Made by a program: the position numbers and the translations under genes
In this document: in pieces, positions 1 to 64,000 of the stretch
Layout of the letters: each line of letters opens with the position of its first letter
Numbering within the stretch: position 1 is the stretch's first letter
The notes under the pieces: model-generated
The model's input: only the letters and a program-made list of their open reading frames with translations
Database searches by the model: none
What the model was told of the DNA's origin: nothing
Assembly (NCBI GenBank): GCA_010093705.1
Contig: MU006102.1
Span: 575,280-639,279 of the forward strand
From: Patellaria atrata CBS 101060
Lineage: Eukaryota; Ascomycota; Dothideomycetes; Patellariales; Patellariaceae
DNA length: 64,000 bases
Reading direction: 5' to 3'

Positions 1-104
1 CTATGAACTGACTCCTTATGATGCGTGTACAGTTCCCTACAGCATACCCGCCTTCCCAACAAACCAGCCCGACCCTTCTCCTCTGTCCTTCGCACCTAAC
101 GATA

Positions 105-2110
105 TTCGGTTTGCGATTCGGGGAGTGGGTATGGTTCGTGATTCGGCTTCTGGTTGTGAATTAGTGATTCGGCGACTGGGTGTGGTTCGGGGTTCTAGAT
201 GATTCGCTGATAGTTCTAATCATTCTCTGATGGTTCTTGGACTTCGGTAATGGGTCTTAGGATACAGCAATAGCTCTCGCGAATGGTTAATAGCTCTTAT
301 GAATCGGCCATAATCAGGCTACTGGTTACGGTTCAGCGATTCACTGATAGTTCTAAACACTCGGTGATGGTTCTAATCGTTGATAGCTTTTACGGACCGT
401 TGGTGGCTCTTGGGCCTATATAATAGCCCTTATAATTTGGTGGTTCTCCTATTCGGGCCGGGCCTTACGATTCGACGATCCGGTTATGGCTTTCCCGATT
501 CGGCCCTTATTTACGATTCGCTAATAGCTTTTAGGATTCCGTAATATGATTCTTCGTTACGATTCGGATCCTAGTTATAATTTAGCAGTTCAGCGACTGG
601 TTGCAGTTCGGTGATTCGGTATAGTTACGGTTCAGCCATTCGGCTCCTTGGTTTTTTAGTAATAGCTTCTAGAATTCGGAAATGGCTCTAACGATTCGGT
701 TATGGCACTCATGATTCAATTATAGCCCTTAGAACTTAGTAATATCTTTTACGAATTAGTGATAGCTCTTACGATCCGGTTATGGCTCTCGCGATTCGGC
801 CCATAGTTACGATTCGCTGATAGCTTTTAGGATTCGTCAATAGCTTTTTAGATTCGCTAATAGCTCTTACAAATTGTTAATACTTCTTAGTATTCGCTAA
901 TGGTACTTACGATTCGGTAATGCCTTTTGCGAATCGGTTATGGCTCTCCCGATTCGGCCCTTATTTATAATTCGGAAACGGTTTTAACGATTCGGTAATG
1001 GCTCTTATAATTCGGCGAAGCTTATAGAACTCGGTTATAGCTCTCAGAATATAGTAATGACTTTTGCGAATCAGTGGTGTCTCTTACAAATCGGCTTAAG
1101 TCTTGATTATAGTTCGCCTCCCAGTTATGATTCGGCGATTCGGAAATAGTTCTTATGATTCCGGTTTCAGTTACGATTCGCTGTTGGTTTAAGGATTCGC
1201 TGATACTCTTATAATATACTAATAGCTCTTGCGAATCGGGCATGGCTCTCACAATCCGGTTATAGGTCTTACGAAGGCTCTTATAATTCGGCGAATAGGT
1301 ATAACTCGGCGACTAGATACGATTCGGAAATGGCTCTAACTATTCAATTCTACGATTCGGTGATTCTTTTATTCGGGTCCTACAAAGTACGATTCGGTGA
1401 TTCTCCTATTCGGCGACTAGCTACAATTCGGCTACTGGGTACGGTTCAGTGATTCGGAAATAGCTCTAATCATTCGCTAATAGCTCTTATAGTTCGGCAA
1501 TACCTCTTAGAATACGCTAATAGTTCTTGCGATCGTGTAGTGGCTCTTGCGATTTAGTTATAGCTCTTGCGATTCGGCGACCAGGTACGGCTATAATTCG
1601 ATGATAGCTCTTATCATTCGCTAATAGCTCTTAGGATTTTGCTATAGCTCTTAGAATTCGGTGATACCTCCCGCGAACTAGTGGTGGCTCTTGCGATTCG
1701 GTTATGGGCTCTCGCAATTCGGGTCTCAGTTACGGTTCGGTGATTCGGAAATACGTCTTATCATTCGCCAATAGCTCTTCCAGTTCAGTAATAGCTCTTA
1801 GAATCCAGTGATAGCTTCCGCGAATCAGAAGTGGCTCTCACGATTCGGTTATGGCTCTTGCGATTCAGCGACTGGGTACGGCTACGATTTGCTGATAGCT
1901 CTTACGGTTCGGCGATCGCCTGGACGGTTCGGTGATCTAACTCTTAGTTACGGTTCGCCTCCTAGTTATAATATATCGATTCGGCGACTGGGTACGATTC
2001 GAGGTTTTGCGATTCGGGTGTTGGTTATGATTCGGCGATTCGGGTGTTGGTTACGGTTCGGTTGCGATTCGGCGATTCGGGTCCTGGTTCCGATTCGGGT
2101 TTTGGATTGG
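105..2110. repeat. Degenerate satellite, unit about 20 bp
   Basis: About 2 kb is built from diverged copies of a short unit close to AATAGCTCTTACGATTCGGT, alternating with variants such as GGTTATGGCTCTCGCGATTC and GGCGACTGGGTACGGTTC. The core ACGATTCGG or a one- or two-base variant recurs every 18-25 bases. The right end (about 1980-2110) is the most homogeneous, with GATTCGGCGATTCGGGT-like tracts, so growth may have been most recent there. Short open frames inside it (for example 1022-1252 minus and 1808-2125 plus) are by-products of the repeat and are not genes. It could be a minisatellite or a subtelomeric or heterochromatic repeat. No telomere repeat is seen. Confidence 0.85.
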
Positions 2111-2413
2111 ATTGAGGTGAGTTGAGTTGACTTGCACTGGCTATGATTTGAATCGAGTCATATACTCCACCACCAAATGCACGGTACTAACTCATATCAC
2201 TCAACCACACCAACACATAAAAGAATTGATTCATTCTGTCAAACTGGGTATATCCACCAATTACACCATCGCCCTTCCTCTTCCCGTGTTTTCCCATGCC
2301 CCGAAAATGTCTCCTACCTCTTAGCCGTGCAGACAGTACAAGGAACGCCATCTAAAGAAAGCCGTCACACCAAATCCTTTTCACCTCCACCCTCAACCCC
2401 CCAACCCATACTC
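2111..2413. other. Spacer between satellite and membrane-protein gene
   Basis: This is a very pyrimidine-rich stretch on the plus strand, especially from 2370 on. It holds the 3' flank of the minus-strand gene ending at 2414. A plus-strand open frame over 2177-2779 follows the C-rich composition and runs antisense to that gene, so it is not called. Confidence 0.5.
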
Positions 2414-3879
2414 CTAATCCAACAACCCTCTCCCCAACCAATCCCTCTTTCCCCCTTCCCTCTCCCTCTCCCTCATCCCTACCATCTCTTCCTCAGCCCC
2501 ACCTTCCCTCATATTCTCCCTACGTTCCCTCCTCCCAAGCACACCCGCAAACTCCCTCACCCTCAGCGCAGCCCACCACTGCGCGCCCGTGACACCAATA
2601 ACAACCATTCCAAAAAAAGCATACAGAGTCCACAAGATGAGGGAGCACGTCTGCGGCGTCCAGTGGTCTGCGAGCCAGGCATCGATGAGAGCGTCTTCGT
2701 CTGCAGAGGGAGTGGAGAGGTCGATGCTATGGGCCTGGTGACGGGCGATTTTGGGAGAGAGCGGAAGTTGAGCGGATGAGGGGCTCGAGGGTGCGGAGAC
2801 GCAGAGGGAGGAGGGGAGGGAGAGAGTTAGGAGGAGAAGGGCGAGACGGGGAAGGGTGGAGAGGAGGGAGTCGAGAAGGAGGTGGTTTGCAAAGATTGTG
2901 GTTGGAGTTGAGGAGGCCTGGGAGGGTTAGTTGTTGGAAATGCCGAGATGTGCAAAATGGGGAACGAAGGGGCGGTGACGATGAGGAGTGGATGCTAGAG
3001 ATGGGGGATGATGCTGGGGGACTGAGAGTAGGGATGCCCACCTTCAAAGCTCCCCAGAGTCCAAGAATGCAAGCTCCGCAGGCAAAGCCTGAGTATAGTC
3101 TGAAGCTATAGCCGGTCCTCCATTCGTTTGGGAGGTACTGAGTCAAATATGCAGAAACGGCGTTGACGATGAAGGCGATGACGCTGACGCAGATAGTGAG
3201 ACGCCTGCTTTCTATCAGTAAAGGGCCACTTCACCAACGCGTGGATATCATGAGAGATGGCACTGGGAAAGGGTTGACGATAAATCGTGGTTCGTAGTAA
3301 TGTGGAGCTTTCTCTCAAAACGCCACGGTGGAGCTCTCCAACTACCTCTACAATGCTGATTGAACTTGGGTGAGAGGTAACAACTATATCGTACATACCT
3401 TCCTCGATACATAGAACAGCCCATTCTATAACTCTTCTGAGTATTCCCCTTAGAGCCTCTTCAATCGCGTCTCCGTCGTCTTCTCTCGTGTTATATAAAT
3501 TTTGCCTGCCCGCAGCAGCTCGTCCGGTAACGTCCCACTCGAGCTCCGAAAGCTCTCAGAACAACAACGAAGACCGAAGCTCAAGTAAGATCGAACGAGC
3601 GCAAGGAATAAATGCTTGCGTGAGTTCCGGCTCACTATTTGGTTCTCGAACTTCTCTCGCGAAAGAGATATGTTTGAGAGTTTGCTAGAAGGTCCGGCCA
3701 GCAGCGGGTTTTCAATGTTATAGAATGAGGTGGTAAAGTTATTGATGACCTCAGGGTGATTTTGTAAGCTTGAGACTAGTCTGGACTAGTTAAGGACTAG
3801 TTACCCGACAGCATCCGCCACGGCCGATCATCCGGGGCACGCCAATCAAAGTGGCGTTTACTCACCATACCGTAAACAT
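2414..3879 (-). CDS. Multi-spanning membrane protein, unknown function, five exons
   Basis: I reconstruct this from frame and splice signals. Minus-strand exons are 3879-3866, 3768-3636, 3552-3399, 3211-3042 and 2917-2414, with phases agreeing throughout, giving about 324 residues. Junction signals include GTGAGT and GTATGT donors and an acceptor after CTGATAG. The N-terminal third is soluble (motif NPLLAGPSSKLSNISLSREK). The rest has about four hydrophobic segments: LTICVSVIAFIVNAVSAY, LYSGFACGACILGLWGAL, a Leu-rich one in the last exon, and LYAFFGMVVIGVTGAQWW. The tail is rich in Arg and Glu. The first exon is uncertain: an ATG at 3905 joined to a neighbouring acceptor also keeps the frame. 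I do not recognise the family. The internal exons read like a real conserved protein, and the location is probably an internal membrane. The last exon shows a sharp base-skew switch near 2635. Confidence 0.6.
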
Positions 3880-4370
3880 CGAAGAATCAACTCAAATTGT
3901 AACATTTCGCTATCGTATTCACGAATTCTATGGGTTCCGCTCACCGCATTTCGATATTGTTAACTTGTTATCAAGGAAACACGTTTTACGTTCATATCTC
4001 CATTGGACCTCAGTCAGTGTAATAGGTTCTTTCAACTGGCGTCAAATGTTTATGGGCGCTTGATGTTTCACGACTCATGAGAGGCTCAATTTCTAAGCGT
4101 CAAGTAGTCAAGCCAAGAAGCGAAACGCGTGTTCTGATAATGCTGCGCAAGTGTTGCGTTATTGGTAGTCATTATTGCTGGTTTTATCAGAGCCAATTCT
4201 CAAAATAATGTAGTATGAAACGAGAGAGTGAGGTCATCGGGAAAAGATTCAGAATAAGTCAGTTTGATTCAGTTTTGCTCAGGTGTTGAAATGGGTTCCC
4301 CGATACGGATGTATCCACTTAACCTAAGGTATCTACGAGCTTGGTTCCACTAAGGTATTCGTATAGACTT
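3880..4370. other. Intergenic spacer, promoter side of the membrane protein
   Basis: This lies between two minus-strand genes. It has mixed composition, no open frame with credible coding character and no obvious repeat. It probably holds the promoter of the membrane-protein gene and the 3' UTR of the fusion gene is just to its right. The plus-strand frame at 3851-4063 has no supporting features. Confidence 0.4.
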
Positions 4371-6710
4371 TTATCGTGACTTCCGGAGGAACCCGCCGCG
4401 AATTTTCCTCCTCTCCATGGGTGGTAATATCGGCGTCTTCGTCCTTCGATTCCACTCTCGTCCCTTCAACCATTGCTCTCTCACTCGTTTGCTGCTATCC
4501 GCCTTTGGTGCTAGGAGTACGTTTCTCTTCTCAAGAACGTGCACGTTAATCCCACCTTTCTTAACGTCTTTAATGGGCTTGCCCTCGCGATCGAGGAACT
4601 TGATATGCTTCCTGCGCCGCTGTTCCTCGGCAGATAAAGTAGGTACCTCTTTAGCTTGCAAAGCTGGGGAGGCTCTCCTGTGAGACATGGCCGAGGCAAG
4701 AAGCGATTCGGGAAGAAGATCGGGAAGTTCATCCTTTGAGAACGAAATGGCTTCAGACTGAATCTCATCTTGAAACCGACCAGATACATCAGCTACCGTC
4801 TTCTGCTCGTCCTCTACTTCACGTCTCTTTCGAGCTTCACTACGTTTCGAACTTTGCGCTTGTGCTTTTAGACGAGCATCGCGTTCTTGCCGTTTCCGTC
4901 TCGTTGTCTCCTGTTGCCTGTATTGAGGTCAGTTGATATTACATGTGTGAGAAGCATAAGATTACGTACCTTTGAGAAGCCTTTTCTTCTTTTAATTTCC
5001 TAATCTGAACAGTCTCAAACGCAGAGGCTTTTGTGACAATCTCTGGAGCTTCATCATCGCTATCATCATCTTCCCATGTGGAAGACAGTATCTCGCGTGA
5101 CTGAGGAAGCACAGCGACCGTATCAGCTGGTGGATCTTCACTACTGAGTCTGACACGTTTACGATCTGCAACGATGATTGTCTCTACTTTCGGGAGGGGT
5201 TTGACAAGTTTCTCTTCGCTCAGGCGTATAGGTAATCGTTCTTTTGTTACACTTAGACTGGACGACCTCATCGTCTTAGGGCTCGAATGAGACAGTCTGA
5301 CCCCTTTTTCATCTGTTGATACGTCGGAATCAGATTGCACGTCGGAAGCGGATTGTATTTCGGGAGACGAGCGTTCTTCAGACGATATATCCACGTCTGA
5401 GGCGGACTGTACTTCTGGACTCGATTGTAACAGTTGATTACCATCCATTTGGTGAGTTGCAAGTGTTGCATATGTGGACGTTGAAGCCTTTTTACGAGTC
5501 TCGTAGAAGGTTGTATCCTGGCCGATCCTTTCATCTTCGCTGTCTGCGCTATTTGGTGTAATTTTTCCCTTACTAGGAACTTTAATCACTACCTGAGGGC
5601 TAAGTCGAACATTATCCTGGGCCATTGATTTAGCAATTGGTGTAACTATATCTGGAGGCGGTCTAGAATGTGACGGGTCATCTTCATCTGTCTCTTGCTC
5701 CCTCCTCCATACTAACTCCATGAGATTACTCTCAATACTCTTTGCACGCTGCTGAACCTGAAGTGGGTCATCATCCCAGACCACCAAAATCATCTCTGTG
5801 GCGATCAAAGCGGCAAATTGGTTCTTCTGCGCCTTAGGTAGGTCGTTTATGCCAGGTAGAATTTGAATGCGCAACCCGTTCATCAGGGCAACATCTACCG
5901 CTTCGGGGGACCATTGAAAAAAAGTATTGATAACTCGAGAGTTGACAGTCATCGCAACCTACTCTGGGTCAGGGACATAGCTTACAGCATATAGAAAGAA
6001 AGTATGCATACATTGACATCCATCTTGGAACAGGCCGCCCCAAATCTCGTCTCCGTCAGTTGCGGTGGGCAGGCTATATATTTCCCTTTCTTTTCCCTGA
6101 GCAGTACTCCCTCGAGTTCCCCTGAGCCATCCGACACCCACAATTGTGAACATTGTTGTTGGTATAGATAATTCACCATTACCTCCGATGTGATATTCTC
6201 GGTAAAACTGCTTCTATGCTCACGTCGAGTTCTGGAGAGTGAGCCAGGTCTAAGAGGTGGTTCCATTTTGGCCGCAGTTTTAGGAGTAGATGCAGCGTGG
6301 AATGCATTCGGAACTTGTTCAGGCTCAGGCTGAGATGCATCAGACGACTGCACAGCAATTGAGTCCCCAATATCAGCATCTTCCTCCGCAGGGGTGGAGG
6401 TCATTTCCTGTGAGGTTTGTGGTTCACCCTCATGCGAACTATCTTGTCCCTTCACAGTTTTTCGCCTCTTTCCCCAAGCAGTCGGTGCGGACACCTCTCC
6501 AATATCTCTCTTCTGACTTGATCTCGTAGCAGAAGCTACAGCTGGACTATTCGTGTCATGCCCGCCTCTTGTCGTGACCATCTCAGATTCGAAGAATTCC
6601 ACTTGCGGGGTCTCGCTTGGGCTATTTGGAACAGTTTTGGCTTCGGAAAGTTCTGAGTTTGAGACTCTTCTGTATAAGTTCCGGGCGCTGTGTGCAAAGC
6701 GAGAAAACAT
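4371..6710 (-). CDS. UTP16-like U3 snoRNP protein fused to a domain from GT2 glycosyltransferases
   Basis: Exons are 6710-6012, 5958-4970 and 4917-4371; introns are 53 and 52 nt with GTATGC and GTACGT donors. Phases fit and the product is 744 residues. The N-terminal part contains MVTTRGG followed by a Lys/Arg patch (GKRRKTVKG). The C-terminal 240 residues have an acidic DDDSDDEAPEIVTKASAFET stretch, a basic coiled coil, LPDLLPESLLAS and VKKGGINVHVLE, ending REWNRR...MERRKIRGGFLRKSR. I recognise these as the pattern of UTP16, a nucleolar factor for 18S rRNA processing. Between them (about residues 180-325) sits a different domain: MVNYLYQQQCSQLWVSD, EGVLLREKKGKYIACPPQL, DVNVAMTVNSRV, NGLRIQILPGINDLPKAQ and MILVVWDDDPL. 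This matches the N-terminal region I know from fungal family-2 glycosyltransferases, whose catalytic and membrane parts are absent here. Exon 2 carries both parts in one open frame, so the fusion does not rest on a splice guess. The start may instead be the MVTTRGG methionine at 6581. Confidence 0.7.
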
Positions 6711-6855
6711 GAGATGTGGGTTTTGTGATGTAGTTCTTTGGTACCTGAATAATTTTCTCCCAAGGTTGCGGATTCTTGTGCGGAACTGTGCCGCTCCACA
6801 GAACTTCTCGTCTCAAGCTTCAGCTCTCTTATTGATATTTCATCCCTGACTAACA
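6711..6855. promoter_or_regulatory. 145-bp bidirectional promoter region
   Basis: This separates the start codons of the divergent UTP16-like gene (minus) and the helical-repeat gene (plus), so it must hold both promoters or their UTRs. Its right end, CTGACTAACAATGTTACAG at 6846-6864, resembles the branch site and acceptor of an intron and overlaps the plus-strand ATG. Confidence 0.5.
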
Positions 6856-8320
6856 ATGTTACAGCGGACCCTTACACGCCATTCGAAGAGAGTCTTTGAT
6901 TCAAGTAATGTTTGTGTCTTTTGCAATGCGTTATACTCTTTCGATCGATCATGGCGCCGCTCATATGTAGCTCGAAAAGCTCCCAAAGCCCCCTCAGTTA
7001 TAAAAGCACGAATCGACCGAGGAGCTACTCAGACCCCCTCGAGAACTCAGGATCATTCAGTCGCATTCCCGTCGCCTCAAGATGTCGAGATGTTCAAGTC
7101 AGCTTCAACCCAGGGCTTTCTCCCGATTAACCACTCGGACGCTATACTGTTTCTGAAGAGACTTGTGGAGTGGAAGACCATGCCATCTGAACAAGAACTA
7201 AAGAGAGCATGTAAAGGTATACATAGTATCTCTTATCAAACTTTCAGAGTACCAAGTTCTAAATCGTCCAGAAACGAATGTCCCTCTCAATGCGCTTACC
7301 CCTCTCGCCCACATCATCCTCTCGAACTCTGGAAAGATAAGGCGTGATATAGGCACACGTCTGATTAATAGTGCGTCCGCAGCCGGTAGTCCAGAAGCAA
7401 CCCTCTATATCATGCGCGCTGCGCTTGTCGCCTCCGATTTCGAAAGCCCCCACGCAAAATCCGCTTTCCCACGTCTCCTTTCACTGACCCAGGAAAACAA
7501 CATCGATGCTGTCTCCCTCCTCGGCCAGATCTACATGAAACAAAACAAACCCGCCGAAGCCCAAGAACTCCTCTCAAAAGCGATGACGCTTAAATCCTCT
7601 CCTATCTCTTCCCCCACCACCATCCCATCCCCAGACCCCACACTCTCCACAGGCCCAAACCCTAGCACAACCCTCGGTCTCCTCCACCTCCAGCAAAAGG
7701 ACATCGAATCCGCCCTCGAAACATTCAAAACAGCCGCCCACACCCACGACGACCCAAACGCCTTCTACCACCTCTCAACCCTCGAACCCAGATACTCCAC
7801 CCGCTGGATCGACTACACCCTCCGCGCCGCCTCCTCCGGCCACCGCACCGCCGCCTACAACCTCGGCATCTTCTACGCGCTCCCTCTCCACGAAGTCCTT
7901 CAGCGCCTCGACTCCAGCGGCCGCAACGAGCTCGCCCGCTTTGAGAAATGGTGGGATGGCCTGCTGGGGCAGAGGGAGTCGAGGAGGAAGAAATGGGCCT
8001 TGGAGTGGTGGTATACCGCGGCGATGGATGGGCATGCGCCGGCTTTCTTAGTGTATTTGAAGGCGTTGTGGGAGGGTGAGGGAAGAGAGGAATGTGTTAC
8101 GGCGCTTGCGGGGTTGAGTGTGTTGGTAAGGGACGAAGGAGGTGGGTTTGCGGCACAGTGGCCGGATGTGGTGGAGGAAGCGAGACGGTATTTGAGAGCG
8201 TGGGAGCGGGAGTGGGAGGAATGGCTGGAGGAGGACGGTGGTAGGAAGGCGAGGGAGAAGTTAGAGGCGTTGAGAGGGAGGAGTGAGTTGGGTTTCAGGG
8301 CGTGGTTGTACAATATCTAA
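6856..8320 (+). CDS. TPR/Sel1-like repeat protein, probably mitochondrial
   Basis: Two exons, 6856-7216 and 7248-8320, give 477 residues; the junction makes ELKRACKEYQVLNRPETNV. The N terminus (MLQRTLTRHSKRVF) is basic and lacks acidic residues, like a mitochondrial presequence. The middle has helical repeats in the TPR/Sel1 style: AVSLLGQIYMKQNKPAEAQELL, LGLLHLQQKDIESALETFK, DPNAFYHLSTLE, AAYNLGIFYALP and WWYTAAMDGHAPAFLVYL. The C terminus is Glu/Arg-rich. The required intron is only 31 nt (GTATAC...TTTCAG), unusually short. A branch/acceptor-like sequence overlaps the chosen ATG, so an upstream non-coding or coding exon cannot be excluded. It is convergent with the INO80F-type gene, 173 bp apart. 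The base composition flips from C-rich to G-rich near 7925. The molecular role is unknown; such repeats act as protein-binding scaffolds. Confidence 0.72.
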
Positions 8321-8493
8321 TGTATTATGAATACGATGATAAGTCGCCTATATGACCGCTAGTAAGCTTTTGAAATGTCCTCGTTCCCAGATTCACTCCC
8401 CCCAAACCCCAACGCCAAGCCGTATATCACTGTACAGAACCCCATCTTTGATCGTTTGCCGCGTATTGCACTTTCTCAATCATCAAATTCCCC

Positions 8494-9463
8494 CTACCGA
8501 TTCACGGCCGTAAAACCTAATCCGGCCTCCTCCATCTCCACTTCCCCCTGTCCACTCCTCGGCCTATCCTCATCCATCCTACTCCCACTTCCGTCCCCAT
8601 TCTCCCTCTCCCTTCCCTCAAACCCACTCTCAACAAACCGCGGCTCGCCCTCCAGCGGCTGATTCGGCAACGGCGCACCATTAGCCCCAGGATTGTACGC
8701 CGAAAACTGCAACTGCCTGCCTGGATCCGGGGACGTGTGAGCGGAGGAGAGCGGATTCGGGGGTAGGAGGTGAGCGGGCAGGGGCGGGGAAGCGTGGGTT
8801 GTGCTGGGTGCGTTGGGGATTGATTGCGAGGTTGGCGATTTGGGGCGGTGGGAGCGTTTGGAGCGGAGGGGCTTCTCCGTTGGCTGGGAGGGGTGTGCGT
8901 TAGGATCATAGATTATGATGTTGGTGGCGGTTGGCTGCTTGTAGTTGGTGGGCTGAACGTTTTTGGGGGAGGGGATGAGAGGGGTGATGAATTCGAAAAG
9001 GTGGGGAGGGGGAGGGAAGTGAATGCTGAGGGAAGAATACGGGATAGTTTGGGGAGAAATGGTGGGTAATTCGGGGAGATAAGGGGAAGGGTGAAAGAGG
9101 ATGAGGAAGGCGGCATACTGTAGGTGGTGGAGAGGTGCTCTTGTCTGACTCGTCGAGCTTCTCTTCCATGCGCTTTGTGAGCTGCTCAAGCAGGAACGCG
9201 CGCTCAAGGCGCATTTTTAGGATTGCGCGGTTCATGCGCGATTTCCGCAATCGGAGAGTGTCGTTGGTTTCTTCGACTTCGGCGATGCGACGCTTGAGCT
9301 CGGAACATTTGCGGCGGTACGCTTGCTCAACGGAGGGAGGGAGAGGGCGGTTTACTATTAGAACCTGTAAGCATATGATCGGTTTGGCGAGCGCAGCGCA
9401 AATCGATTTGGATCTCTCTTTGAGGAACTGGAGAATGTTGAGCTTACTTGGTTGATTTGGCAT
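8494..9463 (-). CDS. INO80 complex subunit F-like protein
   Basis: Exons are 9463-9448, 9354-9119 and 8883-8494, giving about 213 residues. The core, residues about 9-70, is a charged helix: PPSVEQAYRRKCSELKRRI, then DTLRLRKSRMNRAILKMRLERAFLLEQLTKRMEE. I recognise this as the INO80F-type helical domain of fungal Nhp10-like subunits, which bind the INO80 chromatin-remodelling complex. The second conserved block is EKPLRSKRSHRPKSP, followed by FSAYNPGANGAPLPNQP; the rest is low-complexity. The last intron (235 nt) ends in a good branch/acceptor, CCTAACGCACACCCCTCCCAG. The first intron's acceptor is less certain, which affects only two or three residues after MPNQP. Nuclear location is inferred. 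The gene spans a C-to-G skew switch near 8725. Confidence 0.72.
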
Positions 9464-10797
9464 AATTGCGAGACGGGACTTATCTTCTTAGATGCGATAA
9501 TCGATGTGGAGGTTGTAGTGAAATGTTATCTCATGAGTTGAAGAGCGTGTGAAGGTTCTGAATGTAAATTTGGGTAAGAAATGGATATGAAGTTGGAGAA
9601 TGGGAGACGCGACCTGCAGCAGAGCTCCACTGACAAATGAGAGGACGATTGTGATGCCAAGATATATAGGGCTGAGAGTTAACGTCTCTTTGAACGACCA
9701 GCTATCGTCTCGACTCTCAAAAAATGCGCCAGTATACCCTATCGATCCTGATACAGCTAAAAATCACTAGCTCTGTGAGTCTATAGCTAACTATACTGTA
9801 CAGGATTGTCGGGAACGTACGGAATGTTCTTAAACTATATGTGAGACTTAAGCGTACCTATGATTGAAGTCTCAATTGAGAGTATAGAATCTGAGGACTA
9901 ACAACTGTCCATGTAGCTTTAAGAGCAATCATCAGTTGAAGTAAAGGCAAGTGACTAGATAATCACAAGACATGCGCTACTTATCAAACTTACATATAGT
10001 GTAGTAATGTAATGTGAAAAGGTACATCCGACGTCGCCGACGATGTAGCTAATGATATTGCTGACGATATCGCGGACGATGTCGCTAATGAGATTGCTGA
10101 TAAATATCGCCGATGATGTCGCTGATGATATCGCTGACAATATTGCCGACGATGTCGCTGATAATATCGCCGGCGATATCGTCTATGGTCATTTTAGCCC
10201 TAAGAAGACGCCCATGAATGTTTCCTTTAAACTACTGTTACTATGGTAGGGAATAATTTATAGCCGGATAAAGATTATTAAAATAGCGTAATTTAGTCCT
10301 ATAGCCCTCTCCATACTCGTTCACTCTTATACTATAGTGTATTCATAATATAAGTACTATATCCTTTCCTAGCCCCCCCTCAATGAGTTTCATTTTTGTA
10401 CTCCGATATCGATGCAGGATTTGTTTTCATGCAGATATCGATGCATCACGACGTCAGGGATCATACATTCACAAACGTATCAACATGTGAGAATGCTCAC
10501 CCCCTTCATGTATACTACAAACATGACCATTTACGCGGGTGACAAACGGCGACCGAAGCTTTCATCATTCAATAATTGAAGTCACATTCAACTTGTGACA
10601 GGTATATCTTCCAATATCAACTTACATCTTCAGACCGACACTATACAACCTCATTTCTTTCACAGTATCTGATACTGAGATTATCATACGGTAGGAATAA
10701 TACACTCTTCTATTGTTCTAGAGCTAGTGTAGGAGGACCTCTACCTGCCAGAAGCTTGATCGGCTGGCAGCAGTAAAGGCTCCTTGACGCCACGAAG
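9464..10797. promoter_or_regulatory. Divergent promoter spacer with a minisatellite
   Basis: This 1.3-kb region lies between the INO80F-like gene (minus) and the Myb-like gene (plus) and must hold both promoters. It contains the 12-bp minisatellite described separately and two copies of GATATCGATGCA around 10405 and 10434. No other gene is seen. Confidence 0.5.
10030..10190. repeat. 12-bp GATATCGCTGAC-type minisatellite
   Basis: About thirteen imperfect copies of a 12-base unit close to GATRTCGCYGAY run in tandem. Both strands stay mostly open: the plus strand reads DVADDIAD-type tetrapeptides (10052-10249). The unit is almost its own reverse complement (GATATC, with GTCGC/GCGAC), so the tract could form alternative structures. 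It is short, has no start context and lies in an intergenic region, so I treat it as a repeat and not as a gene. Confidence 0.8.
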
Positions 10798-13700
10798 ATG
10801 CAACGACTGCGCCATCCGGGTTTTGATTCCGAATCCCCTGATCGGCATGTTTGGATTATCGATGACGAGAATGAAATAAGAAATCTTCGAGAGACTAAGT
10901 TTCAGGCTCCCAATTCTCATCGTCGTCGACAAGATATGTTATCACCCCGGTATCCGGAAGTATATGAAAGTCGCCCTGCTCACCTGAATAACCACATGGA
11001 GCAGTCACACAGAACTTCACGGAACCCCCAAGATTATAGAAGTGCGAGAGTCTTCACACAAAATGATCACCATCCGACGTCGCGAAGAGCACAACCTCCA
11101 ACCACCCATCATGAAGTGATAGATCGCTCACATGGATTCGATGCTTATTACTACGACGGTCAACAACGTGGTCGTCCAGAGAATTCAGGACGAATGCGCC
11201 CTATTAATCCTGGTTCTCACCAAGGATCAACATTCCAAACAATACTCAACGACATGGGTATCATTGACCCAAGGCAATTCTCTGATTCTCACCGTCGGTA
11301 CATAGTGCATGATAGACCTCAGATTGACAACGAGTTCAAGAGACCGTACCCTCCTTCCCACTTAACATATGCTGATACGCGACCTCGTCATCAATGGGAA
11401 AACTCCTCTCGCGAGAGAGGTAATCGAATCCAGCAAATCGACCCAGAAAACTTCGTTGATCTCACTAACAGTGATGATGAAGGGTCCAGACTTTTACCCT
11501 CAGACTCGGGTGCTGAATGGCGGAACGGATTGACTGAGCGTAGGGGGTCTGAGCGGGAGGAGACGCGGGCTCATCAGATGAAGAGCCAAGTACTAAACAT
11601 AGTCACTGGAAGAATTGATGACAGTGGTGACCGACGTTCGAGACTAACACATACCCGTCCCGAACCTATTAGGAACGAAACAAATATTTCTGTTTGTAGT
11701 GGTGAGCTGGAAGTGGAACAGAATGTTCACGCTACGTTCAATCGCGAGCGTGGGGTGATAACGCGTCCTGAAACCATAATCAAGCAAAGTCGTCCAATGG
11801 TTTACGACGAATCTGCGTCTGAAGGAGCTCGTGCGGAGCATAATCATCAGAGCCACGATCCAAAAAGCTCTCAGGTGAAGAAGCGCGGGTATCGCGCGGA
11901 TCCGACGCTTCAACCCAACGTATCTAGTATCTCAGCGCTTGGCACAAAGCTGCTACATGAATCTCAATCCAAACGACAAAAGATTAGAGAGTTGGTCCCA
12001 CATTCTGACAATGGACAGACGGAATCTTCCAAACAATATCGTGGAAAAGAACTCGGTTCGTTCAATCCAGGTCGCTATGTGAGAGATATACCTGAAACGC
12101 ACAATCAAGGAAAGGGAAAGGAATTAGCATCCAAACTTCTTCCATCCGATATAGGTTCCGAAATCTCCGAGAACATCTCTAATATAGGATCGAAGTTGAC
12201 GAACGCTGACCTCAAAAGGAACGTTACATTCTTATGCGAGGCTGACAGTGATGAGGATGATACATCCAAGGCGAAACCAGCATACAAAGCTACCAAGAGG
12301 AAGCGCAAGGAAAACGTTGCAAATAATCCTCGTACTGATAGAGGCACAAACGGAAAACAATCTCAAAACAAACCAAAATCGTTACCCCAGGTAGAGTCTC
12401 AAGAAATTAATTACTTATTCAATGATCCAGACGACTATGAGATCCGCGAGAGTGTAGAACACGATCCTTGTTCGGCCCAGTCTTCACAGGGAGTTCTTAA
12501 GAAGATATCGGCCCTAGAAGACTTTACATCTAAGGGGAGCAAGGGTAAGAATCATGCATCAGCAGGACCTTCGCAAGTGGGTAGCTCAAATACATCAAAA
12601 CTACCAAAGAGCGCTGCAGCGCCGGTCCCTAGGTCAAAAGTAAAGGCCATGGTTGCAAACGTGATTGTTAGGAATCTCCAGTCGAGAAACGCAACCAATG
12701 CAGTGGGAATTTCGGCGCAGGAACATCAATCTCCTAATAGGGTAGAGAACCGCTTCCAACAAAACACTGCGAAGACTACGAATGGGATTGAATCAGCTCG
12801 CAATGTATATCACAAGGAAGCTGAAGCTCATGCTGCCGTGGAAGACGTTGCTATGGAACAAGCATTCAAGCTTCGTGAAGCTGTTATTGCGTATCAAATC
12901 CCAGCAGTTACTCCTAAGAGGCCTAAACTTGGTTTGACTGGAAAATCAACTGTCAATCCAAGCCCAAGTGGATCTATTAGAGACATTCCCACATCGAAGC
13001 AGTCACCACTTCTAATCTCGTCAAGCTCGTCAAGCTCTTCAGATGACTACTCTGACGACCTACAAGTCGTGAATGCTACTCACAAACCCACGACAGCACT
13101 TGTGGACGATCTGATGTCCCTAGAGGACGATGAGCAAGTCCGTCGAGAAAATCTCCGTGAGAAGGAGCTTGAAGAGCAGCTTGCTGCTATGGAAGCAAAG
13201 GAGAGGGAGGATGAAGCCAGGAGAAAGGCTGAGTTCGCAGCAGCGGCTGCTAGAGCCAAAGCGAAGGCCGAGACGGAAGCGGCTGCAGAGAGAGCAAAAG
13301 CTAAGGCTGAAGCTGAAGCTGAAGCAGCAAGGCAAGCCAAATTGGAGGAGAGCAAGAAGCGTCAGGCACACCTCCAAAAGCAGATTCTCGAAAAGGCCGA
13401 AAAGGCCGAGGAAGCGAGAAAGAACCAAGAAGCAAAGGAACGGCAAGAGCTTGCAGAAAAGCATGCGGCAGAGAAGAAGGCTGCCGATGCTCGAGATATT
13501 GCATCCCGTCAGAAAGCTGCTGCTGCTGCCAGACGAGAAGATCATCCCCATAGAGTTCCCGAGAAAGCAAAGGAAGTCAAGAAGGTGACCAACCGGGAGA
13601 AAGATTCTGCTATACAAGAGGAACACTCCGCAGCAATGATGCTGGCTTCGAAGTCTGCCGAAGATGCTAAGAAGAAGAAATCTACCCAATCTGCCTCTAC

Positions 13701-15893
13701 TCAGACTACTGCTAAGCAAGCAGAAATGAACAAACGACTACGTGAGATCAATCAGCGGAGCATAGCAAAAGCTCAACTTACCAAAGCTGCCGCAAATCTG
13801 ACTGCTAACCGCAACAAAAATAAAACTGCCAATGCGGGAAGTAGCTCGTTGCCGAGTAGGCCTCCAAATGTCTCAATAGTTGGTGATGGTGTAAGTTTAC
13901 CGTCCGATATTGCGTAGCCGTGAGATGATACTAATATTCACAGACATCGAGTAATGCTATGCTGGATTCGGTAGCCATTCCATACAATGGTCCTGATCCT
14001 CGATTGCAAGGAAGGAAGCGGCTAGTATACGAAGATCAAGCCGTAAATACTAATAATCCCAAAAAGGTTGCCTTCCAAGATAACGTGCAACAAAACTCAA
14101 ATGAGAAGCAAACTGAAAGCCCTAATGGGAATCCTAGTGAGATCTCAAGCACGAAGCTGAATGAAAAAACCGATGGGGTCTCTAACAACGGACCAGACGA
14201 GAAGCTGGATCACCATGTAAGTGATTATGACAGTTTATTCGAAGAAGGCGAGATTGAAGAGGTAAGTCGAGACTCAATTTCACACGTTCTGCTGAGCTAA
14301 TTCCAAAAGGAACCCCAGAATCTAGCATCGATCAATGTCCAGGAGAAGATATCAGAAGGTAAGCAGAAGGGAATGGGTGTGTTCGATGAAATACTACATG
14401 ATAGAGGAGAAGCTAACTGTGAAGCGGGGGAAGGTGATCCAGTTCATTTAGGTTGGCTTAATCGCGCCAAAGAATTAACAGCAGCAGCACGTAACTCGCC
14501 AACAATGACACCACCGATGCGTGCCCCTACGGCTATGATGGACGTGAGGCCGCCAGTATCGAGCCAACCTGCCGCAGCTGGAATCATACCACCTCCACAA
14601 CAGAATTCTCTAATGCTACCTCCACTGCTAATAGCGCAAATCACAACAAGACTGGAGCATCTATCAGACGAAGATAAGTTTATTATCCACCACAGGGAAT
14701 CCGCCCAGGAGAAGAAGACATACCCACAGATGACGAAGCTCTTTGTCGACAAATTTGGGCATTTTCTATCTGAGGATCAGCTCAGAAGGAGATATATGAA
14801 GGCTAAAGAAAAGCTAGGTGAATCACCACGACAACAACAAGGGATAGTAAGCGACTTCTCAAGAGACCCGGTATTTAGCTGTTTCTCGACAAGAAGCGAG
14901 AGTCCCTTTTTGAGGTATAATTCAACCGTTCCTACAGCGGACGCTCCCATGATCACAGCTCAGAGCCAGACCCAGACCGATTCGCGAGAGGCCCGCCCGA
15001 CAACTGGTGGGAAGTCTATTAATTCGGAGGCATTGGAGGCTTATATCCGGGCTATTTTCGCTGAGCCGGACGAGGAACAGGGACTCACTGCGGAAGCTGG
15101 GACCCAAACTGAACCTGAATTGGAAGTTCAGGAGACCCGCGCGGAACGAGAGGACTCCCAATTCAGCGAAAGAGATTACCTCCAATGGGAATACTTCGTC
15201 AAGAGGCAAACATGGGCAACCGAGGATGAAATGGAGCATGACGGTGGTTGGGTTACCGTCGGCGGGAAACATTCCAGCCTCCAACAGGCCAATATCGCCG
15301 CCGGCCATGAGATAACCCGAGAGCGTAACGGGATCTGCATCGGCACTCACACCCGCAAATGGACATACGACACCGATAACGAAGGAATGGCAAACTACTA
15401 CGCCACCGACGGCGAAAACTGCATCCGCGTCAGAGTGGTGCGTACGCTCTGCACCCGCACTAGCGGTAACCCGCCCACCTCAAAAGCCGGCTGGCTCCCA
15501 CGAAACGTCTACGACATCCGTCGCCGCAGCACAATCAAGACCACCAAACCCGACGACGAAGACGATCTCTTCTCCGAGACGGAAAAGGAGACCGTCACAC
15601 TCGAAATCCTCGATGGCGGCTACCTCATCCTCGACGAGGCTAATCGCGAAGCAGCGAAGATGGTCATCGATATCAGGGTCCGTAAGGACTCCAAACGCAT
15701 GGATGATCAGATAGCACGCAGTGATATGCGAAAAGCGATGGAAAAAGCGAATGATGAGAGAGAGAAAAGCGGTGGAGCTTTTCGAGAAGAGTGGAATGTC
15801 GTGGTAAAAAAGAATGGAGAGCGGGCAAGGGAGGAGCGGAGGGAGGAAGTCTGGGTCCAGGCGGTCAAAATGAAAGGACCGAGAAATGTATGA
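10798..15893 (+). CDS. Large nuclear-looking protein with coiled coil and Myb-like segment
   Basis: Exons are 10798-13890, 13944-14261 and 14310-15893; introns are 53 and 48 nt with GTAAGT donors. The product is 1,664 residues. The first 740 residues are polar and disordered, with basic clusters (KATKRKRKENV). A Ser/Asp tract (SSSSSSSDDYSDDLQVV) precedes a long Ala/Glu/Lys coiled coil at about 777-930. In the third exon, about 1250-1308, the stretch LSDEDKFIIHHRES, then YPQMTKLFVDKFGHFLSEDQLRRRYMK, has the spacing of a Myb/SANT-like helix-turn-helix. Around 1420-1560 is a more globular region (DYLQWEYFVKRQTW, GGWVTVGGKHSS, GICIGTHTRKWTYDTD, GWLPRNVYDIRRRSTIKTTK). The tail is charged. I do not recognise the whole protein. 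A chromatin or transcription role is an inference from the Myb-like segment only. The start ATG was chosen because the frame closes upstream. Confidence 0.72.
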
Positions 15894-16869
15894 GGTACGG
15901 ATCTACGGTCGACCGGTATGATTTATGGGATGTAATTTAGGGGGAAATTCATCTTTTTGCGGATATGGTTGATTGGGTTCTTGATATTAATGATGGGATG
16001 ATCTTTATCTTGCAGATGGAAAGTGCCACCTATGGAATTGCTGAGGTGTAGGGTTGAAATCTGGTTCTAAAATTATATAGGGGAATCTTAATACTATTGG
16101 GCACTTGATACAGAATAGATGAGTTTGGTGCGCCTTTACACGTGTGAGGTGCATGTCTTCGAGTGGAAAGTCATATCATGATATATTCATGTTCGTTAAT
16201 TGCTGGAGAACAAAAGGAAGTACAAATAAGCTTCCACTAATGCGTGCAGTTAAACCTAGTTGGGGATAGATCGTACTGTACCACTGCTGTTTCTGTTCAA
16301 AACTGTTAAGAAACGAGCATAGAGCTGTGGTAAAAGTGAGTTGAATTGCTCTAGTTCTAGCTACGAGTAGACGAGAAGACATGCGTGAGCCAAGCCTCTC
16401 GGGCCGACCAATCTCCCTTACCGTGAGACCAGCGGTGCCTAGTCACTGACCGGTTAGTATACCGTTCCGTAACAAAAACAAAGTAACTTGCTGAAAGAGG
16501 AGAGTGACGATCCATGTATTCACATAAGAACAATAAGGTGAGAACAAGGTTCTTTTTATTCTACCATTGCATAAATTTAGTACTCATCATGCTTTTCATA
16601 ATCCTACTTTCTATAATACCTATAACCGAGCATGATTCTTGATAAACCATGATCATACCAACTGGTCCGCATTCCCAATAGACCTATAACGCCATCGCCA
16701 TGCGCAAAATGGGAGTGAGTGACAGTCCATAACCGAAACGCCGACAATTCTCAGTTCCCCTATCGTCATATCTCCACCCAAAGATGAATTAGGCGGCCGT
16801 CCAAAGTAAAGCGCATAACGCCGAAACCCAATGGCAAGTAGTCATTTCTCTAGTCCCTAGTCTATCACA
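15894..16869. other. Convergent 3' spacer
   Basis: This lies between the 3' ends of the Myb-like gene (plus) and the ubiquitin protease (minus). It is AT-rich and holds the two 3' UTRs. A 68-codon minus-strand frame at 16176-16382 has no family features and is not called. No repeat or RNA gene is seen. Confidence 0.4.
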
Positions 16870-19800
16870 TTAAGACTTTTCTAAGTCATCGCTATCGCTT
16901 TCGAACTCTTCAGAGTGGTTCCATTCATCTCCTATTGGCGTCAGATTTGTGTTTAGGTACGTTTGTAGGTCTATGACCTTAACTTACCAGATTGAATGAC
17001 ATCTTGGTCTGGATCTATCCAATAGACGAGTTTGTCGCGCACCGCTGTTACTAGGTCAGGTGTACGTCTTGGAAGATGTGAGGAGAGTGAACTCACCAAG
17101 ACATTTCTGTAGCAACACTCTATCATGGCCTGACTTGAGGTTATCGTCGATATCTTCGAGTTTGAGGAACTTTTCTATCCAGATGATGCACTCTTCGATA
17201 CAGTCGATGACTGGTTGCATATACATTCTAGGTAGTTCATTCTCATACGCGTCTGTGGCGCGTTTTGAGCAATCAGCCACAAGTCCACGAACAGCCTTGA
17301 GACGGACAATCTCGTTGTTGTACTCTTCCTTCCCATTGAAGGAGGGTTCATAAGCGAAGATAACGTCGCGCAGCAGTCTGATTGCCTGTATCCTGACGTC
17401 CAAATGTTCAAAAGTAAGTAGAAGAGGTGCCCAATGATCCGCGGTTGAGATAGCGTATTCGTAAAGGAAGTTGCCTCCTTTGACTGAGATACGATCGTTA
17501 CGGCCATAGAGGATGTCATAGAAAAAGGTCAGGTGAGCGAATCCGCCGTTACTATCCATCTCGTTTGCACTATCAATAATAATATCAATCATCGTTTGCG
17601 CATCGCGGTCGGATACACAATTTTGACAGAAGGCCGCAGCAGCACGGACATATGGAACGCGGTAAGGGGCCTCGTAAAGCTTGATACCATCTCTCAACGT
17701 TTGGAATATTGATTTGTACAATCCGAGTTTCGGTGATGCTTCCAGCAGTTTCCGTACGATTTGTGATGGAATAAATGGCTTCTGACGTTCTGCCTCCTTC
17801 TGGGAATCCCAAGTCTCAAGAATCCTACCCAGAGCAATCAAACAGGAGTCTTTTGTATCCCAAAGGCATAAGTAATCATACTCCTCTCGTACTAGAGGGT
17901 ATTGAGCAACATTCGCGTCAAATATGGCCTCTCGAGCATGATAAGAATTCAAAATATCTTCTTTGAGGTCGATGCTAGACAGTAGGCTATTGACGAAATC
18001 TGTGAGGCCCTGCCAAGATATCACTATATGTCGTTTGAGAAGGACATGTGCGATGTGTCCATACGACTGCTTCGTCCCCGTATGGGACTGAGCAACAAGT
18101 AGCACGAGACAATTTCTCAAACATTGCGCGTTAAGAAGCCCTACGCGCTCTGGTATCCCCAACGCTGAAATGTAGGACAGGAATTGGAAGAAGTCATCCC
18201 AGGCGCGCAATGCTGTGTGAATGTAGAGGATCATGTCGGCCAACTTCGCCGTGATTCGATTTAGAAGTCCTGTGCCGTATGACAGCGATTCTGATTCAGA
18301 GTCGCCATCCTCTTCTCCAAAATATGCGACCGGACTCTTCTCACGAACTAATTGTAGAGACTTAGCTAACAGCTGGAGGGTCATGACGCGCACTTTTGGA
18401 GGTCCCTCAACGAGTAGGTCCTGTAATCCGGTATCACTCTTGATGAAAAACCACTCGACTAAGATTTGAGAACAGCGACCGTCTGCTGAAGTCACTTTGT
18501 CAAGGAGGTACATCATACTGTCGAGATCCGGTAAGTCCATAGTACGACTGACGACGTTTTGCAAATGGCTCAGGCAGGTCTCGATAGCCATTTGCTCTAT
18601 GCCATGATCATCGCTACAGATTCCATTGCTAAGAATACCCATCTTGACAAGTAGCTCTCGAACGAACTGCGATTGGCCGGGATCGAAGAGGCAATATTCT
18701 CTCAAAAGGAATTCGTTGTCTTGGAGGATCTTGGTTTTCAAATCTTGTGGTATCACAGCTTTAGGAGAAACGCCACGGACAAACATCTCACTGTCCGCCT
18801 CTAATTTGGATGCCCTCTGGTAGAAAAGTAGATAAGCGCTATCAGTGCGTAGTTTGTGCGGTTCGAACGGGTCCTGGCCTCCAAAACATAGTTCTGGGAT
18901 GTCCCGAAGGTCGAAGTCAGTGACTTCATCATCATTGAATTGAACCCATCTAGGTGCTGCTCCCGGAGCGAGCGGTCGTTCACGCATATAAGAGTAATAA
19001 TGGCCAGATTCGGTCCCGCCCCTATGCACAAGCACGCCCACGAGATTAAACCAGTCGGGGTTTATTGGCTTGTCAGGTTCGTTTAAGTGATCGAAGGTAT
19101 ATGGACTGACGTCGATACTGTCGGGAAACTCGAAATATTCATTTACTTTACTCTTAGCCATAGCCGAAACGTCAAACTCAAATCGTTTAAGGTGGAATAT
19201 TAGATTGTCCGGCACATCCTTCAAACAAGTTCGTCTGACAGCATCAACAAGTCGTCCATCGCATGACTCGCATTTGTATTTGTTACTCCCCTCGCAGACA
19301 TTCCCTCGGACGAAAGATTTGAGGCTTTCCTCCAATCGACTCTTGCCAGCGACATCACACTGAATAGCGAAAAAGCTTTCCTTCATTTCGGAGACATGCT
19401 CACATTCTTTGGATTTCGTCTGGTTCACCACCTGGCCCCCATAAAACGAGCGAAACTGTTTCTTCATTTCGTCGGAAAGCATCTGCTCTTCCCACTGGTC
19501 AAAGATGCTGTTGTAGAATTCACCAACATCCATTTGACATGTGACATCGATCTGTTCGCCATAGTTGCGAACGGCCATAGCAAAATCTTTTGGGTCGGCG
19601 CATCTTGCGTAGCTCTCTTGCATATACGCAAATAAGCTTTGAGTTTCCTTCAGTAACTGTTGTTTATCTTCATCTAAGATATTAGACTCGATAATGAACC
19701 TTCGAAAATCCACATTCATGAATAACTGTGTTAGTAGAGAGTTCATGTAGCATGTCTGTGACAAATTTCTCATGCCAACGTAGCCTGAAGGTGCGCGAAT

Positions 19801-22800
19801 CTCCTGTTTGCGGTCTCGATGAAAGCCGATGACCCCCACATTGTCCCCACACATCAACTTCGCGTTGAGTGCTAGTAATGTCCTGTGAGTCGAGTAGTCC
19901 TCACAAAGAGCTAGAAGAACATCATAGACTCCCTTGCGTGAGCGGCTCTCGAGAAGAGGCCAGCTACCCAGTTCTACATCATCTTGATTGTTGTTCTCGC
20001 AAGATAGAGGTGTAAACAAGAACTTGATAAAAAGGTTTTTTGCTAAAGACTCTTGGTGGAGAGGTTTCTTGAACGATTTCAGATATTGGATGCAACGGTA
20101 AATTAGTTTTGTAAGTCCCATCACAACCTCGTCAGCCTCCTCTTTACCAACTACTTCATAATGCTCGTACTGGAGCAGTAACTGACTCCAGAGGAACAAA
20201 TATGATTTCAGAGTAGATTCCTCGTGGCCGACGTCGTCAACTGGATCAAAAAGTTGGGCGGAAATGATAAAGAACTGATTAGATTGTGTTGGAAACTCCA
20301 TAACACTGGGGACCAAATCCAACAACAAGTGCCAATAGAACGAGGAAAACTCCTTGACAGAAGGTGATGTGGAAGTAGATAATGCTCCGAGATTGGCTCC
20401 AATACATCGGGCAATAGACTCTCGCAATTCAACCCTTGGATCTGCAAGTAAAAGTCTATTATGCAATGTTGTAAGGCCCGGAGTATTCTTGAATGTTTCC
20501 CATATCTTGTTTGAGTGTAGCGACGCCTCAATGAGAATCGCATAACAAGCGGTGGCTAATTTTGCTCTGTCTGACGGTGCTAAAGAGAGTTGCAAATATG
20601 ATAACAATCGTTCCACTAGAAGACTCTCCTCGGGAAATTCTTTTGCGGAATCTTGTGGTAAAGGTCGTTCTTTCAATAACAGAAGTAAACAGTTTAGCAT
20701 GCTCTCTACTACAGACTGTGTAATACCTTTTTCGAGGTGTTCAGCAGCGAATGCGTTGTTGGTAATAGCGTGCGTCAACAGATGTATGCCACGCTTAATG
20801 AATCTATCGTCCATCAAGCTTGCCTTTTGTTGAGCCACTAGGTGAGCTTCTAAAGACCGAATAGAATATAGAATCCTATAACCTTGTTTCAAAGGGAAAA
20901 CATCTTCGCCTGCAGTGTTTGAAGATCTTACAGCATCGACGACCTTTTGATGTGCAGGAAAGAGAGTGAGAAACTCGTAACAAGCTTTGCTAAGAGTGTC
21001 CTCCGCATCCATGAAGCTATAAAGGTGGTCAAAATGGGATAGTAATTGGCGCTCAAAGGTAGATCTTCCCATATGAGTTGCTGGGATGTCCTGTTCTGGA
21101 TTGTGGGCCTTATGTATAAGAACAAGTCCTTTACCGGCAATCTTCGCATCTCGCACAGTTTGTGCATCAGTAGAAAAGTCCCGAGTCATTCCACCAAAAA
21201 TCACTCTGAATCTTGGGAAGCCAGTAATTTCGCTAATCCGTTTGTGAAAATCCGCTAGGGTCTCCAAGTCACCGATTTCGAGGTCTTGCTGTGGATAGGC
21301 CTTGCCATTGCTATGCGGCTGAAATCTTACAACTACAAGGTTACCCTTTATGTTGCTATCCTTCACAATTATGCGCGTTGACGGCTTCGGCGAGGGTGGA
21401 GAGAAAATAGTACTTCTCCTGACTTGCTGAAGTGCGAGTTGAAGAAACATGATCGTTCTCGTGAAGTGCCGTTGATAAGCTTCAATTTCTTTTTGAAGCT
21501 CAAAAGACCGAGTATCGCTTTCTTGGGTTGTAGTTACCTCTCCATAAGACCTGGAATGCGTGTAACAGTTTTGAAGTTGCTTAATGCATTCGTCGACGAC
21601 TTTCATATGGGCCGCCTCTATCACCTCCTTCTGTAGTCCTTTCAATTGTTTTCCTTCCATATACAGACGACTTAATAGGTTGGCCGTCCGCTCTGCAATG
21701 GTTGCATCCGAGGCGCTCGTGATGACCCGCCAGAGCGTTTCACCACTTGGTATCTTTAACATTCCGTCGTCGGACACACTTAAAAATGGCCCCACACGGA
21801 GTTGATAGTCGATCACTTGTTGTAGGAAGAAGAAGATACCTTCAAGAAAATATTCTGGTTCCAGCGCAGGGAGATGTTTATTGACGATTCGCTGTAGAAA
21901 ACCATGCTCAACATATGCATCTCTGAATATATAAGCAAGGCTCTGCCATGCAAGTATGCGAACATCATTGTTGACAGCATTTCTGCCAACCAGTACACTC
22001 CAAAGTTCATCTTCCTGTTGGATAGGAACAGATGCATCGTCCTTTCCGGATACAATCAATTCCGATAAGAGCTTGAACCGCGGCTCGAAAAGTGAAGTAA
22101 AGGCTGATGAGGGAGGGATGTTACGATGATGCTGAGAAAAATAGCATACTTCTTCAACAACCAGACGAAGTAGATCCTTCTTTTTGAGCAGATATAGACG
22201 ATCTTCTACGAGACAAATTTGCAGGACAATAAATATTGCATGGAGGCTCCCGGTTGAATTCGCGGATTTAGCTCGAATATCGCTTATGCAAGCATCGTAT
22301 ATCATAATACGTACCTTCTGGTCCATGGCCCCAGACCGGCAGAACTCAGTAAGTTCCTGCAAAGCCATCTGCTGAACAGGTTGCGTATTTTTGGCAGTAG
22401 TACCTGGTAGCGAAGTCACTTGTAAGAGGCGTATACAAATTTCGAACGGACACATATTGTCTTCCGACTCAGGCCAGCCATGTTGCCGAATTCTGTGAAA
22501 CACTGAACGTAGTGATTGGCATACATCGTGAGTAAACGCTTCTAGTGACAATTCTCGAAATTTGCCGCAAAGATAAATGACCTCAGAGAATTGCATGTGC
22601 GGGACAATGTTTCCAATGATATTAAGCGTTGACGTGACAACCAATGGATCTAGGCTAGTTGTAATAGTCCTCCATATTGCGTCCGTCTCGTTCTCCGTGT
22701 AATTTCGAATGACAAGTGGAAAGGCTACAACGTTGCCACTCTTTGAGATAACCTGTTCGTGTGCATCGACGCCAAAGATGTCGTCAATCACGTGCGTGCG

Positions 22801-24546
22801 TAGCAGGAATTTAGAAAGATACTGCAGTACCGGATGATTCGGACCATCAGTCTTATAATAAGCCGACCACGCATTGACCAAACTGGTTGCCATCTGGTCG
22901 ACGCCGAGCACCCGAAGTTCCATGTGTTTCGTCTGCGCCAAATAGCGCTTTAGAAGGTTAAACCTCCATGCTTCCGGTACTATGTCAGTGACGTGGTCCA
23001 AATCGACACCTTCGTCCTGTTTCGCGATCTCTCGGAAAAGAATCTTGCTGAAAGGATCATCGTCTCCTCCCATTAGACGTAACTGATCCGCGAGATGTCC
23101 CATAAGTTCTCTGTAAAAGTCTGCAGGAAGAGAGGACGATTTTTTATCAACGGACTTTTGAAGCAGGTCATTAGCAGCCCTAAAGAATGAGACTAGATAT
23201 TTGGGAAAACCAATCCGCATCGGTAACTGAGAAGGGAAGACTGTGAAAGAGAGGGCCATAGTAATATGGGTTGTCCATAGAGTGACCACTCTTAGAGACG
23301 GACAGAATTGAATACGTTCCATGAGCGATTTTGCGAGCTGCAAAAGAGGAACCATACCATTTGACGGAGCAGCTAACCATTCTTGAACAATCTCCATACA
23401 TACTTCGGTTGGATCCATGTGGTAAGACCTGCGTAGAACTCCCCAGAGTGGAGTTTCTTCGTTTCTATAGTTGAATAGAGCTCTCAGAAATTTGAGTGGC
23501 TTTACAGAAACAAGATAAGGTTTTTCAACAGATTCCACTGGTATGGTTTCTAGATATTCAACATCGAGTTGTATGAACCGAGAGCAAATCTTAGCATAGT
23601 AGGTTAACAATTGCTGGACGGGTTCCTCCTTGACGTTGAGTTGGTTGGACTCATATTCCTCCCCGAGTGGGTTCCGACGAGATAATAGCCTCAACATTGC
23701 CTGCTGTAGCTCATCCCACAACAACATCTGATCTTTGTACATAGCTTTCCATTCCGACTTGTGCGATTGTAACTCTACGAGTTGGTCATAAAACCATCGA
23801 CATAGTTTCGTAAATGCGCTCATGTCGATGACGGGAGCGGTACCGAAGTGGTGGCTGATTGCCTTTGCACATGCTTCAGGGTGTTCATGACCGAAAACTG
23901 GGAACGTCTCAAGAATCGCTTCTGCTAACGATCCGGACCCATCTAGAGCTATTACCTCAGGTCTTAGTTCTTCTTCATCGCCATCGGCGATCATTTCAAT
24001 GAAAGGACTGGAGGGGTTCGAGGTGAGAGAATCAGCACGCTCTCTGCGCGTTGGTTGAGCTTGTTGCTCAGCTGTATCGTGAGAGTCCATAGGAATATCT
24101 GATACAGGTTCGGGCAGGACGATCGGTGATCCGGGGTCACGCGGTGGATGGTTCGGGAGTGGGGTTCGAACATTGATCGTTACTCTGCTTGATTGTCGAC
24201 TGTGTGGTGTTTGGGGTACTGTTTGCTCTTGCCCATTTGGAGTGTGAACCTCGTGAGGTGAGCGAGGAAGGGAGGCTGTAGGTGAAGCGGTAGGGGAGTC
24301 TGGTTCAACTTTCGCAAGTTCATCGATTACGGGTTCTGTAGACATATTTCGTGTAGCTTGCTCACCACTGTCGACTCGAGGTCTCTTTCTTGTAAGTTCG
24401 GGATTTGCGTCTTCTATAGAGTCACGTCGTGGAAGAGAAGGCTCCGAGCTGGGAGCGCGAGACTGGGGCAGGTATTCGCCTTGCTCCATTACAACATCTT
24501 GGTCCATATGTAGAGGGGAATAAACAATTTCAAAGGAGCAAGTCAC
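16870..24546 (-). CDS. Giant ubiquitin-specific protease (USP9X/24/34 type)
   Basis: Exons are 24546-17097, 17050-16988 and 16931-16870, giving 2,524 residues from the first ATG; the ATG at 24507 (MDQDVVMEQGEYLPQ) is the better start. The last two small exons add TAVRDKLVYWIDPDQDVIQS and an acidic tail, joined through GTGAGT and GTAAGT donors. The protease (family C19) is complete: Cys box YVGMRNLSQTCYMNSLLTQL with Cys at 1599, His box GGTESGHYYSYMRE with His at 1849, and the nearby NDDEVTDF. A CxxC pair (CESC, about 1760) fits the zinc finger of the finger subdomain. A ubiquitin-like fold is suggested at about 1050-1140 (NLVVVRFQPHSNG ... FPRFRVIFGG). The rest is armadillo-like helices. It removes ubiquitin from proteins; substrates are unknown. 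The N terminus is disordered and Ser/Pro-rich with a basic RKRPR patch. Confidence 0.95.
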
Positions 24547-25228
24547 AAGGACTAGGAGCTCCTGCGAGATTGTAAAAAGTAACTAGAAAATGGATGGAGG
24601 TCGTGAATTATTTTAGTCGTCAAGCTCCCACATTGCCTTAACAGTGACTAGGGTGCTAGGCGGCAGCCTTGGGAATTTTCGTGAAAACTGCCAACGTGCA
24701 AAGGTAGATATAGAGAGAAAATTGAAGAGTAAAGCTGGAGAAAGCTGTAGTCAAAAGAAAATGAGGAATTGACAGTAGTATCAAGCTTTGTCTGTAAACA
24801 GCTGAAGTCGTGATAGCTTTCAACGCGTCGATGCGTTCATTGTGGAAACCCAAGAGAGCGGCGGTGGTGGGATGGTTTAGAGGGAAGGAGCTGCAATCGC
24901 GGTACGTATGCCTTAGGTGGTTAGGTTGCCTGCGCTAGTCTGTGAGCTCCCGCTCAACCCTTCTTTTACCTAAGTCTTTTTTTACTCTTTCACTCCAGTG
25001 CATTATTTCACTTCAAGTGGCTCAGACCCCTATTATCCCCTTTACTCTCTGTTATATCTCGCTAGCTTCTACTAGATTATATGTTCCATTGTGTGTTCCC
25101 TCAGTTCATTGTAACCCGTTTCAATACTTATCCCAAGGTACGTACCCACAGATACCATCAAAATTGACTTTGGTGCCAATCGGATCCATTAAACAACCTA
25201 AAGAATAAAGCGGCCGTAAACCTCAAAT
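24547..25228. promoter_or_regulatory. Divergent promoter spacer between the USP gene and POP3
   Basis: These 682 bases separate two start codons on opposite strands and contain both promoters. A 65-codon hydrophobic minus-strand frame at 24656-24853 lacks support. Pyrimidine tracts near 24960-25000 fit a fungal core promoter. No other feature is seen. Confidence 0.4.
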
Positions 25229-26133
25229 ATGGCCCCCGCGGAAAAGACCCAGAAGTCCACTAACAAAGTATCTAAATTTGTGTACATAGTCGATGCTCCG
25301 TACACAGCAGATCAATGGTTCGTCATCTCACACAAGAAAAACCCTCACTTAGCCCCTATTCTGATACCGAAGTCATTTATAGGCCACAGGTGGGGCTTCA
25401 GCATCATAATACCATTTTAGACCTCCTGGTTGAGTACGCATACCCAAACTTCTATTAGTTCAAGCATGGTATCAGTAGCCAATTGTTAATACATGTTTGT
25501 AGTCTACTCAAGCCGATAGGCAGTCATAGATCTCTGTGCATTGTCCCATCTAAAGGCAAACGCAGCAGAAAACGGAAACGAACAGAGGAGAAGCAAAGCC
25601 ACAATTCCGCCCCACTAGAACCACTAAACACATCAGTACCGGAAATATCAAGGCATATTCTGGTTGGACTCAATAGCACTTCTCGTCACATGGAACTCAC
25701 TTCAAAGGAGATCGCAAAATCCACCTTAGAAGGTATCAATCTGCCATCTCAACTAGCTGCCATATTTGTAACCAAGTCTAAAAAAGATGATCTAATGTAT
25801 TCCCACCTTCCTCTCCTCGCTCGGACATCTTCCTGTCTATATCCAAATTCTCCACCTACGGTCATTGTGCCACTAAACCTAACAGTTGAGCCCAAGTTAG
25901 CGCAAGCTCTGAGCTTACCCAGGGTGCACGTTGTTGGAATTATGAGCAGCTGTCCTGGGGCTTCTCTGTTGATCGACTACGTTCGGGATCATATTGGTCC
26001 TATCGAAGTTCCCTGGGTCAAAGAAGCAGTAAACGCAAAGTATCTCGGCCTGAAATTGCAAATGATGGAGCCAGGCACGGAATCCGACAGTCTAAAAGAA
26101 AGCAACAACATTAAGCAAAGCAAACACGACTAG
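25229..26133 (+). CDS. RNase P/MRP subunit POP3
   Basis: Proposed exons are 25229 to about 25321, 25390-25433 and 25503-26133, about 255 residues. The N terminus SKFVYIVDAPYTADQW and the second exon LQHHNTILDLLV match the POP3 pattern (a D-x-PY-x-x-x-W, then a TILDLL helix). They continue into DLLKPIGSHRS and the basic SKGKRSRKRKR. The body has ILVGLNSTSRHME, LAAIFVTKSKKDDLMYSHLPLLA, PPTVIVPL, LPRVHVVGI and VPWVKEA, the L7Ae-like fold of Pop3/Rpp38. The protein binds the RNA of RNase P and MRP for tRNA and rRNA processing in the nucleus and nucleolus. The first intron's donor is uncertain because no consensus donor keeps the phase; the second (GTACGC...TTTGTAG, 69 nt) is clear. Confidence 0.82.
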
Positions 26134-26445
26134 TTAAATGACGCACTCGAGGAAGAAATAGGATGGCTTACAGAAGTCGCCTATTGCCAGGTACAGCCTG
26201 AAGATTCTTCGGGGTTACTACTTGAGGCTGCATATGGGATTGGAATTAGTGCTTAAGGCTTTAGATTTGATACGTATATGTAAAGTATAACTACGTATGC
26301 TCAAGGATATTGAGTGGGCTAAATCTTACACAAAGCCTGTAGTGAGTCTTTCGTGCTCCCCTTCGTCTCCTTTATTAGTCCTGCGATTTGCTTAAACCTA
26401 GAAGACAAAAATTAGCATCGTGATGCACATACTATGCATAGGGAC
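26134..26445. other. Convergent 3' spacer
   Basis: This 312-base spacer lies between the 3' ends of POP3 and the isochorismatase-like gene. It contains the two 3' UTRs and nothing else that I can see. Confidence 0.4.
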
Positions 26446-27193
26446 TCACTCTTCAACTCCGGCATCACCCATACACTCGTAGATCCAACTCTCGCTCGTC
26501 GTTACCACAGCTCCTTCCCTAGCAAGCCTTGCCAATGCAATGGGCACCTCCTCCTTGTTGCAGCTTGAAACTGCGTCAGCTAGGACATAGACTTTATGTC
26601 CATCAGCAAGAAGATCCAGTGTGGTCTGCGTCACGCAGATATGTGATTCAATGCCAACGACAACACACTCGTGATTCCGTCCGGGAAGAGCCTTAAGAGC
26701 CTCTAAGACATCTGGTATGCACATGGAAAAGCGCGATTTATCGGCATGGACTTTGGTCGCAACTCCCCCGAAACTATCAAGATTCAACTCTAGGCAAGTA
26801 TCTCCTAGACGTGCACGGTTCTGGGTCGTGGCAAATACGGGGATATCGAGGATTTGGCCTGATTGTAGAAAAACACATCAGAAATCGTCCAGTTTACTTT
26901 GAAACTATCCATCTACAGTCGAAAAATAGGAGTGCAGCGTTTCCACGAAGAGAGAAATCGACGCACTTGCTTTGAGCATCTTTTGTGTAGTCGCAAGGAC
27001 TTTATCGAATTCATAGATAGCAGGTTTGAACTTTTCCTGCAAATCGCATATGCTTGCTTCTCGTGAGTAAAAGAATACATTTACCGGGAGAATTGTTCGT
27101 ACAACAGAGCGGGGCTCTCTAGCATATTGTTAGTTAGGTCCATTTAATCTGAGGTGTAACGTCTATACTCAATCTTCTTGATGGTTTAGACAT
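26446..27193 (-). CDS. Isochorismatase-fold hydrolase
   Basis: Four exons fit: 27193-27169, 27118-27103, 27052-26967 and 26858-26446; introns are 50, 50 and 108 nt, and the product is 179 residues. The two smallest exons are 25 and 16 nt, yet the joined frame reads MSKPSRRLKSPALFICDLQE without a break. The catalytic triad of the family is present: Asp17 (FICDLQEKF), Lys83 (HADKSRFSM) and Cys117 (VGIESHICVTQTTLDLL). Other family blocks are IPVFATTQNRARLGDT and GHKVYVLADAVSS. It resembles the short ISOC2/YcaC-like group, which often sits in mitochondria or peroxisomes. The substrate is unknown. No salicylate or siderophore gene lies nearby. It shares a 1.9-kb divergent promoter region with the nucleotidyltransferase gene. 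Confidence 0.88.
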
Positions 27194-29094
27194 AGTTGAT
27201 TGATCGCGGAGTAATGAACGGAAGGTTCCTGACGAGTTCATGGCGACCTTCAATCGGGAGAATTGAGCATCTTCATAATGCATCAGTTGACGTACCATTC
27301 AGTGAACGGACGACAGGGTGCCAAGAAATATGCAGCTTCCCCCGCAATCGCCGAGGCAGTGGAATCATTCCCCTAACCCCCCTGATCCTTCACTTCCTGG
27401 GCTGATGTTCGAGCTTACGGTGCTTACCTTATGGTACCTTAGTCATGGGAGTTAGGTTTTGAGCAACTCAAACCAGGGGAGAAAAAGGAAATCTTTGGCC
27501 CCTTTTAACTCTCACAAAAGCAAACTGACCTCTCGCTCTGAGGAGATTGTCAGTGCCAGGTAATTGGTATTGTACAGTACAGTACAGTACTCCGTGACTG
27601 CGGGGATATAAAGAACTGCTTCTTGAGCTACATCCATACAACCACCCTTGCTCATTAAACTTATAATATAACCTACTTTGTTTGGACCACGAAGAACCTT
27701 TCAAGGTGCTCTCTTGACCTGCGAGAGAGTCCTTGATATACCTGTGCGGCCCGACGGGAGCGGCTCAGAGCCTCTGATTACGATTTAGCTCTTGTGATAT
27801 TCAGTAGCATGGGAAGTACAAGAGTTGGGCGCACAAGGATGAAGATGTGCCACAGAAGACCTTGATTCCTTACTGCTTCGTAGGGTGTATTTGCCTGAGT
27901 ACAGTACTCATAGCAATAGAGAGAGAGCTGTATAATTATGCGCAGCCCGCGGTATCAGCCCCGCGCAAACCTTACAGCTGGTGAGATTCCTGTTTATCAG
28001 CCTTGCATTCCTGTAGGATAAGGGCGCTGTTTCGAAGATACTCCTCTTGTGCAACCCTATGCTGATGCCTCGTGTCAGCGACGGGGTAGACAGCGAAAAG
28101 ACTGGTCAGATGTCACGGTGACTTTGTAGAGAGAAAATACTCCACTAGCTTTGACTCTCGAAGCCTTGTATTTCCACATCATCCACCGATTCTTTGATAG
28201 TACTTTTAACATGCAGGATGATGTCTTTGACCGTCGTTGCTACAAACGTATCGTGAAATATCGCTGGATCGTGTTGTGAAATCTGCCTTCGCCTGATCTA
28301 TGTTAGCTGTAGCTATTAAGGTACCTTATGGGAATGCTATTTTGTTGAAAATAGATCTGTAATACAAATCTAAATACACCAGTTATAAGAGTATGAGTGA
28401 GATCGGTTTCTGAATCACTGCAAATGAGGGCAGAAAGACAAGTTGAAAGGGTCAAACCGCTTTCCATGATGGTCATTAGTGTGATTCCCTGTGAAGGGAG
28501 CGAGGGTCTTATTTCTACATAACCAAACACCTCGAAGTCTCGATTGAGAATCTCCTCCCCTACAACTCAACTTTCACTCTCCACTCTCCGACACCCGCGT
28601 CTCATAATCAGTTTACATATTGATCGCACTTGTTTTTTTGTTGTGACATTGTGTCTTCTCCACTCTTCGTGCGCCTCGAACGGTTCCAAACCGCCAATCC
28701 GCAGCGACGCTTTGAGCAGGGGGTGTCGCCTATGTGACCTCGATTTGGAGACCTCCTACCACTCTGGTCTACCACGGTCCTCACGTCTCCGGCTGAATAT
28801 ATTCTAGGTTCTGACAAGAGTACTTGGAACACATTTTCAATTCGAACACGTTCTTGTGTCTAGCTACCGTTCTCTCACGTTCTATAGCCACTCTCTCTTC
28901 GAACTGACCCCCGACGACGGGTTGGCCACCAGGGCGACATTTTGGAGTAGGCTTGTATGGGCGACACTCAACGTATAACTCAAGGAGCGACAGAAAATCA
29001 CTAAATAGCGCATACCCAGCCTATACTCTATACATTCCAGAATCATAACGACCACGTCTCCTCCTACTCACAACATCCTCGAAACGTTTGGTTA
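27194..29094. promoter_or_regulatory. Long divergent promoter spacer
   Basis: 1.9 kb separate the divergent isochorismatase and nucleotidyltransferase genes. A short GTACA tandem lies at 27571-27591. Pyrimidine-rich tracts around 28650-28880 and 29040-29075 fit the 5' leader of the plus-strand gene. Several open frames of 60-90 codons (for example 28303-28530 minus and 28544-28807 plus) lack any coding signature. No RNA gene is recognised. Confidence 0.4.
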
Positions 29095-32000
29095 TTGACA
29101 GCACAGGCCCAGCAACACCTCGCATATTACTATCCGCTACTTCAAGTAGCCCAGTTCAACCATTCGCGTAGGACTGCTTTTGCCAGAAATCTTGAACTAG
29201 CCGCCATCGTGTCTTCTCTAGAGCGAGGCGTGGTGCACGCTTCACAAGCTACTCCATCTCTGTCAAAGAAGCCTTCTAAGGGGCGCGCCCCACGACAAAA
29301 GCTCGATGGGAATTCTTGTGCCTCTAATAGTGCTACGAAGGGCACTGCGCCGGTGACAAAAAAGATCGCCGCAACCATGGCTGTTAGAAACCGTGAAGGT
29401 CTCATGCATCCACTTCCCTCTCGCCCTCCTCTATCTTCTCACCATTCAAATTCTGTACCTTCAACACCCCACCAACATCCACGGGACCTCATCCACCGTT
29501 CAAGAACGCCTTCTCCAAACGGAGGTCTGGGAAGTCATTCCCCTCGATCAGTCTCGTCTGAAGCAAATGGACCTATGACCACACTACGTAAACCTCGTAC
29601 AGCTTGCAGATATGAAACAAGTGTAGCATTTGGAAAGAGGCGGTTTGGTTACGATAAAACAGATATATTAGAAAAAGCAGAAATTGAACCTAAGAAGGTA
29701 CTAGATCCAAGGGAGGAGCAGAAATTGAATGGCGAAATGAGGGAATTGTATAACCGTTTGCTACCATCGGAAGAAAGTCAAAACAGGAGGTTAAAACTGG
29801 TTGAAAAACTGGAGGGTATATTACATAAAGAGTGGCCTGGTAATGAGTTCAAGGTCCACGTCTTTGGCTCATCTGGTAACCTGCTATGCACGAGCGAATC
29901 TGATGGTTGGTACAAAGTTCTCTACGGGACAAGTTTAGCTGCTAATGACAAAATCAAGTCGACATATGTATACAAACACCGATGAAGAAACTAGAGACCA
30001 TGTGTATCCTCGCAATGGCTCTTGCGAAACGTGAGTTGCATTCAAAATTATATCCTCTCAGGTACTGACGCGGAGAAGATGGCATGGAACGTGTTGTTTG
30101 CGTCGCCGGAGCAAAAGTTCCTATCGTCAAGATTTGGGACCCCGAGTTACATTTGGCATGCGACATGAATGTAAACAATACTCTAGCATTGGAAAATACG
30201 CGCATGATAAAGACTTATGTACAAATTGACGAGCGTGTCCGGCCCTTGGCTATGATAATCAAGCACTGGACAAGTGAAAGGATATTGAACGATGCTGGTA
30301 AGCAGTCGGGGTTCAACTCAGAGCATTCGATTCAAACAACTGATATATTGTGCAGCCATCGGAGCCACATTGAGCTCTTACGCTTGGATATGTATGATTT
30401 TGAATTTCCTTCAAACACGAAATCCGCCTATTCTCCCGGCATTGCATCATATGTCACAACGTCTATACTCTCCACAAACAGGCCGGGAATCGGAGTTTGC
30501 GGATGACATTACCGCTCTACGCGATTTTGGGAAACCTAATAAAGAGACTATCGGTGAATTATTATTCCAGTTTTTCCGCCGTTACGGCCACGAGATAGAT
30601 TATCAGAGTTCCGTAATCTCTGTACGAGATGGAAAATTGCTGACCAGGGCGGCTAAAGGATGGGATATTCAAAGCCTATCAAGAGAGGGACACGAACGTT
30701 TGTGTGTGGAAGAACCTTTCAATGTTTTTCGCAATCTTGGGAACTCTGCAGATGATTATTCCTTTCGAGGTATCCACCTCGAGCTACGAAGAGCATTTGA
30801 CTTGCTCGCGGAAGGAGGACAACTTGCAAAATGCTGCGAGCATTACGAGTTTCCACCCGAAGAGAAAATGATATTCAAGAAACCCACTCCTGCGCCAAAA
30901 GCAGTGCTCTCCCTCACAGCACCCCAATCAGCACGAGGTGGTCGGGGTAATCAAGCTTCTCGGGGAGGGAAAAACAATGGGGCCGCAAAACAAAACCAAA
31001 ACTATCGCCGAGCATCCAGCGGAGCAGCTTCACTCCCTGGTAACCGACACGCTTTTTTGCAAAGCCCTCCCATCGGTATGCAAGGACCTGATTATTTTGG
31101 CAGGTCGCCGAATCTGCATGATCAACTCTTCCAGCAGTATCAGTTTCTCCAGATGCAGGAGAACACCTTAAGGAGCCACCTCTTAGCCCAACATCATCAG
31201 CATGCTCACTCACACTTAGCTGCTCAAGCTCAGGCTCAAGCCCAAGCTCAAGCCCAAACTCAAGCCCAGACCCAAGGCAGAGGTGCCCCAACAGGTTCTC
31301 CGCAGAAAGGACCTTTCCTCAATGGAATACCTAGTCCACGTCCACCTGAAAGTTCTACGAGCAACGTAGCCAACTTTCCAGGCTTCGTCTATCCATATTC
31401 CACCGTGTACGATCTCTCTCAGCCAATGACTCAGTCAATCTCGCAGGATGGCTCAAGAACTAATCCTTCCTCCCCATCGTTGACGACGAGTAGTCCAGCA
31501 CTTCGGCGAGGTGTACACCGTTCCTCTGTGACAAGTGGATCTCAGAGCACTTCTGGGAGGTCCCAATCTCAACCAGCTCGCGGTATCCCTAGCTCTCTAG
31601 TATTACAAGGTTACCCTCCCATGCCAGGGCAAGATGCATTAGGAATCACTCAGTACCCTGTTGCCAGTCAGTCACACGAGCCACAACGTGAACGATCAAA
31701 TACAGAGCAGGTAGTTCAGGCATCACGGCATCACCCCTACCCAATGACAATGCTTCAAATGACTGGGCATGGGATGCCGAAGGAATACATCGGCTATTAC
31801 GTAGGTGACTCACCTCAAATACGGCCACAATATCCTGATCAAACCCAGTATTCGATGCCTGTCTTTGGTGATTTAACACACCAAAAGCAAAGGATCTCTC
31901 CAGACTTACTTCCCCCTCTTGTCTCCAGGCATGTATCTCGATCTCCATCCCCCTTGGGACACTTTAGAAGCTATTCTACCGGACTTCGCTCGGCACCATT

Positions 32001-32964
32001 ACCAGGTACTTCTATGTCTAGTGGTCTAAGGCAAGATTCTCTTCATCCTCCTGAAGAGAATGGTCTACTGATCGTCAACGGTTCCACACCTTCCACTTAT
32101 TCCCGCAATAGAGAGCAAAATACTGCAGTTGAGGAGTCAAGCACAACCGATGACTCTCCAATATTCACACCATCTGGGTCATCTTCGGTTATCAACCCTG
32201 AACAGCCAGGCCTAGACATGTTAGATCTCCGGCAACAGCATATGTATGCTAATGAGCTCTTACAACGTCATAATGCTGAGCACTCAAGAATTACTATTGC
32301 GAATGGTACAAATGGTCATCTCCCAGCTTCTGTTACGCAGTCACCAGTGGCTTACTCGAGCCCACGCTCATTCCCTCCAACACTGTTAGACCCTGAAAAT
32401 TCGATTTCTTCAAACAATAACAATATTCAGTCATCAAAATCATCTCCTCAACAGGCAGGTTCACCTCTTGGTAGCAGTCCCCCTTTGAAGCAAGGCATTC
32501 AAGCACTTGGTTTATCCGGAAGTGTTCCTACGACGCGTGAGGAGACCGCAATATCTGCGCCGTTACTATCACCTGTCTTCGAGACCCGTACTCCGTCCCC
32601 TGTTGCGAATCGGAGTATAGACACCAATCGACATCCCAAACTCAATGGTTTAAGCCTTACAACGAATGGTGTCTCTTCGAAAGAATCCTTAGCTTCTCCA
32701 CATGGGCGAGGTCCAGTTCAGAGTAAAGAGACACAGCAGAAACTAGCTCAGCCCAAGAAGGCGGTTCAAGGGAGAGGCGAACCCAACGGAAAGACCAACG
32801 TAAGTAGTTCGTCGAACGTAAACAACGGAAATAACTGGCAACGGACGAGTAAACGAAAGTCACGATCATGCGCAAAATCTACAAGCTCCCAAAAAGCTGG
32901 AATAGATATGAAAGCTCAAGGAGAGCCATTACCCGTCAATTTGTCCGAGAGGAAAGGAGGCTAA
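29095..32964 (+). CDS. Cid1/Trf4-type RNA nucleotidyltransferase
   Basis: Exons are 29095-29905, 29959-30030, 30079-30297 and 30356-32964; introns are 53, 48 and 58 nt, giving 1,236 residues. The catalytic core is assembled across junctions. The nucleotidyltransferase motif is FGSSGNLLCTSESDVDICI, with Asp270 and Asp272, and the third Asp is 323 in LACDMNVNN. The PAP-associated domain follows: RPLAMIIKHWTSERILNDA, SSYAWICMILNFLQTR, then GELLFQFFRRYGHEIDYQ and FNVFRNLGNSADDYSF. Such enzymes add non-templated U or A to RNA 3' ends, acting in decay or silencing. The first intron has an unusual GTTGGT donor but is needed to restore DVD. The last 650 residues are disordered: a basic RGG-like stretch (ARGGRGNQASRGGK), a Gln-Ala repeat, and many Ser/Pro motifs. 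Uridylation versus adenylation cannot be told from sequence. Confidence 0.9.
31219..31275 (+). repeat. Gln-Ala coding minisatellite in the nucleotidyltransferase
   Basis: A run of 6-bp CAAGCY/CAGGCT units encodes alternating Gln-Ala, passing into Gln-Thr-Gln-Ala. It lies in the disordered tail and could vary in length between strains. Confidence 0.7.
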
Positions 32965-34117
32965 ATGTCCTTTATTTCCTCTTTGTGGAAGACCAATGCT
33001 GTTTCCGCGCTTTTCCTTCGCACGTGGACTAGCTGTGTGAATTAAAGCTACTATCTTCTGTAACGGGATATTTCGCCTTGTTGAAGGTGTTGAGCTGCAT
33101 TCTGCAAGAATTTCATAACGCAGTGTAGGCATGTTGTGGTGACGACGCGGACTTTCGGTAAGAGACTGAGTCTATGAAGCCCTCTTCTTTTGCAACACCA
33201 CTTCTTGAACTGTAGTCTTGGGGTTGTATACCACTTCCCATAGCATCAAAAGTTCACCCTTGACACCTCAATGTTTACAAACGGGATGGAAAGTGGTTGC
33301 TGGACACGTCCCTCACTAAAACAGAAAAAAAAAATAAAGAAAACACGGCCGATACCTGCTGCGATGCTTAACTTTGACGAGATTGTCCAAGTAAAAGCAA
33401 CAATGATTTGAAGCAATATGGGGATCAAACACATTTACAGGAGTCTTTAGGTATAGAAGAGGACCCATTCTTGTTCACTTACACAGCGGAGTTTCATGTC
33501 TTTTTCCTTCTGAATAGGTACAGCGAGTGATATGGGAACCAGGATATTCTTGCATCATCAGAGGGATTGGATTGGCGTTCTCTTCATTTGTAAGTGGCAT
33601 CACAAGCGCGGGATTGGAGTTGCTTTTATACAACATTCCGGAGGTTGGTTTGTATGTGTATTTATATGTGATCTACAAGGAGAGGGGGTAGCGGAATGGA
33701 GATAAACTATTCTATAGAAAGAAATGGTATAGAATACGTTTTGACAATTCTAATGAGTCCATACAGGGAAAAGCCAGTGTCTACCTTGGTCAATCTGGTT
33801 AGGCTACAGTGAGGAAGAGTCTAAGTATTCTGGCATTCAACATCGCAAGGTTGATAATTTCAACATCTACCATACCGGGTGAAGCAATTTCTCTGTTGTA
33901 AATCGTTAATATGTACTTGGAGCTAAAACCTGGAACTGTTTTTGATATACGCCATGACTTATAGCTGCATCACAAGCCGCCAAGCTACTGCGGTTATAGC
34001 CCAGGAGATACGATGTGGGGAGAAGGCGGGCTGACACCGCAACTTCGTAGACCAAAGGTGCCTACAAACCGCAGGACCTTCTGTATCCTCCCATGAAGAG
34101 ATACAACCTCAAGCAGG
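32965..34117. other. Spacer downstream of the nucleotidyltransferase
   Basis: This holds the 3' UTR of the nucleotidyltransferase gene and the promoter of the RING ligase gene, both on the plus strand. An A-run lies near 33321-33342. Open frames at 32929-33132 and 33246-33434 (minus) have no recognisable features. Nothing else is seen. Confidence 0.4.
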
Positions 34118-37043
34118 ATGGCCGAGGCCCCGAAGAGCGGCTTACTAGACCTGGAAAAACAGTTGACTTGTTCGGTAAGTTGGCATCCAGCAATACTAGA
34201 GTGGACTTGGCGGACATGATACTTGAATTGGTGCTGTCATAGTACATTTCTGATAATTTTTTGGGATTGGGTCTGGTTACAGAGTTTGATTCGGTTGCTG
34301 ATATCTCCAGATATGCACTGAAATTCTATACCAACCCCTCACCCTCCTCAATTGTTTACACACATTCTGCGGGTCTTGCCTAAAACCATGGTTTGCTGAA
34401 CAAGCTTCGAACGCAAAAACTCCACACCCGTACACCTGCCCATCATGTCGCGCACCTGTACGGGAAGCGAGATCAAACGCTACGGTCACAACCCTCCTTG
34501 ACATGTTAAACCAAGCGAATCCCGACCGAGATAGGACGCAGGAAGAGAAGGATGATATGGACAGGATCTTTACCCGCGGGGAGAATATCTTACCTGAAGT
34601 TCAGCTAAGAGAAGATGATGAGGATGAAGAGGACCGCAGGATCATGGACCAGGTTCGGGAGTTGAGTTTACAGGAAGTGGGTATGGGAGAGGGTAACTTA
34701 AGCGCACCAAGGGCAAGGAGAAGCCGGGAAAGGAGCAGGGATAGAAGAGAAAGAGAGGGAAGGTCTCAGGGAGCAAGAAGTTCAAGTCATACTAGGGGCA
34801 GCGAAGTACAGCACACTACGTACCGGACGCCTATTCCAGCTCGCCAGATAGAGCATCAATCAAGTCTGAGATCCTTGCTTAGCTCGTCGGAGATTGATTC
34901 CCAACAGATAGAAGAAGAGATCTTGAGACAGATAATGGAAGAAGGGTTGCTAGATGGTATTGATCTTACAAATATTGATGTCTCTCAAGAGGATGAGATT
35001 AGTGAAAGGATTGCTGAAGCTTACCGCAGAAGGATGAGGGAGAGGGAGAGGGAGAGAGAGCAACGTAGGGAAAGAGATCGGTCTAGGTCTCGAGAAGAAC
35101 GTCGAAGCAGCAGTAATCCGTCATCAAGCCAAACCCGTCCATCAGAGCATCTAAGACGGCCGCAGAGTGAGAGGAACGAGTCCGCCCCGGTTCAACAGAC
35201 AGGATCCTCTCGTCCACCAGTCTCTCGCCCACATTTGCTCGAAGCTGTTAATGATGATGGACGAACCCGTCATCGCAGATCCTCTAGTCAAGGGAGTTCG
35301 CGCTCTGCTCAGGTGGCGAGATCTCGCGATCTGACAATCGGCACTGAGAGGCCTGCGGCTCGTTCCTCTACTGATCTTTCCGGTCGGTCACAGACCGGAC
35401 AAGTTAGCTTAGACAGAGGACCTCGGATACCAATTCAAGATCGTAGAAATACAGATCCAAATCACCGTGTTATAGAGCAATGGCGCAGTGCTGCAGCGAA
35501 TGTCACTTCAAATTCAAACCCGTCATCCCCTAGAAGAGTCGTCTTTGATACTACGACGGAAAGCCCACCCGCTCTTGCAACGCCAATTCCTCCCTCACTA
35601 AGGACTCCAAACTCTCCTCGCCTGAAGCCAGACACATCTGGAGCACGGCAATTCCGCTCTCCGTCGTCACTTCCGTCTCAAACTCCAGAAACTCGTTCAC
35701 GTGAGCATAGCAGTCAACCTTCTTCGTCAACCGCTCTTATTCGACCTCAAATGTTTCCCGAACCGTCAATCACCTGCGACCGGTGTGGTAAAACTCATAT
35801 TGAATACGAACTACATTATAACTGCCCCAAGGACCAAGGTGGAAACTACAACTTATGCATACGATGCTACCGTCAGGGTAAAGGCTGCCTCAACTGGTTC
35901 GGCTTCGGGCACGCCGCAAAACATAGATTCGAGCAGCGTGCACCTCCCAATGGATATCCTCCGAGTCAAGATCAACCGCACGTGCTCACCGGTCATCGAT
36001 ATCTCCGACCGAGAGAAGATGCAACCCGTTCTACCTCTCCCGACACCAACGTCCAACTTACAGAGGACGATCCCTCAAAACGCCTCGAAGCAGGTGTCTT
36101 CTGCTCTCTATGTTTCGCGTTCGCAAACGCATGCTTCTGGCGCTGCGACTTCTGCAACGAAGGCGAATGGGGTTTCTGCAACACTTGCGTCAACCAAGAC
36201 CGACACTGCACACACCCCCTACTCCCCCTCTCCCACATCTCCAACAGCAAAAGCGGTCGCACCCAAACCTCAGACACCACTTCCACACTTGCATCCTCAA
36301 CATCACTGACCTCCCCAACCACTCAGCTCATCCCCAAAGTCGCATCCGTCCTCCGTGGCCCCACCACCATCCCCTACGCAAACACCCTCTTCCGCCCCCT
36401 CACCTTCAGCACCACCTGCGATCTCTGCAAGTACCCCATTCCCCCTTCCCACACGCGCTACCACTGCCCCCAATGCAACGACGGCGATTACGATATCTGC
36501 ACGCCCTGCTACACCGGCCTCGTCCTCGACCGCCGCATCGCCCCGCACAACGGCCACCAAGGCTGGCGCCGCTGCCTCAAGGGCCACCGCATGGTAGTCG
36601 TCGGGTTCGAGGACCGCAACGGCGGCCAGAGGCGCGTGGTGAGCAGGGACTTGGTCGGCGGCTGGGCGCTGAAGGAAGACGATGCTGCCATCGCTGCTTC
36701 GTCGACCGGCGCGGGGAATGTCGCGAACCCGGATCAGGCGCCTAACTGGTCCTGGCGCGATGCAGATGGTACGGTGCGTAAGGCCCGTTCGTCCTCCATG
36801 CATCCTCTCTCCCCGTCTTCGTCTGCCGTTCCCCGTTTCCCACCTGACGGCGGCGTTGGGCTCAGGTTGCTAGCGCTGTGGAGTTATTGGCCTGCTGAGG
36901 GGGTCACGGATGAGTTGGCCTTTCCGAAGGGCGCGGAGATCACTGAGGCGGAGGATATCAATGGGGATTGGTTCTGGGGGGTTTATTGTGGGAGTAAGGG
37001 GTTGTTGCCGGGTGGTTATGGGAGGGTTGTTGGGGGATGGTAA
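34118..37043 (+). CDS. RING-ZZ-SH3 domain ubiquitin ligase candidate
   Basis: Exons are 34118-34174 and 34311-37043 (intron 136 nt, GTAAGT donor), giving 929 residues. The splice falls inside the RING finger: LTCS joined to ICTEILYQPLTLLNCLHTF, CGSCLKPWF and YTCPSCRAPV, a complete C3HC4 set at residues 18-68. The middle is a disordered Arg/Ser/Glu region. Then come three zinc-binding stretches: CDRCGKTHIEYELHYNC with CIRC at about 505-545, CSLCFAFANACFWRCDFC at about 613-655, and CDLCKYPIPPSHTRYHC with CTPC and HNGH at about 721-770, which looks like a ZZ domain. The end, about 869-925, is SH3-like (LRLLALWSYWPAEGVTDEL ... GDWFWGVYCGSKGLLPGGYG). RING proteins recruit E2 enzymes; the SH3 and ZZ parts should choose partners. 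The substrate is unknown. From 36180 the gene becomes very GC-rich and flips from C to G excess near 36590, which opens several false frames. Confidence 0.88.
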
Positions 37044-37492
37044 AGGAAGGCTAGCAATGAGCGTCGTTCTACCTTTTCATTACATTTGAAAACGAAGGGT
37101 TGTATGGGTCAGAATTTTTGGGGTTGAATTTGGACTGGTTTTGAGATGGCATGGAGTGTTGAGCGAGTTGGATATCCAGGTCTGTAGTCAAACGTTTAAT
37201 TGCATATTTGACCATGGAAATGATGTTAGACTGTACGAGAGTTTTAGGGTGAAGGTATACTTTCTAACCAAACACATCAGGAAGGGTAGGGGAAGTAAAT
37301 ACCACCGTGTGCATTTAGGATATCTGATGATGAGGAAAGAAAGCGGACCGAAGACATCCATCATCCGGCGCCACCGAGACCCATCTGGGGACCAAACGAC
37401 TAATGAGAACAAGAAGTGAAATCCCTGTGAGAATAGAATAATTGCTCATTCATGACATCCCAACCGCCCGCCACTGACCAAGAACTCAACAC
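37044..37492. other. Convergent 3' spacer
   Basis: This lies between the 3' ends of the RING ligase gene (plus) and calmodulin (minus) and holds their 3' UTRs. Overlapping open frames at 37141-37419 plus and 37188-37412 minus have no family features. Confidence 0.4.
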
Positions 37493-38528
<1,036 letters not shown>

Positions 38529-39020
38529 TGCGCTGATGTGAAGTTTATGAGAAAAAGAGTTGATAGGAAGAATGAGAAGTTTGTTCAAAGTTAGAGAAAG
38601 TTCTCCAGAAAAAGTGTAAGGAAAGGAAGGATTTTAGAAAATCAGGCCAGGAATTAGAGGTTGAAGTAAGTTCCAGTAGTCGGGTGTTATTGTGAGGCGG
38701 CCGTTTCGCAACAGAACGGCAAGCAATCGCCCGCCTGGGCTGAACCTGAACTCTCGATCTCTTACCCTCAGCTCTTGCCGCTAATACCCCCCAATACAGT
38801 CACATTCTTACCTAATTATACCGAAAGGGAATACGCCGCGTACTTTTGAACTTTGAGAGCTCCTTGTATACTTTTGTAAGATATCCATTCACATAAGATG
38901 TATGCTTCATTGTTGACGTGAACTTACAGCACTCTACACACCCTTGGATTAAAATCCGCCAACGACGCATTATCCTTCCGATCCACCATGTTATACGCTT
39001 GTCCTGCGTAGTCTAACACC
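38529..39020. promoter_or_regulatory. Divergent promoter, calmodulin and TLG2
   Basis: 492 bases between two start codons on opposite strands. It contains purine-rich sequence next to calmodulin and a stretch of ordinary composition next to TLG2. No repeat or extra gene is seen. Confidence 0.45.
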
Positions 39021-40288
39021 ATGTGGCGGGATAGAACAAACCTGTGAGTACCTATATAGCTCGTCTTCGAAAGGTCCCGATATACTAATGTACCTCAAAC
39101 AGCTTCATCTCCTACCGGCAATCATACTCCCACCATCCCGCAAAGAAGCCCAAATATGGCGGCCCCTCATCCAATGGATTCCGAGGCGGTTCGGAGGAAA
39201 CCCAAGGTCTCATATCTAGCGGAGCATACGAAGACGATGGCGACGCAATCATCGAGATGGACGTACTACCTCCACGCTGGCTCGACATTCAAGATGAAAT
39301 AACCGAGCACCTCACGAAGATCACGCAGCAAACTCGTAAACTCGAGCAGTTACACCAGAAACACGTCTTACCTGGCTTCGATGACGAACATGTCAAGCAG
39401 CGTGAGGAACGAGAAATAGAGCAGATGACGCAGGAAATCACACGTGGCTTTCAGGCTTGCCAGAGAGCGATCAAGCGTATCGAAACCATGGTAAGGGACT
39501 CGAAGCAGCAGGGCTCTATCAGCAAGAGCGAGGAGACGATGGCGAGGAACCTTAAAATCTCCCTGGCGACTCGAGTTGGTGACGCCAGCGCCAACTTTCG
39601 CAAAAAGCAGTCCACATACCTCAAGAAGATGCGTGCCCTTGGAGGACTCGCCTCTCCGCTCCCTGGATCTCGTTCCGCGACACCGCTAAACGTACAGAAC
39701 CCTTATACCGACCCCTCGCTCATGGAATCTGAGACCGATCGCAACTTCTCACAAGCCACCGTTCTGCAGACACTGCAGCATCGGCAAACTTTACGTAGGG
39801 AGAATCCAAATGAGGCTATGATTGTGCAGCGTGAGCGCGAGATCGAAGCTATCGCCCAGGGCATCATCGACCTGGCCAACATATTCCAGGAATTGCAGAC
39901 CATGGTCATCGATCAAGGCAGCATGCTAGACCGGATCGACTACAACGTCGAAAGCATGAAGGAAAATGTCAAAGGCGCGGAAAAGGAGCTGGTGGCTGCG
40001 AGCGGGTATCAGAGACGTACCATCAAAAGAAAGATCATATTGTTTCTACTACTGCTGGTGTTGGGTATGATTATCATATTAAGCTTGAAGTTAGGGCTCA
40101 GAGGAGGAGACTCTTCACCGCCATCTCAGGACGTCCCTCCTCTAGCTAAAGGGGATAATCCCCCTCCTCCTTTGCGGAGAATAGATGCACGCCTCTTGGA
40201 CAGAATCGGGAAGAGGAAGGCGAGGAAGGATTGGAGGAGGAGAAAACGCCGGCCATGGGATACTATTCACATAGACGATCCTTCGTAG
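39021..40288 (+). CDS. Syntaxin TLG2 (syntaxin-16 type t-SNARE)
   Basis: Exons are 39021-39043 and 39103-40288 (intron 59 nt, GTGAGT donor), giving 402 residues. The N terminus MWRDRTNLFISYRQSYSHHP is the typical TLG2/syntaxin-16 start, where Sec1/Munc18 proteins bind. An Habc-like helical part follows (PPRWLDIQDEITEHLTKI). The Qa-SNARE helix is at about 240-300 (EREIEAIAQGIIDLANIFQE, then LQTMVIDQGSMLDRIDYNV), with the central-layer Gln in FQELQ. The membrane anchor IILFLLLLVLGMIIILSLKL lies at about 318-338. A basic, Pro-rich tail of about 60 residues follows the anchor; some TLG2 proteins have such lumenal tails. It works in fusion of endosome-derived vesicles at the trans-Golgi. Confidence 0.95.
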
Positions 40289-41648
40289 TTTTAGCTCTTA
40301 ATTACCATACTGTGTGAAATTAGTGTAGTCATCCTCCTGTAGATCATTCACGTCGTCACTACTTAAGTGTGCATGGTATTCTTAACTACGACCATAAGGT
40401 ATAACAAATCTAAAATATCAGTATCACCACCCGTCACGACCTCGATGACCCCTCTCCATCCATCTCCTCCTAATCTATATCCCCTCGATCCGTCTCCCCA
40501 AAACACCTAAACCAACCTCATATCCCAACTTCCTCCCCCCAATTCCAGCAACATACCATGGTCGGTAAGTGATCAACAAGGTAGCTTTGATCCTGTAGTC
40601 CAATATCTTCTTTCCTCTCCTTTCCTCTCCAGTCACATTTTCGTATGCTGTATTTTCCATGTTACAAACCCCAAGGTCAAGAGTTTGAGCCGACTTGTCA
40701 CTGGAATTAAGACGGTAGAAACTGTCCACTCGGTCTTTCTGGACCCCGGGGTCTCTGGTTTTTAGATTTTCTTGGGTCTTTTTGTTTTAAGCTTTCTTGG
40801 GTTCCTAGGGGGATGATGTGAGAGGGTTGAAGAACCTTGCGTAAGAGGAGAGGTAGTCTTTTGTGCTTCTATGTCCCTCGACGTGGACTTCAAGATATCG
40901 CTTTGCATACATTCCTCTTAAGTCTGGTGGGCTTCATACATACTTCCGACTCCTGAGTTCCCAACCATACCCCCCATTCCCCAGTTTCCCCAGCAACGCC
41001 ATCATCAACATGAAGATTCGACCTCATCCACCCATCCACCCTCTCACGAGCAGCAGCACAAACCACCCCCACCCCCATCGTCTGTAAAGAAAACTTCCAT
41101 CCCTCCATATCACCCGCAGGACCCAACTCTCAGGCACGATACGAGACGGATGGTTGACGGCGAGCTGAGGGTGTACTGTATGAGAGGTGGGGGATACGCG
41201 TTCGGAGCAGGGGGGGGTTAGGTAAGGAAGGGATTGTGATGTAGTTAGGAGGGCGTAGATATGATCTGAAGCACTGGACTGGACTTTTCGATTTAGAATG
41301 GTTGAAACGACGTTGTTATCTATAAGACATATAGTTTGTTTTGGAAGACTTGTGGAAATATAACTGATGGATTTAGGAAGGCCATAATACATCGTATACC
41401 CCTTCAGCCACCCGTCCATCTAACATGCGTATCTGGTAAGTATTCCCATCCGATCATTCGAAAAAAAATCCAATCGTGGATTGGACTTCCACTCTGTGAT
41501 CGGATAGGAGCACTTCCAAAATACACTTGCCATCTGGACCATAGGGGCCGAAAAGGTACATGATCCCCGATAACCCGGCAAAGGTAGGGCTAAATGTGAA
41601 TTCCAACCGAAGTGGTCACACAGCTGAAAAGGAAGTGACACTCCCCTC
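40289..41648. other. Convergent spacer with skewed tracts and a nested palindrome
   Basis: This lies between the 3' ends of TLG2 (plus) and the EBP homologue (minus). C-rich sequence at 40430-40560 and 40960-41110 is followed by G-rich sequence at 41130-41230, the same order as in nearby genes. A nested inverted repeat lies at 41448-41505. Open frames at 40475-40729, 40890-41126 and 41024-41419 (minus) have no recognisable features. Confidence 0.4.
41448..41505. repeat. Nested inverted repeat
   Basis: Outer arms ATCCGATCA (41448-41456) and TGATCGGAT (41497-41505) are perfect reverse complements. Inside them TCCAATC and GATTGGA (41469-41475, 41479-41485) form a second perfect stem with a three-base loop. 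It may be a transcript 3'-end structure or a chance fold. Confidence 0.5.
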
Positions 41649-42735
41649 CTACAACGTCTTCTTATCAACGGTTCCAGCGACGCCAGAGGGTGAGGTAGCA
41701 GTCACCGAGCCGTAGACCTCGTAGAGAATCCAGAGCGGGATCCAGACCCAGAGGGTGTTAAAGAAAAAAAGGTAGACCCATCTGTTCACAAGATTAGTGG
41801 AAGGAACACAAAAAGCACCGTAGATAGAAGCGTGAGAGGACACTTCGGGGAGGAAAGCACCAACAAGAACATCCAATTCGAGGTATCCAGATTCGGGCTC
41901 CCGCTCAACCACTCGGGGCAGAACGTCATAAACCCTAAAACACACACATCAGCACGTTCCCAAACCACAGACCCACCCTTTTATTGTAAAAGGAGTATAC
42001 GGTTCACTCACCTCCATACAACTCCCCCGTCGCAAGCACCGCCATCCAAAACGCCACCCGTCCCCCAAACACCCTCTTCAACCCCATATCCCCCTTCCCC
42101 CTCACCATTCCCTCCTCGCCCTCCCCCCTCGCAAGCAAAACACAAACATACGCCGCCAACGGCGCGCCCACAAAAACCGTCAATAACTCCAAACTCACAA
42201 CCCCCAAATCAACTCCCCCCCACCTCCGATCCGCAAGCGCATACTCCTGCCACAGCCTTGACAAAACACCCGTCCCATACGCGGCCCCATACACGCTCTC
42301 CCTATCGTTCAGGAAAAACACATCCGCGGGCGTGAAGCTGATCCTATGCGGATCTGTGGGGGGTATAACGCCGCTGGGCGTCTTGGCGTGGATGTGCAAA
42401 GGCACGGAGACGAAAAAGCAGTTCCAGAGAAAGGAGCCTTCGAAGATGAGGTGGATGAGCGCGTCGAAGAGGTGCCAGATAAAGAGGAACCGCGTTTTCT
42501 TCGAGGAGGGGGTGGGGAGGGAGAGCTTGGAGACGAGGAGAGCGATGAGGAGGACGGCGAGGACGGCGAGGAGGGAGAGGATGGTTGTTTGGTCGATCTT
42601 GGGCCCGGAGGAGGGGGTTATGCTGGTTGAGGGGATCATTGTTGCTGGATGGAATGGGGCCTTAGGGGTTGGCGTGGATGGTTGATAGGGAGGAATTGAG
42701 AGCGCTGGCAGATTCTTAGGGAGCCGTGATTTCAA
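41649..42735 (-). CDS. Emopamil-binding protein (EXPERA domain) homologue
   Basis: Exons are 42735-42012, 41934-41865 and 41781-41649; introns are 77 and 83 nt. The first ATG gives 308 residues; the ATG at 42639 (MIPSTSITPSSG) gives 276 and looks more natural. Family landmarks are HLFDALIHLIFEGSFLWNCF in the first conserved membrane segment, FFLNDRESVYGAAYG, LWQEYALADRRWGG, GELYGGFMTFCPEWLSG and NLDTSNWMFLWVYLFFFN. At least five hydrophobic segments are visible. EBP proteins are sterol delta8-delta7 isomerases in the ER of animals and plants. Filamentous fungi make ergosterol with ERG2, so this copy's substrate is not certain. The second intron uses a GTTGGT donor, needed to keep the conserved NW...WVYL spacing. 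The first exon spans a C-to-G skew switch near 42340. Confidence 0.88.
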
Positions 42736-43007
42736 TTGAGTGAGTGGATATCTGCAGCACGTGATATATTGCGCATCTTAGGTATGGTTTGAGAATTGGT
42801 GAAGTTGAGCTTTCGAAGATTTTGAACCAAACCTGGACAGCTTTTGAAGCTTTGGCCAGCTGTGGCTGAGGTGATCATCGTGGCTAGGTAAGGTTTACTC
42901 TATAAGGTAACCTAAAGTAACGTAAGATAATCTGATTAGTTAATGATTAAGGAAATTATTTGTGATAGGTTATAAGAATTTGCTTTCACTTTGCACGAAA
43001 GCAATTA
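42736..43007. promoter_or_regulatory. EBP promoter region
   Basis: This lies upstream of the minus-strand EBP homologue, up to the MITE. It becomes AT-rich to the right, with direct GGTAA/GTAAC repeats near 42887-42925. It ends in the target-site copy AATTA at 43003-43007. Confidence 0.4.
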
Positions 43008-43543
43008 GGGGACTGTTATTTTAACCACCCCCTCTTTATACGTTGACACCCCCCTTACTATATTAACACCTCCTCCTAAAAGGGGAAGGAGACTAACCAA
43101 AAGGGGCAGTTAAGTAAAGTATACCTTATACACCTACCCTCTAGTGGGGGTTCACTTTCGTTTTTATTACAGTTTTCAACGCTTTAACTTAAATTAATGG
43201 CGGTAGCTTAGATTCGAGCTTAGATTTATCCTTAGATTTATCCTCAGATTTATCTGCAGATCCGTCTTTAGATACGTGCTCAAGAGTCCGCTTAAAGACG
43301 TGCTTAAATACGACATCAGACTCAGTTTAAATTCGTGATCGGATACGGCATCAGATACGGCATAAATTTATACTCGGTCAGATACGACCTTAAGTTCAGG
43401 TAGTATCTTGCAAGAGTATATCTAATTTTGCACGCCCTTCATAATAAAAGGTTTAACTGCCTCTTGGAGTTAGTCTCCTTCCCTTTTAAGAGGGAAATGG
43501 GGTGTCAATATTGTAAAGAGTGGGTGTCAAAATAACAGTCCCC
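43008..43543. mobile_element. MITE, 536 bp, with 80-bp terminal inverted repeats and 5-bp TSD
   Basis: The ends are inverted copies: left GGGGACTGTTATTTT and right AAAATAACAGTCCCC. Similarity continues inward for about 80 bases, through GTTGACACCCC-type sequence to AAAAGGGGAAGGAGACTAAC, matched on the right by GTTAGTCTCCTTCCCTTTTA. The five bases AATTA lie directly outside both ends (43003-43007 and 43544-43548), as expected for a target-site duplication. The interior is AT-rich with short repeats of TTAGATTTATCC and TAGATACG near 43210-43400, and has no transposase. It is a non-autonomous DNA transposon. I cannot name the superfamily from a 5-bp target site alone. Confidence 0.85.
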
Positions 43544-43548
43544 AATTA

Positions 43549-44324
43549 ATAAGGGTTGATAAGTTATCCGAATGTTTTTTGGAATTTGTCTAGGTTTAAA
43601 GCCTACCCGGTCTAAACAACGGCAAGGCCACAAATACAACCGTTCCATCAGAGTCCATGAACCAGATCCTCCATGAGCGCCAATAAAGAATATACCATTG
43701 CCCATACCACACTATCCGTAGGAACCGCTCGGGTTCCACTGATCTCAAGCCCCAGTGTATGTATAGAGAAAACCGATTCCCAATGTAAACAGCACAAACC
43801 AGCGCAATAGCCACTTTTCCATGCCGCCCAAACGAGAGCAAAATGATACCGGGCGTCTACAGAAAATGCATCGCGAGACGCATTCAGAGAGGAGAGCCTA
43901 GGCAGTAAAAGCGCAAAGATGCTCAAATCGCAGGATTAAAACAGTCTAAAAGCAAGCAAACGCTTTCAGAAGAAGAGAAGGCAGAAAGTTTGCAAAACGC
44001 CAGTAAAAAATGTGCAAGATGCAGGAACCACCCGACAGAAATGCAGCACGAGCAACCGAACCATAGCAAGAATGCAATTAAAAACAGAACCGATTCGATG
44101 GTCCTTTGATACTGACCAACGATTCATGTTCGGCTAAAACCAAACTGAAAGACTTAAAAAACACAAAAAGTCGTGACCAAAAGAATCTCAGCTCTTAGCA
44201 AATGCTCGTACTGATACGCGCATCACTCCACGTCAAAATGAATTCATAATCGCACGTACGTCGTATGCGCGTTTCTTCATCCATGCTCTCGAAGCCGAAT
44301 TCTGATAATTTCGATTCAGGATAT
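43549..44324. other. Spacer between MITE and PP1-subunit gene
   Basis: This is the 3' flank of the minus-strand PP1 subunit gene. The sequence is A-rich on the plus strand around 43940-44160. Minus-strand frames at 43505-43926 overlap each other in different frames and carry no family features. Confidence 0.4.
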
Positions 44325-46625
44325 CTAACCCAAAATGGCGGTAGGGGTATGAGGTTCGGAGAAGATGCCACCATGCATATTTTGATGGAATGGATAGCCG
44401 AAGGAAACAGGTGATGCCGCTCTATCACCAATGGCAGATCCGGTTACAGGGCCTGGGGAAGTTGATCTGCTTAGGAAAGGGCTTGGGGTTGTCGAAAGAT
44501 TTATCGTATCGTTAGCACCGTCAACGGGTAGGTTTTCTCGTGGCATAGGAGAAGGTGGACTATTGGTGCCGGAGTTTTGATTGCTCCCACCACTCGAATC
44601 GGTGTCGAAATCGCGAGCGCCATTGTTATAATTGTACGGTTGGGGTTGTTTCGGTGTATTTTGAGGAGAACTTGTCCCAGAGCCAAACTGTCCGGACCAT
44701 TAGCATCGAAGTATGGTTTAAGCACCAGGCCTAGGAGCACGTACAAAACAAAACTTTTGAATCAACTCGTTGTATTCGGCAGACTTGACATCTGGCTTCT
44801 CTGACGACAAAACGTCTGGACGAGCGCTAGATGTGGAAACAGCGGGAGAAGTGGTAGACAAGGGACTGCTGGTGATAGATTGCTCTGTCACGAATTGGGG
44901 CTTCGATTCGACCTCTTTCTCTTTTGCTGGTGGGGTTGGATTGCGATCACCCAAAGTATTTTGGGCGTTGGAGAGCGCAGCAGAGAGAGAAGCGCCGAAG
45001 TCGTAGCGAGTGGAAAAAGCTTGCCCTGTTGGGTTAGATCGTCGTTGTGCCTGATCGGGAAAAAGTGGGAGGTTTCCTCGACCCTTGTTCTTGTTGTTCT
45101 TGAAGCGAATCGTGGAGTGCGGCGATTCGTCCATTAACGCACGAGTGGATCCGAATTCGTACTTTGTATTGAAGCCACTTCCAAAATCATCGTCGAGCGA
45201 AGAAGGCATCGAATGAGGTCGAGCTGTAGGCGGGTGTTGTCTGCTACGTGGAATGGCGCCCAGGGAGCCTGTAGAGCCGGGGGAGCACCCGTGCGTTGCG
45301 ATACCTTTTGCGTTGACTTTGATTCTCGGCTTCTTTATAAAGTCGACCTGGTAGTTCATATTATTATTGTTGTCCCAGAGCTCTTGACCATTGACATTAT
45401 ATCGAACACATAGCAACAAAGTCTTGCTCTCAAGATTGGCTTGGTCAGCCAGCTTGATGTTGAAGTTGAATCGATCATAACCATCATTTTGCTGCTTCTT
45501 CCGCACATCGTTATTATACTCGGCCACAACTTCCGATGTCGTCTTCCAGTAATCCAGCGTGAAACGAGCGACGACAAGCTTTTGGAATGCAATGTTAGCG
45601 ACAGCCACTGAGCCTACAAGAGTTATATTGTCAGCAGACAAAAAGATCCTCTCGACCTTCACCGGCTGTGCATTACGCTCGAATGTCTCTCGAGGAAAGT
45701 TGGCAAGCCTGATTTCCCATTCCACTTTGCGAGGCTTATAACCGTCTTGATAGAATGGATACTCGTTATCACTATCGTAGTTCTCCACCGGTGACGAGCC
45801 AGCACTGACGGCGATAGGTCGATCAACCTGAAGAAAGTGTCGCACCTGTTCGATGTCCTCATTGAAGTGTACCGCTTTAGAGAAAGTGGGTGTTCCAGGC
45901 ATGCTCGATGGTCGTCGACGGGATGGTGGTCGAAGAGCTGGCTTCACAAGTTCCCCAGACTTCTTCCTCAACAACGGCGGCTTTATCCGTAACTCATCAT
46001 CTTCTCCATCGTCGTCCGATGAGGTGACAGTAGAAGATTGGGGCAATACGCTGAGCTTCGATAGTTGTATCTCGCTGGAAGAGCGGGAATGGGATATTTT
46101 TCTTGCTTCTGGAGTGAGGGCGAGAGGGCGTGAGAGTCCACCGGATCTATCAAGACCTGGAATACCTCTTAAGTGACTGGCCCTATCTGGTGACAACCCT
46201 CGCTTAAGATCGATAGACTGGAGTGCTTGATGAAGCTCGACCAAATCGTTCATACTTCGTCCCCTTTCTTCATCGTCCGAGTTCTGCAACGAGTCCGGAG
46301 GTGTGGTAACCGCCCCTGATGGAATCAACGAATCGTTCACAGGGGAAGGGGCTTGACGGAGGCTACCATTTGTTGAAGGGACTTTTCCATCCGACCCCGG
46401 ATTTACAACACCTTGAGACTGGTCGCCATTTGCTTGCGAGATTGACGGAGACCGCCTGTGCTTGTTTAGATAGGATGTGGAAGAAACTGATCTTGGAAGT
46501 GCGGGCCGAGGAACATGATTTGGTCCAGTAGGAAACTCTGAGCTATACGAGTGGGACCGACTGATAACGGGACTATTCGCTTTGGAGCTTGCAGGCGACC
46601 GCTGAGAGGGTGGTGTGTACGGCAT
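44325..46625 (-). CDS. PP1 targeting subunit with CBM21 domain (Gac1-like)
   Basis: Exons are 46625-44745 and 44687-44325 (intron 58 nt, GTACGT donor, branch GCTAAT), giving 747 residues. The N-terminal 240 residues are Ser/Pro-rich and disordered. The protein phosphatase 1 docking motif of the RVxF type is FSKAVHFNEDIEQVRHF at about 247-263. The CBM21 domain follows at about 290-425: YKPRKVEWEIRLANFP, VKVERIFLSADNITLVGSVA, VANIAFQKLVVARFTLDYW, YDRFNFNIKLADQ, and WDNNNNMNYQVDF. In yeast, Gac1 and relatives bring PP1 to glycogen synthase, and CBM21 binds glycogen. The same role is likely here. The tail is low-complexity, with Asn/Gln/Ser repeats. Confidence 0.92.
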
Positions 46626-47521
46626 CCCCTTGATTTCGCGAATATACGAAGAGAGGGTACTACGGTTGAAGGTTCTAGGATGTAGAGAGCATTAAGGAAG
46701 AAGAAGGAATTAAAATAATGAAGACACTATGGCTCGCAAATATCAGTCAGTTCAAGTTCTTTCAAACTAAGAGATAAAACAGGTCCGAGACCACAACGAT
46801 GAAGACAAACTATGCAGAAACCTAATTGACTCACAGAAAGAGTTGAAGATACAAAGGTTGGTTTGTCCTCGGGGTGAAGGCACTGGGTGCCGATCTTGGA
46901 GTACTAAACCGTGACGAAACAGTAAAGAGGTCCAACTAATTAAAGTTGCGACGCGACTCTGTGGTGAAGAGAAGCAAAGGTGTTGCTTTCTTTGGACGAA
47001 ATTCTTTCCCGGTGGGTTGAAGAAAGCGAGACCGGTGGGTTCCGGTTGAGTAATCCACCTGCGATGGGATTTGTGATATGGGGATCCTGCTGTGGTTAGA
47101 GGTGCTGAATTGAGCAAGAGGTTGATAAGCTCGCTCTCTCTCCTCTTGACCGTAGGAATATATGAAGCTCCAAAGACGAAAAAGAAGTCTTGGGCAAGGG
47201 CTCGCAATGGCCTAGATAATGATTGAGGGAGGATGAGGATGGAGGGAGAGAAGGAAGAGAAGAATAAGGTTGTGTTGAGGGAGAAGAAACCTAGGTGGTG
47301 CCAGGATGGGTATTGGGGCAACGATTTCGGATGGAGCAGCCAGGATCAACTCGATAACGTTAGAGCTCGATGGCGAACATGGGCGCCCTGGTCTGCAAGT
47401 CCTTGGTCGTCTCTTTAACTCTTCTTTAGCACCTCGCAACCTAAAAGGCAAAAACCCTTGACCTTGAACTTGCCCTTGAACAGCCAAACGCGAAGCACAA
47501 GCCCTTCTTCCTGCAACGAGA

Positions 47522-47566
47522 ACCTGCAAAAGACCTGCAAGACCTGCAAGACCTGCAAGACCCGCA
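47522..47566. repeat. 9-bp ACCTGCAAG tandem repeat
   Basis: Roughly four and a half copies of ACCTGCAAG, the first slightly altered, lie in the upstream region of the PP1 subunit gene. It is in the likely 5' leader and is not translated. Confidence 0.75.
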
Positions 47567-50500
47567 CCGATGTATGTGTGTGAGAGAGAGTTTGGGCAAG
47601 GAAGCTGGTAAGTACTTGATGGGCCGAAGGGAACAACCCCAACAATACACCAAACGACCAAGGGAACCGTTCAACTGAGACCGCAGCAAAGTACCGGTGT
47701 TGAGGGGCTTGTTGTGTTGATACGGGCTACTTTGAGGCTTCAACAGAGGAAGACAAAGCGGCCGGTGCGCCTGTATAATCTTAGCCTTTTCACCTTTTCA
47801 CTGTCGGTTTTGCTTTAGCGTGGGAATCTTGTTTTATCGATGCTGTGGTTACAGCTTGGGTACAGGTAAAGTACTTGAGGCAACCCAAGAGGGATCTCTG
47901 TTCCTTGATTGCTTGCTTTGATCGGTGGGATTATCCTTTACTCCTGTTGGTGATTACAAGAGCAGCCCTAAAAAGATGGTATGTAGGCGGAGGGGAGGGG
48001 CGGAAATTGAATGACTGATTTCTGGGTCACTCGTACAATCGACAGATTTGACAAACGCTGCAACTGATATTACAATAAGGTATGATAATTATCGGAGACC
48101 GGCCACTCCTCCGCCTACTCATCACATTTGTGACGTGACTATGTACAGCTATACATACGTGAACATCTGGTGAATCTGTGATAAGAATGTTTAAGAGTAC
48201 GAAGATAATCGGAATGCACCGCGGCCGTACAAAATGGCAAAGGTCAATCGTCCGCACCATTTCAACTCCGTTGTCAAAACTCCTTCAGCTCCGCCGTTAA
48301 GGTAAATTTGGCAAATTGTAGATGTCGCCTTCATCTCTCGTGATCATTTCATGGCAGGAATTCCCCTAACTGGCCGGTTTTGTCAAGCCTCCGGAAGAGG
48401 TTTCGACATCAGCGATGTGGGCGGCTGAGAATTAGCAAAAGTTCCTTCAAACAAGGTCCCCAATAGATTGTGCACGGGGTATCATGGATGTCTCGTACCG
48501 TTTTACGCCGATTTCATCGCTACACGACACAAATGAGCCACCCACGTTTGCGGCATCCAAGAACTCTAGACAAACTTTACAATCCCATCTTCAGGGCAGT
48601 CCGTTCGATCACCTAAATTGTTAGATATGATATACTAATATCAGTAATCGCATAATATTACCTTATAGTTTACACCATCTAGTCGACCACGGGAATTCCA
48701 CAATTCCGCAAAGCTGCACGGAGTTTGCATGGGCTGCAAGAAGATTTAGAAGACCGTTTCACCCCTCCGAAACCTGTCAGGCCGTACCGCCGTTACTACT
48801 CCTCCACAATCCAGAGCATGCTTTAAAGAAGCGCAATGAACGGCTTGACCATTGTCCTCAGCATAAACCTCTCTCGTGAACTTTTCTTACTCCTCTAGCC
48901 TCTGCAACTGTTCCAGGAGGGGCACGCCGGGGCTTACTATACGAGATACTTGGGTACGTGCATGTTCTAATGATGTCAGGAAAGTGGCCAAAGCGCCAAA
49001 AGCGCTATCTGTCGCAAAACAATGACTAAGGTACTGTATGAAGCTTCCATTTTCACAGCTTCTCCTCTAATTCAACCTCGCCGTTGAGCTGTTCCGATTC
49101 TTTTCATTTAGTTATCGAAGTGTTCTGTCATCAGAATCTCCAATCATATCAATAACTCTTCTTCTCAACGCCTCATTATCAGCAACAGATTTTTTTTTCT
49201 TCCTGGTCAATCTTTCCGCTTGCGGTTCGACTGTCGAAAAGGCGGTGGGCGAAACGAATCAGTCGATATGTTGGATTGACCAACCAAACGCTTCATCTCC
49301 GAACTGCATACGCCACTGCCAATGAATGCGCCAGGAGCAATTTCTGGAACAGGCGTCGCAACCTGCAACCTGCACACCTGCAAGTCCGTTCAGAGCCCTA
49401 AAACCTAATAGTAATGCTTGCACCTCACTGCACGACGCGCTTCCAAACCACACAAACTTAAGCGAATGTGAGTTCCGTATCCACCAAAATTTTTACAGTC
49501 GTCAACATGCTATTTTCCCTAAAAATGCAAATCCCATCTCCACATCATTATGATACAAGCGTAATTTGAGATACATGCGCAAATATGGTCTACTATAAAC
49601 GTGCATATTCTTTATCCTGAAGTTCTGTAGTCACCCAGATCTCCCGTCCTGCTCTGGCAGTAGTGGAGCCGTCGACCGTATAATTATGGTTCCGGGACCG
49701 GGCGGGGTAGATCTTGACGCGCCCCAGTCACCCTGAGGGACCGCTTCCGCCGCCGGTCGGATCCAGAGCCAAAGGTACAAGAACCCGCCAGGACTGCACA
49801 ACTTCCATCGGTTCACGACTACGCAGGTCGTTTGCTCGTTCTAGAATACGTTCAGTGCAGCTCCCAAGATGTCTAGAGACACATATCTACATCTTCTTTG
49901 GCTCGGTAGTATGACGAAGGCGTGTCTTCCCCGCAATCCACTATAATTTCTGATATAGGGGTCCTTGCACGTTATGGATCGCTTGAACTCTCATACTTAA
50001 GATTACAACGTACCAATATGCATCTTGACTCGGCATACGGTAGTCAATCAAACAACAGTTTTGATTTGTATTCTGAAATCTCCTAAGCTTCAGATATTTT
50101 CAAACATAACGTTCCAGACTGACTTGCAACTGTGGTGAACAAACCGTATCCAGTTACTATGGAGACTGAATTCTGAAATCCTCTCTAAGCTAGTCACAAC
50201 TGCATCCGAAACAAAACAGCGAACATTTTTCATTATCTAAAAGTCTCCTAGCGTTTACAAAGCACTTGGAACGGTTATAGTCAAATTAGTCAATAGATTC
50301 AGCACTGATAGAACATCTGATACGAATTTGTCTAGGCTACGGGCTCAAGAACGATAGGAATCTGATAGCCTGATATTTGAATGTCGATGGTTCGCAAACG
50401 GTTTAGCGTCCTGTTCAATCTGCAAGCCACGATGACGGCTATCAGCGCCAATCCTGGGCGGCGGACCGGATTCTCACTGGCTGTGCTTTTCGATGTGGCT

Positions 50501-53308
50501 AACAAAAACAAAGATGCAGCCCCAGACCCGGATTGGTTTGGCTCATGTCTCCACGCGTTCAGCCGCTTGAGGGTAAGTGGAGAGCGCTAACGGTGGGGGT
50601 TCCCTGCTTCAGTCACTGCTGTAGCTTCACTTTACCTGAACCTTTTTTTAAAATTCGAAGAAACCTGCTTCATCTTACTATTTTTCAAGTCGATCCGTCG
50701 ATCTCTCTTAAAACCGATCTGAAGCTGATCTTCAGCTCGCCGAGTTGGAGCACTTCTTACTTTACTGAACCTCTTCAAAGGCATATCTATGAAGTACAGT
50801 ACAGTATCTCCATCTTGCAAATCATCTGAAATGTGTTCACAGAGATACAGTACAAGCGACAACTATGCTACTTTATTTCAATCGGCGATGCCGAATATCT
50901 TTACATCATCGTATTCTGGGAAAATATGATGACGTCTAATTTCGCTAAACGCACAAAGTACGGTGAAGTAGTGAGGATTTTAGGCCCAACCGTTTCACAG
51001 TCCCACCCGCGTGAAATTCCTAAACGTATTATTTCTTCAACGTCGCGATGGGAAAGACAATCCGATCGATCTTCAAAATTTTACCCAAGAATGGTAATTT
51101 CGGAGCTGCACTACGAATCACAAACTGGAAATATTTTAAGTTTAGAATAAGCAAATGTACTCGATGCAATCCGACCTCTTTCCACTATGCTGATTGGATG
51201 TTGAGCAATATCAGTAAAAAGTCCCGAAACTAGAAATTCAGAATAATGACGAAAGCGTCATCCCGCGCGTTGATCAGTTCTGCACTTTCTCCGTGCAAAA
51301 CACACCCCGTGATCACACTTTAAGGACGGTAAGACGACACTGCGACAACGCAAAGCCACCACGGCCACTTTGTATTCGGAGTCCGTCGAATGTAGGACCA
51401 TGCAACAAGTCATCAGATCTATTTTCTTGTCTCCATCAACTAACGAGCTCCGTACATGACGATACATCGCATTTTGACCAGCTTCTCCGCATTCTAAAGA
51501 GCCAATTCAACTTCCGTTCCTAATAGTTTGTCCCACAATCGCCTTGTTCCGGCGAACAACGCTCCGGAGACTCAAATTATCCAATGGTCGTGGCGGTGAG
51601 AAGCCACGAAAGGCCAGTAGATGCATCAATACGATCCTCTCTTCCAGGTCTCTCGGTACCTAACCAAGGCCGCAACCTCACAGCCGGTCCTCTGTACCAT
51701 AGAGTGGGCTCCAAAAGATGATGGCCGGGTTTTCACCAGGTTTATTTACCCTTCAAAGGTCCACTCAAGACCTGGACTTCTGTACTGACCCAGGACGCTG
51801 CTTACGCAGGCGAAATAGAATTGATCCAATGTAGATGCTTCGTATCTTCCTGCACTCTCCCTCTGCCAATGTATGGAAGCCTAAGAAGATGGATTTGCCG
51901 TACATCCGATCACGTTAGATCATATGGGGTACATAAACTCTGCATCTATCGGCCGTCCCTAGAATCAAGGCTCCCGTAAAGACGTTATTCTGACAAGATA
52001 TGTTAAGTCTTGTCATAGGCTTTCTTTGGCAGTTGACAGTTTGGCATCCAACCGCCAGGATGCGCTATTAAAGGTAAAGAAGCGAGCCCACGTTGGGCAC
52101 GGCCCACTTTTTCGGCGATTATCCTCTCGGAATCAACCGAGCCCACCGATCTACCCCCTTGAACCCATGTTATCCAGACACACTCATCCCACGACCTTAC
52201 CGCAACAGCCTGGGAAACTTTCTTCCATCAACAGCAAAGCTCATCTGATTAATCAATACAGTAAGTGAGCGTTGTACGCGTCTAATCACTTTACACTATC
52301 AGAGTAACTTTTATTGTTGTTGCAGAAGTGTGATCACTTCCGTTCCGTTCCGTCACACTCCTATCGATGCATGTCAGCACCCCACTTCAATGCAATCAAT
52401 AGAGCTCCAGGTCGGTACAAATGAGCACAATATTCATGATAGATACCTTGATGAAACATTTCTTTCCCTCTCTTCTATAAGTCCAACATCATTCAAAATG
52501 GCATCTCATGGGAAGTTGAGGTTTACATTGCAATGTCACAAGATAAGAACGTTTCATCAGTTCAATCTTCTTGTCTCCAAGTCCATGGCAGTAAGATGGA
52601 TCTCTTTTCCTTTCGTATCGATAGATAAACAGCTATCTTCCGTCCCTTTCCGAGAACATGCCCACACACCACACACATACGCGCACACACGCATCCACAT
52701 CACTGCACATCAATCTATTTACCCTTTCTTTCAAGCATCCCACCGTACCTACCCAACAACCACTCCAACCTCCATCCCATTCACCACTCTAGCCCTAACG
52801 CCCTATTTCATACCGTACACTGTAGCTTGCGGTCCTTCCCATTCTAGCTCACGATCCTACCCACCATTCTACACACACACATCCCAAATGATCCCATCTA
52901 GTCCCCATCGAACCCAAACAAGCTTTCCTCTTCCCCTGCCCATCCTTCTTGTCAACGCATTCCTCATCATTCCTATTTATCCGGAAAGTCATAGTTTCCT
53001 TTCCTCGACTTCTGCAACGCTTCAACGCTGAAGAGTACTGGGCGGTCAGCCCACCATCACGGTCACCGGCGCATAGGCTCCTCTCTTGGGCAACAGCGTA
53101 GCTTCTGAAACGGTAAGGATCGCGTGCGTGCATACAGGAATATCAAATATATATAACTGTTATGCGCGTACTAGCTCCCCTCTCGCGGGTCCTTCCACAC
53201 TCTATACGAAAGCTATGCATCCAAGATGTTAGAGAACTTTGCATCTTCACTGCATCTTCTTTAAGAGTTCACTCGTACGAATCGGCCCGTTATCAAACGC
53301 TAGAATAA

Positions 53309-53345
53309 CAAATAAACAAGCAAACAAACAAACAAGCAAACACAC
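53309..53345. repeat. AAAC/AAGC simple repeat
   Basis: A run of AAACAAAC and AAACAAGC units, an ordinary microsatellite. Confidence 0.7.
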
Positions 53346-54804
53346 CCTCAATTTATCGTTCATAATTTTGTCTAGAATTTCTCGCACCCCTCCGCCGTTG
53401 GCGCCAACACCCTCTCCGCCCGCCAAGCGCTTGTCTCGATAAGACGATACAAATGCTCGACTTCGGCGGATATACGTACAGTTTTTCTCGTACGATATCA
53501 ATTATTTGAGAAGAACAATAATGGAATTTTGGAAATATAATTTAAGAGATCCTTTTCCTATTGTATTGCTGGCGAATTTTCTGTTCTATCAAATTATTAT
53601 TTCTCATGCCAATGTCTTCCATTTTGTCGCATATTGTACTGTCCTTCGTATTACGTTATCACTTCGGTTTTTTCGCGGCGGCGAAATAGCCTAGCTGAGA
53701 TAAGGTAAGGTAGGGCGGAACCGGTTTCCTACTGTAACAAGGTCCTTCCGTTCCGTACCTGTTCGAATATCGCGATTCGCGATCACGTACATAGTTCTCT
53801 TTGAAAGTTTTCAAATATCACTTTCATGCTACACTCTTTAGGTTTGGTGTCGAGAGCCCTTCACCGCTCCCCCAACTTCCCTAAATACACAAAACGTCCC
53901 TATGCTGGGCTTCATCTCGATCTCAATCTCAGATATGCAGTAGTACGGTGGGCAAATGCACGTCCTTACCTTACCATCCCCTACCTTCATCCCAACCTAA
54001 GCTTCAGATTCACAGAGTTCCGGTACTCCTCCACCGCACCGATGCAAAGATGCCCAATCCCGCTCGGCGCCTCCCGACGCAGGTGCGGACGAAAGTGGAA
54101 CTGAAATGAAGACGAATGCAAACTGCACGCTTCCTCTATATGAGTTTGAATTTGGAGCGCGGCTGGGAGGGGAGAGGGGGGGGCCAAATTAATTGTGGAG
54201 CGGAAGGGGTAAGAATAGAAATAAAAGTGGAGCGCGTCTGCATGGCTCAAGGGCTCGTGAAATATGGGTAGATGAGGTACCCACGTGCGTGCAAGTTTAG
54301 GGATGGGTCTGCAGTTGGCTGCAGCTTTGTCGTTTTGAGGTTCGAGGTAAGATCTTGGATGGATATTTGCAGTTGGAGGGGATTTGACGCGATTGTGGAC
54401 GTGGGTCACTCTAGCGATGTCTGCTCAGCTAAGCGGGAAGTAAATTGATATTTCACGTGCGCATACTGTCGACTGCACCATGCTGACGATAAACGAGATT
54501 AATAGGCCGTGGTACGAGTCTATCTGAAAAAGTGGAAGTAGTATTTTGGCTGCACGGCCAGGGCGAAGAAAGACATTTGAAGAGACAAGCAAAGAATATC
54601 GTCGTTTGAGGTATCGAGAGAGGTAAAGATCGTCCGGATATAAAAAGATACCTACTTGGCATATGAGGAATTTGAGAGACAGTGTCCATATTCGTGCAGT
54701 GGAATCCTAATCATCACTTTACATTAGGTATATGCAGTGTCACTTCCAGCACTCTGGAAGACGGTCGTGCGGTTTTTGACAGATGATAGACGAGAGCGGC
54801 ATGT

Positions 54805-55238
54805 TCATTCCGAGACGTCTTGAACGACCTTAATCGGACGACAGCGATCGTCCGCAGATTGCCTTTCCAATTCGTCCTCCAGTACGATACCCATGCGTAA
54901 TCCAGGTAGATGGTTGTTCGCCTGATAAACGTTCGGAAATATCTCCGGTCTCCTCAGGATATAACTGAAGGGGTGATTTAGAGTTTGATTGTTGTTGACC
55001 GTTGAGCTCCAATCGTTAGTGGGCGACACAGAATATGTGGGCCTGTGGTAAGGTATGACGGGAACCATCGTCGTCATATAAGGCCAACGCACAGCAGAAT
55101 CCTACCTATCGTGTTATTAGCAACATCATGAACGCCAGTTCGTGAGTACAAAGATACGTGGTTCGTCCGCCATCCAGACCAATGATTAATCACAGCCTCA
55201 ATAAGGGTAAGGTGGAACGCGTTGTGCTCACTCCTCAT
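54805..55238 (-). CDS. Doubtful two-exon gene, unknown
   Basis: A minus-strand frame ending at 54805 covers 95 codons and reads like protein (RPEIFPNVYQANNHLPGL, MGIVLEDELERQS). Just upstream, GTATCT and GCTAATAACACGATAG look like a donor, branch site and acceptor, with an upstream piece reading EHNAFHLTLIEAVINHWSG from an ATG at 55238. The exact acceptor (GATAG or TAGGTAG) decides whether the frame continues. I recognise no family. It may be a small gene, an eroded one or chance. Confidence 0.2.
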
Positions 55239-57292
55239 GTACTGTACGTCCCGAATAATCAATCAATCACGCATGATCCCACCCCATTGTCTTTTGACAG
55301 AATAATTGTAATCCACTGCATCTCCTGTACTTCCTATCATCGTACAAGGCCCGAATAAGATATTCAGCGATAGCAAGATGGTGTTGTAAGAATCTCCATC
55401 TTTCATAGATGGTAAAGATCAGCGGATTGCATTTGGGAGATAACGGCCCTGTCCACAGGAACCACCAAAACGAGGACAAACGGTTATATGGAAGGTTCAG
55501 ACAACGCCCAGGAAGAAGGTTGAAGCTACAGGAGGCAGTGATTTTCCCTCGAGCGGTTACACAATGTGCCAATATGAGGTAGAAGTTTCGTACGACTGCT
55601 TTCGGGGTGCCTACTGGAGCCTACTGAAGTCGTATGCGTCAATTGCGACAATCATGGAGGGGTATGAGGGGCAGAACTGTGTACCATCAGTAGCTTAAGG
55701 TGTAATGTAATTGTAAGACCAGCGCCACTGTCCAAGGCTACTACATATCAGATAGGTGGTTACGAATTTGTAAAGCAGAAGCACAGTGATAGTCTTCGAG
55801 AAGACGATATCGCCGAAGATCCCTTTCTCACATCATACAGTCTGGAACGATTACGATTGTGTGTGTCTCATCGATGAGGTTTCTCAGTGGAACGACATTA
55901 CTATTGCATAATATTGCAGCGATTGTCGTATGTTATAACAGATTTGAGACAGTAGTGGTCCTTGGTTGAGCAATTGGACCGTCTTGGATCAAGCAACAGC
56001 TTGAGTGACTCTGGATTCTGGACCCCTCGCCGGTGTCCATAGCGACATGGAGACCCTGATCGTCTTAATAACTAGTTGCCGTTACCCGTCAATTGAATCC
56101 GAGAGCAAGCGGTCCGCATGAAGCCGCAGGCAGGGTCTCATTTAAGTCTGCATCCAAACTGCAAGATAAGCGTTCTCAGACGAACGAGTACAAGGGTCAG
56201 GAACTTTGATGGATGACAATCATGAGACAACCATTTCAAAAGTTTCTGTTATCTGGCCCCCTCGTTATGATAATTGCGAGATTCGCAAGGTAGAGAGATA
56301 TGCGCGCGGCATGCATATGAGCGGCGGAGGATGAGTTCCCCAACAAAACCATACGCTGAAGGGATTTCAGACCCACCAGCCACTGGTGATGAAAAGTGGG
56401 TATGGACTTTGTCTGCGGGGTTGAAATACCTGCTACAGTGTTAGCAGCATAATTTTAAATACTCTTTTAGAATATGAACGGCGTCTGTTATGGCTTAGAG
56501 GCTCTATAGCTCCTGATAGTGAGGGGAAACGCGAATTTTTTCTGTTGATGCTTGCAAGCTAAAAGTTGAAGGATGGAAAAACCACGCCGAAAGCTGCCGT
56601 ATTGAGGGCTAAAAGTCCCTTTCGGCTTGAAATTAAAAAGAGTGGCGTCCTGCAAGTGCTAGGTTCTATCGATAGACCGCAGCATCCAATGTTGAAGCCG
56701 TCAGGCCTGTTCTGACATGTGAATGGATCGACACTCGTTTAGTGGGAGACAGAAGCTTCAATGGATGTCGAACTTTACAATGACTACTGGAGAAAAACTG
56801 CTTAAGAATGGCTGCAAAAAGTAAGAGAAAGACTAGAGAGATGATCTAGAATCTCAATGGCAACATTTGAGGAACAAACATTGGAGATTGACAGGCTATT
56901 CCATGGTACTGACAGCAGTCTGCAGCCAACGGAAGTCTGTCAAGGTTCACTCGGCTTTCGATGTGTACATGAGAGATACAAAGGTGTACATTCTAGGTAC
57001 ACACTTTTATCCCCTTAGCTAATCTGAATGATCGACGTTTCAATGTCATACTGATGAAAACAACCTCACTTTCGTCTATCGTTGGATCGTAGTACCGTGA
57101 TGTTAGTCATCTCGAGAAGTTTCGTTGCGACAGATAAAAAGATGAAAATTCTTCAGTTAGTGCGATGGATTAAAAGTTGCGTTTCACACGGCAGAATATT
57201 GGTAAAATCTATTTTTCCATAATATCACGTGAAACTTCTTAGCGTGAGCTATTGCTTAGCATTGAGCATGCACGTGTAACGGCTTTATCAGT
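55239..57292. other. Spacer left of the assembly gap
   Basis: No credible gene is seen in this 2-kb stretch. A minus frame at 55267-55572 (101 codons, Trp- and Leu-rich) has no partner exon. The composition is ordinary and becomes AT-rich towards 57200. Confidence 0.4.
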
Positions 57293-57327
57293 GTTATAGA
57301 AAATAAGAGAAATATATTATATTATTA
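57293..57327. repeat. AT-rich direct repeat, left copy
   Basis: The sequence TATAGAAAATAAGAGAAATATATTATATTATT (shown here only as its pattern, TATAGAAAATAAG then AAATATATTATATTATT) recurs at 58508-58541 with one substitution, on the other side of the assembly gap. It directly adjoins the candidate element start. Confidence 0.6.
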
Positions 57328-57332
57328 GATAA

Positions 57333-58458
57333 ATGTTACGGCCACAAGTTGTAGGAACATGCAGACAACGAGTGACGGGAAGAAAGGAACACCACTCGGG
57401 GGAACTACGGGTGAAACAAGTGACAGAGAATCACGTGACCAGACAGTGGTCGCTGGACGCGCTGGTCGCAGAGAACGACCAACGACCAGAACGACCAGAA
57501 CATAGGCAACTAAATTGGCTATGAAGGATAGGAATATTTAAGGACGGTCTTTCTCTCATGTATTTAGATTCTTCGTAGTTATTCTTACCATCAATCTTAC
57601 CCATAGATTTGGATGTTACGGTTTTGAACTTGACTTCACTTGTTACNNNNNNNNNNNNNNNNNNNNNNNNNNNNNNNNNNNNNNNNNNNNNNNNNNNNNN
57701 NNNNNNNNNNNNNNNNNNNNNNNNNNNNNNNNNNNNNNNNNNNNNNNNNNNNNNNNNNNNNNNNNNNNNNNNNNNNNNNNNNNNNNNNNNNNNNNNNNNN
57801 NNNNNNNNNNNNNNNNNNNNNNNNNNNNNNNNNNNNNNNNNNNNNNNNNNNNNNNNNNNNNNNNNNNNNNNNNNNNNNNNNNNNNNNNNNNNNNNNNNNN
57901 NNNNNNNNNNNNNNNNNNNNNNNNNNNNNNNNNNNNNNNNNNNNNNNNNNNNNNNNNNNNNNNNNNNNNNNNNNNNNNNNNNNNNNNNNNNNNNNNNNNN
58001 NNNNNNNNNNNNNNNNNNNNNNNNNNNNNNNNNNNNNNNNNNNNNNNNNNNNNNNNNNNNNNNNNNNNNNNNNNNNNNNNNNNNNNNNNNNNNNNNNNNN
58101 NNNNNNNNNNNNNNNNNNNNNNNNNNNNNNNNNNNNNNNNNNNNNNNNNNNNNNNNNNNNNNNNNNNNNNNNNNNNNNNNNNNNNNNNNNNNNNNNNNNN
58201 NNNNNNNNNNNNNNNNNNNNNNNNNNNNNNNNNNNNNNNNNNNNNNNNNNNNNNNNNNNNNNNNNNNNNNNNNNNNNNNNNNNNNNNNNNNNNNNNNNNN
58301 NNNNNNNNNNNNNNNNNNNNNNNNNNNNNNNNNNNNNNNNNNNNNNNNNNNNNNNNNNNNNCCTACCCTAGTGGTTGACCACGTTAAGTGAGAAGCCAGG
58401 CGCGTTTCTAGACTTATCCTGTTCTGTCTCGATAAGTATAGACTCCCGTTGTAACAAA
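57333..58458. mobile_element. Possible LTR or LTR-like element spanning the gap
   Basis: The left edge reads TGTTACGG and the right edge GTTGTAACA, so the terminal six bases TGTTAC and GTAACA are inverted, as in long terminal repeats (TG...CA). The visible left part is richer in GC than its AT-rich surroundings and ends at the gap. No coding part is visible and no clean target-site duplication is seen. It could be a solo LTR, a longer element hidden by the gap, or unrelated sequence. The visible portion is too short to judge its age or family. Confidence 0.25.
57647..58361. other. Assembly gap, 715 unknown bases
   Basis: All bases are N. Translated frames across it are meaningless. It sits in a repeat-like setting, which may be why assembly failed. 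Confidence 1.
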
Positions 58459-58507
58459 ATAATTATATAATTAAAAGTTTATTAAAACTTTTTTTTTTTA
58501 GCTATTA

Positions 58508-58541
58508 AGATATAGAAAATAAGAAAAATATATTATATTAT
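58508..58541. repeat. AT-rich direct repeat, right copy
   Basis: Nearly identical to 57293-57327, in the same orientation. It is followed by more AT-rich sequence up to the BolA gene. Confidence 0.6.
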
Positions 58542-58797
58542 TTAATAAGAACTTTATCCTATTTAAATAAAGATAAGTGCTCGTGATTACTAATATAATA
58601 ACTAATCTATAGCTTAACCCGTATTCCTATAGCGTCATCAGAGTTTCCAACGACAATGAAATAGTACGCGTGAATGGAGCCATCATCACCAAGGCTTGTA
58701 CATATCACAACATCAGAGTATATACATGTAGGCAATCAAAAAAGTATAGCAAAGAGAATTAACAATCTAATCACTGCTATGGCTTCACTTGTAGAAA

Positions 58798-59323
58798 ATG
58801 GCCCCTTCAAGAGCTTTATACAGCTTTGCCGCAAGTCTTTACGCTCGTCAAACCATACGCGCCTTTTCAACGTACCCGCGATATTACAAAATAGCTCAAT
58901 CACAAACGAAAATAATTTCACTTTCTAGACGGAATTCCTGCCAAACTTCTACGGCACGTCGGTTTTACTCTGCAACAAATAGCAGTAGCGAAAGTGCAGA
59001 TACAAATGGTCCGCCAATACCTCCTGATTACTTAACAGAGGGGGAACTTCATATTTTTAAGAAGGTTAATGACGGATTAAGCCCTGTAAGCTTGCAGGTA
59101 GGTCTACCATGTTCTATGTTGGAGGAAGGAAAACGGTCAGGGGCTGATACATGGCCAGGTACAAGACATCAGTGGTGGATGCGGCTCGATGTACGCTTTG
59201 GACATTGTGTCCCCAAAGTTTGCGGGCATGTCAGTCATAAAGCAACATCGTCTTGTCAATCGGATATTGGCGGAAGAGATCAAGACCATGCATGGTGTAC
59301 AATTGAAAACCAAAGCCCCTTAA
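58798..59323 (+). CDS. Mitochondrial BolA-like protein (BOL3 type)
   Basis: Exons are 58798-59097 and 59159-59323 (intron 61 nt), giving 154 residues. The N terminus (MAPSRALYSFAASLYARQTI) is basic, Ser/Ala-rich and fits mitochondrial import. The BolA domain runs from LTEGELHIFKKVNDGLSPVS through VQDISGGCGSMYALDIVSPK to KQHRLVNRILAEEI and TMHGVQLKTKAP at the end. Cys in GGCGSMY and His in KQHRLVN are the candidate iron-sulfur ligands used with glutaredoxin or NFU partners. Yeast Bol3 helps transfer 4Fe-4S clusters to proteins such as lipoate synthase. The unspliced frame would replace the BolA core with unrelated sequence, so the intron is needed. Confidence 0.93.
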
Positions 59324-59729
59324 TACAATCATACTCAAAGATATATCTTTCTTCAATCAACCACAAACTCAAATATTGTTTAATGTGTGTGAACATTCTC
59401 GATGTTTTTAGTTATCAGGGTTTTGAAATATGGATTCTCCAGTAAGTTGAGTAGTTTTGCTCTTTAGACCAAGTTCGGTTTATTAATTGTTACCCTGCGT
59501 CCAACAACGTTAATCTTCAATAAAGGATGAAGAGTATCTCCGGCACAGGTATTAATGACAATTCCAATAGCAACAGTAGGCGCATTCTTTTACAAAGGGC
59601 GATGCCGCCTCTCCTGGCTTCCACCAAAACTCAATATATAGTGAACGCCATTTTGCGTCCCCTCAATTATACCACGAGACGCAGTCCCAAAATTTAACAC
59701 AACATATAGCCCCATAACAGGACTCTACT
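59324..59729. other. Spacer between BolA and AT-hook genes
   Basis: This holds the 3' UTR of the BolA gene and the promoter of the next gene, both on the plus strand. Nothing else is seen. Confidence 0.4.
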
Positions 59730-60736
59730 ATGCCCAATGAGAACCGAACCGACCCAGCGGTTGCACTCTACAGAGTTGTGGAGTTGAACGCACACCACTT
59801 GGCCCCATGTTTCTCTGTTGAAGAGGTCTCCCCCTTACAACTCATGTTCCCATCATTGTCAACCCATGTAACTCTAAATGAACAACATAAACAACCAATC
59901 GACCAAGATAACCCATCTTCACCCCTAATTACGCACAAGAGACCCTTCATGCCTTCCCAGTCCGGAATCTCTTCGCCCTCTGGATACAGACCCATGTTTC
60001 CCGGGTTGACCGGCCAGTTGAGCCGTAACATCAAGCGCAGACGCGCTCTCGAAGACGATGGAGATGCAGATGATGAGGGAGAGATTCCAGTACTTCCTTA
60101 TTCGAACCCTGATCCCAGTTCTGTTTCAAGCAGTTCAAAGCCCGCTTCACCGAAACGGAAACGTGGGCGGCCTCGTAAGAAATCCCAAACTCCATCTGCA
60201 AAAGAATACAGAACCACTGCAGATACCAAATTTGTCGTTACCGGTCCCCAACTGAGCACCGATAGCTCTTCTCAGATAGACACTCTACCCAAACGTAGCT
60301 CTGGCCGCTCTAGGAAGGTCCTCTTCAACCCGCTACCGGAAGACTCCACCGCACAGCGAGAACCCTATCCACTGTTTTTGAACTCAGTAGCATCAACCCC
60401 AACTCAACCGCAGCACCTCCACCAAAGCGCAGCCGTGGCCATCCCCGTAAAGACGTGCCTCCTTATGCAAATCAGACATCTACACCATCCACCATGGAAG
60501 CAACCCCAGCTCCATCAGAACTAGCAACCTTTCCCTTTTCTTCTTCTTCTCCTCCCCCCTACTCCCTCATTTCTCCTTCCCAACCCTCCAGAAGCGACTC
60601 AGGCTCATCACCTCCTTCCAATTCCGACTCACCCGGCTACACCAGTTCTTCATCCGAACCCCACAGTCCCGATTATTCCGGCTCCGGCTCCTCTCAGTCT
60701 TCCAATCTTGACTTTCTCGTCTATACAGCTCATTAG
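59730..60736 (+). CDS. AT-hook protein with a frame conflict
   Basis: From the ATG at 59730 one frame runs to 60524. It contains NIKRRRALEDD, a clear AT-hook (SPKRKRGRPRKKSQT, 60145-60187) and a weaker one (PKRSSGRSRK). A third AT-hook-like motif (PKRSRGHPRKDV, about 60423-60460) lies in a different frame that continues Ser/Pro-rich to a stop at 60736. The two frames could be joined by removing 29 bases (GTAAAGACG to AAATCAG, about 60447-60475), a very short intron that would also remove part of the third motif. Otherwise the gene has a frameshift or the assembly has an indel. AT-hooks bind the minor groove of AT-rich DNA, so the protein is probably nuclear. The start may be later (MPSQSGISSPSGYRPMFPG). 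Confidence 0.5.
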
Positions 60737-60989
60737 GACAGGATGGAGCTCATGTCTGGTCATGATGGGGTGAGCCCAACCGCTCTTGTTTATGCCGCAT
60801 CCTGAGCCGAGGGAGAGATTGGTGGTTCGGCCTTTACCGCTGGGAAGTGCGATTGTTGTTGTCGAAAACGAGGGCGAGAAGGGAATGAAGGGTATGGAGG
60901 GAGAGGTGGTGCTGGGTGGAGAATGAGAGGAGGATGAACTAGATGAGGGGCATGTGGATACTGGTGGGTAGAGAGATTGGATTAGGCGT

Positions 60990-61207
60990 GATGGGGTTTG
61001 GACGAGGAGGGTAGAGGATGTGGAGGATAGGGCGCAGGAGGAGGATGAGGAGGTCGAGGATGAGGGGGAAGAAGACGAGGAGGAAGAAGACTGGGGTTAT
61101 TATGGGGATCAGTAGTATCAGGCACATGATTATACATATGAGCAGTTAGCGCCATCATCTCTAGATCATATACCCATGGTGCAAATGGCGATCCTTCCAT
61201 TCTCATA
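60990..61207 (+). pseudogene. Acidic open stretch downstream of the AT-hook gene
   Basis: A plus-strand frame reads RRVEDVEDRAQEEDEEVEDE, then EEDWGYYGDQ, a stop (TAG), then YQAHDYTYEQLAPSSLDHIP and on to a stop near 61207. It could be the eroded end of the AT-hook protein or an unspliced last exon, but G-rich DNA gives acidic frames easily. The non-repetitive piece after the stop is the only real argument for former coding. Confidence 0.2.
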
Positions 61208-61961
61208 ACATGGGATTGAACTCATTTTGCAGGACAGCGACGCGGATAAGGTGAAGAGGTGGGGTGTAAATGAGCGGGAGAGAGATTAGGAATTAGGATT
61301 ATTAGAAGACCAGAAGTGAAGGAGCAAATTAATACCGACCTTGGGCGAATGTTTGTTTAGACTACGTGTCTTTTTGATATAGCGTTTGGTGACACTGTGG
61401 GTGCTGATGATCTATTTGTCTTGTCTAATGGTACGTGGTAATTTCTAATGAGACAATCCAAAAACTACGCATATGATCAAATTCCTTCCCTTTCGCTGGG
61501 TTTGCCATAGTTCTATTATCCCGTTTCATGAGGGCTTCGATTTCCTTTATCTTCCTGTTGTCTAAAAAGCAAAAGGAAAGCGGTCCACTGAGACCCAGCC
61601 GAGGATAGCAACAGAATAGATCTACAACTCGAAAAAAGTTGCACACAGCGCCCTCATCCCTTCTCCCTTTCCCCGCTAGGTAAAATATGCAAGTTAACTA
61701 AAGCCCTCGGTAAGACAAGATTAGGTTATCAGATGCTTGTTGTTGTATTATAAGCAGATCCTTTACTACATAAGCGCAATCCTTTGATTACTTTTGAAAA
61801 TATGATAAGGAGGTACTGGAACTAACAAGGTTGTGAAAAAGGAGGCCAAGAGGTTCTTCAAAGGGGATATATGAGGAGAATAAGGAGTAATAGTGTTATT
61901 TGATGTCTGTTAGCTATCGATGTCTTTTTTGACGCAACAAGGAGTCACCCCGAGTGGATTA
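61208..61961. other. Convergent spacer before acetate kinase
   Basis: This is AT-rich, holding the 3' flanks of the AT-hook gene (plus) and acetate kinase (minus). The minus frame at 61425-61646 has no family features. Confidence 0.4.
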
Positions 61962-63289
61962 CTAAATACTGAGAAATTGGTATCCCTTGTCCATCTCCCA
62001 TGACCTCTGCACACACCCCCTAGCCATTTCCAATTGCTCATCCGTACGACAGACAAACACCTTCTTCCCTATTTCCACCACTCTCTGCTTAGACACGTCC
62101 GCATGCTTGTTTCTCTCTTCGTCGAGATCAAACCCCATGCACCTGAGCTTCTTTCCAACCTCTTTTCTTAGGTCAATACCTTTCTCTCCGATTCCTCCCG
62201 CGAAGACAAGACCATCCACTTTCCCCTCCAATTTCACGAAATAGGCTCCCACATACCCAGCCACCCGATCCACAAACAGGTCAAACGCAATCCGGCATCC
62301 CTCATCAATCTCCCGGTTCGCAGAGATATGGCCAAAATCGGTAGTACTAGCTAAGGCCTTCCACCCGGACTCCTTGTTCAGGATCTGCTCCGCCTGCGTG
62401 ATATGCAAATCTTTAGTTGCGGATCTTGAAGGGGCGCCGGCGGAATGCGTATAATGAAACACCAAACTAGGATCGATATCCCCACTGCGAGTCGCGCCAG
62501 GTAATCCCCCTAGTGGAGTCAATCCCATGGAAGTATCAATGCTCTGACCATTACCAATGGCACAGGCGGATGCGCCAGAGCCTAGGTGAAGGGCTATAAA
62601 GGAGGTTTTTGATGGAGCCTTGTTGAGGTGAGAGGAGAAAGAAGATAGAATGGAGGCGTAAGAGAGCCCGTGGAAACCGTATTTGCGGAGTTTATTCTTA
62701 GACGCTATGGTGGGAGAAATGGCGTAGGTCCGCGTGGAAGCGGGGAGAGTGCTGTGGAAGGAGGTGTCAAAGAATGCGAGGTTGGTGGTGTTAGGAATGG
62801 CCTTACGCGAGGAGCGGATGATAGCGAGTGCTGAGGCATTATGTCTATATATGATTGATCAGCTTGTGAAGGGTTCGAACGGTCTTTCAGATGCACTTAC
62901 AAAGGAGCAAGGTCAGAGAGTTTCTCGATATGCTCATAAGTGTCCTCGTTAAGTACTTTGGCTGTGTTGTAGTCACCTCCATGTACAACTCTGTGGCATG
63001 CGTATGCTGTGTTGTCTCTGTCTGACAGCTCTGGCAGGCCCTCATCCTCTTCCAAATGCTTTAGAATGTAGTTGAAAGCATCGTCCTGGGATTCAATATC
63101 GCTGAGCTCTTTTCCCTTGATTTTCTCCGGACCTCTATTGTATTCAAAAGTTGTTGGTGGTGCTGTCAATCCATTTATTTCCACAACAGCAAGCTCTTGC
63201 GGGTCTTCGGATTTACTACGTGCTTTGTAAACAGAGACCTTAACCGATGATGAACCAGCATTGATGGAGAGGATGATCTTATTCTCCAT
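61962..63289 (-). CDS. Acetate kinase
   Basis: Exons are 63289-62901 and 62844-61962 (intron 56 nt, GTAAGT donor), giving 423 residues, close to the family's 400. The start MENKIILSINAGSSSVKVSV is preferred to an in-frame ATG at 63322, because the family begins just before the NAGSSS phosphate-binding motif. Other signatures are ACHRVVHGGDYN with the active-site Arg, FFDTSFHSTLP, YGFHGLSYA, LHLGSGASACAIGNGQS, GLPGATRSGDIDP with the second Arg, and FAGGIGEKGIDLR with the catalytic Glu. It interconverts acetyl phosphate plus ADP with acetate plus ATP. In fungi its usual partner is phosphoketolase, which is not in this window. Cytosolic location is likely, as no targeting signal is seen. Confidence 0.96.
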
Positions 63290-64000
63290 TGTATGAATAA
63301 GAAAGATTGAAACTTCTTTCAAGGGAAACCATAGATCAAATCCGCCTACGCACTATACCTCGCATAGACCTGATATTGGTTCACTTGTCGATGGGTTGTC
63401 AAGGTTCAATATTACATATAAAAGTATCAAACACAGAGCCTGATTGAGTTACAGGTAGTGACGTTAGAAGCTGCAGGGTAAGAGCTCGTGGAGCTCTCGC
63501 GGGCCGATCATTGGAACTGTTTCCGCAGTTATTAGGTATTGATAGAACTACATTGTACAGACTACTATACGATCAATCAAATATCTCGGCAAGATACGTG
63601 CGGCGCGAAAACAGTCTATCATGGCTACTGTTCTGTTTGAAAGAAAAAAAGTTTGTAGTCGACTTTGTTGAAACCGTGAGGTAGAAATAAGCTTTGGACC
63701 GTTTAGGGGCAAGAGGGAAGTTCCAATGCGATCTTCGTTGCCCTTTCTGCTGTTACAGATACAATCTATATTCAAAACAGAGCAATGAATACCGTGAATT
63801 CGTTCAACCTTCTAGTATGAAAAATGGTATGTGGTATCATGAAATTGTTGTTTTACCAGCATCCTGTGTCTCACATCCCCTCGGTCTTTGCGGAGACAGA
63901 AACTCCTTTCAGCTACTTCACGTATGATAGCTAGATAGCAAGGTAATGGTCCAAGAGGCCCTGCTTGCCGTCTTCCGGATGTGCTGTATTTGTAATACTT
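63290..64000. promoter_or_regulatory. Upstream region of acetate kinase
   Basis: This holds the acetate kinase promoter and runs to the window end. Short frames at 63548-63775 minus and 63694-63927 plus have no recognisable features. No phosphoketolase gene begins here. Confidence 0.4.

What the first reader, a model, noticed from the sequence alone, without database searches (positions are those of the whole stretch)
2371..62830. Repeated C-to-G skew switches in GC-rich patches, mostly at gene 3' ends
At least nine GC-rich patches start C-rich and end G-rich when read 5' to 3', with a switch point near 2635, 7925, 8725, 15660, 36590, 41130, 42340, 54095, 60740, and a weaker one near 62540. 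Because the order is the same on either strand, it cannot be explained by coding strand: genes on both strands show it and so do two non-coding patches. In genes it appears as C-ending codons giving way to G-ending codons. I noticed no equally strong G-to-C patch. A local process that is symmetric about a point would fit, such as initiation of replication, break repair or biased gene conversion with strand-asymmetric mutation.
Basis: partly seen in the sequence, partly recalled or inferred. Interest (0 to 1): 0.75.

Follow-up and report, generated by a model that had tools for sequence, protein, structure and literature searches.

The report
Mirror-image C-to-G patches near gene ends
In this stretch of what looks like a fungal genome, short patches lying mostly in the last few hundred bases of genes flip from C-rich to G-rich, as if some DNA process keeps starting at one spot and marks the two strands in mirror image; the flip is real and not a codon effect, but its cause cannot be settled from one sequence.

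Summary
All ten places show a C-rich to G-rich switch (likelihood ratios 30-174); pooled, it reaches about 400 bp each way and is mirror-symmetric. A skew-blind test links GC-richness to C-to-G switching (z about 7 for 200-400 bp arms; two E. coli controls between -0.84 and 0.99; no fungal control was available). Shuffling synonymous codons does not reproduce it in 5 of 6 patch genes tested, and all three codon positions shift. Two corrections: strong G-to-C switches are equally numerous (14 and 14), though the GC-rich ones are outer edges of patches; and the pattern is gene-linked: 8 of 10 switches are genic, 7 of 10 lie 200-700 bp before a stop codon (11% of the window; range chosen afterwards). 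The known kind is the C-to-G skew along coding strands of unicellular fungi (McLean and Tirosh 2011). Here it comes as local, GC-raising, mirror-symmetric patches in 8 of 16 recognised genes. My best reading is recurrent strand-polarised repair or gene conversion from fixed zones (0.4); transcription-phase bias is nearly as likely (0.33). One genome cannot decide.

The parts
2286..2985 (.). Patch 1: C-rich arm 2286-2635, switch 2636 (2625-2639), G-rich arm 2636-2985; overlaps the 3' end of a minus-strand ORF (stop 2414) with a C-terminal membrane-like segment (judged by eye)
7593..8292 (.). Patch 2: switch 7943 (7937-7945) inside the TPR-repeat gene (+, 6856-8320), 377 bp before its stop
8379..9078 (.). 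Patch 3: switch 8729 (8722-8730) inside the INO80F-domain gene (-, 9463-8494), 235 bp before its stop
15371..16070 (.). Patch 4: switch 15721 (15633-15740) at the 3' end of a 1661-aa gene model (+, 10798-15893), 172 bp before its stop
36211..36910 (.). Patch 5: switch 36561 (36544-36581) in the ZZ zinc-finger gene (+, 34503-37043), 482 bp before its stop
40793..41492 (.). Patch 6: switch 41143 (41125-41152) in the intergenic stretch between convergent SNARE/syntaxin-like (+, stop 40288) and EXPERA/EBP (-, stop 41649) genes; GC 0.49
41976..42675 (.). Patch 7: switch 42326 (42307-42329) in exon 1 of the EXPERA/EBP gene (-, about 42639-41649, later exons read by eye), 677 bp before its stop
53732..54431 (.). 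Patch 8: switch 54082 (54074-54142), no gene recognised nearby
60459..61158 (.). Patch 9: switch 60809 (60732-60811) near the 3' end of a gene with AT-hook-like motifs (Pfam score below cut-off; +, from 59730; last exon and stop about 61115 read by eye)
62235..62934 (.). Patch 10 (weak): switch 62585 (62555-62591) in the acetate kinase gene (-, 63289-61962), 623 bp before its stop

Best explanation
Each patch is the compositional scar of a DNA transaction that keeps starting in a fixed zone (at most about 130 bp wide when the patches are pooled), mostly inside a gene near its 3' end, and spreads 300-400 bp both ways. On each side, the strand running 5' to 3' away from the zone is driven toward G. 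Most likely this is recombinational repair: in canonical break repair, heteroduplex on each side pairs the broken molecule's 3'-ended strand (pointing to the break) with an outward strand carrying donor information. A conversion bias with two parts, G or C over A or T, and G on the outward strand over C, would give the raised GC, the mirror-image C-to-G switch and the near absence of AT skew. Shown: mirror geometry, arm length, outward-strand G preference at silent sites, link to gene 3' ends. Inferred: that breaks or gene conversion are the cause, and why G beats C on the outward strand (possibly because C:C mismatches are poorly repaired while G:G are repaired, recalled, or because gaps on displaced single strands are filled by a C-inserting polymerase).
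For: Mirror symmetry and decay over 300-400 bp. Pooled switch width: logistic scale 30 bp best, a step worse by 9.7 and a scale of 60 bp by 13.7 log units; patch by patch the best scale runs from 0.5 to 60 bp, eight of ten allow a step, and the pooled width rests mainly on patches 1 and 9. Silent-site log preferences on the outward strand: G over C 1.31 (gene bootstrap 0.83-1.96), GC over AT 1.16 (0.86-1.44), T over A 0.33 (-0.04 to 0.82), 623 sites in seven genes (the sites were chosen in skewed patches, so the first figure is inflated). Codon positions 1 and 2 move too, as expected of a strong non-adaptive drive. Fewer G runs than composition predicts, no general hairpin excess (mean z -0.8, z below -2 in 3 of 10), no shared exact 5-7-mer at the centres, Rfam 0 hits at the gathering threshold.
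Against: No break, recombination or polymorphism data exist for this organism here, and the organism is not identified. Human break-repair mutations are C>N and A>N on the forward strand on the side where it is resected (left), the reverse complement on the other (PMC7615360, passages and a figure legend); that would give the opposite switch, so simple mutagenesis of resected strands does not fit here. In a mouse single-strand-annealing assay mismatch type had little influence on repair (PMC9001825, abstract and passages), against a mismatch-type bias. The centres are the most GC-rich part, unlike AT-rich nucleosome-free promoter hotspots known in yeast (recalled). Strong linkage to gene 3' ends and little signal between genes fit a transcription-linked cause at least as well.
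Confidence: 0.4

Rival explanations
1. It is the strand bias of transcription phases already described in fungi: the coding strand becomes C-rich early and G-rich late, through mutation or repair tied to RNA polymerase II initiation, elongation and termination, or through antisense polymerases entering the 3' part of the gene. A patch is a strong case of it.
For: Same sign, nearly flat AT skew, effect at fourfold sites and at first and second positions as in McLean and Tirosh 2011 (PMC3315797, abstract and parts 1-2 of 4 of the main section). 8 of 10 switches genic; 7 of 10 lie 200-700 bp before a stop codon, 10.9% of the window (binomial 1.7e-5; range chosen after seeing the data; 14 stops used, the two found later left out, which would enlarge the zone slightly). 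Five of six convergent gene pairs carry at least one patch and 0 of 3 tandem 3' ends do (tabulated by eye; too few to test; patches 1 and 8 have no recognised downstream neighbour). G-to-C switches, the reverse, lie at 24946, 38729 and 47318 near inferred gene 5' ends, as a C bias at transcript starts predicts.
Against: Sense transcription alone gives no reason for equal mirror-image arms with raised GC about a point. Half of the 16 recognised genes show no patch: last 300 nt mean skew +0.44 over 6 patch-gene models (EXPERA exon 1 only; +0.40 over the other five) against +0.01 over 6 without. Patches 41143 and 54082 lie outside recognised genes. PMC3315797 reports GC skew negatively correlated with GC content, the reverse of here.
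Confidence: 0.33
2. The switch points are replication origins; the leading strand gains G and initiation is locally mutagenic.
For: Sign matches the upward skew jump at origins; raised GC with base-composition skews is reported at human constitutive origins (PMC9645720, passages).
Against: Arms end within about 400 bp whereas forks run for kilobases; T-over-A on the outward strand is not significant (0.33, -0.04 to 0.82); ten origins in 64 kb, mostly inside exons, would be extraordinary.
Confidence: 0.07
3. Codon choice, amino-acid content or selection on RNA or DNA structure makes the patches.
For: First and second positions also shift, so amino-acid content changes along these proteins; the weak acetate kinase switch is not beyond synonymous shuffling (p 0.084). 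G-quadruplex-type patterns are concentrated in the arms: a relaxed pattern in 18 of 20 outward arms, and 29 overlapping strict matches there against 34 in the whole window on both strands (not compared with a null model, and expected in part from composition). Three of ten patches fold better than shuffled arms (z below -2).
Against: 0 of 1000 synonymous shuffles reach the observed switch in 5 of 6 patch genes tested (patches 1 and 9 not tested for want of full gene models). Both twofold classes move: NNY C fraction 0.47 background, 0.72-0.85 before, 0.21-0.33 after the switch; NNR G fraction 0.48, then 0.42-0.53 and 0.75-0.80. G runs are rarer than composition predicts.
Confidence: 0.05

Closest known systems
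Opposite GC skews at 5' and 3' ends of genes in unicellular fungi (McLean and Tirosh 2011, PMC3315797)
   Same: Coding strand goes from C to G; AT skew nearly constant; fourfold and non-degenerate positions both affected; 3' part G-biased
   Different: There an average over genes, with roughly linear end effects in species such as Candida albicans, and skew negatively correlated with GC; here local, GC-raising, mirror-symmetric patches of about 700 bp in 8 of 16 recognised genes, plus two outside recognised genes
Nucleotide skew that changes polarity at the centres of mouse recombination hotspots (Smagulova 2011, recalled; the paper is not held) and strand-asymmetric mutation at human hotspots (PMC7615360, passages)
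   Same: Point-symmetric strand asymmetry over hundreds of bp about a narrow zone; C>G and A>G type changes
   Different: Human mutation polarity is opposite; no motif found here; no break map
Skew jumps at replication origins (PMC9645720, passages)
   Same: Sign; local GC rise
   Different: Arms very short; no clear AT component; sites mostly inside exons
GC-biased gene conversion (PMC3845650, abstract and passages; PMC3020949, start of abstract in a search listing only)
   Same: Local GC rise; conversion tracts shorten with distance from the break
   Different: The standard model as I know it has no strand polarity; PMC3845650 states that GC content is independent of the skews

Membership tests
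Fungal intragenic GC skew (McLean and Tirosh) | Coding strand G-biased at the 3' end of genes | tested here: met
   last 300 nt +0.44 over 6 patch-gene models (for EXPERA exon 1 only, not the gene end; +0.40 over the other five) but +0.01 over 6 others: met only where a patch lies
Fungal intragenic GC skew (McLean and Tirosh) | Coding strand C-biased at the 5' end | tested here: inconclusive
   first 300 nt of each model mean -0.09 in both groups, range -0.49 to +0.39; several models may lack their true first exon
Fungal intragenic GC skew (McLean and Tirosh) | Nearly constant AT skew; effect at fourfold and at other positions | tested here: met
Fungal intragenic GC skew (McLean and Tirosh) | Gradual, near-linear change at the two gene ends (as stated for Candida albicans) | tested here: not met
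   switch within about 130 bp when pooled, eight of ten patches compatible with a step; this is why I file it as a variant, not a plain member
Meiotic break hotspot | Breaks or crossovers mapped at the centres | not testable with these tools
   no data; organism unidentified
Meiotic break hotspot | Polarity of strand-asymmetric mutation as in human hotspots | tested here: not met
   observed left arm gains C and loses G, against C>N and A>N on the resected forward strand in PMC7615360
Meiotic break hotspot (PRDM9 type) | Shared central sequence motif | tested here: not met
   no exact k-mer of 5-7 within 60 bp beyond shifted controls; degenerate motifs not tested
Replication origin skew jump | Upward GC and TA skew jump with arms of kilobases | tested here: not met
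   GC sign met, arms about 400 bp, T over A not significant
GC-biased gene conversion | Transmission or fixation bias toward GC | not testable with these tools
   needs polymorphism or tetrads; only the composition is seen

The most novel reading that the evidence does not exclude
The patches are fossil records of strand-polarised gene conversion: repair favours G on the outward, donor-derived strand, so one genome sequence shows to within tens of bases where recombination has started for long evolutionary times. Because a C-to-G patch reads the same on both strands, patches sitting inside genes would by themselves create the average 'C at 5', G at 3'' skew of fungal genes, which would then not be a transcription effect at all.
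Probability: 0.28. Interest if true: 0.85.

Novelty: new variant of a known kind. Interest (0 to 1): 0.6.

Why it matters
The origin of opposite GC skews at the two ends of fungal genes was left open between mutation and adaptation in the 2011 paper that described them. These patches suggest that the average may hide a mixture: some genes with a sharp, mirror-symmetric switch and others with none. That is directly testable by aligning genes on the switch rather than on start and stop codons. If the switches mark recombination starts, they would give a fine map from sequence alone and a strand-polarised form of biased gene conversion. They also bend protein composition, so they matter for reading codon usage and selection in such genomes.

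Tried and rejected
Rejected or empty: (1) Palindromes: in six of the ten patch regions examined, seven inverted-repeat pairs of 14-25 nt, 76-94% complementary, none in two of the six; too short to be the cause. (2) Hairpin selection: folding energy against 24 arm shuffles each gives mean z -0.8, with 3 of 10 below -2 and the rest between -1.39 and +1.28; not a general cause. (3) G-run selection: fewer G runs than composition predicts; G-quadruplex-type patterns are concentrated in the arms but were not tested against a null. (4) Shared centre motif: no exact 5-7-mer. (5) Known RNA genes: Rfam 0 at gathering threshold, tRNA 0. (6) Tandem repeats: short arrays touch patches 1, 7 and 9 but do not explain them. 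(7) Relatives: one scan each of viral contigs and genome contigs with the ubiquitin-protease protein gave no relative, so no second species could be compared; no fungal control sequence was available, only E. coli. (8) The correlation outside the ten patches is weak (z 1.72, 1.41 and 1.03, p 0.04, 0.08 and 0.17 for 200, 300 and 400 bp arms), so this is mainly a patch phenomenon. (9) Convergent-collision model: it suits convergent pairs and the reverse switch near promoters, but two patches 786 bp apart in the TPR/INO80F pair, with G-to-C between them, do not fit one meeting point.

Errors of mine corrected on the way: gene-finder run 35, and the locally corrected half of run 36, lost the patch genes; I used the uncorrected half of run 36 for the gene map. 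In one search the EXPERA/EBP and syntaxin reading frames were wrong; one search repeats them (EXPERA exon 1: 0 of 1000; syntaxin p 0.038). In one search two overlapping INO80F frames were both counted between 8909 and 9105; one search uses one model. One search used a gene map without the Pop3-like and isochorismatase genes found. In one search the 'last 300 nt' of the EXPERA gene is the end of exon 1.

In those listings (titles and abstract starts) I saw no paper describing local mirror-symmetric C-to-G patches in a fungus. A listed paper on nucleotide cost and skew in transcribed regions (PMC4844684) was not read.
Full report
What was given. The window is 64 kb of a eukaryote, most likely an ascomycete fungus: Pfam hits include DUF3517, DUF7928, EXPERA, an INO80F domain and a sub-threshold RNase P Pop3 match, and short introns are apparent; the assignment is my inference. 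GC is 46.6% counting 715 N as bases. No whole genome is held.

Checking the observation. Each patch individually prefers two segments to one (likelihood ratio 30-174). Without looking at skew, GC maxima show 7 of 12 switches above 0.4 in the C-to-G sense and none in the other with a 600-bp window; narrower windows are weaker (4 of 15 against 1, with 6 of 15 positive; 7 of 17 against 1, with 9 of 17 positive). Local GC correlates with the switch statistic far beyond circular shifts (z 5.4, 7.3, 7.3, 6.9, 5.1, 3.6 and 1.7 for arms of 100, 200, 300, 400, 600, 800 and 1200 bp). Two E. coli stretches give z between -0.84 and 0.99 with far smaller switches; no fungal control was available. Outside the ten patches the correlation is weak (z 1.0-1.7).

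Counted regardless of GC, strong switches of both kinds are equally many at threshold 0.6 with 250-bp arms (14 and 14); only the very strongest favour C-to-G (6 against 1 at threshold 1.0; 4 against 3 with 150-bp arms). Equality is partly forced, because each C-to-G patch has a G-to-C edge on either side. At GC 0.52 or more it is 9 against 4, and those 4 lie within 410 bp of a patch centre. GC at C-to-G switches is higher than at G-to-C ones (one-sided p 0.007). Three G-to-C switches more than 2 kb from any patch, at 24946, 38729 and 47318, lie near inferred gene 5' ends.

Anatomy. The pooled data prefer a smooth switch with logistic scale 30 bp (10-90% in about 130 bp) over a step (9.7 log units worse) or a scale of 60 bp (13.7 worse); but patch by patch the best scale varies from 0.5 to 60 bp, eight of ten allow a step, one (41143) excludes 20 bp or more, and the pooled width rests mainly on patches 1 and 9. 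Left and right arms are mirror images: the difference is at most 0.025 per base with SE 0.014-0.031. Read on the strand that runs 5' to 3' away from the centre, G is 0.40-0.43 in the first 300 bp against about 0.25 beyond 500 bp, C 0.13-0.17, A and T slightly down. At 623 fourfold silent sites in seven genes that strand is G 0.57, C 0.15, A 0.12, T 0.16 against a folded background of 0.20 for G and C and 0.30 for A and T. Expressed as log preferences this is G over C 1.31, GC over AT 1.16, and no significant T over A; the first is inflated by how the patches were chosen.

Not codon use. Twofold codons show both sides: C among NNY goes from 0.72-0.85 to 0.21-0.33 (background 0.47), G among NNR from 0.42-0.53 to 0.75-0.80 (background 0.48). 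Shuffling synonymous codons inside each gene never reached the observed switch in the TPR, INO80F, 1661-aa, ZZ and EXPERA genes (0 of 1000 each); acetate kinase gave 0.084; the genes of patches 1 and 9 were not tested. Of five genes without a patch, four gave p 0.3-0.8 and syntaxin 0.038. Skew at codon positions 1, 2 and 3 was -0.20, -0.48, -0.70 before and +0.51, +0.16, +0.50 after the switch, against +0.11, -0.20, +0.11 away (six genes). So protein sequence is bent too.

Linked to genes. With a gene map built from a simple gene finder, Pfam and reading by eye, 8 of 10 switches lie in genes, and 7 of 10 lie 200-700 bp before a stop codon, a zone that makes up 10.9% of the window (binomial 1.7e-5; the range was chosen after seeing the data, and two stops found later were not in the list). 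The GC-to-switch correlation is z 5.2 for genic positions and 0.3 for intergenic ones, or 2.1 at least 150 bp from genes. Six patch-gene models have mean skew +0.44 in their last 300 nt (+0.40 for the five that reach the gene end; the EXPERA model stops at exon 1); six without have +0.01; both groups have -0.09 in the first 300 nt of the model. Five of six convergent pairs carry a patch, none of three tandem 3' ends does; this is only a hint.

Mechanism. The geometry says that something starts in a zone and treats the outward-running strand differently from its partner for 300-400 bp. Three processes have the right sign: recombinational repair acting on the outward donor-derived strand or on displaced strands, transcription (divergent with G on the RNA-like strand, or convergent with C on it), and replication from an origin. 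Arms of 400 bp speak against origins. Raised GC and mirror symmetry speak for recombinational repair with biased conversion; gene 3' location and the fungal precedent speak for transcription. Mutation of resected 3' tails, as described at human hotspots (PMC7615360, passages read), would give the opposite sign and does not fit. My reason for G over C in heteroduplex (unequal repair of C:C and G:G) is recalled and inferential, and a mouse annealing assay found little effect of mismatch type (PMC9001825, abstract and passages).

What is known. McLean and Tirosh (PMC3315797; abstract and parts 1-2 of 4 of the main section read) found C at 5' and G at 3' ends of coding strands in most unicellular fungi, with nearly constant AT skew and effects at degenerate and other positions, and offered a mutational and an adaptive explanation. 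My window looks like that pattern broken into discrete events. Since a C-to-G patch has no strand, patches placed inside genes would give such an average without any role for transcription; this is the most useful idea to test, and it is inference, not shown. Marsolier-Kergoat 2013 (PMC3845650; abstract and passages) proposed mitotic conversion or dNTP pools for GC content in Candida, treating skew as separate. A human study of origins (PMC9645720, passages) reports GC rise and skews. A study of human transcription start sites (PMC12658150, passages) links mutation there to divergent transcription, R-loops and mitotic breaks, a reminder that the two main readings here can overlap. A mouse hotspot study with a skew that changes polarity at hotspot centres is recalled only (not held).

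Verdict. A real, strong and not codon-driven pattern; a new variant of a known fungal skew phenomenon; cause open between recombination-linked and transcription-linked processes, with a slight preference for the former.

Noticed in passing
window 1-2100: Degenerate arrays of roughly 18-26-bp units (ATTCGG/TTCGCTAATAGCTCTTA-like) with no clear genes, right beside patch 1; looks like a decayed minisatellite or subtelomere-like block.
   Followed up: no
window 10034-10181: Tandem array of 12-bp/36-bp units (TCGCTGACGATA-like), about 4 copies of 36 bp, between the INO80F gene and the 1661-aa gene.
   Followed up: no
window 24946, 38729, 47318: Strong G-to-C switches at moderate or low GC (0.43-0.50) near inferred gene 5' ends, the reverse of the patches; agrees with a C bias of coding strands at fungal transcript starts.
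   Followed up: partly
window 47400-58700: Long stretch where I recognised no gene (10 ORFs given to Pfam, one weak sub-threshold hit), holding a run of N near 57.6-58.5 kb and one of the two non-genic patches (54082).
   Followed up: partly
window 16870-24507: Large ubiquitin-specific protease (UCH and DUF3517 domains) of about 2,500 aa with few introns in the model and no patch at its 3' end although its convergent neighbour has one.
   Followed up: no
window 26133-26446: Convergent pair Pop3-like (+, sub-threshold Pfam match) and isochorismatase (-) with no patch: the one exception among six convergent pairs.
   Followed up: partly
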